A DNA stretch of 64,000 nucleotides. Origin: Pyrenula massariospora. Lineage: Eukaryota; Ascomycota; Eurotiomycetes; Pyrenulales; Pyrenulaceae. Of this stretch, positions 1 to 64,000 are shown piece by piece. The notes under the pieces were generated by a model that saw only the letters and a list, made by a program, of their open reading frames with translations, was not told the DNA's origin and ran no database searches. The position numbers and the translations under genes are program-made. Where the stretch lies: positions 2,170,001-2,234,000 of the forward strand of contig JAGFMI010000004.1 of NCBI GenBank assembly GCA_021030905.1, written 5' to 3'. Each line of letters opens with the position of its first letter. Position 1 is the first letter of the stretch.

Positions 1-708
1 CTTGATTGGTGGACTCATGACTCGACGCTGGCTGGGCCCTATCTCTTCCCCACGTTCTTCGGCCATCAGGCTTATCTGCTGCTTCTCTTGGTTGACCGAT
101 TGCTTCTTTGCTTCTACCGCGCGTGTCTTAGCCTTCTTCGTTGCTGGCTTTTCAGCTGCTTCCGATCTTGCTCTCCCGCTAGGCTCTGACGCGTTCCCTT
201 GGACAGTACTGGGCGATCCAATCTCCACTCTGTCATCTTCAGCTGCAAGTTTTCGTTTCCTCTGCGCCCCGGCTCCTCTCTTCGCGTTCTGGACATTTTT
301 GCCTCGAGTAACCTCTTGGGCTATGGTTTTCGGTGAGTCAAGCTCATCCTCAGACTCGTCGTTGGCCGCGACCGAAGCGTGGGTCTCGTTCGCCAAAATT
401 GGACTCTGCTCAGCTGGCCGAGAGGCACTCTGTCCGTTGACTTGCTCTGATAGAGGTTTTCTTTTCCCACCTGCCTTGGGATTTCCCTTGCTTTTCGTCG
501 CAGCGTTGGAAATTGTTCTTGACTTTTTGGGAGCGGCTTTTGGCTTTGTTTCGCGCGTCTTGCTGCTCTTCGGTCGACCTCCTTTCTTCTTAGGAGGTTC
601 AGGTGAGCCATCGTTGGTTTCAATGGACTCGATGGTGTCGTCGTTAACGAATTGTGAGGAATCTTGAATGTCGGAATCGATCAAGCTTGAAATTCCTTTT
701 GGCGCCAT
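1..708 (-). CDS. Csm1/Pcs1-like monopolin subunit, N-terminal part (runs off window)
   Basis: An open frame starts at ATG 708 and runs leftward without a stop to base 1, giving 236 residues. The C-terminus lies outside the window. The start MAPKGISSLIDSDIQD is followed by a long basic, Lys/Pro/Ser-rich disordered stretch with AT-hook-like GGRPKSSKTR near residue 45. This layout resembles the N-terminus of fungal Csm1/Pcs1, a kinetochore/nucleolar clamp that ends in a coiled coil and a globular domain. That diagnostic half is not visible, so the name rests on general resemblance and could be wrong; another basic nuclear protein is possible. It is divergent from the polymerase alpha gene across 385 bp that hold an MluI box, which fits a cell-cycle gene. 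Confidence 0.4.
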   Translation of the reverse strand, partial: MAPKGISSLIDSDIQDSSQFVNDDTIESIETNDGSPEPPKKKGGRPKSSKTRETKPKAAPKKSRTISNAATKSKGNPKAGGKRKPLSEQVNGQSASRPAEQSPILANETHASVAANDESEDELDSPKTIAQEVTRGKNVQNAKRGAGAQRKRKLAAEDDRVEIGSPSTVQGNASEPSGRARSEAAEKPATKKAKTRAVEAKKQSVNQEKQQISLMAEERGEEIGPSQRRVMSPPIK

Positions 709-1093
709 GGCGAAGCGTTCTTAATCGATTTCGGACGGGGCACACAGAAGAAGACGCAAACCAGCGGAAATCCCAAGGTTATCAACAAGCGTTGATGTTC
801 GCTTCCTTTGGTCGGTCTGCGGATTCGGCGAGTGTAAACAAAAGATCGCGCTAGGGCGGAGGAGAGGTCTTGGCAACGCTTTCCTTGGTTGGGTTTAAAG
901 TGCTTCTCCGCACCCTTCGCCATGGATGCGGCGCGTTACGGAACGCGTATCGCGTTTCTTCACCATTGACCTTCTACAGCTTTGTTGAGAGCTTTCAATA
1001 TTTTTACACCAATCCTACCCATTCATTTTTACGTCTCTAGATGACAAACTCTCTGACATTTCCAACCTTTTGACAGCCTTACACGTGGCTACA
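709..1093. promoter_or_regulatory. Divergent promoter with MluI cell-cycle box
   Basis: This is the 385 bp between the divergent starts of the csm1-like gene and POL1. A perfect MluI/MCB hexamer ACGCGT lies at 943-948, flanked by half-type CGCGTT motifs at 932-937 and 951-956. In yeasts MCB elements bound by MBF drive G1/S expression of POL1 and other replication genes. That this cluster works the same way here is an inference from position and sequence. Confidence 0.55.
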
Positions 1094-4000
1094 ATGTCTG
1101 CTAAAGCTCTTGCACAGCTTCGTGCTCTGCGTGCTGCTGGGAAGAAACGTCTTGATACGTACGAAGTCGAGGACCAGGGCGCTATTTACGATGAGGTGGA
1201 TGAGGATGGCTACAAAAAAGTTGTCCGAGGTCGTTTAGATCAAGATGACTTCGTTGTGGACGACAACGGAGACGGATACGCAGATGACGGCCGTGAGGAA
1301 TGGCAAACAGAGCACCATTACTATAGCAGCGAGGAAGAAGACACTGCTCCAGTGCGAAGCAAAGCTGCAAAGCGTAAACGAGAGGAGGAGCAAGAGAGGA
1401 TTGAGAAGTCAAACAAGAATATTGCCAATTACTTCAACAGTGGCCCTGCCACTGCTCCAAAGCCAAAGGCTTGTCACCATGATCTATACTTTAATTTTTT
1501 ACTGACGCCAAACAGCAGGTCTATGCAACGGCCGAGGAAGACAAATTTATGGCTGGGCTCTTGAGTGAAATAGACCCGAATACAGTGCCTTCTCAGGTCA
1601 CGTCAAGGAAGACCGTAATGAGCGAAGCTCGACGGAAACGGCGCGTCATAACTCCACCACCATCCCATGGAACAAAATCTAAGTACGTCAAAGAGGTGGC
1701 TCCAAATCGCAGGCCAGCTCTGGTGGAAACACCGGCAGTTACATCGAACTTTGAGGCAGATGACGGAGCAATTCTGAATTTTGGAGATGACGAGGACCAA
1801 CCAATGAGCGATCCAGTACCATCGTCGCCTACTGCAAAAGCAGTCGAACGCAAGATTACGACTCAAGTCAAGACAGAAGAGCCAGACGAAGAAGGAGACA
1901 CCATGGATGTGATGCCTGCGTATGGCGACGAGGCTGCCACATCCAAGAGCATAAATCTAGCAGGGAGCAGGCCCCAACCAAAGATCCTCAAGACTTCGTA
2001 TCCGTCTCCAGAAAGTTCATCTCCTGCCGGGCCTAACGCCACCGAAGTCGACGCGTCCGCCTGGAATGACGTGACGAGCAAGCTCAACGTCGTCAGCAGC
2101 AGCCCAGCTTCTGACAGTCAGGTCTTTGGGAAGATGCGGCCTCAGGATGCGGTTGAAGATGATGGATCCTTGCGGATGTTCTGGCTTGATTACACGGAAG
2201 TCAACGGAAGTCTATGTCTCTTTGGTAAAGTCAAACACAAACAGACTGGCAGATTCCTGAGTGCCTTTGTGAAAGTTGATAATATTCTGAGGAAACTGTA
2301 TTTCCTGCCACGAGAGTATAGACACCGAAATGGCCACGATACCTCTGATGAAGTTGAGATGCAGGATGTATATGAAGAGGTTGACTCAATCATGTCACGT
2401 CTCAAAGTTGGCATGCACAAGATCAAAGGCTGCTCTCGCAAGTACGCTTTCGAGATTCCTACGATCCCTAAGGAAGCAGACTACCTGAAATGCCTCTATC
2501 CATATGATAAGCAACAACTACCCACGGACCTTCAAGGGGAAACCTTTTCTCACGTATTTGGCACGAACACAGCCCTTTTCGAACAATTTGCTTTATGGAA
2601 GAACGTCATGGGCCCATGCTGGCTGAAAATTGACGATGCCGATTTCACGACTGTAAACAATGCATCGTGGTGCAAATTGGAATGCTCTGTGGCAGATCCT
2701 GCTACCATCACTCCTATTCCGGAGTCAGAGAACCTTGAGACACCACGACTGACACTGATGAGCCTCGCTCTGCGAACACAATATAATGTGAAAGAGAACA
2801 AGCAAGAGATTCTCATTGCAAGTGCCAGAATTTACGAGAATGTCTCACTGACTGACACAACTTCCCCCGAGAAGATGCCGTCAACCACTTTCACAGTCAT
2901 GCGACCATCAGGTACTGCATATCCAATCGGTTTCGAGGGAGAGACGAAAAAGCAGAAGGGGACATTCTATCTTGAGAAGAGTGAAGCCATGCTGCTTAGC
3001 AAGTTCTTAGCGCTATTCGAGCGGATTGATCCTGACGTCCTAATGGGTCACCAACTCCAAGAGGTCGAATATGGCATCCTCTTGAATAGGCTGAAAGAGA
3101 GGAAGACTCCTGGCTGGCACAGAATCGGTCGACTCAAGAGAAGCGAATGGCCGAAGAATTTCAACAAAGCTGGTGGTTCGTTCTTTGCCGAAAGGCAGTT
3201 GATTGCAGGGAGACTGATGTGCGATCTGGCAAATGATATGGGAAAGGTACGTGGGACCACACTTTACATCTCCACGCAGCTAATCCCCATAGTCTATTAC
3301 AACCAAATGCCAACAGTGGAGCTTGACAGAAATGTGTCAGCTGTATCTGGGAGGCAGCAATATAAGACAAGAATTGGACAATGAAGAAGTCCTGAAGACG
3401 TGGGCTACGACCAAGGATGGTCTGGTCAACTATGTCAGCCACTGCGACGCTGATACATTTTTCATCGCTGCACTCGTATTGAGACTTCAGATGCTTCCTC
3501 TGACCAAAGTTCTGACAAACCTTGCGGGCAACTCTTGGGCGAGAACTCTCAGTGGCACAAGAGCCGAACGGAATGAGTACATTCTTCTCCACGAATTTTA
3601 CCGTAACAAGTATATTTGCCCGGACAAGATATACGGAAAAGCACGTGCCAAACCAGATGAAGACCTCGCAGCGGATGGCGATGAAGCTGTCGACACGAAG
3701 AAAAAGGACAAGTACAAAGGTGGTCTGGTTTTCGAACCAGAGAAAGGGTTGTATGACAAATTCATCCTGGTCATGGATTTCAATAGTCTGTACCCTAGCA
3801 TCATTCAGGAATACAATATTTGCTTCACAACGGTGGATCGGACTGAATCGGTAAGACCTCTGAATCTTCAACTTGCTTCGTGGCTAATGATTGACAGGCT
3901 GAAAACGAGAACGAGGAAAAGGTTCCAGAAGTCCCCTTCGACCAGCCGAAAGGAATTTTACCAAAGCTCATTGCAACACTCGTCAACCGCCGTCGCGAGG

Positions 4001-5697
4001 TCAAGAAGCTGATGAGGGACAAAACTGCTACCCAGGAACAGTTGGCTCTCTGGGACACCAAACAACTGGCCTTGAAATTGACCGCTAACTCTATGTACGG
4101 CTGTTTGGGATACACTCAATCACGTTTCTACGCCCGCCTCCTTGCAATGCTTACTACTTTCAAAGGACGAGAAATTCTGCGCAGCACAAAGGACCTTGCT
4201 GAAAGCAATTCACTCCAGGTCGTCTATGGAGATACTGATTCGGTCATGATCAATTCGAATGCCAATAGCGTGGCTGCTGCGCTGAAGGTTGGAAACGAGT
4301 TCAAACGATCGGTCAACGAGCGGTACAAGCTTCTTGAAATCGACATCGACAATGTTTTCAGCCGCCTGCTCCTGCACGCCAAGAAAAAGTACGCCGCGAT
4401 CAACTTGATCGAAATCGATGGGAAGTGGCAGGAGAAACTTGAGGTTAAGGGGCTGGACATGAAACGCCGCGAGTACTGCCAGCTGTCTAAAGAAGCCTCT
4501 TCGAAATTACTGGAGCAGATCTTGTCCGGAAACGAACAAGATGTCGTCCTCGAAAACATCCATTCATACCTCCGTGACCTCTCCGAAAAGATGCGGGCCG
4601 GTTCCATCCCAGCGTCGAAATACACCATCTTCACAGTAAGTTAACCGTACCAACTAGACCCGTGCGGCCAACAGACTAACATCCCCTCCTAGAAACTCGG
4701 CAAAAACCCCACCGAATACCCCAACCCGGACTCCATGCCCCAAGTCCAAGTCGCCCTCCGAGAAATCGCCCGGGGAAAGAGCGTCCGCGTCAACGACGTG
4801 ATCTCGTATATTGTCACCTCGGGCGACGACCAGACCCCCTCCTCCCTCCCGCCCCCCAAGCGCTCCTACACCCGCCAGGACGTGCTCAAGCCGGGCTCGG
4901 GACTTCAACCTGATGTCGAGTACTATCTGCTGAAGCAGATCTTCCCGCCCATCGAGCGGCTGTGTGCGCCGGTCCCCGGCACGGACTCGGTGCGGTTGGC
5001 GGAGTGTTTGGGGCTGGATACAAGGAAGTACCAGATTGGTGCGTCGTCGGCGCGGGCGGATGGGCAGGGGCAGGGGGGGGTGGAGGTTTGGCCGCTCGAG
5101 TCGCAGGTGCCGGATGCGGTGCGGTTTAAGGACGCGGCGAGGCTGAGGCTCCGGTGCCGCAAGTGCCGGGGGGAGTGCGAGTTCGAGGGGCTCGTTGAAT
5201 CGATGGGCATATGTACCCCGAGTGGATTGGTGTGTCCGCGGGAGGGGTGCGGGAGTGGGTTTGCGAATATTTCCATTATTGCGCAAATGGAGGGGCAGAT
5301 CCGGGAGCAGACGGCAAGGTACTATGAGGGGTGGTTGGTGTGCGATGAGTGCGGGCTGCGGACGAGGCAGATGAGCGTGTATGGGCACCGGTGTCTGGGA
5401 GCCGCGGGGCGCGCGGATGGGAGCTGTCGCGGGAGGATGGGGTATGAGTATGGGGAGAGGAGGATGTATAATCAGTTGTTGTACTTTGCGAGTTTGTGGG
5501 ATGTGGAGAAGGCGAAGGAGAGGGTGAGGGGGGGGAGGGAGGGGGAGGGGCAAGAGGGGAGGGAGAGGGTTTTGGTGCTGGCGGAGAGGAATAAGGCGGT
5601 TTTTGGGGTGAATCGCGGGGTGGTGGAGGGGTATTTGAGGAAGTGTGGACGGCAGTGGGTGGAGATGGATAGTTTGTTTGCTTTTGCTATGAGGTGA
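1094..5697 (+). CDS. pol1: DNA polymerase alpha catalytic subunit
   Basis: This is the catalytic subunit of DNA polymerase alpha-primase, which extends RNA primers at origins and on Okazaki fragments. Five exons are 1094-1468, 1516-3246, 3293-3850, 3898-4635 and 4693-5697, giving about 1468 residues, normal for the family. The acidic N-terminus [19 protein letters not shown] is typical. B-family motif [11 protein letters not shown] is near residue 864, motif [13 protein letters not shown] near 948 and motif C YGDTDS near 998. The two C-terminal zinc modules begin at CRKCRGEC (about 1289) and CDECG (about 1351) and contact the B subunit. The first intron only keeps frame with a GC donor at 1469; its acceptor is a tandem CAGCAG, so exon 2 may start at 1516 or 1519. 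The last exon switches from C-rich to strongly G-rich coding sequence near 5000-5050. Confidence 0.97.
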
Positions 5698-6409
5698 GGT
5701 GAGGTGGACTAAGACGACATGGAAGGTTGGGGGGGTGGAGTGTCTTTTCTTTTCGGACTATCATAGTGACCGGGTGGGTTGTTGAAGGACAGCCAGCCAG
5801 CCCCTTTTGTGTATGTGTAGACTGGGTAGATGACCCGCGAGCCTGGGTAGTTCGCGTCTATTACCACTGAGCTTAATGGAAAGCTAGTTGCCTCTTGTAT
5901 AACACTACTAATCAGTAGCAAGTTTGATTTACACTTGGCTATCTATCCAATCCCAATACTAGGGGAGAATTTGGGGGGCGGGGGCTCGTTGGCATGCTTA
6001 AGGGGGCTGTGTCCAGGGTATGATATGATTGGGAGGAGAGATATGGAACGGATGTAGGGATATGCAGGTAAGGCGCTCGGGGTGGGGTGGAGATAGAGGG
6101 AAGGGGGTAGCGTATTTCAGTTTCATTGAGGGGAGCTGTGGAAGGAAAAAGAATAACTGAGAAAGAGGGCTAAGTTGGGAGATGAGATGTGGATAGAATG
6201 AAATGGAAGAGACAGAAGGAGGGTGGAGTATGATGGCAGTGAGAATATAATCCTTTTAGGAAGTGAATGTGATATAAGCCGCTGCAATAGGGAAGAGATG
6301 AAGAAAGCGGGTAAGAATAACGAGGACAGCAAGCGGAAAAATGATAGGAAGAGGTGTGATAGATATTACTCGTGTCAACTGCACCAAGAAGTTCCGGCGC
6401 TGGAGCACT
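5698..6409. other. Intergenic region between convergent genes
   Basis: This lies between the stop codons of POL1 and the PPR gene. The plus strand is G-rich with several poly-G runs up to about 6120 (for example around 5970-5985), then A/G-rich. No gene, RNA or repeat family was recognised. Confidence 0.6.
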
Positions 6410-8824
6410 CTACGCTGCTCTAGCAGCCTCCCTATTATCTTCCACGACCTCCGGAGGAAACGACCCTCTATCCTCAACCCTAGGCCTGATGACACTGTCC
6501 ACTACATCTTCGATCCCCCTTTCAGTCTCTTCACCGCCCGTCTCCACGCCCGCATCTTCATCAATCCCCATCCACTTCTTCTTTCCCTGACTCCTCAGCC
6601 TCTTCCGGGCCTGCCTCGCGCTCTCAACCTTCCCATGCCTCTTCTCCCTCCACCCGTCTGCACCCCTCTCCCCTTCCGGCTCCCACTCCGCCATCCGATC
6701 CACCCAATTTACGGCCTTCAACCTGTACTCCAGCAGTTCTTCATGTAGGCCCGGATCAAGCTTATTCGCGCGGTCTCTGTCAAGAACTACGAGATCAACA
6801 GACGACTGCAGAATTTTCGCCAGCTGCCTTGCAGAATCAAGGAAAACGCTATCCGCGGCCCGCGCCTTTCGGTAATCACTGTGCTCATCGTCCTGTGGTG
6901 CAAACGGATCTTCAGGTCTGAACGTCTTGTCGACCCGCCGCCGGGTAGTTAGAAAGACAGGGAAGGCCCTCCGGATCGCACGGATAAGGCTGTTTTTCTT
7001 TGGATCCGGGTCGAAATGCTGTGAATCTTTCTTGTCGGACAACTTGAAGGCATTCTGGCCCGGCGTAATTCCACGTGCGATTTGGAGATAGGTCACTGCT
7101 ATTCTCGGATCGCTAGCCAGAGATGTGTGAGCTTCGTAAAGATCCAATATCCTTGTCGCATTATCGAATACATTGGGATTCAGAAAGTCGCGAACGCACA
7201 CATTCATCGCCATGACGAACGCGAACTGAGTTCCAAGATCTTTGTTGTTGGAATTGAGAAGCTCTTCAAGAACGTCTCCCGCTTCTCTACTTGCACGGGA
7301 CACGTCAAGAAACCGGAAGTATTCCTTGTAGCTTCCTTCGTCTAGAGAGCCAATCTTATATTCCGAGGATGGATCTGTGAAGATCTTGATGTAGTATCTG
7401 CCTATCGGAACCGAGGAAAGGCCTCTTGCTGCTCGTAGACATATTGTGAGAATGCCGTTCCCAGCCTGCACGTAAGTAGACGATGGCTGCGAGCGGTTGG
7501 CTGACTGGACTGTAGATGGTTGCACAGAGTCTGATGTAGCGGCCTCGTACTCTCCTGGCGTAGCCGTATTATCACCTGGGGTTTCCTCTCCCGGTGGTAT
7601 TGCCTGAGGATGCTGCATACCCAATTTTGGTTCAGGTATCCCGGTAGTCTGCCGAACCAGTGGAAAAATATGCTTTGCGTCATCATTGAAAGTCGATAGA
7701 ATGAGATGACCCATGGCTACCACTAGCGGCTCATCAACCCTAAGGTCGCCGGTGCGCCATTTCCTCATAATGTCTTCCCAAACCTTCCGGCCTTCTATGA
7801 CGGTAGTGTTGACCTCGGCGGCTTTCTGTTCAGGATTGAGCTTATCGGTTGCATCCCTACTCAAGTTCTTGATCTTGCTAGAGAATGCTGATAAGATGAT
7901 CGTATACGTCCAAGTATCGGGTGAGTTTCGACCCCTGTCGGGCATTTTTCCAGCCACCCCAAACATGGCGTCGAAGTCTTCAGCTTTCGCGCAAACACCG
8001 ATAACCGCATTTGAGTGGGCGGTAGTTGGCTGACTGCCAGAATTTGGCGCGTCCATCGAATTGTAGATGGATAAAGCTTGTGGAACGGCTTTTTTCCAGG
8101 AGGCATTTTGTGCTAGGCCGCGGAGCATCATCATGTAGGTATATGAATCTGGGCGAATACCGCGTTTTTTCATCTACAAGGTACATGTCAGTTAAAATTC
8201 GAATTCAAACCGATGACGGATACAGCGCACCTGATTGTAGGTAGTGATAGCTTCAGAGGGTCGCCTAGCATGCATAAGATATGCGAGCAAGTTGTTCCAG
8301 CTGACGATGTTCTTAATACCCAGTTTTTGCGACATCTTGAGCAGATCAACAGCTTTGGCTTCTTCATTATCTCTGAGTAGATTTGAGATATGAGAAGCGA
8401 GCCGTAGAGGATCCCTGAGAAACTCTAGCTCCTTTTCCAAGGCCCGTCGTTTGATAGGGTCGCCTAATACATCCCAGTTGAAAGGGGTTTTGGGGGGTTG
8501 CTCTATCTTGAGGGTTTCATCGAGGGTCTTGTTGTTGGCTTCCCTCGCTCTGAGGGTCCGGCGCACCGACTTGGTGATTTTGGTCGAGTACAACACGTCT
8601 GCGCCTTCTCCAGTTTTGGGCTGCTTTCGATAATGACCTTTCTTGAGGACTTCTCGAATTTCCCTTACATGGTGCCCCTTTCTTATGTTCGCCCATGTTG
8701 AGTGGCTTGCCCGCTGCCCTAAAGCAGCAAGCGTGTAGGTCTTGGGTAATTCATGCTCAATTGGAGAGCAGAATAGCACCAAAGTTGTCACTGCGCGTCG
8801 GAAGCATGCCGGACAAGCAAGCAT
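6410..8824 (-). CDS. Mitochondrial pentatricopeptide-repeat (PPR) protein
   Basis: Two exons are 8824-8231 and 8173-6410, joined across a 57-nt intron with an AACTGAC branch site, giving 785 residues. ATG 8824 was chosen because it gives a short basic, hydrophobic leader (MLACPACFRRAVTTLVLF) that looks like a mitochondrial presequence. PPR-type helical repeats are visible around the exon junction, including IVSWNNLLAYLMHARRPSEA, then RPDSYTYMMMLRGLA and a third with DTWTYTIILSAF. PPR proteins bind organellar RNA in processing, stability or translation. The RNA target cannot be told from sequence; CCM1-like rRNA or intron processing is one option. The C-terminus is basic and G-rich at the DNA level. 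Confidence 0.85.
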
Positions 8825-10205
8825 TGAGAGCTGGGAAGCTTTGGACGGTAGCTCGTCACGCAGACAATTATTTGCTCGGTCGCGGGGACCTCCGACAGTC
8901 GTGTACACGAAAAATCTTGAGTCTTGGCACAGACACGTGATCTGGCTCACCACCCTCAACTTTGGTACGACGTTTTAACGGCTGCTGAGCTCTGAATCGA
9001 CCTCGCTCTAGACATGATATGGAGTTGAGGACGGCTCATCTTGAGCTTCTACGGCCTCTGGTGGGTAATTTTTTTAGTGATCTTCTGTCGGTACTCTGAG
9101 GAGTCATAGATAAGCGTGATAGCGTGGGAACAGATTACTTTCGAAAAGTCGACATATACAAAATGTCCTTTTGAGGTCGGAGTCATGAGGAACAACATGG
9201 CAAGCATCCGAAGAGCCGCGATCAAGTCTGGGAACATGGCCACCATAGGACCCATTTGCCGTATAGGCCATGAAACTTGGCCTTCATGCATCGCGGCTAC
9301 TGAAGCGCCCCAAGGAGAAAGCCTGACCCAGCAGTCTGGCACACCAGCTGGATGGAGGGAGGGAGGGATGGAGCGAGCGAGCGAGCGCACGAGGTCCCTG
9401 CCTGACACCAACGCCGGCGGATGTGCGAAGGACGGGAGCCAAAGTAGTGCCCACCAGCACTTGTTTGGGCCTTGCATTGGTCTTGTGTTACCTGAGTTAA
9501 CGTGTCCAAACTGTCGGGTTTTGGGCTGTGCGACTCTGGGCCAAAAATCGTTCAGACTATGACTTGCACGGCTAGCGAGGGATGCTCCTGGTTCAGCCCA
9601 GATGGCTATTTTGACCAGGTCTCAACATCTAAATGCCACCTCCCCCCGACGAGCTGCACATCATTTTCTACGTTCTCGCGTATGCACAATTAATCTGAAA
9701 AGAATACCGCCAAGCATTTTATTTTTTGCAAGGCCCCCCCTCAACCGTAGTCTAGCTTTATTGATATTTTGACGCACAAATCATGGTGGAATCGGTCACG
9801 ACGTACGGGACTAAGAAAAGAGACGACTCTGCTTCTTCATTTTGATTCGAATGTACAATATGACGGATAAAAGGGTCGAGGGTCAGATATCGTTTTGACG
9901 TGACAAGGGTGGTGTTTGATAAGGGAATTTCGAACGCCCAAACCTTCAAAATGGTCGCACGCTTTATACAGACAAAATGAAAATCTCATTGACGTCCATC
10001 TCCCCAGTCTTTGCCCAAGGGACACAGCGCCTCCGTATCACATTCTGTTCGATCGGCCGTAACTTTCGTTCCCCAAAGAATCCTCGCCTGGGATGACACT
10101 GCAACTCCGATGGCCATGCTCATGGTCAATGATTACATCCTCCGCTCCCACCTGGGGTATTTTGGTATCTTAATTGGAATGGAACGTCAAGTGCGAAATT
10201 CGATC
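8825..10205. other. Intergenic region, no gene recognised
   Basis: This is 1.4 kb between the PPR start and the con7 stop. It holds a short microsatellite at 9371-9387 and scattered short open frames with no family resemblance. Part of it is probably the PPR promoter and the con7 3' UTR. Confidence 0.6.
9352..9387. repeat. GGGA/GAGC microsatellite
   Basis: A GGGA-type run (about 9352-9368) is followed directly by four GAGC units at 9371-9387. A related GAGT/GAGC tract lies at 17942-17967. Confidence 0.7.
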
Positions 10206-11685
10206 CTAGTAATTATTCGGCTGGTTGTCTGTCTCTAAATCGTCAGCGTCAGCTCAATTGTCACCCGTCAACCTGCATGGAAAACTTACGTTGCTGGTAC
10301 ACCTGGCCAGGTTGGCCATAAGGTGAATGGGGGTAATTGGGCTGATAGGTCATCTGCCCGTTGTTTTGCGGGTACACCATCTGACCTTGTTGGCCAGCGT
10401 ACTGGCCAGACACCTGCCCGTCAGCCGGGGCATACCCAATTGGCGGCAGCTGAGGACGAACATTCCCGGGATAGTTGGGAGGCTGTCCAGCTTGTGATGG
10501 GTCCGCTGGAGCACCATCCACTGGGTTGGCCTGTGCAGCTGCACGCTCACGTTCTTCGGCAGCCTTGCGCTGAGACTCTTCCTCCTTCTTACGCGCTTTC
10601 CACTCCTTCCGGATCTCTTTGAACTCTGTTCATGTGAGGGTCAGCAAAGCTGACAGAGCAGGACAACCAAAGAAGTAAAGACGAGATCACGACAGGCTTA
10701 ATCTAGATGCTCAGGATGGTGTGCAGACGGCGTGACACAAGAATTGAGACGAGTCCTCGGGGCTAACCCGATTTGGCAATTTGCGAAAAATCAAAACATT
10801 GGGTCAACACACCTTCAGGAGTTCTCTTTTGGCCATGCGACTGCATAGTTACGTGGGCATTTAAATGATTGAGGGTTCCATATGCCTTCTCGCAACCCTG
10901 CCATCCGCATTTATACATGCGCTCGATTTCCTCATACCGGCGGCGTGGTCGTTTATGCTGTTGCGCCCCGGGTATCGGGACGAAAGAATAGACCTATGAA
11001 ATGACGATATCAGCTCACTGTCCTCAAAGTCATTGCCGACGCGTAGAATCAAAAAGTAAAGACACACCTGGCCAGGGCGTGGTCCTGCGGTCGCAGCTGG
11101 AGACGCGGAACTCACAGTGGTAGCCGGCGAGCTGTACGGTCCTCCTTGCATTGCGTGAGGCGCACCGGGATATTGAGGCCAATCGGGACGCGTCGCATAC
11201 ATCTGGTGAGGCGGGTGGCCCTGATATTGTGACATGTCGTGCCCTTGAGGATTGTACGGCGAGTACGGCGGTGGGTAAGTGGGACTCGATTGCGCGATGG
11301 ATGGATCTATAGGAACGTCGGGGTCAGATTTCACGCGGTTTCCAGATTGATGGTCATTCTGCTGCCCATCTTGTAGGGACATGGACGGACTTGTTGCTTG
11401 TGCCATACTGCCTGGCGTACCCGATGGAGGATGCTGGGCAGGATGATACTGCGGGTGACGCGGTACGTAGTCTGGGAATCCTCCTGAACGTGCCGATGGC
11501 GGGTTCAGACTGTAATCAGACTGCGGCGTATTGGAGCTCGAGATATTCGCGGATCGCACTTCTGGCTGCGGTGTGTATTGCGCACCGGGAGCTTGGACTG
11601 TTCAGACTATTTTCAGAGGCAATCCCAGTGTAGTGGGCACGACTTGCTGACCTGGCTGCGCGTATTCAGGACCGGCTCTGTCCAT
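10206..11685 (-). CDS. con7: C2H2 zinc-finger transcription factor CON7
   Basis: CON7 is a C2H2 transcription factor known in Magnaporthe and other filamentous fungi for conidium morphology, appressorium formation and cell-wall genes. Five exons are 11685-11652, 11597-11068, 10993-10813, 10625-10290 and 10234-10206, giving 369 residues. The N-terminal half is Pro/Gln/Ser-rich (MDRAGPEYAQP onward). The conserved block RRRYEEIERMYKCGWQGCEK leads into one C2H2 finger with Cys217, Cys222, His235 and His241. A charged helix EEFKEIRKEWKARKKEEE follows, then a Gln/Tyr/Pro-rich tail ending NNY. The third intron (10812-10626, 187 nt) is longer than its neighbours. The first exon holds only 34 coding bases. 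Almost 7 kb of gene-free DNA lies upstream, suggesting extended regulation. Confidence 0.93.
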
Positions 11686-14600
11686 GTACTGGCGTCAAAA
11701 CCACCTTGAAGCGCCAGGGACAGGCGACAATCAAGCGCCGGCGACCGTGGCAGTGGTGTTGAGGATCAAAACGCGATCCAAAAATGACGATCGAAGTCCG
11801 ACCTTGGGGAAAGCCCAAGGTTATCCCAAGAGGCCGACTAAGGTGAGACGGTGTAACAGATGGAGCTTGATAAAAAAGCTGACAGGTACCCAAAGCTTGG
11901 GAGAAGAGACGGTGCCAAAGGCGCCTAGTCAGCTTTAGTCTCAGGGAATGCCTTGCAGGCGCGGCGTAGTGTACAAGTATCAGGAGGAGTTGGGGCTGCG
12001 GACAGGAATGCGAGCAACGTGCGGCCTGGTATAGCGACCGGGTTTCTATTGCGTTTGTGCGTTGCCCAAGATAGTAGAGCGGACGCAGTCGAGCTGGCAG
12101 ACTACTGGGCCCTAAAAATTTAGAGCGAAGGGAAACCAGTGCGAGTCTAGTAGAGTGTGTCTTGGGACTTGAGGGGGCGATTTAAAGAGCGCCGAGCGGA
12201 ACCTTTAGCAGCGGGTCTATGGCTCCACAGCTCCCTATTCAATGATCCCTGATGGCAGTAGCCACCCTAGGCAGATAAGGTTTGACCTGCTTTTGGGAAA
12301 GGTCGAAGACGTATGCTTTAATTGCTTGTGATCTCCGGTCTGGCGAGAGGAAATTCAGGAGTCTTCGAGACGGAAGACCGACTCCTGATGCGTTATGCGA
12401 TAATCTTATTTTGTTCTTTTGTCTCTGTTTCTTCGCTTGTGGGCAGTGGCACCGAAGGTGGAGGTCCTGGCTAATGTTGCACCCAACGAGGTCCTGGCCC
12501 CCTCCTGGTCGCCCCTCAGACGAAGAAAGAGGCGAAGACCGGGGGTCACCACCGGCGCAAAGACCAAAATCGAGGCTAGTTTCGATGACGGATAGATTAC
12601 GGCAATTGGAGTCGTCGTCGCCTTCACAGGCAATATTTGTTCACCAACCGTCCGTTTTGGCAGGCGGCGGGCAGGCTCGTGCAAGTTGACCCCGATAGCC
12701 GGGGATGGCACGCTGGGGCAAGGGACAGGGAGCGAGCGAGACCCGGAAGTGGATTCCTTGGACTGAGGAGAAATGAAGAGGGGGGCCGAATCAAAGGGAG
12801 GGTGAGTCGCAATTTTCGGAGTCGCTGGATCGTAGAGAGGCAGCAGCCGCGAGCAGAGGTTAGTGGTGGAAAGGCTCGGCTGGGGCGGGCTGTAGATCCT
12901 GGCGCGTTACAAAGCTAGGAGGCAAAAGGAGGCTGACGGTGCACCTCAGTGGCTGGACTGTCGAGCTCTTCTGTTTCTTTTTTACGCTGACTCTCCGCCA
13001 GGTCGCTTTCGCAGGAGGGTGGTTGGGCGAGTGTCAATTCAAAAAAGTGGAGATCTTGCTCGGATGGAATCCCTAAGAACGCGGTGTTGACAAAGATCTA
13101 CAGGCGCACTGACTTGACAGCGGGTCTGGAGAGTCAAGGTCGCCAACGTGCTGCGATCCGGGAGTTGCCAGCAGGATGACGGTGATGCTGGATTATTGGG
13201 CGGACCGCGATGAGGATGGCGCGATCTGACGAGGAGGAATCAGGTTGCGGATGATTGTGGGAACGAATTTTTTGTCGGAGGAAGAGGAGGAGGCTGATGA
13301 GCCTTTTTTTTCGCTACGGGCGGCCAGAGGCGACACTCGAGTTGGAGCGGCCGTCCGTGTGTCTGTGTCGCCGGGCGGGAAAAGCTTTCTTCCTGCCACC
13401 CCCTGGCCCCCCCGGGCAGACGGGGGAGTCCTCACTGTAGGGTACGGAAATAATTCAAGACACCACCAACCAGTTCACCATATATTGTCACCATTTCACC
13501 GCCGACGACGATGCACTTGATCTCATTTTTCCGTAGTCGCCCGCGACCACATAACGCGTGAAAGCTTCACGGGCAAGGCTAGTGCCGGTCTACGAAAGTA
13601 TCATCTTCCCAGGCAGGCATGTACGTTAAACATGCACACGGCTGAGCGCTACATGGAAGACTCCGCTCGAGCTGCAGGCCCGCCCTCATCGATCTCTGGT
13701 GGGCAAGCCATCTGATACTCTCGTCCAGTGCCACAGCCTTGTCGGAGTGCGTCAGCCGTGTATCCGCTGCCCAGACAGGAGTGTTGACGGTGTGGGCAAG
13801 ACGGCTATTTGATACTGGATTCTGGTGTCATTGCTCACCCAGTGCTCCAATGAGGAGGATGCTCGACGACAGCATCTAGCCGGGACTCGGCCACCCTCGG
13901 CCTAGAGTGGCATTTATGGAGCCATGATACCTTCTTCTTTCATGTCTTGGGCGCTATTCCGTGGATATAATTTGTGAACACGAGCAAATCAAGTGTCAGG
14001 GGCGCTACATCACTGCATTTGTCTTGCAAATTCTTATTGTCTTATCGTAACCCTCTTTCTCTCACCGCAAGATGTTCCCTCAGTCGTTCCCGCCATCCAG
14101 CTTCCCTGTCTTATTCTTGGGAGAACGTCGGGGCAAAGCTGCGTGGAAGGGGCAAGATCTGACCCCTGCCTGCGAGCGATGGGCCTAAAGGAAATCAAGC
14201 TTTGTGATGGTTGCCGGGCCTTAGTTGTTCTAGCCGGCCTGCCAAAAATGCAGCAGCTGTATACCAGACTTACATAGCATACGTTTTTTGCCAATCGTAC
14301 GATCCCGAGAAATGGCGAGCTGTTTCCGTGTTCTCCCTTTCTGCCGGTCCGCTCGAGCCTCCTCTCGAAGCGCCAGATCCCCATTTTTCCTTGGGAGCGT
14401 CTCACCCCGTCAATGTGCATCACGATACATCCCACCGCAAGTAATCACCTGTCGCTCGGGTCTTGATCCCCCATCGATAGGCGCCATCACCAAGGATGTG
14501 GATGGGCGACTTCACCAAAAGAAGGCCAACGCATGCCAAGCTCCGTTGGCTCCAGCCACGTCGACGCTCCACTGGAATGGCACATGTTGGAAGCGGGCGT

Positions 14601-17600
14601 ACGTGTGCAGATCGGGAAACAAGGTCAGGTTGGCGAGGGAGACCCCGGGACTCCTGATTATCATGGCATTGTTCATGACAATAAGAATCGTGTGTCTCGG
14701 GCAAGGCCGACATTGACAGACCCTGGGTGGTAACGTGAACCCCTCACCGCCAGCCATGCCCGCGGCAGGCCATGTATACGGTACTTGCATGTGAAGCAGA
14801 GAGACATCATGCAAGGCTCTTGGCCCCAAACGTATTCTGTAGATCTCTGATATTTCGATGAATATGGAGCGTTGGGTTGTGTACGGGAGGGCGCATCGCA
14901 GCCATCAATCACTGGGGATCCCAAAACGCCCCCTGGTGGAGCACGGCCGACGGGATGGACGCAAATTGGAATTTTCTTGGGATGTAACTGATGATCAACG
15001 GGTTTTCCCTCTGGATGTCATGCCAACTACTCGAGCTGTCTGCCGCCCCCCTTCCATCGACTCGACTCCTGCCCCACGCGTCGATCACGAGGCTTGGGCA
15101 CTCGGAGAAGGCGGGCTGCAGCCTGCACGCGAGATTATTCAGATGAACCGCCGTCCTTCTGATTTGCACAATCGTTCATGCTCGTCGCCGCCTCCGTGGA
15201 TGCGGCGATAGCGACTATTTCAATGCCTAATATATGCACGTCTCCGGCGCTGCTCACCGCTGATACTCGCATCCTCTCTTCATTTGGACATCGTACTCTG
15301 CGCATGGGAATTCGATACTCTGTCCAGCCGCGCTTAGCTAATAGCTATGCCCAATCCTTGCCTCTCTGACGCTTGCAACCTGTCCACGCGTGTGGCTGCT
15401 GGATCAGGATGTAGCTTTACAGACGGCTCCTTGGGCTTCCTTCGAGGAACAGACGACCGCATACTTGCTGCACGATAACATCACCAATTCCCAATATATT
15501 TAGAGGGGCAACAAAGCTTCGATCTCGCGACCAAGTCTCATGTCTTATCGATGCCTCGCACCCAATTTACCCGACCTTTAATCTCTCGACAGAGGCCCTG
15601 GTCTAGATCCCCCATGCACGAGCCCCACCATTCCGTTTCCTGTCAGAAGAAAGCAAGGACCACTGCTGCATGAGAAAACCTGGAATTGCACATGCGTTTG
15701 AATCACTTCAACCACCTTTCGAGGCCTCTCCAAAAAATGAACAACTGTCTGAGGCCCCTGTCATCGACCGGCTTCTCCACAGTCATCTCGTTTAAAGCGC
15801 TCCTACACCGTATTTTGACCCCTGGACGCAATTATCGATAACACGCGCTATTAAGCCACACACGCTTGAGAACGCTACCGTCCTCCCGCCCCCCGTGGGA
15901 TGATCATGACTGTTGGCATTATGCTTTCTGGCAAGGTGGTGGCACACTCTTGGGCATGGTGAGCATCCAGCCGAGTCCCGCACCAATTGGCTGGCATTTG
16001 TCAGGTGACTCCATGTGCAATGCGGTTTGACTTCATTGCCGCCGGCGCTGGCACACGGTCTTGTTTGAGAGTTGGCTTTTCGAGTCGTACCCGCATGCAT
16101 AGTTCAATATTGACCTCCCGGGAGTTTGCTCGCCAGCATCACTTGCTCGTCTATCTAGAAAGACTGACTCGAGGCGACATGCTATCACATCTGCATACAT
16201 GCAAAGCTTGCGACGTCGGCAAAACAAGTCGCCCTCTACTTACCTTGCAACACAATCGTCAAGACTCGCGGTCTGCATCCTGTCGTGTCTACATTGCCTA
16301 GATCTTTATTTTTCAACATGGTTCTCAATCGGTCTATTCTTCGGGAGGCAAAGCATGCAGAAGCAGCCGCCTCGACTTTTACGACCTTCACTTTCATCTG
16401 TGATTTGACGCGACATTGCATCCCCATCGGGCATCAACCAGCAGCAACTAATGTCTGATTCAGATTTGCGTCCTTGAAGGGGTCAGGCGGACATCGTCGG
16501 ATCGAGAATCAATCTCTCCAAGAGGTGACTCTGCAATCCTCTATTGTGGCGGTGTACATCAAGACAGCGATGAACACAGCTTGGCAAGAGAAGAAAAACA
16601 TGGTTGAGAAGTCCATCCCCAAACTTTGGCCCACGACATTGGCACATACCCACAGGTCCACCGATTGTTCTTGCCTCAATCGCAAAGCAGGCCCCGTCGA
16701 TCAAGTTCCACCTGTTGAAACTCCTTGATCCGATGAGAAAATCTCCATGTCAAGCTGACCCATGAGATTTCCCTATTCGCGGCATTGTCTAACAACAAAC
16801 ACACCTTGCATACCCTTCTACCCTCTTCATTTGTCTTTCCTACCCTTCTTTCATTACGACCTCTTAACCAGAAACAACCACCCGGATTGCTTGATATCTT
16901 CTCTACACTGCCCCTGTTCCGGGGTCCTGCTCTTTTTTCATTTGTCCCTTGCCAATTTTCAAATTGGCAAATGATTTTGCAACCTAGAAGCAAGGTCTAA
17001 TACCTAACGCTGCACATAGAAGACTTTTCACCTGTTAATAGCAATATCATGAGAAAGATTAGATCAGATCGAAGCATCGCACTCTATACAGAATAAAAAA
17101 TACATCATCCAAGCTTATGTCGATCGAATTTCTCAAAACTGCATCTACGTCTTCGTTCGCCGTCTCAGGATCTCGTAAAACGATACACTTTGGCCCAACC
17201 CAACTTCTATACTCTAAATGCGCTTCGCAATAATGAGATGATCCGGACCAAGCCCTTAACCGACAAACACCTCGCAAAGCAGAATAGAATACGTAGCGCT
17301 AACGCTTAAAATCATACCTGTGAATGATACTCGCATGCCATCCGTGCTCGTAGTCCAACAACCCATTAACCCGTTCCGTCCGGCCCTTCGCACCGCCTGG
17401 CCTGTCGCCTGGATCCTTGGCCATCTTCCGATCTAGACCTCTCACTTGAACATCGTACATACAAACACCTCCCCCTAAGTAAATCGCGAATAATGAGCGA
17501 TACCTTCCCATTACAACCACCTACCCATCCATTCACGCCTATCATGCGTACCAACACCCTCCTCCCTCCCTAGGTACAACTCCCTAGATACCGCTCCGCC

Positions 17601-18641
17601 TTGATCCCCAACTCAGCATGTATGTACAGCACAGTCCAAGACCGACACTGGCCCCAAACCTTCTATACAGACACCCCGAGCATCAATTGCCTTCTCACGT
17701 ACATACCTATACAGTTTCCATTCCCGACTCGACCATCCCAACCTAGGTAGGTAAGGTATCTCCGGACGGACACCTTCCACCGACCAGTCCATACCTCACC
17801 TACCAAACACTAGCCACCCAGCACGGTAGAGACAAATCTCAGATATGCATGTATTTCCTTCCGTCCCTCAAGCACAGTCTCTCCAGCGCTGGAACTAGAA
17901 CCAGCATATCCCATCCATCGATACCCCATCGGGACCCCCACGAGTGAGTGAGTGAGCGAGCGAGCGCTCATCCACTCCCTCCCTCTCTCTGTCCATCAAA
18001 AATAAACAAGGCAGGGCAAAATGCACATACCTACAAACATACCTCCTCACCCCAAACCCCGTTCTTACCAAGAACACAAGAGGACATCAAGAAACAAGCA
18101 CGCATGCAGCACACTTAAACCATCGACCTCACTACGTAGAACCAAAGCAACTCACCAAGCATCTTTTTAAAAAAAACTTTTCAATTCTCCCCCAGCAAGC
18201 CCTTTCTCTTTCTATACTAAGCGCGCAAGCTAAGAAACACCCGATAGAACAATCTCGAGAGTGCAATTTAGTCTGTAAGAGAAGAAAGAATAAAACACAA
18301 CCTCCACCACTTTCGAAGGTCTCGACCTCTTTGCCCATGCCAGCCACCCATCCCCATCTACCGTATCCGCATAGAAACGTCGAAAAGCTATACGCAGCCC
18401 TTGCCGTCTTTCACTGAAGTTTCTTTCCCGCTCTCCCTATGTATCTCTATAACAATATCCTCCTCTCCAACACAAAAAATGCAAATCAACAAATCCTGCA
18501 CTCTATAATAGAAAAACACCGTTGATCATGCTGTAGAAAGAAAGAAAAGCCCGTCTACCTGATACCAAGCACGATTAGTTGTTGCAGCGAAAGAGAGAAC
18601 CCAGATTCCACATCTATGCCGTGGAGAACCCAAGTCCCCAT
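11686..18641. other. Seven-kilobase gene-free region upstream of con7
   Basis: No coding gene was recognised on either strand; all open frames are short and without family resemblance. Read on the minus strand, about 13200-13290 is CT-rich, as expected of a fungal promoter or leader, and could belong to con7. A second CT-rich tract on the plus strand lies at 16790-16960. The part near 18100-18640 probably holds the dbp2 3' UTR. Transcripts without long open frames may be present but cannot be called from sequence. Confidence 0.55.
17942..17967. repeat. GAGT/GAGC microsatellite
   Basis: Four GAGT units run into GAGC units. It lies within the gene-free stretch and resembles the tract at 9371-9387. 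Confidence 0.7.
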
Positions 18642-21119
<2,478 letters not shown>

Positions 21120-21553
21120 GGTGAGCAGGATGTCACGAAAGCCACTGCGAGGCGAGGCTGATTACGTTTGGGCGCAGAGAAAAACTGCCTGGAGATCGAA
21201 GCAAGGTGCTTGTGATGAGCTTACAAAGTGGAGAGAATGGGTAAATGAGAAAAGGTGATGGGAAGAGATGAAGATTTGGAAGTCAAGGGCGGTGAATGAA
21301 AATTTCTGAAATGAAGGCGCGACCGAAGGGAATTTGGAAAATCGCCGCAGCCGCAACTAGCGCCGCTTGGCATCCGCTCTTCCAAGGCAGCCTTTCAGCC
21401 TTGCAGCTCATCGCAGTTTACTTTCAAGCATACAAAGAGATCCATCCCAAGCCATGCATGTATCCGATATTAATTTCAAACCCAACCGATAGCTATGCAT
21501 GTTGATGATCCCTTGCTGCAGACCCAGAAGAACGCCGTAGTCTTTGAAGCCTC
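21120..21553. other. Intergenic region
   Basis: This is 434 bp between the dbp2 start and the thi20 stop. It should hold the dbp2 promoter and the thi20 3' UTR. Nothing else was recognised. Confidence 0.6.
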
Positions 21554-23582
21554 CTATCCTGTCCCCGAATGAGCGCCGAACTTCCAGAAATTGACCTCCA
21601 TCTCGGTCGAGCGAATAAATATCGCTACCAGTTCTTCAATTCGTGACGGGGATTGTTGCTGAGCGTATTCCTCTATTAGCGCTAAGAGAACTCTTAGTGC
21701 ATGCATGTGACTTCTTAACCTAGCACAAGGTGCCTACCTGATCCCTTTTTCACTGCCTCCACGTAATCATCTGCAACGTAGTTTTCCACCCATTTCCAAT
21801 ATGGATTGCCTTTGCGAAGGCTTGACTCTGCGGCATACAATCGCTTTGCGATGGCTCCATATCCAATCAGACACGGTGCCAGAGCTATCTGCAGGGCGAG
21901 CCAGTCCTCTGACTGGCCCACATCTAGAATGTACCGGCTGTATGCTGTACCGGCTGTCCATGTATTTAGCGGCAACTCTATCTGATATCCGAGACATAAC
22001 TCTTACCCTGGCTTTCCTTATGTCTCTCCATGTCGTTCTTAGAGATACCGAAATTTCGGCAAAATTCGAGGTGTAACGACATCTCCCTTTCAATATGCAA
22101 TACTATCCCTGCTGACTGTTCCATTCAGTGCGCCGCAAACCCATGGCGATCGCGCTTGAAGAACTCACTTTTGAAATGGCGTCGATTGATTTGCTCTTGT
22201 ACGCAGCCAGCGCGTTGCTGCGTGCGAATTGAACCTTTTAGTGCCAGATTAGAATCACGGTCTATCTCGACGGGAAAATACTTACCAGGTAAAGATAATC
22301 TTGGATCAGATAGTCCTGAAAGGCCCGTTGGTCCAGCGTTCCGTCCGCAAGTCTCTCCGCAAACTCATGATGCATGTATTCATTCCAGATCTCGGCAACG
22401 TCAGAGCGCTGAAGGAGATATTCGATGAATCGACCTCTGTCAATCGTCAGTTCGAGACGTCGCACCGTCAGATATATATTGAGACCAACCGTGCAAATGG
22501 CAAAACTTGCAGCGAATGGAAATGATTGATGGGCCCGTTTCCCTTCCCAAGGTCCTGACTCATCCGAATCCCAGCCTCGACGTAACGACACGCATTCCTT
22601 ACCGCTTGCTTCGACGTCTTTCCCAAGGAAAAGTTCGCAGCAATGGCCGAGGCGAGCGAGCAGCCTGTTCCATGTGTATTCTTTGATAGCGAGTATGGTG
22701 TTTCGATAACGGTGAACTCGTTGCCATCAAAGAGAACATCTATAACAACCGACATCCGGTCGCCTTTTCGATAGTTCTCGCCAAGTGGGACGTGCCCTCC
22801 TTTCAGAAGAACTTCCGAAGGTCCTAGCCCATGCACGGCCTTTGCTAAGGCTTTGAAGTCCTCCAGAGACTGCACTTCTGGAACATCTCGGCCAGCGTCC
22901 CGCAATAGCAGCTGTGCCTCTGGCACATTAGGGGTGAGGAGCGTGGTTAGGGAAAGGAGCTTTTCTTGCAGATTGCGCACAGCTTCAGAGGGTAGTAATT
23001 GCGCACCAGAGGTTGCGACCATAACCTTCGTCATATTTGAGACTTATGATAGACAAGGAAGGACGATTGCAAAGATCGCTTACCGGGTCTAAAACAACCT
23101 GAGATACTTTGTGTTCTGATAATGTAGATGCAACTACATCAACCGTGTCTGCTGAAGCCAGCATTCCTACCACCAATATTAGCACCGCCAATCATCACAA
23201 ACCTTTCAAGGACAGAGGGGCTGAAGTGTGGCCCTACCTACCAATCTTGACTACATCTCCTCCGACATCACCGAGAACGGCCTTGATCTGCTTCCTCACA
23301 AACGCTGGGGGAACAACATGAATGTCCTCCACGCCCAACGTATTCTGCGCGGTTAGAGCCGTGGTTGCGGTTGTAGCGTAGACGCCGTGAACCGCGAGAA
23401 CCTTTTGGTCGGCTTCGATGCCGCTGGGACATGGTCAGTGTAATCAAAATTGAGAATCTTAATCACTACAATGTACAAGGGTTTGTAGAGGACAGGGAGC
23501 AAGGAAAAGGGGTCTGTAAGGAGACCTACGCTCCGCCTGAGGAGTCTGAGCCGGCTATCACGAGGACACGGGGATATGACAT
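21554..23582 (-). CDS. thi20: Thiamine biosynthesis bifunctional HMP/HMP-P kinase-TenA protein
   Basis: This THI20-type fusion phosphorylates hydroxymethylpyrimidine and its monophosphate (ThiD-like N-terminal half, residues 1 to about 285). It also carries a TenA/thiaminase II-type C-terminal half. Nine exons are 23582-23530, 23423-23242, 23166-23084, 23025-22490, 22436-22286, 22234-22169, 22115-22007, 21953-21738 and 21672-21554, giving 504 residues. The kinase shows VLVIAGSDSSGGAGIEADQK and the ribokinase-fold signature NTHGTGCSLASAI. The TenA half begins at GRFIEYLLQRSDVAEIWNEY and includes FQDYLIQDYLYLVQFARSNA and DVGQSEDWLALQIALAPC. I saw no CTGAGA-type TPP riboswitch core in the 5' region or introns. 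Confidence 0.94.
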
Positions 23583-23948
23583 AGTACTTTGTTTCTCGAA
23601 ACTTGATGCGATTCGTGAAAGTGGATGTTTGGTAAGATGTCAAACCAAAGAAGAAGGGATTTGAAGTTGTACAGGCGTCTACGTCACAATCTGGCCACGT
23701 GAAAGGAGAGTTTTATGGAGGAAAGTGCTAATTTCTGTTTTGCGTAAAGCAGGTGTCACGACATTTAAGCACCATGGAGAATATGCGAGTTTCACCATTT
23801 CTCGATGTTGCTACATCGACTGGCAATGAAGCAATCGAGTTGGGATGAAGACCAGGCAAAGGCCGTTCTTCGCGTTTATCTGGATACTAACGAGCTCCCC
23901 GACCACTTCAGACCACACCACGTCACCAGCCATACCCTCATAAAGTGC
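23583..23948. other. Intergenic region
   Basis: This is 366 bp between the thi20 start and the uS11 stop. It should hold the thi20 promoter. No other element was recognised. Confidence 0.55.
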
Positions 23949-24640
<692 letters not shown>

Positions 24641-24974
24641 TTTGGCGGGTTGAAGAGGTGGTCGTGCGTATAGAGCGAGAATTCAGTGCGCTCAGCGTTA
24701 AGAGTTGATTGTTGCGCTGAAGTCTTCGGGAGCGATCAAGGGTCTAGCCCTAATTACTATTTTGAGACAAAAGGTATGGAGCCGGCCGCAAAATCTTGGC
24801 GCGCTAGCTTCGGAGACCTTAGGTAGCTTCACTTTTCTCTGACTTCTTGTCGGTGTAGGTAAGAACTATCGTCTAGTCAAGCCTACGAGCTTTCATAGCC
24901 CGACCTTCGTTTTAAAGCAATTTACTGCGATCCGCCGCCGTTGCGGCTGTTGTGATATACGAGCTCAAGACAAC
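24641..24974. promoter_or_regulatory. Divergent promoter of uS11 and tyr1
   Basis: These 334 bp separate the two divergent start codons, so core promoters for both must lie here. The stretch 24841-24960 shows alternating C/T and GT-rich DNA. I see no motif I can assign to a named factor. Confidence 0.5.
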
Positions 24975-26749
24975 ATGGACGACTTTTCGATAGGCATAAT
25001 CGGCATGGGAGATATGGGGAGGATGTATGCTAGGCGTTTGAGCCAGGCTGGTTGGAGGTAAAGCCACCGCACATGCTCTGCCTTGACGACATTACCTCTT
25101 GTATGGAATCTTCTTGAGTTCCCCTGTTTTCCACCCTTCATGATGACTTGAGTGCATTTGGCTCGAGTATGGCTGTCCAGGTAACCTTCGTCTTTCTGAT
25201 GGAAGGGCTATGTTGGACAGCTCTCGATGATGTAAACTCCTCGCTACCTAAATTATTTCTTGTCTGAAAACTTCGCAACCAAAAATCTCGGTGTCCTTGA
25301 ACATTGTGGATGGACGGTGCATTGAAAATTGTCTTGTCTATGCTTCTCATCTGAGGTCTTCGCTCCTGACCATTTCTGCTTAGGGTGAATGCATGTGACA
25401 GGCCCGAAAAATATGGGACCTTGAAAGATGAATACTCTTCTCATGTAAGTATTACGACTCTATCTGTCATCCCCAAACTCTGACAAAGGCCTACTAGGGA
25501 AAGATTAATGTACTCCCCAATGGGCATCTTGTTTCTCGGGTGAGCGATTGGGTCATCTATAGCGTAGAAGCTGAGACGATCGACAAAGTTGTGGCCGAGT
25601 ACGGACCATGTGAGTAGCTGGTAATCTAGTCACTGTCCGTGCTGACCTTTGCTTGAATTCAGCAACTAAGGTTGGTGCTATTGTTGGCGGTCAAACGTCC
25701 TGCAAAGCTCCAGAACTAGCTGCATTTGACAAGCACTTACCGAGTGACGTTGAAATCGTATCATGTCATTCCTTACACGGTCCCAACGTAGACTCAAAAG
25801 GACAGCCTCTAGTGAGTGAACGAAAACAGCGGTCTAGAATGTTATTGCCTGCTAATCCTGGTAGGTAATTATTCAACACAGAGCGTCTCAGAAATCCGTG
25901 GACTTGGTCGAGAAAGCATTGTCTTGCTTTGGATCGACCCACGTTTACCTTACTGGCGAAATGCATGATCGCATTACGGCTGATACTCAAGCCGTGACTC
26001 ATGTAGCCTTCTTGAGCATGGGAAGCGCCTGGAGGGCCAATAATCAATTCCCCTGGGAAATCCCTCGGTATTTCGGCGGAATCGAAAATGTGAAGATCAA
26101 TATCATGCTTCGCATTTATGCGAACAAGTGGCACGTCTATGCCGGCCTTGCAATAATGAATCCATCCGCCAAGCAACAAATACGCCAGTACGCGGTATCT
26201 GTGACTGAACTATTCAAATTAATTCTTGGTGGTCATCGAACGGAATTAGAGCGTCGCGTAAAGACCGCTGGCCAAGCAGTTTTTGGTGACCCGGCCAAGC
26301 GGCAGGAGCTCTTGCTTCGAGATGATGTCCTAGATCAATTTTCGCTCTCGCAGGCGCCAAAGGAACGCCGTCCGAACAATCACCTAAGCCTTCTTGCGAT
26401 CGTTGATTGCTGGTGGAAGCTTGGTATCGTACCATATGACCACATGATCTGCTCTACTCCGTTGTTCCGCATCTGGCTCGGCGTTACTGAATACCTTTTC
26501 TGTACCGAGGATCTCCTCAATGATGCTATCAACACGGCCTTTGAGGATACCAGCCATGTCTCCGACGATCTGGAATTTACCTTTGGCGCTAGAGCCTGGT
26601 CCGACTGCGTTTCCTTTGGCGATTTCGACTCCTATCGTGATCGATTCGAGGATATCCAGAGCTATTTTGCGCCGCGCTTCCCGGAAGCTTCCCGGGTGGG
26701 TAACGAGATGATTAAGACCATTTTAGAGAAGACTCGCGATAAAGGGTAG
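24975..26749 (+). CDS. tyr1: Prephenate dehydrogenase (tyrosine biosynthesis)
   Basis: It oxidatively decarboxylates prephenate to 4-hydroxyphenylpyruvate with NADP+, the committed step to tyrosine in fungi. Five exons are 24975-25057, 25384-25444, 25498-25609, 25663-25811 and 25865-26749, giving 429 residues, typical for Tyr1. The Rossmann fold opens with SIGIIGMGDMGRMYARRL. ACDRPEKYGTLKDEYS, VGAIVGGQTSCKAPELAAF, SCHSLHGPNVDSKGQPL and DRITADTQAVTHVAFLSMG follow the fungal family closely. The first intron (25058-25383) is 326 nt, much longer than the other three (51-53 nt). I found no protein or RNA signature in it. Confidence 0.95.
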
Positions 26750-27864
26750 ATTGAGGATGTTGATCCTGCTTCAATTCATCCATTGAGATGTTCTCGGAAT
26801 GCTTCCCGCCTGCGGTAAGTATTGGGATGGACATTAGTCATTGTCAATTCCACACTCCTGCCGCGTCACCTTGTGTCGAAGGTGACGCAGGATGCCTTTT
26901 AGCCTGATGGATCTCTCCAGGGCCTGACAGGGGCAAGTAAACAACTGTTGTGCAACAAGGTGGCTTTGCGGACCATAAGAGGGCGTGAAGCATTACCGAG
27001 AAATGGTCTACGAGAATACACGATCCAATCATTCACCATAGAATGTTGGTGACTGCGACATTGATGCCATGTTCTGCACGCAGAAAAGGAAGACACCCAT
27101 CATAAGGCCTTGCAAAGCCTCCTTGATAAGATTTCACGCCCTATGCGTAGGCGGCCCAGATCTGTCAAGCTTAGAAGTGCGTCATCACGCCCCCAAGCCT
27201 CCCACCACGATCGCGGGAAACAGTCTCTCGCTGTCTAACATGGCCCTATTCTGGAAGGCCATCGCCCAGAGCCGGGGAGCTCGAAGACACGCTGGCGCGG
27301 GACGAACGCTTTCGGTAGCGGGAACAGGAGGGAGTGGCTGTCAGCCCCAAACCCCATCCAGCGTAGCCTCTGCTTCCCCTGGCCTTATTTCCCCCATCCA
27401 CTGCTATTATTTGCAATACTTGCCACTGTGATAGGCGGCCCGCCAAAGAGTTAGCTGTACCTCGCTCACCGTTGCGCAGCATCTCCATTTTACTGGGGCT
27501 AGCCAGCTTGCGCATCTCTACTACCCGACTGAGACGGGTTTGACGCTCCATTATCGACTGCTATTTTGATTCTTGTGGATAGCCTTGCTTCTGACACCCA
27601 CCTCATCGTTGCTTTTGCTCTTGCTGCTTGCGGCTGAGCAGCAGTTGCGGGGCAGTACTTGAACGCCTCGCTTTGCATTTATACAGCGCAACTTCATTTC
27701 ATGCCACTTCGTTAATTTTGCTTGGTCATTATAAATATTATGGCAGATACTACACGATAAAAAAAGATTGGCGCAGCAACCATTTAGAATATCAGTTGCC
27801 TGGATGTCGCATTGACGTGGAGTTCTCAGCTGTGAAACTTTGCGATCTATTGTCGAGTTGCGCG
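26750..27864. other. Intergenic region
   Basis: This is 1.1 kb between tyr1 and the DOMON gene, which lie in the same direction. Short open frames show no family resemblance. The last 200 bases are AT-rich and probably promoter. Confidence 0.55.
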
Positions 27865-29314
27865 ATGCAACTCCCTATATTTTGGAAAACCGTGACCTTT
27901 TCCTCTGTACTTGGTACGAATTCACACTTGCTCATGGGTGTAAGCTTTGTTAAACTCGCCTCTAGCCACCTTCGCTGCCGCTCAATTCGCCCAATTTTCT
28001 CCCGATGACAGCTCTTCCAATGGCATCTCCTACGCAGTCAACATCCCCTCCTCGACCGCTGCCTCAAAAAAGGGGCCTATCTTCTTCCAAATGGTCGCCC
28101 CCTCCGGCACCGAATGGCTCGGCCTAGGCCAAGGCTCCGAAATGGCCGGCGCCAACATTTTTATGATGTACTCCTCCTCCGGCACCAATATCACCATCTC
28201 CCCACGTTCAGGAAAAGGTAACTTTGAACCACTCTTCAACCCAGACACCCAAATCACTGTCCTTGACGGCTCTGGCATTTCCTCTTCCGGCGTCATGACC
28301 GCCAACGTCCGCTGTGACAATTGCCTAAACTGGAGCGCCGGCTCCATGGATCCAACGAACGTAAGGAGCGCGTGGATCTGGTCCGTTCACCGCGGCGACC
28401 CCGTCAACTCAGCAAACCAGACCGACATCCTCCCGCAACACAACGAGATGGGCACCTTCCACCTGGACCTTACGACAGGCACGGGTGGCGAATCTGCAAA
28501 CCCCTTCCTCTCCAGTACCTCCAACTCTTCCACCACGAGCGGCACCTCCCCCATCGCAACGGGCTCTTCCCCATCCTCCTCCGGCAACACTCAATCCACA
28601 AGAGAAATCCAACACTCCCACCGCGTCGCCCACGGCGTCCTCATGTCCCTTTCCTTCGTCGTCCTCTTTCCCCTGGTCGCCCTCACCATTTACCTCCCCT
28701 TCGCTCAAAAGGTTCCCTTTATCCATGCCCCGCTCCAACTTCTCACCCTTGCCCTCACCATCGCCGGCCTCGGCATCGGCATCTCCATGGCCCGAAGCCA
28801 ACATGAACTATCCAACTACCACCCCATCATCGGCATCGTAGTCGTTAGCAGCCTCATTCTCTTCCAACCAGCCCTCGGCCTCCTACAGCACTTGCATTTC
28901 CGCCGGCACGGCACCAGGAGCCCGCTCTTCGGCACCGTGCACTGCTGGATTGGCCGCACTCTCATCATCCTCGGCATCGTGAACGGCGGGCTCGGATTCC
29001 ATCTCTCCGGGCCCGTGGGTTCGGATGATGTGCCGCGATACGGGGTCATCGTATACAGCGTCATCGCGGGGGTGGTGGCCGCGGTATATGGTGGGGTAGT
29101 GGCTTTCAGTCTGGGGAGAAAGGGGGGAAAGGAGGCGTTAGGTAGGCGGACGGAGGAGAAGAGCTACAGCCATATGATTGGAGATGGGGAGGAAGACGGG
29201 GTGAGTAGGAGGGGAGGGGCGAAGCGGATACAGGGGCCGAGCTCGAGACAGGGGAACGGGGCGTATGCGATGAATACGCTGGGGATTCAGAGGGAGAGCA
29301 GGGCTGAGGAGTGA
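27865..29314 (+). CDS. DOMON (CDH-type cytochrome) and cytochrome b561 membrane protein
   Basis: Two exons are 27865-27913 and 27966-29314, giving 465 residues. The first exon supplies a signal peptide (MQLPIFWKTVTFSSVL, then ATFAAAQF). A secreted DOMON domain of the cellobiose-dehydrogenase cytochrome type follows (about 25-190), with GTEWLGLGQGSEMAGANIFM containing the likely haem-ligand Met. A Ser/Thr-rich linker leads into a five- to six-helix cytochrome b561 region with His residues on the helices (HSHRVAHGVLM, HRRHG-like loop, GTVHCWIGRTLIILG). The family is thought to move electrons across membranes, for example to reduce extracellular iron or quinones. There is no flavin domain and no cellulose-binding module. 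Coding-strand composition flips from C-rich to G-rich near 29000. Confidence 0.87.
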
Positions 29315-31046
29315 TGTGTTGGGATTCGATAGTGGTGCAGTTGAGGGAGATCAAAGGCATAGAGAAATTATAGTTAGAGAGAATATCGGTGGATGGGAGT
29401 GCGGTATTTGGTGGCGTCGATTTTTACTTTTTAAACCTTTCAGTGAATATATACCGTCCATGTACAACTTGGATCTTGGTCTTACAAACTCTTTTTCCGC
29501 ACTCCCAATCCCTGCATGTGGACAATATGAAGTACGCGCCACGGCAGATTGCGCATGCTATTCAAATCAGTTTTCATTCTCACTAAAAAGACAAATCCCC
29601 CGACTACCTCGATATAAGCCGCGGACTTCAAAGCCCAACGTCAACCCTTCAAGAAGCAGGACAAAACACCCTTCCACCCAACTCGCCCTCAAAGCCTCAT
29701 CACCCTCCTTATCTTCTACACCACCGTCCCCTTTTTCTTTTCCATTTCGATCTCGTTCCAAACACTTCAAACTATGATAGGTAGTTAGCCACCTACACAA
29801 CACCTCGAAACCACACCGATCTCCAACCTCCTCTAATTTGGTTAGCATGAGTTCCTCTTCCCCTCCACAGCCTCTCTATACTCAGAGCACAACACAACAT
29901 CTCCCAATAACCCCACTTTTCTCCCTCTCCATATCCAACCCCCAAACCCCCGCCTCGTAAATGAGTCCCCTACACATCGAGTCCGCTAGGTTGACCCCTG
30001 ATCCCTCCTCTCCTCCCATCTCGCCGTCCCAAACTCTACCCATCCCCCATCCGTCTCCGTGCTCTACAGTTCAATTTATCTTTATCCTAGTAATGCCGGG
30101 GATCCGTGCTTTTCGTATCGTATCGTAGTGATTTGGTTAGGTTGACTTGGTAGAGAAGGGGGGCGGGTTGTGGGGCGGGTTCAGGAGCGGGGGTCGGGAA
30201 TGTAAGGGGAAGGGGTAGGGGGTGTAAGGGGAGGAAATAGAGGGTATAAGAGAAAGGGATAAGCCGTGTAAGGGGAGGGGATAAGGGGCGCAAAGGGATG
30301 GGACAAGAAGTGGAAGAGAGGATAAGAAGTATTAGAAAAGGGGATAAGAGATGTAAAAGGAGGAGATAAAGGGTGTAAAAGGAGAGAATAGAGGGTGTAA
30401 AGGAGGGGAATAGAGGGTGTAAGGGAAAGGGATAGAGGATATAAGGGAAGGGAATATGGGTTGTCGAGGGAGGAAATAGGGGGTGTAAAGGAAGGGAACA
30501 GGGAGTGTAAGGAGAAGGGGTATTTAGGTAAGTGGGTAGGGAGGGAAGAGAACAGGGTGGAGCAGGTGAGGAGAGCGGAATAGGGGGGATAACCCGACCA
30601 TATATACCAAGACGGAGATATGTCTTATTACATTACAGGGGCGACCAGAGATATTAGGTACTTAGGCAGGTGTTACAAGCCTCCTTTAGGACAAAGTATA
30701 GCTCCTGTAGATAGATGGAGAAAGCATGAAGGTTAAAAAAGTATCATGTCCTGCCCCAACGGACCTCTTTATTTGATCTGATTCGATTCTCAAGACAATC
30801 ATCCTAGGTGGGAAGATATTTCGTTGCGGTTCATTTAAAGTCCGCGCATACATAAGGGTATAAGCGGCTAGTCCGGGACTAACAGCATGAAAGGGGAAAC
30901 ATCTACCTCCTCCCCGGGCTTTTCAACTTAATTTTCATGACAACCGCGAAAGCTTGTGAGATTTTCCAAACCTTGTTCATGGGTGTGTTGCCAGCCCTCT
31001 CCCCTTCTCTTTTCTCCCGACAAATCCAGCCAGACGTAATGCTTCA
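29315..31046. other. Intergenic region with purine-rich minisatellite
   Basis: This is 1.7 kb between the convergent DOMON and sugar-transporter genes. A C/T-rich stretch on the plus strand (about 29590-30070) is followed by a purine-rich one holding the 22-bp repeat array at 30198-30523. No gene was recognised. Confidence 0.6.
30198..30523. repeat. 22-bp purine-rich minisatellite, about 15 units
   Basis: Imperfect tandem units of about 22 bp follow the consensus GGGTGTAARGGARGGGAATA, for example AGGGTGTAAAGGAGGGGAATAG near 30390. The plus strand is almost pure G/A apart from the T positions of the TGTAA core. Units diverge gradually, so the array looks old rather than freshly expanded. Confidence 0.8.
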
Positions 31047-33307
31047 TCACACAGTCTCTTTCTCCAGCCCGCCGTCCTTCTCCTCCGCTTCCATCGCCAT
31101 CTGCAGCTGCTCCGCCCGGATCCTGCTCCCCCGTCTCAACACGACAGGATCAATACTGCTATTCCGCCTGACCTCTGCCTGCTCGTGCTCGGCGTACTTG
31201 GCCGGCCGCTTGGGGCTCACCGCATCCTTGTCTTTGATGACTAGGAGAGGGACGCCCTCGCGGAAGAGCCGGTCGACGTCCTCGAGGGTGCGATTCGCGG
31301 TCTCGGGATAGAAGAAGTACACCGTGGGTATGAAGGCGGCGTTGAAGATGGTCCAGATGATGTAGAAGCGCCACTGGAGGTTGTCGATGCCGATAGGGGT
31401 AATTTCGACGACTGGAGGGGGTGTTTTAGTCTGATTTTTCTGCTGAATAAAGAGATAGACGTTGAACTCACCCATGAAATTAAAGATCCAGTTAGTAGCG
31501 GTACCTCCAAATGAATCGTCAGCGAAAGAAAAGGATCATGCATCGAAAAAGATGTAGAAAAGGGGGTAGAAATGGTTTCGGCTAGCAAATCCCAGATCAC
31601 GTGCTCCGGACTTGGCGCCAAGCCCAGATCACGTGATCTGGGATTTGGCAACGAACACCAAAGGAGGCCGTGACTGTCGCAAAGAAATTGCAAGATACGC
31701 ACCTAGAGCGGCACCCTTCGTACGCATGCTTAGAGAGTTGATCTCTGTGGGATAGAGCCATGGAACTCCCTGCATACCAATACCAAAGAAGACGTAGTAC
31801 AAAAAGAAGAATGCAATAGACGCAGAGGCGACTTCATGAGCATGAGCATAACCGGGCTTTTCGTTATACCGAATAAGGATGGTGATGAGTAAATAGCAGA
31901 AGGACTGGCCAATAGCGCCGAACAGGAGAAGGCTACGGCGACCCCATCTTTCAACATTTGGGATGGCGATCAGACTGAACAGCAGGTATGAGACAGAATT
32001 GCAGGCGGCAAGCAGACGAGCCATTTTGTTGGTCAGTCCAACAGAGTTGATCAGAACAGTAGGGAGGTAATAACTTTAGCTTTGTAAGCATAGGAAATAA
32101 TGGAAGATAATACCGTGCAAACCTTGTGACGTTGATTCCTGATAGCTGTTGAATTGCTTGAGTACCCATTCCCAATATGAGACGGCGCATGGTGCCTGTG
32201 CCGCCCTTGTCGCCGGTCTTGCCGCGGAGGAGATCTCCCCACGACACCGTATTGGCTTTCTCGTATTGAACAGCGAAGACGATCTCCTTGTGCTGAGTAA
32301 TCACGAATGCATCGTCAATGGATTTATTTTCCAGATCCGCGATGATCTGGAATGCTTCGTCCTCGTACTCATGTGCAATGAGCCATCTGATTTTGGGCGC
32401 TTAGTTCTCGAAATGTGTCAATTGGTTTGACAAACTGACCGTGGTGACTCTGGAAGCCAAGGCGTTGTAGCATAGAGAACGATAATGAAGATGAGCTGGA
32501 ATGCCAATGGAAATCTCCACGCAAGTGGGCCACTTGTGTACGAAAATCTGTTGAAGATGAGCAAAACTTTTAGGAAAAATTGCAAGGAGGTGATACCCGT
32601 AAGTGACCCAATTGGAGAGCGAAAAGCCAGCAATATTCAAGATCAACTCAATAACGACAAGCTTCCCACGCCACTTGACTTGGGACGTTTCGGTCTGCCA
32701 GACCGGAGCTGTAGCAGTATTGATGCCGTTGCCGATACCAGCAACGATTCTTCCTACAAACATTTGTGCGACACCGTAGCTTGCGATCTGTAGAATGGCG
32801 CCAACGGTCATGATGGTGGTTCCAACGAGCACCGTCTTGCGTCTTCCTAGCTTTTCACCGATCCACATAGCGGCAATCGCACCAACAAAACAGCCAATAT
32901 CGTATATGGCAGTGATAGTGCTGATCATTGATGTGTCACCGCGTATGCCCAAGGTATCCAGGAAATCATCTGTTACGATCACACCACCTGCTAAAGTTAG
33001 AAAAGTTTGGGGTTATTTGAGCTTCAATGTGTTAAGGCAATACCAAAAACACCCTAAGAACTAGTTAGCTGAGGCTACAGGGATTGGAGCCGAGAAACTG
33101 TACCTGGTCATATCCAAATCTTCATGAGACACGGATAAGTTAGCAAACTGCGAGTAGGATCTGTAAATAGGTACGCCGTACAGCGTCATATCCGTGGCAC
33201 ATGCCACACTGACTACGCCGATTGTCAGTCAATTACGCGCAAAGACGTAGAGAAGACCCACCCCAGAAGGTTAGCCATCCTCCTTTCAAGCCAAAGTATG
33301 GCTGCAT
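31047..33307 (-). CDS. MFS sugar (hexose-type) transporter, ten exons
   Basis: This is a 12-helix sugar porter of the major facilitator superfamily, 544 residues. Exons are 33307-33262, 33212-33182, 33119-33104, 33053-33044, 32987-32597, 32547-32440, 32386-32123, 32073-31703, 31504-31472 and 31411-31047. Family motifs are MTLFGYDQGVFGGVIVTDDF near the N-terminus, GEKLGRRKTVLVG, ATTPWLPESPRWLIAHE, QAIQQLSGINVTSYYLPTVL, ERWGRRSLLLFG, GVPWLYPTEI and PETANRTLEDVDRLF. Exons 3 and 4 are only 16 and 10 nt and encode most of LFGYDQGVFG; they are needed to keep this motif and the frame. The ninth gap (31702-31505) is 198 nt and contains a palindromic insert. The sugar specificity cannot be told from sequence. 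Confidence 0.92.
31586..31647. repeat. Palindromic 62-bp element inside a transporter intron
   Basis: Arms CAAATCCCAGATCACGTG (31586-31603) and its exact reverse complement (31630-31647) flank 26 bases. That interval contains the perfect palindrome CTTGGCGCCAAG (31611-31622). The right arm is also part of a 20-bp perfect palindrome at 31623-31642 centred on CACGTG. It lies in the longest intron of the sugar transporter. I see no target-site duplication. Confidence 0.75.
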
Positions 33308-35285
33308 CGTGCTTGCTCAAAGCTGAGGCCACAGACAAAAGAACATTAGGTTGTGTGAGAAGAAAGACGGTAGGAGAGACTGCTTTAAAGAAACACCGGA
33401 GCATTTCAAGCTTTACTTAACACAGCATATGTCTGCCCTTTGTGGGCAGCTGTTGGCGGACTCTCATGGGGACGTCATGATCTACCGCGCGGTCGAGGTA
33501 GATTGTGGTAGACTGGTGGAAGCATGTCGCATGAGCTCCTGAGAAAGCATGACGGACCGATTGAAGCTGCGAGGCAGATGAGGAGAAATGTGGTTCGTTA
33601 GTAAGGAGTCCTCGGTGGGTAGAGATGGTGCCATTGGACGCCTCGAAGCTGCACTCCGCATTTCCCTTGACTGCGGAGGCGGGAAGCTGTTTAGAGATGA
33701 AGATTGCCATGCCCCACTGAACACTACCCATCGGCCGGATCAGCGCGTCGTCGGCGAGATCTGCGTGGAGCAATGAAAGGCCTGGTTGTGTCGCCTAACG
33801 CTGCCTCGAGGAGTTAAGGCATTTGAACTCTGCCGGGACACAATCCTTCCAACACCTCCACAGTCACGCAGGGATATCTGAGAGCTTTCCTCGCCGGCCA
33901 TTCGTGAGAGCCAATTAGACCAAGGCACTTGAATAGGCCCGATCTCTGAAACTTGTATCCGGTCAGCTAGTGGTCCGGAGAACAGTGTCCAAATTGAGGA
34001 CCTGGGCATCTTTAGATAGAGTCAAAGAGGGAGAGGGGCGAAGTTCTTTCGACGTAGGCCAAGCGACAGGAGAGGAACTGGCCACATTGTAGAACCCCGC
34101 ATCTCAATTCCCACATCCTATATAAAATATGGAGACAATTTCATTTCTATATAATCAAAACACCATTTAGCTATTGTTTATGTTATCGTCGCAGTAGAAG
34201 AAATATAAGATATAAGGGCCACTGTGCCTATGACCGTCAGAATAGCGGAGAGTATCCTGCCATCGCTTTGTAGAGTCTTAATTATGATGTACAATATTAA
34301 TAATAAGATGTGGAATCCTAAACGTGGGGTTCTGCAATGTAGCGGATGGTTTCAGTGCCTCTCCCTTAGCCAAGTACAGTTCGAGAGACTGGGATCCACC
34401 CTGACTATCTTGGCTGCATCCAATGAGTTTTGACGCGTGCGTGGCACTCGTTGTCAAAATCTTCATCGACCACCAGTACAGAGGTACGACTCAAGGCGTG
34501 CAATCAAATCCTTGAGAGTCATGAGGTGTTCTTTGAGCCTGTGCAAGGCTGGTGTCAGAATGATTGCGGGCAACACCCTCTCCGCGTCTGTGCGCGTGTC
34601 TTGCGGCCGGTATCGACAGCTTGGGGAGCGCCTTCTGGCCCATGAAACTTGTCGCCTCAACGGCCTCTCCACCAGAGCCGTAGAATTCTTTTTCCCGTGC
34701 TCCCGTCGTTGAGAATCCTTCAGAATGAACCATGGCACCGAAATACTTCGCCAACGGCCAGTGGTCTGAGCAGTACATTCACCTATCCACTGAAAATCTG
34801 AGAGGCTAACGTGCACCCGTCCCACAGAGTTGAGCCAGTACGACACGCCTCTTCCCCGTGGAACCGTGGCGCTGACATCGGTAATACGACAGACAAAGCT
34901 TCATGGACTACAATCGTCTTCAAACGAATCTGAGCAAAATGAATTTGTCACAATCGCAAGGCTGGAATATGAGAAGCTGGTAAGAGTAGTGGTTTAGCAC
35001 GCTGTTGAACGTTGCAGATGATGATAGCACCGACGCTGATTCTCTCTCAGTTGCAGCAAGCGCGCGAATATTGTACGGGGTCGATCATAGATCACAAGCG
35101 TTACTGATCTTCGATTTCCAGCAAACCTACGGCAGGCATTGATCAGTGGAGGCGTGGAACTGGCGACACTTGAGGTGGGTCCTACTGAGATCAAAATGCG
35201 AGGCCCGATCTAAGCTCTATAGCGATAGACCTTGGCAAAAGGTTCTTCTTCCCAAGGAGATGTTCTTCAAGAAGTTGGCCATGGT
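33308..35285. other. Intergenic region, no gene recognised
   Basis: This is about 2 kb between the divergent sugar-transporter start and the RRM gene. Short open frames on both strands (for example minus 34846-34463) have no recognisable family. The part at about 34100-34330 is AT-rich. It may hold an undetected 5' exon of the RRM gene. Confidence 0.5.
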
Positions 35286-36342
35286 ATGAAGCAAGACCAC
35301 AAACCTACAAGCACGCTATCTGCGAAACAAACGATATCCCCCCAATCCTCTCGTCAGCATATCGCCTCCAAGAACTTATCCCCAGCCTCTTCCCGCCAGT
35401 CCATCGTCTCCAAGAATTTTTCTGCTGACGCAGAGCCGTTCTACCCTAAAGCTGCGGAAGACTGGAGACAACGACGAGAATCCTTATCAACAGGCGGTGA
35501 CGTGGATTACTCTGCTGCCAGTAGAGATGATCAAGCAATCCTCGACGATGACGGCTTTACTGAGAAGCACCAGCGCCAGCGTAATTTCGAGCCCAAGGGT
35601 TACGATGATCGTGGCCTCGTCCTTAGAGGCTTGTCCGATCGAACGACCTTGAAGGACATTGCAAAAGTTGTGCGCGGCGGTGCCATTCTCAACATGTACT
35701 TCCGTCCGAGAGATCGCACCGCTCATGTCGTTTTTGTTGAGCCTCGTGCCGCGGATGCTTTCTACACATACTCCCGGAGGAACGACATCTACATCCTAGG
35801 CAAGCGTGTAAGAGCGATATTCACATTGCGGTATCATCTACTAACATCAACAGATTGAGGTTTTCCATGACGACAAGCCCTACTACATTGCAGGCCACAT
35901 TGCTCATAAGATCAACTCTCAGGGGGCTTCCAGAAATCTCGTCATCACCAACGCTCGGGCAGACATGACTGATGCGTCCATCCGAGACGACCTCGAACAC
36001 ATCTTTCGTCTGGAGGTAGTCGACATTATCACTCACAAGGGTGACATGTTTGTTTCGCTGAACTCTGTGCCGCTCGCCATCACCGCTAAGGCTTGTATGA
36101 CGTCGAGACTAAGATATAAGTACAGCAAGATCGACTTTTACGATGACGAGTGCGCCCAGGATCTGCCTGTGTTACTGCCTCTTCCAAAGGCCCAACGCAG
36201 TCCAGCTCCACCAGTGAAGAAGAACGGCAGTGCTGTCAACCGCTTCGAGATGCTAAGCTTTCACGATGGTCATTCTTCAGATACCGAGGACTCCCACCAG
36301 ATGCCAAGCTATGTTCCTCCTCAAAATTCTCTCTTGGACTAG
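35286..36342 (+). CDS. RRM-type RNA-binding protein, Pezizomycotina-specific family
   Basis: Two exons are 35286-35807 and 35854-36342, joined by a 46-nt intron with a CTAAC branch site, giving 336 residues from the first in-frame ATG. The N-terminal 100 residues are Ser/Gln-rich and disordered, with a short internal repeat SSRQHIASKNLSPASSRQSI. A degenerate RRM (GLVLRGLSDRTTLKDIAKVV to AHVVFVEPRAADAF) is followed by a second RRM-like segment (RNLVITNARADMTDASIRDD). The end is a conserved block near NRFEMLSFHDG. Similar proteins occur across filamentous ascomycetes with no assigned function that I can recall. The true start may lie in an upstream exon. Confidence 0.75.
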
Positions 36343-36862
36343 CCCCTCAGGTGATCGCCGTCTGATCTGGCCGAGTTGGCCTTGTTGCAGGTCATGTTCC
36401 TGCATACCTGCTTACCATCCTCTTTTTAGTCAATAGCACCTGGTAGTCTCATCAGCGCGGTTATCGTCAATGCTCATTTCTTAAGCGCGGCCCGATATTT
36501 CTTCGTTCTTGCAATCCTTTCTTTAAAGCGCAGGCGCTGGGTGGCAGATCCGAAGCATTCCGAAGCGAGCAGGGGCAATGGTGTTCTTCACATTACTCAA
36601 CTTGGGAGAGGAATCGAGCAAGACTGGTGATTACACTGAGCCAAATTTTCTGTGAGGCGCCACATGGACGAGGCTTGGCAGTAGTGGTGTTCCTCACCCA
36701 CGTACTCTGTATATCTAATCCGACACTAGACCTGTTCATGATAACCCCTATAACCAAATCAAAAAGTCACTATGGTTAGCCTCTCTTTCTCCATCTTTTC
36801 CATGCAAATCATCTCCTCCCGTCCCCCCCTTCTCCGTTTAAACCCCGCGTCCCGTCCACCTA
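36343..36862. other. Intergenic region between convergent genes
   Basis: This is 520 bp between the RRM and nitrilase-family stop codons. The plus strand becomes C-rich from about 36790. Nothing else was recognised. Confidence 0.55.
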
Positions 36863-37853
36863 TCACCTCTCCCCCCCCTTCCCCTCACGCTCATACCCAT
36901 AATGCCAATCCTCCCTCCCCAGATCCCCCCTCACCCTGTAATGCCCCTCCGCCTCCTCCAAGATCCCCATATCAACCTCCACAACCCTCACCCCTTCCTC
37001 CGCGCCATCAAAACTCCCCGCCAGCTTCCCGACAAACGGCATCGCGACCTGGCTCTGCTCGATGAAACCGTCCTCAGGCGGGCCGGCGACGTTGCAGAAC
37101 ACGACGGCCGCGGTGTTCTCGAAAGCCCGGGCGGTCAGGGTGGCGTTGACGAGGAGGGATTCGGCGGAGGGGTTGAGGCGGAGGCCGAAGGGGGAGCAGT
37201 CGGTGGACAGCCAGTAGGTGGGGATGATTATTAGTTTGGTGGTGTTGGGGGGGGTGGATGAGGGCGCGGAAGGATTCGGGGAAGGAGAGGTCGTAGCAGA
37301 TTAGGAGGCCGAGGGGCCCCAGGGGGGTGGGGATTGGGGAGTGGGGGGAGGAGGAGGGGGAGGGGGTGGAGAGGTAGGGGCGTTCGGGGTGCCAGAGGTT
37401 CTTTTTTGTGTAGGTGCCGAGGATGGTGCCGGCGGGGGAGATGAATGTTGCTGTGTTGATTAGGGGAGGGGTTGGGGTTGGGGTTTGGGAGGTGGAGGTG
37501 GGGGGTTCTTGGGGGGAGGTTTGGACGATGGTGCCTGGGACGATGGAGATGTGGAGTTCGGCGGCGAGGGATTGGTATTTGGCGATGTATGACGATGCTT
37601 GTTTTGCAATTTCTGAGAATAAAGGGGAAGTCGGTTGCCAGGCTGTGAGGTGGTATTCGGGGAGGACGGCGAGGTCAGCGCCTTGGGAGGCGGCGGTGCG
37701 GATGAAGTCTGCGGCGCGTTGGAAGTTGAGGGTGGGATTTAGGGGCTGGTGGAAGTGTTAGATGGGGTGGAGATGGGAAGAGAAGGAGAGAGGGAGGGAG
37801 AGGCGTGCCTCGGGGTGGAATTGGATGAGGGCTATCTTGTAAATTGGTGCCAT
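36863..37853 (-). pseudogene. Carbon-nitrogen hydrolase (nitrilase superfamily), frame interrupted by one base
   Basis: The exons are 37853-37809 and 37745-36863. The first intron (37808-37746) has a GC donor and a CAG acceptor. It starts MAPIYKIALIQFHPE and shows the Glu-Lys-Cys triad: LPEYHLT (Glu), YTKKNLWHPERPYL (Lys) and GLLICYDLSFPESF (Cys). Downstream, TKLIIIPTYW, LTARAFENTAAVVFCNV, SQVAMPFVGKLAG and RGDLGREDWHYGYE match the family's C-terminal half, but in a frame shifted by one base. The break is at a run of eight G on the plus strand (37247-37254); seven would keep one frame of about 308 residues. This is either a real inactivating indel or an assembly error, and the otherwise intact sequence favours a recent event or an error. 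The substrate is unknown. Confidence 0.8.
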
Positions 37854-38377
37854 GGCTGTTCTTGGCTTTAGGGAGTCAAGATGATATCCTACCTGGGAAG
37901 TAGATGAGGTGAGATCTGTCAATCCTAGATCACTTCGTCTATCAGCTGAGATTCAAAATCTCAGAGAGGAGCATATTCTTATAAAGACTTAATACCGGAT
38001 TTTTTAACCGAATTGAGCGATGTGTATATCCTTTGAAATTTTCTATCCTCAGTCGATGGCCACGTAGACAGGCTTTGGTTGCACTATATCAATTTGTCGT
38101 TCTTCTTTTTCAACAGTCCTCTAAGATTCTCTTATTCTTTGACTTGACAAAGATTAAATGCCTCAAAAGCTCCCGCTCCATGTGACGTTCACGCGACGAC
38201 TTAACAAAGTCGGCAAAGATCGTCAACAAATCCTCCTAATATAGGATTTTTATACTAGGGACCCACCCATGACGCATCTCCGCCTCTCAATCACAGTGTT
38301 TAAATAGCAAGCCATCGCGCAATGGCTGGACCACAGTTCACTGTATCCCGCATCTTACAAAACTCGGCACAATTGCA
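37854..38377. other. Intergenic region with a short hairpin
   Basis: These 524 bp separate divergent starts. A perfect 8-bp stem with a 3-base loop (CTGAGATTCAAAATCTCAG) lies at 37946-37964. Otherwise the region is AT-rich promoter-like DNA with no assignable motif. Confidence 0.55.
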
Positions 38378-39832
38378 ATGCCATCAAATGAGGACATCTC
38401 GCTCCGCGACTTGCGGTCGTCAGACCATGTCGAGCGAGAGCATGACCACCCTGACGAGGACGCATCCAATGTGAATCAAGCCGACTCAAGGCAGCGTGAG
38501 TCACTTAGGAAGAGAGCCTGCGTTCTCTCGGGCTCTTCGATGTTACAGCTGCCGATCTGGGGCAAGAAAATCCCTTAAATTCATCCCAATTGATCATCTT
38601 GCTCATACATACATTTAGGCTTCGCCATGAGCTATGGTGTCTTTCAAGAATACTTCTCAAGCGAGTGGACGCTGAAAGGAAGTCAAGCAACCACTGGTGT
38701 CATCGGCACCACCTTCAACGGGGTCATGTACCTCTCCATGCCCTTTCTTTTTGCGCTGTTCACCAGACGATGGGCCCGTTGGAGACAGACTACAGCAATA
38801 TGCGGCGCAGGGCTTACCTGCCTCAGTTTCCTTCTATCCTCTTTCAGCACGGTTGTCTGGCATTTGGTTGCAACCCAGGGCGTCATGGCCGCGTTCGGAT
38901 GTGCCCTAATTTACAGTCCCACAACACTCTCCCTCGGCGAATGGTTCAACACCAGCAACCGCGCCGTCGCCTACGGCGTCACCCTCTCCTGCAAGAACAT
39001 CGTCGGCTCCGCCTGCCCCTTCCTCTTCCGCCTCCTCCTCTCCCACCACGGCCTCCGCACCACCCTCCGCATCTGGTCCGCCCTCGCCGCCGCCGCCAGC
39101 CTCCCCGCCATCCTCCTCATCCCTTCCCACCCCTCTAGCACCTCCCCGACCTCCCCGCGCCCCCGCTCCATCCCCTGGCTTTTCCTGAAACACCGCACCT
39201 TCTACATCTACAGCGTCGCCACCTGCCTCCAGAGCTCCGGCTACGGCATCCCGCAGACCTACCTCAACACCTACGCGCACGACGTCGCCCTCGTCTCGCA
39301 GACCTCCGCCACCCTCCTCCTCACCCTCTTCAACATCCCCGGCATCCTCTCGTCGTCCTTCTTCGGCTACCTCTCCGACAACACGCGCCTCCCCCTCTCC
39401 GCCACTACCGTGACCGCCATCCCTGCCCTTAGCTCCGCGCTCGCGGCCTTCTTGCTCTGGGGTTTGACATCCCCCGGCGGCGGTGGAAGTGGTATGGCGC
39501 TGCTGGTCCTGTTCTCCGTGACGTTCGGGTTCTTCGCGGGCGGGTACAGCGCGACGTGGGGAGGGGTGATCAATGAGCTGGAGCGGGAGGCGGCGCAGAG
39601 GAATGAGGCGGTGGATTCGGGGATGCTGTATGGGTTGTTGAATGGGGCGCGCGGGGTGGGGTATGTGAGTGGGGGGTTGGTGGGGGTGCCGCTGCTCAAA
39701 GCTGGTGGTGTAGGGGGAGGGTTTGGGTATGGGACGGCGTATGGGCCGTTGATTGTGTTTACCGGGTTGACGTCAGTGTGTGGGGGTTGGGGGGTGCTGT
39801 GGAAGGTGGGTGCGTTGAGGAGGTTGTTGTGA
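38378..39832 (+). CDS. MFS monocarboxylate-type transporter
   Basis: Two exons are 38378-38561 and 38619-39832, giving 465 residues. The intron has a GC donor (G|GCAAGA) and a TAG acceptor and is 57 nt. With it the first helix reads VLSGSSMLQLPIWGFAMSYG followed by VFQEYFSSEW, as in fungal MCT-family porters. Helices continue through GVIGTTFNGVMYLSMPFLFA, SLGEWFNTSNRAVAYG, FGYLSDNTRLPLSATT and NGARGVGYVSGGLVGVPLL, totalling about 12. The N-terminal 40 residues are acidic and cytosolic. The substrate is unknown; the fungal group includes monocarboxylate and metabolite exporters. A competing GT-AG pair inside exon 1 (38496-38548) would remove the first helix and break the frame. Coding-strand composition flips from C- to G-rich near 39470. 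Confidence 0.87.
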
Positions 39833-40146
39833 GTGATAGATTGCTTTGGGAGTCGGGCCTTATTTTAATTTGGGGAGGGAAATTGTGTGGTTGCGCTACT
39901 GCGACACTGGTATGATGAAGATTTGGAGTAGAGTGGACCGGATTTGGTGAAGACAACTTGCCTATTTAAGTAAGAAATGTATCGTCTGAAACAAATCGTA
40001 CTAGACAATGTCCATTAAAAGACGCAGAGGAGTCTGTTATGCAGCTTGTCAAGCCTTTTGACTTATGCATGCGGATTTGTTAAAGCCTCGGTCAATGTCG
40101 TCGATGCGCGGCATCTGATTTTGTAAGTGGCATGGTATGACAGGTT
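39833..40146. other. Intergenic region
   Basis: This is 314 bp between the MFS gene and the O-methyltransferase relic. Remaining relic sequence might be expected here but none is recognisable. Confidence 0.5.
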
Positions 40147-40771
40147 TTAAGGGCTGTGCCGCTTCTTCAAATGCAGCCTAATTGGGGCAAAACTCATGTT
40201 GTGCCGCTTTCTCGCCCCATCGGTCCTGGTAACGTATGCGGCAGCAAAGGTATCTTTACACGTCTCCTTGACCATTTCCATGGATGATAGATATCTCATG
40301 ACACGGCCTGAGACTAATATCAGTGCCTTGACTGATATGATATCAGCAGATGTTTTCGGGGGTAAGTCACGGACCTAAAAGCATCGGATCTGCTCCTGTC
40401 TGCTCCACCAGTGCTTGCAATGACACAGGCTCCTTTTGAGCGACTAAAATGTCGTAAATCTTTAAATCTAGTGCAACCCGTACTATCGCTATTGTTAAAG
40501 TCTGTGACTAATTTCAGCGCATCGCATTTAGCAGAGGCTGGCTTGAATGAAGGGCCATTTGCCTCCAGAAAGTGACAAACTGCATGGGATCATAATACGA
40601 GAGGTAGTAACTCACCTGATGCATGACTCTCTGCATGGTCTCCTCAGGAGGCTCGACCGAATACTGAATCTCCCTTAAAGCATCTGTAATCTGCCTTCTT
40701 CCTCTCTCGTCCGCCTTACTGAAGGCATCTTTGACCGGTTCAGCGATCGAGGTTATAAGAGAGATATCCAT
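40147..40771 (-). pseudogene. O-methyltransferase relic, N-terminal domain only
   Basis: Three exon-like blocks are 40771-40616, 40501-40375 and 40307-40147, with GT-AG introns, giving at most 147 residues. They match the helical dimerisation/winged-helix start of fungal class I plant-type O-methyltransferases. The sequence reads SLITSIAEPVKDAFSKADER, then QYSVEPPEETMQRVMHQ, LTIAIVRVALDLKIYDILVA and GRVMRYLSSMEMVKETCKDT. After AAAYVTR the family resemblance stops and a stop codon follows. The whole SAM-binding domain, with its glycine motif and catalytic His, is absent. The piece cannot methylate anything. It is either a deletion relic or a small leftover of a secondary-metabolism gene. Confidence 0.75.
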
Positions 40772-41293
40772 TGAGCTGGGTATTGGAATCACAAGATTAT
40801 GACCTCCGACGAAAGAAAAAAAAAGCGTGAAAACCGACTACAAAGAGAAGATAGAGCTACATGAGCCTACACGGGTTGAGGAACAAATACGCATCGAGCT
40901 TGGGAGTAGAAAAACCCTTGCGGCACGTTTAAACCTACGAGAATTCCGGTTGTCGATCCCATACAAGTTCAGGGGGCGAGAGGCTTATGATCTTGGACAT
41001 TTAGATATGACGATCTATCCTCAATGACAGGTCATTAGAATGGTATCTTGGTCCGAGAAAAAAGTTGCTCGGAGTCGAAGGGGTAGGATAAGATAAGATA
41101 AGATTAGATCCGATCGCTCGCAGAGCCGGCACTTTTAGGGCACCGATCTGCGAAAACCCTCAAAATCCAAACCATTTCTTCGCGCGTGTTAAGACGTCTC
41201 AACCTGTTGAACCCGGGCGCGGAGAGGGCTGTCGAATATTTTGCCGTTCCTTTCGCCGTCTTCTATCTCGCTCAGCGAGCACCCAAAGTGACC
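40772..41293. promoter_or_regulatory. Divergent intergenic region with tandem GATA motifs
   Basis: This is 522 bp upstream of eIF3L. Four overlapping GATAAG-type motifs lie in tandem at 41087-41105. GATAAG is the site of GATA factors such as AreA and SreA in filamentous fungi. Whether these are functional or just a 5-bp microsatellite cannot be told. Confidence 0.45.
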
Positions 41294-42763
41294 ATGTCAT
41301 ACGCAAACGGAGATATGCAAGCCGCACAACTTGACGATGCTTCAGACGTTGAAGAAGAAGCGCTGGTGAATGATTACAAAGAGCAAGTGACTTTCGACGA
41401 TACAGCAAGCGACCTTGGTAGAGTGAACTCTCTGGGAGGACAAGCACAAGACCTACAAGCCCAGCTCGCTGCGGCAGCGACGCCTTTAGAGTATCAAGCC
41501 ACGTTAGAGACCAAATTCGCGAGCTACGACAACTACTGCAGTCTTTTCCATTATATTCTTAATTCCGACGGACCAGTGGATCTTGAAGTGCCAAATGTGA
41601 GAAGCTCACCAGACGTCTAGATGATGCTAACGTATAAAAAGTACTACTGGGCCTGGGACGTCATAGACGAGTTCATCTACCAATTCGAGTCCTTTTGCAG
41701 ATACCGAAATCGTGTCGCAAGAACGGCACCTCACGATGAAGACGCTACCCTTCTCAGAGAAAATCCAAATACCTGGGGCTGCTACTCCGTCCTTAACGTG
41801 CTCTATTCCCTCATCCAACGCTCCCAAATCAACGAACAACTAGCAGCCATGAAACGCAACGAGGACCCTGCCCAAGTCGCCGGCGAATACGGCTCCCGCC
41901 CCTTATACCGTATGCTAGGCTATTTCTCTATTATTGGTCTCCTCCGCGTCCACTGCCTGCTAGGCGACTTCAGCCTCGCGCTCAAAACCCTCGACGATAT
42001 CGAAATGAACAAAAAGGCCATGTTCGCTCGCGTCATGGCCGCCCACTTCACAACCTACTACTATGTTGGCTTCTCTTACATGATGCTCCGCCGCTACGCC
42101 GATGCCATACGCATGTTCTCCCACATCCTTATCTACGTCTCCCGAACCAAGAATTTCCAAAAGGGTTCCAACTCCTACGACGCCATCGCGAAGAAAAACG
42201 AGCAAATGTACGCTCTGATCGCGATCTGCGTCGCCTTCCACCCCACCCGCCTCGACGACACCATCCACTCCGCCCTCCGCGAGAAATACGGCGAGCAATT
42301 CGCCCGCCTCCAGCGCGGCGGACCCGACGCCCTCCCCCTCTTCGAAGAACTCTTCCGCTCCGCCTGCCCCAAATTCATCACCCCGACCCCACCCGACTTC
42401 GACAACCCCTCCCTCAACATCGACCCCGTCGACCACCAGACCGCCATCTTCATGGACGAGGTCCGCACCACGCTCTACAACCCGACCGTCAAATCCTACC
42501 TCAAGCTCTACACCACCATGGACCTGAAGAAGCTCTCGTCTTTCCTCGAGGTCGAGCCCGAGAAGCTGCGCAGCTGGCTGCTGGTCAATAAGCAGCGGAG
42601 TCGGCAGATACGGTGGGGCGAGGGCGGCCTGCTGGAGGGCGAGACGGTGAATACGAGTGAGTTGGATTACGCGGTGGAGGGGGATCTGATCCATATTAGC
42701 GAGGCGAAGGTGGGGAGGAGGCTGGTGGATTGGTATCTGAGGAATTTGGCGAGGGCTTATTGA
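41294..42763 (+). CDS. Translation initiation factor eIF3 subunit L
   Basis: eIF3L is a PCI-domain subunit of the eIF3 scaffold on the 40S subunit. It is present in filamentous fungi and absent from baker's yeast. Two exons are 41294-41596 and 41642-42763, with a 45-nt intron, giving 474 residues. It starts MSYANGDMQAAQLDDASDVE. Conserved stretches are YYWAWDVIDEFIYQFESFCR, NTWGCYSVLNVLYSLIQRSQ, YRMLGYFSIIGLLRVHCLLG and the PCI/winged-helix end TMDLKKLSSFLEVEPEKLRS. The coding strand is C-rich from about 41760 to 42560 and G-rich from about 42600 to the stop. Confidence 0.97.
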
Positions 42764-43033
42764 GTTTGGGTTCGTGTTGTTGGTGGCGGAGTTTTTCGAT
42801 TCGTCAGGGGGTCGTATGCGTATGGCCAGGTATCTCCTTGCCGGACTCTTTAAAATGGGCAAATGGTCATAATTGAGCGACTTGAGAATTCAACAATATG
42901 ACTTGTGAGATCCTAGTACGGTAACTTCTCGGGCTGGCATTTAGACACAGGATACTGATTCAAGTTGTGGTCATCCAATAAGGCTGGTTGTAAGCGCGAA
43001 ACAAATGCCATTGGGTATCTAAATTGTCCACTT

Positions 43034-44575
43034 TCAACTCTCGTCCATCGCATCCGGATCCGCCTCCCCATCCGCATCAACCTCCCCCTCTGCATCCCTC
43101 TCTCCATTCCCCTCTACCTGCCTCTCCTCCACCCCCTCTCTCACATCCTCTTCAACCTCCTCTTCCTTGAACGGATCTTCCATCTTGCTAAACACTTCAT
43201 CCCGGAACACGCTGTCCATCTCCGCCTGGTAGCTGGCTCGCTTGTACACCTCCTCCTCGTTCGGCTCCCGCACAAGCAAGTGCACCTTGTCGACGTGATC
43301 TGCGCCGCCAGTTCTGGAGTCGTCCCTGCGTTCGGGTTTCAGCGTCATGCGCTGGCCGACGGGGTAGAAGTATGCCCCCTTTGGCCGGCCGGGGGACGAG
43401 TCGACGATGGAGAGGGCGACAGACCGCCACCGGTCATCTGCGATGCCCATTTTGCTGGGCGTGTAGACGCGTTGGCGGTCGAAGGTGAAAACGGGGTTTC
43501 CTTCTGAGTCGGTCTCATAGCCTGAACGATCGTCTTTGGCTGGGTTTGTCGAGTCCAGTTTTGATTTTATACTCGGGACCGTGGAATAACTGCGCGGGAT
43601 CATGAAGTCGAGTTCGTAGGGTTCGGCTCCAGGGTCGGCATATAAATCTGGATGTTGTTGGTAGAGTTCTACTTTGGCTTGATGTGCTTTGACAACTGCT
43701 TCGTCGGAAATGGCGTGTAGAAGGGAGACGTCAATTCGATCATCGCGTTTGCCGTTGTGCGCCGGTAGCGGTGGCTTATCAAATTTGACGGTAATATAGC
43801 TACCTGAATCTGTACCGCCCTCAAGGTCGGGGAGAACAGGATAGTAACCGACTGGGGTGAGTTTTGGATTGTCTGGATGCACGGGGTTCTTCCAAGCTTC
43901 GATCTCAGCATTTGATGGGGGAGGGCCTCGAGTAGCAGAGTCTGTGGATGATTGTTTACTCTCGGGGTAGGCAATGTTAAAGCCTTTCTGGATATGTCTT
44001 CTGATGTTCACAGGATCATTCTTCGCGATAGGAGGCTCTTTCTGCTGGTTCAGAGCCTTTGCGGAATTCTTCCGCAAACCTGAGCCCCTAACACCGAGAC
44101 CAGCTTGCGCATTTTGGCTAGAGGAGATGTACTGTGTGCGTCGGAGAAAGCTGACATGATTGCTCTTGGAGTTCGCGTTTTTGAGTTGCTCTGGCGTTGC
44201 CATCAGGGCCAGGTCCGCCGGGTCGAGGGGAGGTGGGTTCTCGGGCGCCAGAATAGCTATGGACATTCTATTAGTGGCTTTTCTATATGTGCGATCTGAA
44301 GCGTGCGCCAACTCACCGCTTTCATCACCCAAAAAGTATCCAGGTATTCCAATCATGTCAATGGGCATCCCACCCTCAGCGTCAACTTCTATGTTCGGTT
44401 CCTCCTTTTTGAGCAGTGACGATGCATATTGCGTGGTCAAATACTGGTCAATTCCACCGGTATCAATATTCAAGAGCTTTGGAAGCATTGGTGGCGGCGG
44501 TAGGTCATTTCGGTATCTGGTCGAAACGACCATGTCCTGCTTGTACGCAGCTCTTGAATCGCTTGCTGCCGCCAT
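43034..44575 (-). CDS. paf1: RNA polymerase II-associated factor Paf1
   Basis: Paf1 is the core subunit of the Paf1 complex, which travels with RNA polymerase II and is needed for H2B ubiquitination and H3K4/K79 methylation. Exons are 44575-44317 and 44256-43034, giving 493 residues. ATG 44575 was chosen as the first in frame. Diagnostic sequence is STRYRNDLPPPPMLPKLLNI, EEPNIEVDAEGGMPIDMIGI, the repeat-like SAILAPENPPPLDPADLALM and VSFLRRTQYISSS. The C-terminus is acidic and Glu-rich, as in the family. The only intron (44316-44257) is 60 nt, a multiple of three, with no in-frame stop, so retention would insert 20 residues. Confidence 0.95.
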   Translation of the reverse strand: MAAASDSRAAYKQDMVVSTRYRNDLPPPPMLPKLLNIDTGGIDQYLTTQYASSLLKKEEPNIEVDAEGGMPIDMIGIPGYFLGDESGELAHASDRTYRKATNRMSIAILAPENPPPLDPADLALMATPEQLKNANSKSNHVSFLRRTQYISSSQNAQAGLGVRGSGLRKNSAKALNQQKEPPIAKNDPVNIRRHIQKGFNIAYPESKQSSTDSATRGPPPSNAEIEAWKNPVHPDNPKLTPVGYYPVLPDLEGGTDSGSYITVKFDKPPLPAHNGKRDDRIDVSLLHAISDEAVVKAHQAKVELYQQHPDLYADPGAEPYELDFMIPRSYSTVPSIKSKLDSTNPAKDDRSGYETDSEGNPVFTFDRQRVYTPSKMGIADDRWRSVALSIVDSSPGRPKGAYFYPVGQRMTLKPERRDDSRTGGADHVDKVHLLVREPNEEEVYKRASYQAEMDSVFRDEVFSKMEDPFKEEEVEEDVREGVEERQVEGNGERDAEGEVDADGEADPDAMDES

Positions 44576-45860
44576 ATTAATTGTGGATTCCACGGGAGCA
44601 CGGAGTCCGTATCTTTCAAAGACCGACGATTAGGTATAGAAGATGTTTATGATACGATCATCGTAGAGGTGTTTGTTGTTGAGCAGCCAGCCGAATGCCC
44701 AGTGATTTTCTGGTCATCTCAAAAGTTGAATGCCAGTGATTTCCAAGTCCGGCCGCCAGCGTGAATGGCCGAAGTTTATCCGCGTTCAACCGGCGAGCCA
44801 GACAAGTCTGTCGTGGTCCGCGTCGGTGCACTTCTCTGCTCACTCTTGAGAGTGGGAATACCACAGGCAGAGCCATGGCTTTCAGCTATGCCAATCAGCT
44901 TGATACCAGCGCCGTGAACGCCTTCTAGGCCTACTGACAGGCTTAAGTACTCAAACGCCAGGCTCAAAGTCTCTATATGAGTTTACGATCACTTACTCAC
45001 GGCAAAATCGATAGATATTCGGGAGAAAGCCCGACATTGTCTACGCGGCTACGCAAATAGCATCACTGTATTCAATCGCTGAAAGCCCTATCCTATAAAG
45101 ATCTCATGATGCACAAGAAGCACGCTGATCCTTGCGAGCTTCAGAGCCGGAATGGAAATGCCTTGTGCAATCTAAATAACCTTGGGACGCCTCAATCATG
45201 GGAATTATGATGACTGCCAGCGACACACCAGCATTTACGGAGATGGCGGCGTCTTCGACTTCTATGAAGCCTAATCTCAACCTAGTTCTTATAGTCACCC
45301 GATATCCCAAGGCCATCGTGTGCGTCGTGGACAGTCAGCTTTGGCATTGGACATGCTGCTCAGATATCTCTGCCACTGACCTCTGAACGCATCTCAGCAT
45401 TGATCGTACCTCAAGAGCTAACGCTAGCTGTTGGTATCTTCACTAGCGCTCGAGAGTCCCAGACGAGCTACATTCTCACAAGACTAATTCCGGCCTTCTT
45501 CCTCAGCCGCACTTACAGCTAAAGGGTGACCTTAACCGCTATCACCAACGACGTCGAAATCCCTGTAGAAACATAGTTTGTTGTAGGGGTGCTTGAAGTG
45601 TAAGACTCGGAGATTGCTGTGCGGTTCTACTGCGGTGAACGATATTCCCTACCCCTGAAACAAAATGCGAAAAATGGTCACGTGATTTGGCGATATTTCC
45701 ATGTACCGCGCCCGCGACGCGGCTTTTTTACCTGTGCATTCACAACGACCGACTTTTCGAAAATTTTCGAATGCCCTTTTGCCTTTTGCTATTTTATGAT
45801 TAACTAATTGCCATAGTACTATGGACCTAAGCAGTATTTTAGAGGATCAAGATTTGCCAG
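44576..45860. other. Intergenic region, no gene recognised
   Basis: This is 1.3 kb between divergent Paf1 and the oxygenase gene. No open frame of note was seen. The last 150 bases are AT-rich and include an ATG at 45821 whose frame is closed after 26 codons. Confidence 0.55.
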
Positions 45861-48800
45861 GTGCGCAGGGATGTTCTAGAGATCTTTTCCAAGTATGCTA
45901 AGAATATAATAGAGAATAGTCGATTCGATAACGACTCTGAGTCAGGCGACAATTCTGAAGACGCTGAGAGCGAAACTGAAGATGTGTCAAGTAGTCAGCC
46001 TGGCGATTCTGAGAGCGGAAGTGACAGATCGGTCGATCCTGATCATTGGATCAAGGACAAAATCATTGATATTCTGAAAGATGTCCGCATTAACAATCAC
46101 GACAACGCAAGTATGAGCACGAAACCTTTGGCTCAACCTTCCTTCGCAACAGCAATAGGTGTTGATCAAAATTCGTTCGTGGGAGGGAGATCTATTGCAC
46201 AACCTTTGATGTTCAACCCCGGTCTTCAAATTACTGGGATTAAAGAAATTATCAGGCTTCCTCTGCAGCCAACAGATGCTGCGGCGATTGCTGACGTCGC
46301 CCATCAAAGCCCCTTCGGCAAAGGTGAACAAACGGTAGTCGACACCAGCGTCAGGAATTCAAATGAGCTCAATTCAGATCACTTCTCTTTCTGTAACCCG
46401 AGGTGGTCCACATATCTTGAGGATGTCATCGTCCCAAAGGCACTTCAAGGCCTTGGCTTCGACAGACAAGAGTTTACGGAGAATGTAGTCGCCGAGCCAT
46501 ACAAACTTCTCCTGTACGAAGAAGGCGCGTTTTTCCGTCCTCATCGTGATTCGGAGAAAATGCCGGGTATGTTTGCCACTCTAGTCGTGAGTCTACCGAG
46601 TAGACACCTCGGGGGTGAAGTGATCCTCAAACACAAAGACCAAACAGTTGTGTTCGCAACAGGTGGTGAAGACAAAGAATGGGAAGGACTGAAGTTTGCT
46701 GCTTGGTATGCGGATGTTCAACACGAAGTTAAACCTGTGACTGAAGGTGGACGCTTTGTTATCACTTATAATCTTATCCGCAAGCCTAAGGACTCCGCCG
46801 GCTCCTTATTTCCCAACCCGGGACAGCTACTCACGGACTTGAAGTCTGTTCTGCGGAAATGGACCAAGGAGGACTCTCCGAAAGCCCTTGCTTATCAGCT
46901 GTCTCATCAATATACAGGTCCCAGTCTTTCTTTTGACGCTCTAAAAGGCGATGACAGAGCCCATGTGCGCCTGCTTAGGCAAGCGTGCTTCGAGGAAGGC
47001 TTCCAGATTTGTTTAGCAATCTTGGAAAGAACTGTTGAGGGAGACGCTTACGGAGAGTATGGTAATGACGATGACTCTGAGGGCGAAGGGGGCGAGCTGT
47101 CTCTTTCAACAATCATCTGTGGATACAATGGACAGAATGCCGAGGAGCACATCTCATCGTCTCTGGACTTCGACAAGGAGTGGTTGATGCAAGACGACAT
47201 TTATAGATCCCGCGACCCAGACTCTGAATTAGAAGAGGAATTTACAGGTAATGAAGGCGTCCCAGGGACACAACGTTACAGAGACACTGTAAGTTCGCTG
47301 TTTCGACCTCCACTAATATTTCATTACTTTGCAATTTGGCTCTATCTCCAGTATCAGCCGTTTGTTCATACGTACTCGTTGGGCTACGCAGAGTCGCTTC
47401 GATCACACTGATTCCAATTCAATTTTCAAAGTGCTAAGCTGAGCAAATGCAGGTTGTATTTCTCACACCTAACAACCAATTCTTCAACATCTTTACAAGT
47501 TCTCAGAGTCACGGCTTTGATAAGATGCGTTGGCTCCGCCGTCTTGAAGAACAGCTTCCCAAGTCCACGCAAGTGCAAAATCTGTCTCAGAGAGATCTGG
47601 TCAATATGAGCCACGTAAGACAAATTTGCGCCGCCATGATCAACGAGGACTTCTATCCCGGGGGCAGAACTGGTTACTATACGTTCGATAATCAGAAAGT
47701 CGAGCAGCTGTCGATCGTAATTCGCGTGCTGGGACATGTGCTCCACTTAAACAGCGTCAGAGGTGGCGAGCATCCACCAAATTGCGATGCTAGGGAACTG
47801 ACTGTACGCTCAATCGAGGCAATAGCACAAAAGGATCAGCAGAGAGCCTGTAAAGAAGTTGGACAATTGACCAGCGACTTTGGATTCAAAATGTTGGGGG
47901 AGAATGCGTAAGTACATGTCGCTTTAATAGCTGTCTGACCTAATGAGACTTGTAGTGCTGAGAAAATTTATGGCCGTGCCCAATCAGCTGCGGCTCATTG
48001 GAATATTTTGGAGGAACTTTATGGCAGGATCACCGAATACAACCCCACAGACTTGGAAGACTTCTACTCCTGGTTTGCAGACAAGGTAGCAGCTTTCTTT
48101 GTACATGGAGAGCCTCATACTTCAGAAGATGGTTATGCGTTGGCTAGCATGGTGATGTCAGAGCCTAGATTTAAGCACGGCGTGTATGGAAAATCAGGGC
48201 TTTCGCTGCACATAGGACCACCGGGTGCACTAGAAAAACCGTCCGGCTTACATGATACAATCTACGGTCTCCTTGATCGCAGTGCATCGGCAACTCAGTT
48301 GGTGTTAGCTTTTCTCAAAGAGCTGGGAAGCAGATTACCCGATGGCGAAAAACAAGGTACGTGAGCGCAGGATAGGCATTCATTTGCAGCCCAAATTCCA
48401 TTCCCATACTCTCGAAGACGAGCTAATAGATGCAAAGGCGATTATCCAACCCCCACAGACCGTCTTCTCTTCTCTAACGTTTTGCGTGGTTGGTGCCAAA
48501 AATTGCGTTCAGGGGAGGCGAAGCCCCTTCCAAGCGACGAGGACCTCTTTTCACTGACTAGACTTTGTCTTCGCCATGATGGTGACGGTCTCGAATTTTT
48601 ATGGAGCAACCTGACTATCAACATCACGAGAACTCACTCCGATGAGCTACAGGGGATCCTTCTCAGCTACATTCGGAAAATGTTATCCCTTGCCCAATCA
48701 GACCACCAACTGGATCGCGCTCTCTGCACTGAAAATGGCCGGTCACTGTGCCTCGCCACCTTTACTTGCTTCATCCGCAACACCACCACCTCCAAACCCA

Positions 48801-49417
48801 CCAAGCCAACAACCTGGGCTCGCAATGTACCCCTCATGATGCGCAACTGCATTAAGCCAGTCATTGCGAAGGCCCCCGCCGGGATTGGCGGAAAGCGTGA
48901 TTACAGTTGGCTCAACACTCCCCGCGCATGCACCACCGGCTGCGCCCGGGTCGCAGACTTCATCAAGTCCAAGACGCTCGCCTCGGAGCAATTCAAGATG
49001 GACCAACACACTCGGAGCCATATCATCAAGAGGCTGGAGAAAACCGCGTTTGACGTTGAGATCATCCGGTCGGTGAAGCCGCACCAGTTGAAAGTGTCCA
49101 AGACAAACAGGGAGTATGAGTGGGAGCTGGGTGCGTGGCAGAGACGGATGGACGGCGGGAAGAAAGCCGTGGCGCAGGTGCGGGATTTGAACGAGAAGCT
49201 TCTGCGTGAGGTGTTGGGGGATCGGTATGAGGATATCATTGCTTTCAAGGACAATGGGGATCTGGAGGCTGGGGTCTTGGGCGAGAGGGATATCAACACC
49301 GTTCCCGGGCGTGGTGATGATGGGAGGGTGTCCACCGGGAAGAAGAGAAAAGGGGGAGAGATGGAGGAGGGGGATGAGAGAGCGCCCAAGAAGCCGATGA
49401 TCATCGATCTTACCTGA
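45861..49417 (+). CDS. Large fungal 2-oxoglutarate/Fe(II) dioxygenase domain protein
   Basis: Exons are 45861-47288, 47453-47907, 47956-48360 and 48430-49417, giving up to about 1091 residues. The N-terminus is uncertain: this frame opens at a GTG, and its first ATG is at 46113. After an acidic low-complexity start comes a prolyl-4-hydroxylase-type core (about 150-310 in this frame). It contains AEPYKLLLYEEGAFFRPHRD with the metal-binding HxD (228-230), the strand PGMFATLVVSLPSRHLGGEV, and a distal His with an oxoglutarate-binding Arg in DVQHEVKPVTEGGRFVITYN. The remaining 780 residues form a large helical region with a basic tail EEGDERAPKKPM near the end that looks nuclear. Related proteins are widespread in Pezizomycotina with no known substrate. 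The third junction has a competing 33-nt intron, so that border is tentative. Confidence 0.75.
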
Positions 49418-49898
49418 GAGAAGCACCTCGTAATGCTTCTCCAGGTCATTCACTGCTACGATCTAGCAAGAAGGATTTAGAAGACATTTCTGGAGACGGG
49501 TTGAGCTTTTCGTTGGAAAATGCTAGAAAAGCTCGCATTGTTCTTTATGCTCGTAGTGTCAGCTGAATGGGTCGTGGTGGCGCAAAAGCAGAGCGTATTC
49601 ATGGTCTGGGTAACGGAGTTGGTAGAGCTTCCGAGTTCCAAGGTTCTTGTCGCATTGTTGAAGGAGGAAAGGCTGTCCATTTTCTCTTGGATAGGGCATG
49701 CAGGGGCCGCCACTCGCAGGAGTTGTCTTGAAACTCCCGCTGCCTGCATCGGCACAAAATCAGAACTTACATTCTAACCCCAGAATCGCAACCTTAAGCT
49801 CGGCGATCTCGCCAGAACTTCTCGTATGCATTACTTATCAAAACGCAACAAAGACACCATTTAAAAAACCCCTCCGCCCCCTGATCCCCCGACTCTCT
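49418..49898. other. Intergenic region between convergent genes
   Basis: This is 481 bp between the oxygenase and Arp8 stop codons. A small open frame (49520-49777) has a hydrophobic start but no family resemblance. The plus strand turns C-rich from about 49860. Confidence 0.55.
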
Positions 49899-52187
49899 CT
49901 ACCAAGCCCACATACACTTATACGCCAGCAACCTTCCCCCCAACCGATCATACTCCATCTGCGTAATCCAACTATCATTCGTCACGCTCAGCTTCCCAAA
50001 AACACTGCCCCCCTTCCACGTCACCACCTGCGGATCCAGCTCCCTCGGCGGCCTTCCAATCATAATCTCCTTTGAGAAATTCGGCCGCAGCGCGTGCAGC
50101 CTCTCCTCGAGATAGCTGTAGAAGCCGGGGATCTGGGACCCGCCCCCGATGAGCATGACGCCGCCGAGGAAGTCGCGGGTCTTGCGCTCGTCGCCGCTGG
50201 ACGCGTAGCTGATGGAGGTGAGGATGGCGCTGTCGAGGGGGAAGATGGGGAGGCGGTCGTCTTGGTATTCGAAGGGGAGGGCTTCGGGGGCGTCGTCGTT
50301 TTCGGGCGGGTTTGCCGGGTCGATGGCGGGTGTGCCGGCGGGTTGGGGGGTGCCCTCGAGGTCTGGGGCTGGCGTGTTCCTCTCCGAGGCGGCGCCGTTG
50401 ATGTCGAGGTCTTTTCTGTTTTTCAGCACGTGGAGATTCGGCGTGGGTTTCGTGCGCGGGGTGAAATAGCTGGTGTCTCCGAGGGATCCGTTTGTTGTGG
50501 TATCTGCAGTGCCAGACGCTGGTGGACATGTTGAGATTATGTCGGCTTGGGCTGCAGAGCGAGGATCGTTCCTCCTCTTGTCGTACAGATCGCGAGAGCT
50601 TTCTAAAATGGAGTGTCGGCCATCCAGTTTGCCTGAGTTGTCGAAAATCTTCGGGCGGAAGAAGCCTGCCGGGGCAAGCAAAACCTCGTCGTAGCATTTG
50701 AAGAAGAATTTGCGGGTATCTTGACCGGAAACACGAACGTGAAAGTCATAAGCTTGAACAGATACCTCTGCATCACTCAGAGTGCAGAATTTCTGTTTCA
50801 ATTCCTCTGCCAGCAAGAAATCGTATCGTCGATTGAGATCGATGTCAGCGTATGGGAAGTGGTCGAATAGCATCATCTTGATAAAGGTAGTTGTCACGTC
50901 CATCCCCCCGTATTTGATGTTGACACGAGAATCCTCTATACACATACCATCCTCAACACAACAAATCGATGTCTTTTGGGCGCCAATGTCAACGATGCAA
51001 GCCTGAGTAAAACCAGCACCAAACGATGATGCAAGTCCTTCTTGGAAGAAACAAACTCGGCCAAATCCGAGATCTTTCATAATCATTTCGAGCATATCTA
51101 CAACAAATGTCCGCTCATAAAGATCTGGAATAACAAAAACACACCCGTAGGCAGACCATTGGCTCCGAGTTTTCAAAGGGACCCCAAGTTGAGTCCGCAC
51201 AGCATCTGTGATGATGAGAGCGATGTCGCCGTATAACTGTCGTTTGGAAGTGTAGTCACGCTCATTGCAGCAGCCGTGACGAATTGGCCAGAATAGCCTA
51301 TACCTAGGCTTCGAGTCATCGGGTATCCGTAGTGCTTCCTTTCCTGTGATGTACTTTGGCGCACTTTCTGGCCGAGGTGGCAATTCTGTCCAATCTATAC
51401 GGTAAGGGTCATTGTGTTCAGAAATAGTCTCTGGAGGTGTTCTTCTGTTGTAGTTGATGACCATCTCTTTCGAGTTGGGTAACACGCGTCTCTTGTTTGC
51501 GCGCATCCGTACCTTGAGATCTGCAGACATTGCTGTGTACTCGCTTGCAAAGTCATCACCAAACAATTTTTCTGGCTCTACCTCCGAGCCATCGTCAAGT
51601 TTTTGTCTCTTAGGGCTAGGCTCAGCATCAACTAATTCAGATTCGGATCTCTTGGCTTTCTTTGCAATGACCATAGGCACTGTTTTCGGCAAAGCATCGC
51701 TCGCTAGACCTATCCGCATGTTTTGGCTTCCAAGGTGAATGACAATAACTTTTGACCCAGCGGCGTTTTGGCTGGCGAGATCGCCGCCAGCTTCCCCGAT
51801 ATCTGGTGCATCGCCCATTTCAACATCTGCGTCCATCTTTCCCAAAGCTAGTGCCCGATCTCGATCTTTGGCTTCTTTTGTCATGCGGTTTCGAGCCTCT
51901 TCTTGCTGTAGCCGATAAGCAAGGATTTGATCATCGCGCTTGAGGTAGTCTCTGGGGACAAGGGCGTCTTTAGTAGGACCAAGATAGTTTATGGCGACAA
52001 GAGACATACGTATAGTAATTCTTCTGGTTAATCGCGTTGATCTGAGGCCAGGTGCTGAGATCCATATTGTTATCGGTCCGTTCCAGACCTGCAGAACATT
52101 AGTGATATTTCTTCGCTGACCGGAGGCTTGCTCTGTGACCGTACCTTCCTCCCTCAGGAGCGCCTTGCCCGACTTCTTGCCAACCAT
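49899..52187 (-). CDS. arp8: Actin-related protein 8 (INO80 chromatin remodeller)
   Basis: Arp8 is part of the nuclear actin/Arp4/Arp8 module of INO80 and binds linker DNA. Exons are 52187-52145, 52088-52010 and 51951-49899, giving 724 residues. Splicing yields GLERTDNNMDLSTWPQINAI followed by NYYTDYLKRDDQ, the typical Arp8 start. The actin fold is recognisable from VIVIHLGSQNMRIGLASDAL, ACIVDIGAQKTSICCVEDGM and GGVMLIGGGSQIPGFYSYLE, with a long disordered insertion between about residues 520 and 610. Both introns and the exon between them are also open in another frame, so an unspliced message would read through. Coding-strand composition flips from C-rich to G-rich near 50060-50120. Confidence 0.96.
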   Translation of the reverse strand: MVGKKSGKALLREEGTVTEQASGQRRNITNVLQVWNGPITIWISAPGLRSTRLTRRITIRMSLVAINYLGPTKDALVPRDYLKRDDQILAYRLQQEEARNRMTKEAKDRDRALALGKMDADVEMGDAPDIGEAGGDLASQNAAGSKVIVIHLGSQNMRIGLASDALPKTVPMVIAKKAKRSESELVDAEPSPKRQKLDDGSEVEPEKLFGDDFASEYTAMSADLKVRMRANKRRVLPNSKEMVINYNRRTPPETISEHNDPYRIDWTELPPRPESAPKYITGKEALRIPDDSKPRYRLFWPIRHGCCNERDYTSKRQLYGDIALIITDAVRTQLGVPLKTRSQWSAYGCVFVIPDLYERTFVVDMLEMIMKDLGFGRVCFFQEGLASSFGAGFTQACIVDIGAQKTSICCVEDGMCIEDSRVNIKYGGMDVTTTFIKMMLFDHFPYADIDLNRRYDFLLAEELKQKFCTLSDAEVSVQAYDFHVRVSGQDTRKFFFKCYDEVLLAPAGFFRPKIFDNSGKLDGRHSILESSRDLYDKRRNDPRSAAQADIISTCPPASGTADTTTNGSLGDTSYFTPRTKPTPNLHVLKNRKDLDINGAASERNTPAPDLEGTPQPAGTPAIDPANPPENDDAPEALPFEYQDDRLPIFPLDSAILTSISYASSGDERKTRDFLGGVMLIGGGSQIPGFYSYLEERLHALRPNFSKEIMIGRPPRELDPQVVTWKGGSVFGKLSVTNDSWITQMEYDRLGGRLLAYKCMWAW

Positions 52188-52860
52188 TGCGATGTAATAT
52201 CTTGAGCTCGAATGTTATAGTCTTACGTTGCTTCCGCGATGGCGAGCTGGTGAGTTACGTGCCGTGCACCCCAGATTCAAAATGTCAGTGGGCGATAGTA
52301 TCCGCACTGGGAGAAGATAAGTAAGAATTATCAGAATTATTGGGTCCGGAACGCCGACATAGGAATAATTAGTGTATACACCTGAATGTTCGCTGTGAAA
52401 TTTGCACGACTCAAACAAATATAGGTTAGAATTCCCCGCCCCATCCCTTCCGATGGTGGTGCTAAGTTCTAAAGCTACAAACCATAGAATGCCCAAGAAT
52501 GCATGTCCGTAGTGCACTAAATAGAATACCTTGAGCTTGCATTATGCCTAATCTACCAATAAATTGGCGTACTTGACACTTTATCATGATGCCTACAGAG
52601 TCATTACGGGACCAAAATGGGCGATGGTGCGAGTGGTCTTAGTCGTACGTGTATATGGGCGGGATGAATCTGCGATGGGACAGAAGATAAGCTCGCGTGG
52701 AAAGCTGAGGCGAGGTCGTAAATTTTGCTTCTGTATTGACATATTGATGGATATGTGGTCCTCCAGCAGAACGTCCGAAAGTGTCTGAACCCAGAATCAT
52801 GATGTCTCCCCGGCCACATTCGCTTGCTTGTTCCACCGTACAATTGCCCAACTCCACCGA
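52188..52860. other. Intergenic region
   Basis: This is 673 bp between the Arp8 start and the uS9 stop, both on the minus strand. It should hold the Arp8 promoter and the uS9 3' UTR. It is AT-richer than its surroundings and no motif was assigned. Confidence 0.55.
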
Positions 52861-53451
52861 TCACCGATATGACTTTTGGTATCTCGCTCTTGCACCGGGA
52901 CCTATTGTATTTAGCATTGTGGATACCAGATATGATTTGAACCACGTACCTCCAAATTTCTTCGGCTCACACCGCCGATTATCTATGGCGAAAGTCAGCA
53001 TTAGAGGGTCTAGAATCTCAGTCAAGAGAGTCATACCAGCAACGAGTAATGTCCGATCATATTGATAAAGGGCTTGTTTTAATTGATTCTTGGCGTATTC
53101 ATCCACATACTTCTGATAGTAGGCGACAATGCTCTTCGCTATTGCTTGCCTTATGGCATAGATCTGGGAAGTGTGTCCACCACCTGAGACCCGTACACGG
53201 ATATCGACACCGGCGAATTTGTCAAGGCCAACAATGAGGAGGGGTTCGTAGACCTTGAATCGCAAGATTTCGGGCTGCGTCAATGAAAGTGGCTTCCCAT
53301 TGACCTTGATGAGACCTTTTCCTTGCTATCCATTGAATTAGCGACTGGTTTCTCGGAGCTACGTGAAGAAATTTCAACATACTTTGCAGTGTGCGACGGC
53401 GGTAGCCGTTTTCTTCTTTCCGAAGCATTGCACCATCGGGGTCGAAGCCAT
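52861..53451 (-). CDS. rps16: Cytosolic 40S ribosomal protein uS9 (S16)
   Basis: uS9 is a small-subunit head protein whose C-terminal tail reaches the P site. Four exons are 53451-53383, 53325-53037, 52982-52950 and 52901-52861, giving 143 residues, the family length. It reads [40 protein letters not shown] and [20 protein letters not shown]. It ends in the invariant basic tail [12 protein letters not shown], whose last Arg contacts tRNA. The introns are 57, 54 and 48 nt. It is divergent from mitochondrial uL13m with 293 bp between the starts. Confidence 0.98.
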
Positions 53452-53744
53452 GATGCAGACGCAGTCGTAGCAGGTACGTAACGAGGTTCGAGAGTGACCT
53501 TCGATTGTTCAATGATTTTCTGAAGAGGTGAGGGTGCTGTTGTGCGCCAAGAAAACCAACCTTGACCACTTTAGGATTAGCGCATCACCTATCGAGGTTC
53601 CCCGATTGCCTGGGCAAATTTTGCATTGGTTCCAAGTTGTACGGAGCGAAGAGCAGCAAGATTGAGGTGTCATATCGAGCGTCGCCGGGGATTGTTTGAG
53701 GCCTTTTTCGGTGACTTTGTTTGTGGTTGCCGTCTGGTCAGAAA
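53452..53744. promoter_or_regulatory. Divergent promoter of uS9 and uL13m
   Basis: These 293 bp separate the two start codons, so one short region must drive both a cytosolic and a mitochondrial ribosomal protein gene. No motif is assigned with confidence. Confidence 0.5.
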
Positions 53745-54356
53745 ATGTCGCAGGTTTTGGGCAAGGTGATGATCTTTTCGTTTCTGATCTAATTGAGTTC
53801 TGACCTTCACTAGACAAGACTTGCTTATTCTAGAACATGGCATTTCGTGGATGTTGGAACTGATCCCCGACCTCTTGGACGAATAGCTTCATCAATTGCT
53901 ATATTTCTTATGGGCAAAAACAAACCTATCTGGAATCCTTCGACTGATTGTGGAGACTACGTCGTTGCAACCGGATGCCATGACCTTCACACGACGGGAA
54001 AGAAAAGGTTTCAAAAGCAGTACTACACACATACCACCCGACCTGGAAGTCTAAAGCAGATGTCTATGGATCGCATGTTTGCAAAATGGGGTGGAGGAGA
54101 AGTGCTGAAAAGGGCAGTACGAGGAATGCTACCTAAGAACAGACTCAGAGAAAAGCGACTTGCACGGTTGAAAGGTGAATCCATTAAGCTATCATTTCTA
54201 GCCTTCTTTGCTAATTGATATTGGTGATAAGTCTTCGAAGGTGTCGCGCATCCATATAAAGACAATCTTGTGAAATTCAACGGCGAGACTCATGTCCCCG
54301 GGACACCGAGGGTACAAGCCGCTATCATGGACAATCAGATCTCATTAACTTCTTGA
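53745..54356 (+). CDS. mrpl23: Mitochondrial large-subunit ribosomal protein uL13m
   Basis: This is the mitochondrial homologue of bacterial L13, an early large-subunit assembly protein. Three exons are 53745-53765, 53814-54174 and 54232-54356, giving 168 residues. The tiny first exon encodes MSQVLGK, joined to TRLAYSRTWHFVDVGTDPRP. Typical L13 sequence follows: LGRIASSIAIFLMGKNKPIW, DYVVATGCHDLHTTGKKRFQ, GGGEVLKRAVRGMLPKNRLR and VFEGVAHPYKDNLVKF. The introns are 48 and 57 nt. Its 3' end is only 129 bp from the convergent uricase stop. Confidence 0.96.
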
Positions 54357-54485
54357 CGACGAATTTCAGCTTTCACCAAAAAGCTAATATGACCATCGCG
54401 AAAAAGAACCCCAAGAAATTAGTCACCAGCCCATCAACGGACGCCATGTCCCTCGTTGCTCGAGACCGCTGTGATGGACTAAAGT

Positions 54486-55471
54486 CTATCTCGACACAGT
54501 GCATGTAATGAGGCCGTTTGGGTCTGACTGGGGAGCATACACCTCTGCATCCTTCCCGGTGTTTTTCAGGCCGTGATGCCAGCTCAGATCTTGGGATGTC
54601 AGCTTACATTCACCAGTCGTTCAGAAAAAGCAGGACTCACCAATCTCGAAGTAGTGCTTGTTTGGGAGGGAATAGTCGACTTTTTCCACAGCCGATTGGG
54701 CGGCCAGTATTTGTTGGCTCATTTTGTACATGGTGTTCTGGACACTGGGACTGTCATCTTCGGCAAAGGTCTTCAGAGTGATGTCCCGAGCCGCAGACCA
54801 TGTCTTGTCAAACTTGCCAATATCATCTTTGACCGCATCAAGGGTGGTGAAAGTCTGCCAGCTCCAACCCGCGTCTACGGATGTACTCAAAATACGATCC
54901 CAGACCTCTGGTAGCTGTGTGAAGTCGTCTTGCACAAAGCCGTGGAAAGCTGAACCTGTGCTTTTCAGCACTAGCAGATCAGACATACCAGATCGGATGT
55001 CGATTCCTTTGCCATCGATAGCAGCGGCCTCAACAATCCGCTTTTCGTCACCGTCTCTGAAGAATGAGTGAGGGTGCGGCTTTCCATCAACTGTGATTCT
55101 GGTCCACCTGTGTACAACCACCTTGACATGGGCCGTGTGGATGTGTTTATATTTTTCAACGAAGTGCGATGCGAGAATTGAAGCAAACAATTCTGGCGGG
55201 GTGACAGGATTTTGTTTTGCAATGATATACGTCGTTTGTTTCATCGAGTCTGTTGCCACTACCACACTGTTGTCGGCTTTGGTGTAGCTGTCACCGTTAG
55301 AACCTCTCTTTTTGTAGGCTGGTATTCGACTCACGACGTCTCAATTTCTCCCTCCAACAGCACAGAGACGGTCATCTCAACCACTGTGTGGGTTTTGGTC
55401 GCCTCGTCACGGTGAACTTTGTAGACCCGAATATTTTCTTTGCCATAGCGAGCAGCTGCGACTTTTGTCAT
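54486..55471 (-). CDS. Urate oxidase (uricase) without a visible peroxisomal signal
   Basis: It oxidises urate to 5-hydroxyisourate in purine degradation. Three exons are 55471-55335, 55287-54641 and 54589-54486, giving 295 residues. Catalytic residues are all present: Lys11 in AARYGKEN, Thr58 in VVVATDS and His257 in NKHYFEI. Other conserved stretches are YTKADNSVVVATDS, KHIHTAHVKVVVHRWTRITV, GMSDLLVLKSTGSAFHGF and YAPQSDPNGLITCTVSR at the end. Aspergillus uricase continues after CTVGR with seven residues ending in the peroxisomal signal SKL. Here a TAG follows CTVSR, so that tail is missing. No alternative exon supplying a PTS1 was seen before the convergent uL13m gene. Confidence 0.94.
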
Positions 55472-56659
55472 GTTGTCAATGGAAATTTTACGTGGCTTGA
55501 GAATAAGTTTGAGCGTCGGCTGACAGATGATTTGGAGCTGGAATTTCGTGTCACCGGGAGATTGAAAGATGGATGATTCGAGCTTTCTGGGTAACAATCT
55601 GGTGGGGAGGGGGGATCGTTATCTAATGTACCATCAGAGCCAGAGCGAGCAGTGAGGTGCTAATCGGCGAGCTCCATGCCAACGGGGAGCTGCGTGTGAA
55701 GGCGATCTACAGACTAGCGACAGCTCCCTCATTCGCCGTCGACCAGTGGCAGCCTTGGGAGATTTATCTTTCCATCTCTATGGTCGGAACCGCCCGAGCA
55801 CAGGCTTGCCGGATTCCGATCGCGGCGTGAGCGGTCTACGTCGGAGTATGACATTCACTAGGAAGTTCTTTGACATGCTCTATTTCTGCTCGTGTATAGC
55901 GCTTCTCCTAGGAGAACGTCATGTATATACCTACCTAACCAAGGCGTCTCTTTGGCGAGAGCTTTGGCTGAGAGTAGCACTGAGAGAGCAAGAGCTGTTG
56001 ACATGGAAAAGAGGGGCGAAAGCCACAATGGAGGGGTTCAATAGAAGGATAATTGGAGTAGGTTAGGTACAGTACCTCTATATTGGGGCATCTCGCGGCT
56101 AGGGTCGTGCAGCCGGCCAATGACCTCCGAAAGCCTGGATTGCTGCTTGCACAAGGCTCAGATTTCCTCAGAGAATCTTGCATCCGACATCAGATGAGAT
56201 CTATTCTCCGCGTATCTCAAGGCCACCTACCTTAGTGTTGTGAATCCTTCCAAGGTAGATCAGCCCGTCAGGTAAAAACCCCGTTGAGGATTGCTCCATC
56301 CCACCCTCGCCCACCGTACCACATCCATTGTCCGTTTTGGGATTCTGGAGAGACGTCATAAACCTGAACATTAAGGCAGGCAGTCACTCTTTCGATCTGC
56401 GCGTTTACTTTCACGCGAAGTACCGGAATCGTGCAGGCTATTAAGGCTGACTCCGTGCTGCCGTCCTCAAAGCGACAAACAATACTCCACGATTGGTATC
56501 TTTCCTCTCAAAACACGACGACCTTCGCTGGAGATGACTATTCCAATGCTAAGCGGCCTCACGCCCCGATAGTGCATTCTCCTCGATACTTTCAGAACTC
56601 AATGGGCGCCTATTGTGCTACAACGCCGAACGATACGCAGGGGCAAGTGCGGAGCGGAA
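55472..56659. other. Divergent intergenic region
   Basis: This is 1.2 kb between the uricase and rictor starts. A short frame at 56431-56688 (starting MQAIKADSVLP) overlaps the rictor start region and might be part of an upstream exon or a uORF. No regulatory motif was assigned. Confidence 0.5.
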
Positions 56660-59600
56660 ATGATCAGGCATATGGCCTCGGCCCTTGATGGACAAGCATA
56701 TTCGGTGACACCAACTCAGAGTCGACTTGATAGCAAAATAGTAGCAGACCTCAGCGGAAGCAATGACAGCCATTCTACTGTTCAAGATCCCCCGACGAAG
56801 TCTTCTCGCTCCTTTTCTGGTGGAAGCGCTCACTTCGGACCCAGAGGGTCTTCCCTTGCTCCATCAGGCGCTGCCCCTGGAAGCTTCAGTACAGATCTTA
56901 GGAGCACAAATCTTTCTCGAATCGGAACTCCTCGACCGAGCTTCACAGCCTCTAGAGGAAGCGGTAACGACGTCAATCTCGAAGCTGCTGAGGTGGCAGC
57001 ATCAGAGCGGAGACAAGCCACTTACCGTGATCAGATCGCGAAAGAGATGAAGATCAAACTAGGGACGGAGAACATGCTAGAGGCCTTACAAGCAAAGAAT
57101 ACAAAGCAGACAAAAGAGCAGAGACTAAGAATCGAATCAGAGCTGAGCTCATCGAACCGCAAGCTTGCCGAGCTCAAGAATCAGCTTGATGAAGAGATTA
57201 ATCGATCAGGCACTCCCACAACGCCTCCCCCGTCTCGAAATCGTGCGTCTGCCTACTTTCGAACGAGTCCTCTTCGATCACCTCGATTACAGGGATTAGA
57301 CGAGAATGCTCCTCGAGGCGAAGACTTCGAAAGCGAATCGCCCACGTATGTGCTCGCGGAAACGCTGCAAGCCTTGGAGATTGTGGGCATGCAATCAGAC
57401 TACTACATCGAGCGCGCTAACAGTCTAGTTGATTTGTTCAAGAGACACCCAACACTCAAATACGATTTGGCGTGGTCCGTCTTTGGTTTACGTGTGCAGA
57501 TGATGCTTCTCAGTGATAATTCAGAAATCATAGCCGCCGGATACCGACTTACAAGATACGCCATTGCCGATCGAGCTTCCATTCAAACTATACGCGCCTT
57601 GAATACTGATATCCTTGTCAACCTCTCATTGGTGAAGAAAGGCAAAGCAATACTGGAGAGAGAACAGGCGCTGAAATTCGTTCGGGCATTTCTCGATGTC
57701 AAAGATGGAATTCAAGAACTATCACCAGCTGTTCTACGAACAGTGATAGCAGTCGCAGAGCATCATGAGGATCGTTTACGTAACATTGCCTTGTTGACCT
57801 TGACGGAGATTCTTGTTAAGGATCCAAGCATGCTGGGTGCTACCCGGGGTATTGCTACGATGAGCGACACGCTTTCAGAAGGGACATATCCTGCCTCTGA
57901 AAGTATGGTGGCATGTTTTATGCATGTGCTGGACGTTCCACGTCTTCGAAAGCGCTTGAAGTCTGGCCACGAGATCCAGTCTGTCTTTGCTCCATTTACT
58001 GACCCTACAGTCCTCGGAGGGCACGAAGAGCGCCTAAAGGACTGCGTCAAGGCACTAGCAGTTATCTTTAAATCATGGCCAGGACTACTCATTATCTCGA
58101 TGAATCGTAATGCTGCCCTACGTTCTCTGTTCGCCTCCTTGCAATATCCTTCATCAGCTGCTAGGGACATGGTTTTGGAGTTGCTTTTTGATGTTCTCCG
58201 CATAAAGCCACCTTCCTGGTCTTCCGGCTTCCTTGCCGTCAGAAGGCTCACTCAATATGGCAGGGTTGGAAGCTTCAGCGCCGATTTACCGGCAAAGAAA
58301 GTGAAATCGGACCATGATGAAGACCCTGAAAAGTTTGATTTGGCTGCACATTTCTGCTCTTTCCTCCTCGCAATTATGGTAGACGCAGGCTTGGTTCAGG
58401 TAAGGCATTTCTCTGGACTTTTATAGGCCATTAAGTCATTAATGATACTAGGCCTTGCTGGAATTTGTGAGCATCGAAGAGGACTTCTCCCTCAGGCGCA
58501 AAGCAGCACTGTTGCTTACAGAAATTTTGAAGATGTCGTGTCAACTTCTTCCCGCTTATATCAGCTCAGAGCTACAGGTTCTGGCCCAGCTGATACCACC
58601 CTCTTCTTCCCCGCTTGAACTTCTTCAAGCTTCGGGCCTGGCAACGATATATCAGATTGAGAGCATTAATCGAACTTTAAATCGCTCGCAAGGGGCCGCG
58701 AGCACGGTTGGAAAATATATGTTGAAAGAGGAAAGCTATGCCTTGGCCTTACACAACGACTCAAACAAGACAAAATATCCTCCTTCTATGGACGAAATGC
58801 AATTTCGAGCTGCCATTTTGGAGACGCAAGTTCTGAGTTCCGCAAATTATATGAAATGGAAATGGGACCTTATCCTTGGTCTGATTGAAGGACCTCTCAC
58901 AAATCCTAAGCGTTTAGAAGAAGCGATCAAGTCATCCAAGTTCTTAAAGCGAATTGTAGGGTTCTTTCGGCCCTTCAAGTTTCGCTTCTCTGCCATCCGA
59001 AATACAAAACCTAACCAGCGGTATGTTCGAGCAGGATGCGCTCTAATGAGGACTCTGGTTCACGATCCTGAAGGTGCGAAGTATCTGGTAGAGAGCAAAG
59101 TCCTGCGGCAAATAGCCGAATGCCTGGCTCAACTTGATCGGCAAAGCGGAATTACCTCTACTACACCGCTTTTCTCAAAACAGTCCATGGCGGATACCCT
59201 AAGTGGTGGATACTTCGCAATGCTGGGTGTGTTGAGCCAGGACACTGCTGGAATTGTGATGATGGAACGCTGGCGTATGCTCAACATGTTTTACCATATT
59301 ATCGAGTTGAAAGGTCGGCCAGATCTTACACAGACTTTCTTGGGCAATATGGACTTTTCTTTGGATAGCCATCTTCGCGTGGTATTGTCCAAGGCACTTA
59401 CTGCGGCCCCAAAGGATATTCGTCTTTTCGCAACCAAGATGCTCCGGAAATACTCAACAGGCGGCGAGTCTAGGGAATATAATCCTTTGAGTGCTCATTG
59501 GGTCCTCCGTTTACTCGTTACACAGCTTTATGACCCGGATGTGGAGGTTTGTGGCGTCGCTGTCAAAATACTTGAGGAAGCCTGTAATAGACGGAGCTAC

Positions 59601-60742
59601 CTTGAATTTGTTGTGAATTGTCGTCCAGCATTGGATCATCTCGGCGAGATTGGAGCACCTCTTCTTCTCAGATTTTTATCAACATCAGTCGGATATCATT
59701 ACCTCGATGGCCTCGACTACATTACGCAGGAAATGGATGACTGGTATCTGGGACGCAACGACAGCTATGTTAACATTGTCGAGGCTTCGCTGTGTCGCGC
59801 ATATTCAGACTCGTCAATGCGCACCAACGCGACCCTGGACGACAGTTTGGACGCTGATGCCTTGGGATTAGTACCTCCGCATTTCTACCGTGAGCTTGCG
59901 CGAACTAAGGAGGGCTGCAAGCTCCTAAAACGGTCTGGACATTTCGACGACTTTGCAACGAGTATTCGCGATTTTATCCTCGACGAAGAGGACCCGGAAG
60001 TTCTGACGAGGGCCAAAGGTTGTCTGTGGGCCGTTGGTAATGTTGGGTCCATGGCTCTAGGCGCCCCTTTCCTTGAAGCTACCGATGTTGTTAAGTCAGC
60101 GATCCGGATAGCCGAAGGCGCGCATGTCATGACCATGAGAGGAACAGCATGTTTTGTGCTTGGCCTGATCTCTAGGAGTGTTCACGGTCTTGAAATGCTG
60201 CGCGAGTCTGGCTGGGAGTCTGCTGTCAATTCTATGGGTGAGTCTGCGGGCTTTTGCATTCCAAAGGACATGAGCAAACTCCTTTCGGTAAGGTTTACAA
60301 ATATCTAGATACGATTCAACGCTGATAAACTCCCTAGATCAATTCATTTGGACAGCCTGAAGATTCTACTGTTGAAACCAAGGCATATGAGAAGTACCAG
60401 GCAGCAATTGCCGATGACGAGCCCTTGAATGCCAAGGTCCTTTCTCTAGTAACAGATTTGGGGAACACTGTACTGGCAAGGAAGACGGTCACGGAGCTTA
60501 ACAGGCATGTGTCAATCTTGCGAGCCAATTGTTACAGAATGCTTACCGCTTCTAGCCTCAAAACGAAGAAACCAGAAATTTTCCGACAACAAAAACTATT
60601 TCAGAAAATACTGATTGTTCTCGAGAACCAGCATTTTCGATTAGGTGCTCGACAATTTGTGCTCGATCTATTTGACCGGAGCGTATTGCGAAAGAGCGTT
60701 TTAGAGGATGACGATGACTCGGTTTTCGAAACGGAGACATGA
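56660..60742 (+). CDS. Rictor homologue, TOR complex 2 subunit
   Basis: This is the scaffold subunit of TORC2 (rictor/Avo3/Ste20 family), which acts in membrane stress and actin signalling. Three exons are 56660-58399, 58452-60287 and 60338-60742, giving 1326 residues. A Ser/Pro-rich start and a coiled stretch (EVAASERRQATYRDQIAKEM onward) lead into the rictor N-terminal armadillo-like region (ALEIVGMQSDYYIERANSLV). The middle region contains YMKWKWDLILGLIEGPLTNP and RFSAIRNTKPNQRYVRAGCA. The rictor V signature KGCLWAVGNVGSMALGAPFL and GTACFVLGLISRSVHG follows. The end is charged (EDDDDSVFETET). ATG 56660 is the first in the open frame; a spliced upstream start is possible. Confidence 0.92.
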
Positions 60743-62157
60743 TCGAAGTGCCCATTTTGGCGTGTACTATAAATATCATTGTATTTCGAGTGAATGCAAG
60801 GGACGGATGCGTCTATGACTGCACCTTTGGCGGTGGCGTTCAAAGGGTGTCGGCAGGCACCTATATGGGATTGCAATAGCATTGTCTGCATTGGGTAGCA
60901 TGGCGCGTCTGGCGGGCATGATGTAAATCAGCTCTGTGCGCGGTTTGCACAGGTGTATGTACAGTACAATAAATCAAAAGGAACCCTAACTAGAGGGAGG
61001 CGCGTTTTTCTCCCATGGGAATCGCATGAGGCACGAAGATGAATTCATTGGAGCGGTGGTGACTGATCTATGAAAGTGATGGCACAATAGTGCAAGCCTC
61101 AATAAGAAATCTACAATAGTCTGCTTGGGGTAAATATAGTCCCCCTCAAAGCAGCATCTACCGTATTCAGATAGGCTAACGTGGGGGTCTTCGTTATGGC
61201 CCATCCATCGGCTTCTGTGGTGTGGCATTACCCGAAACAATCCAAAAATCCTTTTACCACGCGGAGGGGCAACCACCGTGGGAGAGAAAAAATTCAATGC
61301 GCGACTTAAAGGAATCGTGAATTCTCGGTATCGAGATCTATGACTATTACAATAAATCCTGCCCGTCAAACTTTCCGGGTTTGGATCAAGTCTATCGGGC
61401 CTGAACCGTGGCTAGGCGGGGCCTGGGTTGGGTACGGGACCGGAGCGTGGCGTTGTGCCACACCGCAACCGCACCCGCGGAGTCGAACGGTCAACGATCT
61501 CTACCGTCCGCCTCGATCTGACCCTCTCGAGTCTTCCATGCTGATCGACCATCGGCCAATCCAATGATGGCATCTGATACTGCTGCAAGCACCTGGCCCT
61601 CGCCTGCCATCATTGGCTCTGAGTGGGAGCCAAGTTCTCGATTAGTTCACCATACTTTCAACGGCCAAATGTCTCTATCCATGACCGCATCATTTGGATA
61701 CCTCAATCGTACCTGTTCACTAAGCCGAACCCGCCAGATTCCCTTGGACGAATACGACGAATCAAATAACGGTCTTTGCATCTATCGCTCAAGATAATAT
61801 ATCTCTCTTTCGCTCAACATATGTATTAGACGTTTTGTTTGGCCTGCAAGTGTGTAACCATCGACGAGATCCTACACTCAGAATATAGAGACTACTACCC
61901 ATGCCTTCGAAAACCACGGGCTGGCCTAAGTTCTAAGCTAGGAATTCGAGTAATCCCCACTGCTTGGATCGCTTTCTACGCCAGTTTGCGTTTTGTCCGT
62001 ACAGAAATTATTCTTCTCGCGAAGGCTAATGGATTTGGAAGACTGACCTTTCGCGAACTGAGAACAAACCGCAACTCGGACATAGTCTTGGAGGATTTCA
62101 ATCAGAGAGCCATTCAACTCAACCTGATCTCACCCTACGTTCACCTGCGCCGTGTCG
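60743..62157. other. Intergenic region, no gene recognised
   Basis: This is 1.4 kb between rictor and the RING-LON gene. An open frame ending at 62171 (from 61839) has no family resemblance and probably lies in the leader of the downstream gene. Confidence 0.55.
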
Positions 62158-63905
62158 ATGACCGATCATGAACACCCAGGCGAGGCGAATCCGGCCGACG
62201 CTCCTACCGCGCTCAATGCACATCTGGATGCTCGTTCGATAGTGCGGTTGCTACAATGTGAACAATGCTCTTATCCACTCAGAGCTCCCATGACACTGCC
62301 ATGCGGCAACTCCCTGTGTCGCATGTGTATCCCTCCTTCCTACCGACGAGAGAACATTACCTATCCTCAAGACGCTGGACGCCTAGACGCTTTTCAATGC
62401 CCGTTTGAGAAATGTTCCGCGGAACATTCATTCGGCGACTGCAATACAGATGTCACACTGAAGAAGCTGATGAACATGGTTCGAAGCGAGGTCGACCGAT
62501 ATCGAGCCGAGACTTCAAAGGCGCAACTTTTTCTGGAAGAGAAATTAGACATGCAATCCATCAAAGAAAGTTCTATCGACATCATGCCTCGCTCTCGTAT
62601 GCTATATGGAGGCAGACTGGTTGCAACATATATCTTCGCCGACATGGGAGAGTTGAACTACAAGTCTGATGTTATCTATTCAGAACCGGAAAGCTACGAG
62701 CTTCTCGATGATGTTGTCTTGAAAAGTCTGAAGCAGATTACCAGAACTGAATTCGATTGTCAGATATGCTACAGCACCTATCTGGAACCATTAACCACAG
62801 CATGTGGTCATACATTCTGTCGCAGGTGCATTGCTCGAGTCTTAGATCATTCTGATCTCTGTCCAATATGTCGACGGCAGCTAGCTAGGCGACCGGCAGC
62901 CAGCTTGTTACCCAAGAACGAAAGAATCTTTCAACTTCTGAACGCACTTTGTCCTGATGCAGTGGCACAAAGAGCGGCTACAGCGATCGAAGAAGATCGT
63001 CCATTCAACGATGGTCGAAATACGCCGCTATTCGTCTGCGTTGCTTCATATCCCTCGATGCCAACTTTTCTACACATTTTCGAGCCTAGGTATCGCTTGA
63101 TGATGCGGCGGGCTCTCGAAAGTGATCGCACTTTTGGAATGATTGCGGCGAATCGCAATGGACGATGGCAGGGGCCACTGGGCCACGCTTACTTCAAGCA
63201 ATACGGGACTCTGCTCCGCATCGAATCCTTTGAGATGATGGCAGATGGCCGAAGTTTGATTGAAGCTGTCGGTGTATCTAGGTTCAAGATTCTCGAGACA
63301 GACATGCTTGACGGTTATCTCGTTGGACGAGTGGAACGCGTTGACGACATGTCCATGACGGAAGAAGAGAGTCTCGAAGCTCGCGAAACGACGTCACCTC
63401 CAGTTGCCGCGATGTCTGATCCTGTCGCCCAGATCGATTACCTTCCTACCCAACAACTCCTTCAGATTTCACAGAACTTTGTTGCTCACGGTCGCGCATC
63501 ATCAGCGTCATGGCTACGCGAGCGAGTCTTATCTGCTTATGGCCAGCCGCCAGCCGACCCTGCCATCTTTCCTTACTGGTTTGCTAGCGTTCTCCCTATT
63601 TCGGAGGAGGAAAAGTATCAAATGCTTCCAACTCGGAGCGTCCGGGACCGATTAAAATTGTGCGCGAGATGGGTGCGGCGCTTAGAAGCCGCAGCAGCTA
63701 GATGGTGAGTTCCCTTCCTTTGATTTCACTCTGCTTGTGTGCTGTGTGCCTGACCTCTGGGGGCTTTTCTCGTCAAAGTATGTACATTCCTGTACCCGTA
63801 CAGACTCGTTCTGAGCCGTCCATCACGACTGAGGAAACCCCACGAGATCAGACGACAGACACAACAGCAGCAGAGGAAATTGGAGAGCAGAGCGAGCAGT
63901 CTTGA
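62158..63905 (+). CDS. RING-finger and LON substrate-binding domain protein (LONRF-like E3 ligase)
   Basis: Two exons are 62158-63704 and 63779-63905, giving 557 residues. A first RING-like zinc module starts at Cys34 (CEQCSYPLRAPMTLPCGNSL). A canonical RING begins at about 201 (CQICYSTYLEPLTTACGHTF then CRRCI and CPICRRQ). From about 291 to 510 runs a LON N-terminal domain (PLFVCVASYPSMPTFLHIFE, then PRYRLMMRRAL). No AAA+ or protease domain follows, so this is the LONRF architecture, presumed to be a ubiquitin ligase, and not Lon protease. The second exon adds a Thr/Glu-rich tail. Its cellular target is unknown. Confidence 0.9.
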
Positions 63906-64000
63906 GAGATTCTTATTCTTCAGACAACTGACTTGCTCTATGTCCCACTTCCTAGGCCGTCCGCATCGTGCATAGTCTTATGACTAGCTGCTCTTGTCGT

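Follow-up and report, generated by a model that had tools for sequence, protein, structure and literature searches.

The 64,000-nucleotide stretch of Pyrenula massariospora DNA analysed here (the window) raises the question of why the coding strand of so many genes should turn abruptly from C-rich to G-rich shortly before the stop codon, a strand-specific change within coding sequence that the initial annotation had noticed by eye in about ten genes. To each position we gave a score, the excess of G over C in the 300 bp to its right minus that in the 300 bp to its left, and positions scoring at least 100 were taken as foci. Eleven C-to-G foci were found in the window (scores 104-240), as compared with maxima of 75 for C-to-G and 77 for G-to-C switches in 20 simulations of the window by a first-order Markov model. 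All ten of the switch points named earlier were recovered among them, eight within 26 bp of the by-eye position; the pol1 focus lies at 4957 with 300-bp arms or at 5048 with 500-bp arms (by eye, 5000-5050) and the eIF3L focus at 42525 (by eye, 42580). The eleventh focus, at 30088, is intergenic and was absent from the earlier list. The skew in 200-bp windows reached extremes of -0.79 at 36801 and +0.71 at 37201, and the GC content was 0.68 at 37001 versus a window mean of 0.51. Among the genes that had been described as lacking the switch, the absence held for the four that were identified and scored, the DEAD-box gene (dbp2; 20), thi20 (29), tyr1 (34) and rictor (42), all below 100. The C-to-G switch is confirmed and strong, and it extends beyond the window.

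On the plus strand, pol1 (DNA polymerase alpha; gene model 1094-5697, Pfam zf-DNA_Pol) carries a focus in its last exon (4600-5790, score 138), with a C arm from about 4600 to the switch at 4957 and a G arm to about 5790, and the top strand is G-rich across most of the pol1 3' gap, up to about 6377. The gene with CDH-cyt and Cytochrom_B561 matches (27950-29414, score 164, stop 29314) has a C arm from about 27950, a switch at 29014 and a G arm to about 29414. The MFS transporter (38903-39952, score 198, Pfam MFS_1, stop 39832) switches at 39457 between a C arm starting at 38903 and a G arm ending at 39952, and eIF3L (41788-42832, score 171, Pfam Paf67, stop 42763) switches at 42525 between a C arm starting at 41788 and a G arm ending at about 42830. 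The oxygenase gene model matches 2OG-FeII_Oxy_3 on 45861-47411; its focus (48600-49420, score 117, switch 49071) is in the last exon (48513-49417), which has no Pfam match. On the minus strand, the PPR gene (6405-6730, score 107, Pfam PPR_2, stop 6410) switches at 6723 with a coding-strand G arm down to about 6405 and almost no C arm, and the sugar transporter (31000-31540, score 104, Pfam Sugar_tr, stop 31047) switches in its last exon at 31198. The highest score, 240, belongs to the nitrilase gene (36780-37860, Pfam CN_hydrolase on 37074-37757, last open frame ending at 36863), in which the coding-strand G arm runs from 37079 down to about 36780 and the C arm up to about 37830. Paf1 (43017-43420, score 127, Pfam Paf1, stop 43034) has its switch at 43326, with a short C arm and a coding-strand G arm that ends at about 43030; in Arp8 (49734-50565, score 151, Pfam Actin, stop 49899), with the switch at 50108, the G arm of the coding strand extends to about 49734 and the C arm up to about 50565. 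The intergenic focus (29557-30589, score 217, centre 30088, no strand assigned) lies between two convergent genes; its left side is C-rich and its right side G/A-rich, and a degenerate 22-bp tandem repeat occupies 30201-30461.

The wider sample comprised 324 kb of the 37.8-Mb genome (the window and 260 kb in stretches of 12 contigs), with 145 gene models from a small gene finder written for this purpose, not from an annotation. It contained 46 foci, at a mean spacing of about 7 kb, 33 of them inside gene models. Their placement within genes does not look random, 25 of the 33 falling in the last three tenths. A negative-to-positive change near stops, which the initial annotation had named as support, was seen when 54 of 79 ORFs, chosen for their coding score without regard to skew, were aligned on their stop codons: the skew was about -0.2 at -800 to -650, +0.35 in the final 50 bp and about 0 by +50 to +100. 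No comparable switch appeared at gene starts in the start-aligned plot, and the 8 of 95 gene fronts that scored at least 100 all belonged to genes that also scored at the 3' end. Of 23 ORFs outside the window that were compared with Pfam, 17 have a family match at E <= 0.001 in support of their strand assignment (the match of L023:887-2461 appears only under curated cut-offs), and L013:8772-9764, L021:6259-7671, L016:5643-7283, L010:1518-4295, L017:3557-4909 and L024:6916-7299 were included on coding score alone, with no Pfam match.

The comparison of convergent with tandem gene ends, also proposed in the initial annotation, identified the main predictor of the switch. The counts of gene ends cover 93 genes, each having a complete 3' end and a CDS of 450 bp or more and lying outside two AT-rich stretches. 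A switch was present at 17 of 28 convergent ends versus 2 of 19 close tandem ends (p = 0.0007), and 13 of the 14 close convergent pairs had at least one focus; outside the window only, the difference was weaker (11/22 versus 2/15, p = 0.035). Tandem genes with a gap of more than 1000 bp showed the switch in 7 of 29 cases, some of which may have unpredicted convergent neighbours. This class includes the MFS gene (gap 1461), despite a minus-strand O-methyltransferase-like stretch downstream (Pfam Dimerisation, E 4e-5, 23.7 bits, below the cut-off of 25.6), and the focus-free predicted gene 35286-36342, which we read as convergent with the nitrilase gene. Two positives, the nitrilase gene, which the gene finder did not call, and the sugar transporter, which it split, are therefore outside the 28 and 19, and the counts used the model's wrong stop for Arp8, which scores above 100 either way; its stop was set by hand to 49899 for the analyses of arms, G runs and folding, four-fold sites and base preferences. 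The foci themselves were selected on skew, and the 54 stop-aligned ORFs and the 28, 19 and 29 genes of the orientation classes are the unselected sets. In the 28 convergent genes, G was 0.51 in the last 250 bp and C was 0.46 at 350-600 bp, whereas the profile of the 19 close tandem genes was flat.

Reverse-complementing a C-to-G switch gives a C-to-G switch again; each focus is therefore a single centre with two mirrored arms, and since it reads identically on both strands, its sign does not depend on which way the gene is transcribed; only its placement does. The centre lies about 300 bp upstream of the stop codon, and the G arm ends at a median of +89 relative to the stop (IQR 15 to 162). 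The median arm lengths are 400 and 348 bp; the C arm is about as strong as the G arm near the centre and is longer in the sense orientation. The GC content is 0.62 at the centre versus 0.50 beyond 1 kb, and GC3 near the switch is 0.82 (18 ORFs). At these foci, which were selected on skew, C at four-fold sites was 0.58 within 200 bp to the left of the centre versus 0.24 far away, and G was 0.64 within 200 bp to the right versus 0.23. The distance from the switch to its own stop was independent of the intergenic gap (rho -0.02, n = 17), which led us to reject a model in which one break site between the genes produces two mirrored phases; nor did the pairs on C9 and C14 have a second switch in the gap or in the partner gene.

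The bias works on the level of DNA, affecting third positions, introns, non-coding DNA and even amino acids; codon positions 1 and 2 share it, as do non-coding bases. In the G arm, the ln preference over A/T was 1.59 (1.19-2.01) for G and 0.45 (0.06-0.83) for C, and in the C arm it was 1.08 (0.69-1.45) for C and 0.64 (0.35-0.93) for G. There is thus a general GC bias in both arms together with a strand-specific component favouring one base per strand. A and T were lost about equally in the G arm (ln -0.14, -0.48 to 0.15), and the loss of T exceeded that of A in the C arm (ln 0.38, 0.08-0.68). Four-fold sites more than 1000 bp from the stop, which represent gene bodies, had C 0.26, G 0.20, T 0.29 and A 0.26, and T dropped from 0.29 to 0.16 in the G arm. 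G runs, quadruplexes, folding and motifs were analysed in 26 of the 27 positive genes. Runs of at least three G were fewer than in 30-bp block shuffles (318 versus 368), and a G-quadruplex motif was present in 6 of 26 G arms. The RNA folding energy minus that of block shuffles was +0.9 (s.e. 1.1) at the 26 foci, which is no difference, and -1.5 (s.e. 1.3) at 25 of the 44 genes without foci; selection for RNA hairpins was rejected on this indistinguishability. We also rejected codon choice at the level of translation, for which the order of neighbours would be irrelevant and which does not cover the biased introns and non-coding DNA; RIP, which would lower GC (the AT-rich stretches L008 and L020, with GC of 0.31 and 0.23, contain no focus); and a central motif, as only mixed C/G words such as CCGG were found.

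The best explanation in our view, albeit an unproven one that we put at slightly less than an even chance, is that breaks at the ends of convergent genes are repaired by a biased gene conversion that treats the two strands differently. Here we infer a break, its repair and a mismatch rule alike. The centre would be a preferred site of DNA breaks, either meiotic or arising from torsion or the collision of convergent polymerases, and the break would be repaired using the homologue. The 3' overhang would be the top strand to the left of the break and the bottom strand to its right, which makes the overhang strand the one that has gained C in both arms. Such a gain is expected if repair followed the template more often for mismatches with a template G (T.G, A.G, G.G) than for those with a template C (A.C, T.C, C.C), in addition to favouring GC generally. 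Breaks would concentrate at convergent ends owing to cohesin and axis proteins, torsion or polymerase encounters, which would accumulate there. The GC peak at the centre, the mirrored arms, the DNA-level bias and the convergent order count for this explanation, as do a Spo11-family match and HORMA-domain matches encoded in the genome. As at hotspots of GC-biased conversion, a local GC maximum decays over hundreds of bp to about 1 kb, and coding and non-coding DNA are affected alike; the equal favouring of G and C on each strand that marks such hotspots was not found. Other points weigh against it. Yeast breaks are described as lying mainly at promoters, with axis sites inhibiting breaks within about 800 bp (PMC4530585); gene starts show nothing here. 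In Zymoseptoria, where hotspots lie in genes, biased conversion is reported to be weak or absent (PMC5844332). The arms are not fully symmetric, given that the G arm ends near the stop and that the C arm extends further in sense orientation; and 11 of the 28 convergent ends have no focus, while 13 of the 46 foci fall outside gene models.

The main rival to gene conversion is selection for transcription termination or R-loops, which we consider rather unlikely. A G-rich coding strand before the gene end would promote R-loops or polymerase pausing, mattering most where an opposed neighbour is faced, and the C stretch upstream would prevent premature hybrids. GC skew at the 3' ends of human genes is linked to R-loops and termination; the likeness lies in a coding strand that is G-rich at gene ends, as was found here, and in close neighbours suspected of a role, and the association with convergent order and the finish of the G arm near the gene end fit as well. 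Unlike the human case, however, the G arm here is mostly within the CDS and is preceded by a C arm, whose similar strength selection for termination does not predict, and the clustered G runs expected of R-loop terminators were not found, G runs being below the shuffles, quadruplexes few and RNA structure not increased. The altered amino acids would also be costly for a codon-level signal. Of what the initial annotation had proposed, the strand-specific switch in coding sequence near 3' ends stands, and its hint at R-loops and termination is weaker, as it speaks to the G arm only.

A bias that is strand-specific and on the DNA level could also come from a mutational process: convergent transcription would leave DNA open to base damage or to error-prone synthesis, the exposed strand being the opposite one on the two sides of about -300. 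The greater loss of T than of A in the C arm hints at extra transitions. Transition and transversion rates differ in most mutational processes, but A and T are lost about equally in the G arm. Under cytosine deamination or the usual transcription asymmetry, T should moreover rise on the G-rich strand, where it falls, and the excess of G plus T along the transcribed strand that characterizes the latter was not found; both fit poorly, and a mutational origin as a whole appears unlikely. We think it quite improbable that the centre is an internal start site, that is, a divergent or antisense promoter or a site of replication initiation. Its C-before, G-after sign does match many replication origins and CpG-island promoters, at which GC skew jumps from negative to positive at a point, but the arms of the foci, which are tied to gene 3' ends, measure only hundreds of bp. 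This is not enough for replication forks, and the skew of constant sign over kilobases on each side that is expected of an origin was not found. Ordinary gene starts in this genome, where a CpG-island promoter should be present, have no switch, CpG observed/expected is only 1.09-1.13 at foci versus 0.91 in focus-free genes, and the centre has no motif beyond mixed C/G words.

Our search of open-licence PMC papers found no description of such a switch. GC3 profiles in yeast have been related to GC-biased conversion near meiotic breaks, and breaks are reported there to be practically absent from coding sequence in S. cerevisiae (PMC3020949). The foci resemble the yeast case, as far as it is described there, in an elevated GC content that spans hundreds of bp about a point and shows at third positions near gene ends, and differ in their strand-specific gain, their centre in 3' coding sequence and the unaffected gene starts. 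Meiotic axis and cohesin sites of budding yeast are located at convergent 3' ends (PMC4530585), and in that account they are like the foci in that convergent order is the rule, with one or two per pair near the stop; they are, however, a protein-binding pattern that is not known to leave a mark in base composition, and yeast breaks lie elsewhere.

The switch may record a hidden strand-specific process of DNA repair or recombination at convergent gene ends. If it reflects recombination, the break sites of a non-model fungus could be mapped from base composition alone, these sites would lie at convergent gene ends and not at promoters, and conversion would distinguish C from G on a strand, unlike in the usual GC-biased model. 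If it reflects termination, it would be a widespread signal in coding sequence that separates opposed genes. On either reading, the orientation of the neighbouring gene influences codon choice and roughly the final hundred residues of many proteins in this genome, which matters for gene prediction, studies of codon usage and tests of selection.

To locate switches from C to G on the top strand, a matched filter was used that subtracts the G-C of the left 300 bp from that of the right 300 bp, with foci called at scores of at least 100. Eleven C-to-G foci were found in the 64-kb window (positions 2170001-2234000 of its contig), and the maximum in 20 Markov simulations was only 75. All ten genes in which the initial annotation had seen by eye a turn from C-rich to G-rich near the 3' end matched a focus (10 of the 11). 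The eleventh, at 30088, is intergenic, and its right arm is a degenerate, G/A-rich 22-bp tandem repeat (30201-30519). A broader and milder skew, unlike the sharp foci, occupies positions 11000-19000 (G-rich at about 11200-13400, C-rich at about 15000-18700), where predicted coding sequence is sparse.

We extended the analysis to 324 kb from 12 contigs (the window plus 260 kb; 20 kb AT-rich) of the 37.8-Mb genome, which is assembled in 33 contigs and, judging from its genes and short introns, resembles that of a filamentous ascomycete. This sample contained 46 C-to-G foci against 30 G-to-C peaks, or 17 against 4 at scores of at least 160. Of the 30 G-to-C peaks, 27 are no more than 900 bp away from a C-to-G focus; the surroundings so defined cover 22.5% of the sample, and the G-to-C peaks are therefore mostly edges of C-to-G structures. 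Foci occurred in 10 of the 12 contigs. Neither of two sampled blocks, L008 (GC 0.31) and L020 (GC 0.23), contained any; both are AT-rich throughout, as in genomes with repeat-induced mutation, and the rest of the genome is near 0.50 GC. The strand switch is a sound observation, and wider than first claimed.

A C-to-G switch is its own reverse complement, so its sign is uninformative on transcription, and the informative property is its position. With gene models from a small purpose-made gene finder, 33 of the 46 foci fell inside genes, 25 of them in the last three tenths. Among 54 ORFs chosen by coding score, 21 had a focus in the 1500 bp preceding the stop codon, and in 18 it was placed 198-388 bp before the stop (mean 280). 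In the 27 gene models scoring at least 100, the median switch was at -295 relative to the stop, the median C and G arms were 400 and 348 bp, and the G arm ended at +89 (IQR 15 to 162). In aligned foci the transition spans about 200 bp. The anatomy of the foci is settled for the sample.

The switch favours convergent gene ends. With gaps of at most 1000 bp, 17/28 convergent ends scored at least 100 against 2/19 tandem ends (Fisher P = 0.0007); the counts were 20/38 and 6/48 for all gaps (P = 0.0001), and 11/22 and 2/15 outside the window (P = 0.035). A search-free measure (third-position G-C of the last 250 bp minus that of 350-600 bp, >0.3) gave 17/28 and 3/19 (P = 0.003), and 7/29 for tandem genes with gaps >1000 bp. 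At least one focus was present in 13 of the 14 close convergent pairs, with both genes carrying one in 4, and switch distance was independent of the gap (rho = -0.02, n = 17).

By our reading, the ten genes listed in the initial annotation are all convergent: pol1 with the PPR gene, b561 with the sugar transporter, eIF3L with Paf1, the oxygenase with Arp8, the nitrilase with a predicted gene lacking a Pfam match (35286-36342), and the MFS gene with an O-methyltransferase-like stretch; the predicted gene and this stretch have no focus. The O-methyltransferase-like stretch (40147-40837, minus strand), perhaps a decayed gene, consists of pieces in several frames assigned largely by eye, with a Pfam Dimerisation match under the cut-off (40367-40507, E = 4e-5). 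In the nitrilase (minus strand) the reading frame shifts within a run-rich G/C stretch at 37074-37300: the CN_hydrolase match covers 37074-37757, and the part up to the likely end is in another frame (36863-37300). Either a genuine frameshift or an intron may account for this, or the assembly may have slipped at a run of G. Next to the sugar transporter's last exon lies a nearly gapless palindrome (31573-31660; 44-nt arms, 80% complementary), of which a genome search found no second copy.

In the 28 convergent genes, base frequencies at four-fold sites changed from A 0.26, C 0.26, G 0.20, T 0.29 in the body beyond 1000 bp to A 0.18, C 0.46, G 0.22, T 0.14 at 350-600 bp and A 0.12, C 0.21, G 0.51, T 0.16 in the last 250 bp, where close tandem genes had A 0.25, C 0.24, G 0.23, T 0.29. 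Non-coding bases at the foci, which were themselves selected on skew, share the bias (C 0.43, G 0.11 at -200 to -101; G 0.40, C 0.14 at 100 to 199). Codon positions 1 and 2 shift as well (18 ORFs); with the base bias, Gly (10.4% vs 6.5% in the body) and Glu (9.9% vs 6.1%) are raised, and Pro (3.8% vs 6.1%) and Asn (2.9% vs 4.6%) lowered. Each arm combines a GC bias with an added preference for a single base.

Selection for termination is a rather doubtful cause. Were R-loops, quadruplexes or RNA structure under selection, an enrichment of G runs or of base pairing would be expected, but G runs are rarer than in block shuffles, quadruplex motifs occur in 6 of 26 arms, RNA folding energies are at the shuffle level, and the C arm is left unexplained. 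A mutational process is unlikely: A and T are lost similarly in the G arm, which argues against deamination and against the usual transcription asymmetry, although the somewhat greater loss of T than of A in the C arm (ln 0.38, 0.08-0.68) is a small hint towards it. That the switch marks an internal start site or origin seems quite improbable. The literature searched yielded no description of a switch from C to G where convergent genes end.

Strand-asymmetric conversion at convergent ends is the possibility we favour, tentatively. Arms that mirror each other and a central GC maximum would be expected of a break-centred process, and both were observed, the arms being not fully symmetric in the sense orientation. 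To separate C from G, we infer a rule by which mismatches with template-strand G would be corrected to the template more often than those with template C. Matches to the Spo11 family and the HORMA domain in the genome show the existence of such genes only. In other fungi, excerpts of PMC3020949, a paper from which the word "skew" is absent, describe yeast GC3 as consistent with a conversion-tract model, with GC higher towards gene ends, and those of PMC5844332 describe Zymoseptoria hotspots in coding regions with weak or no biased conversion. According to the passages cited from PMC4530585, the budding yeast axis protein Red1 accumulates at convergent 3' gene ends, frequently as two peaks and with more of it on the side of the weaker gene, a pattern similar to the single or double foci of gene pairs here. 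Since the same passages place yeast breaks mainly at promoters, with axis sites said to inhibit breaks nearby, the analogy with Red1 supports the place of the proposed conversion, not its chemistry.
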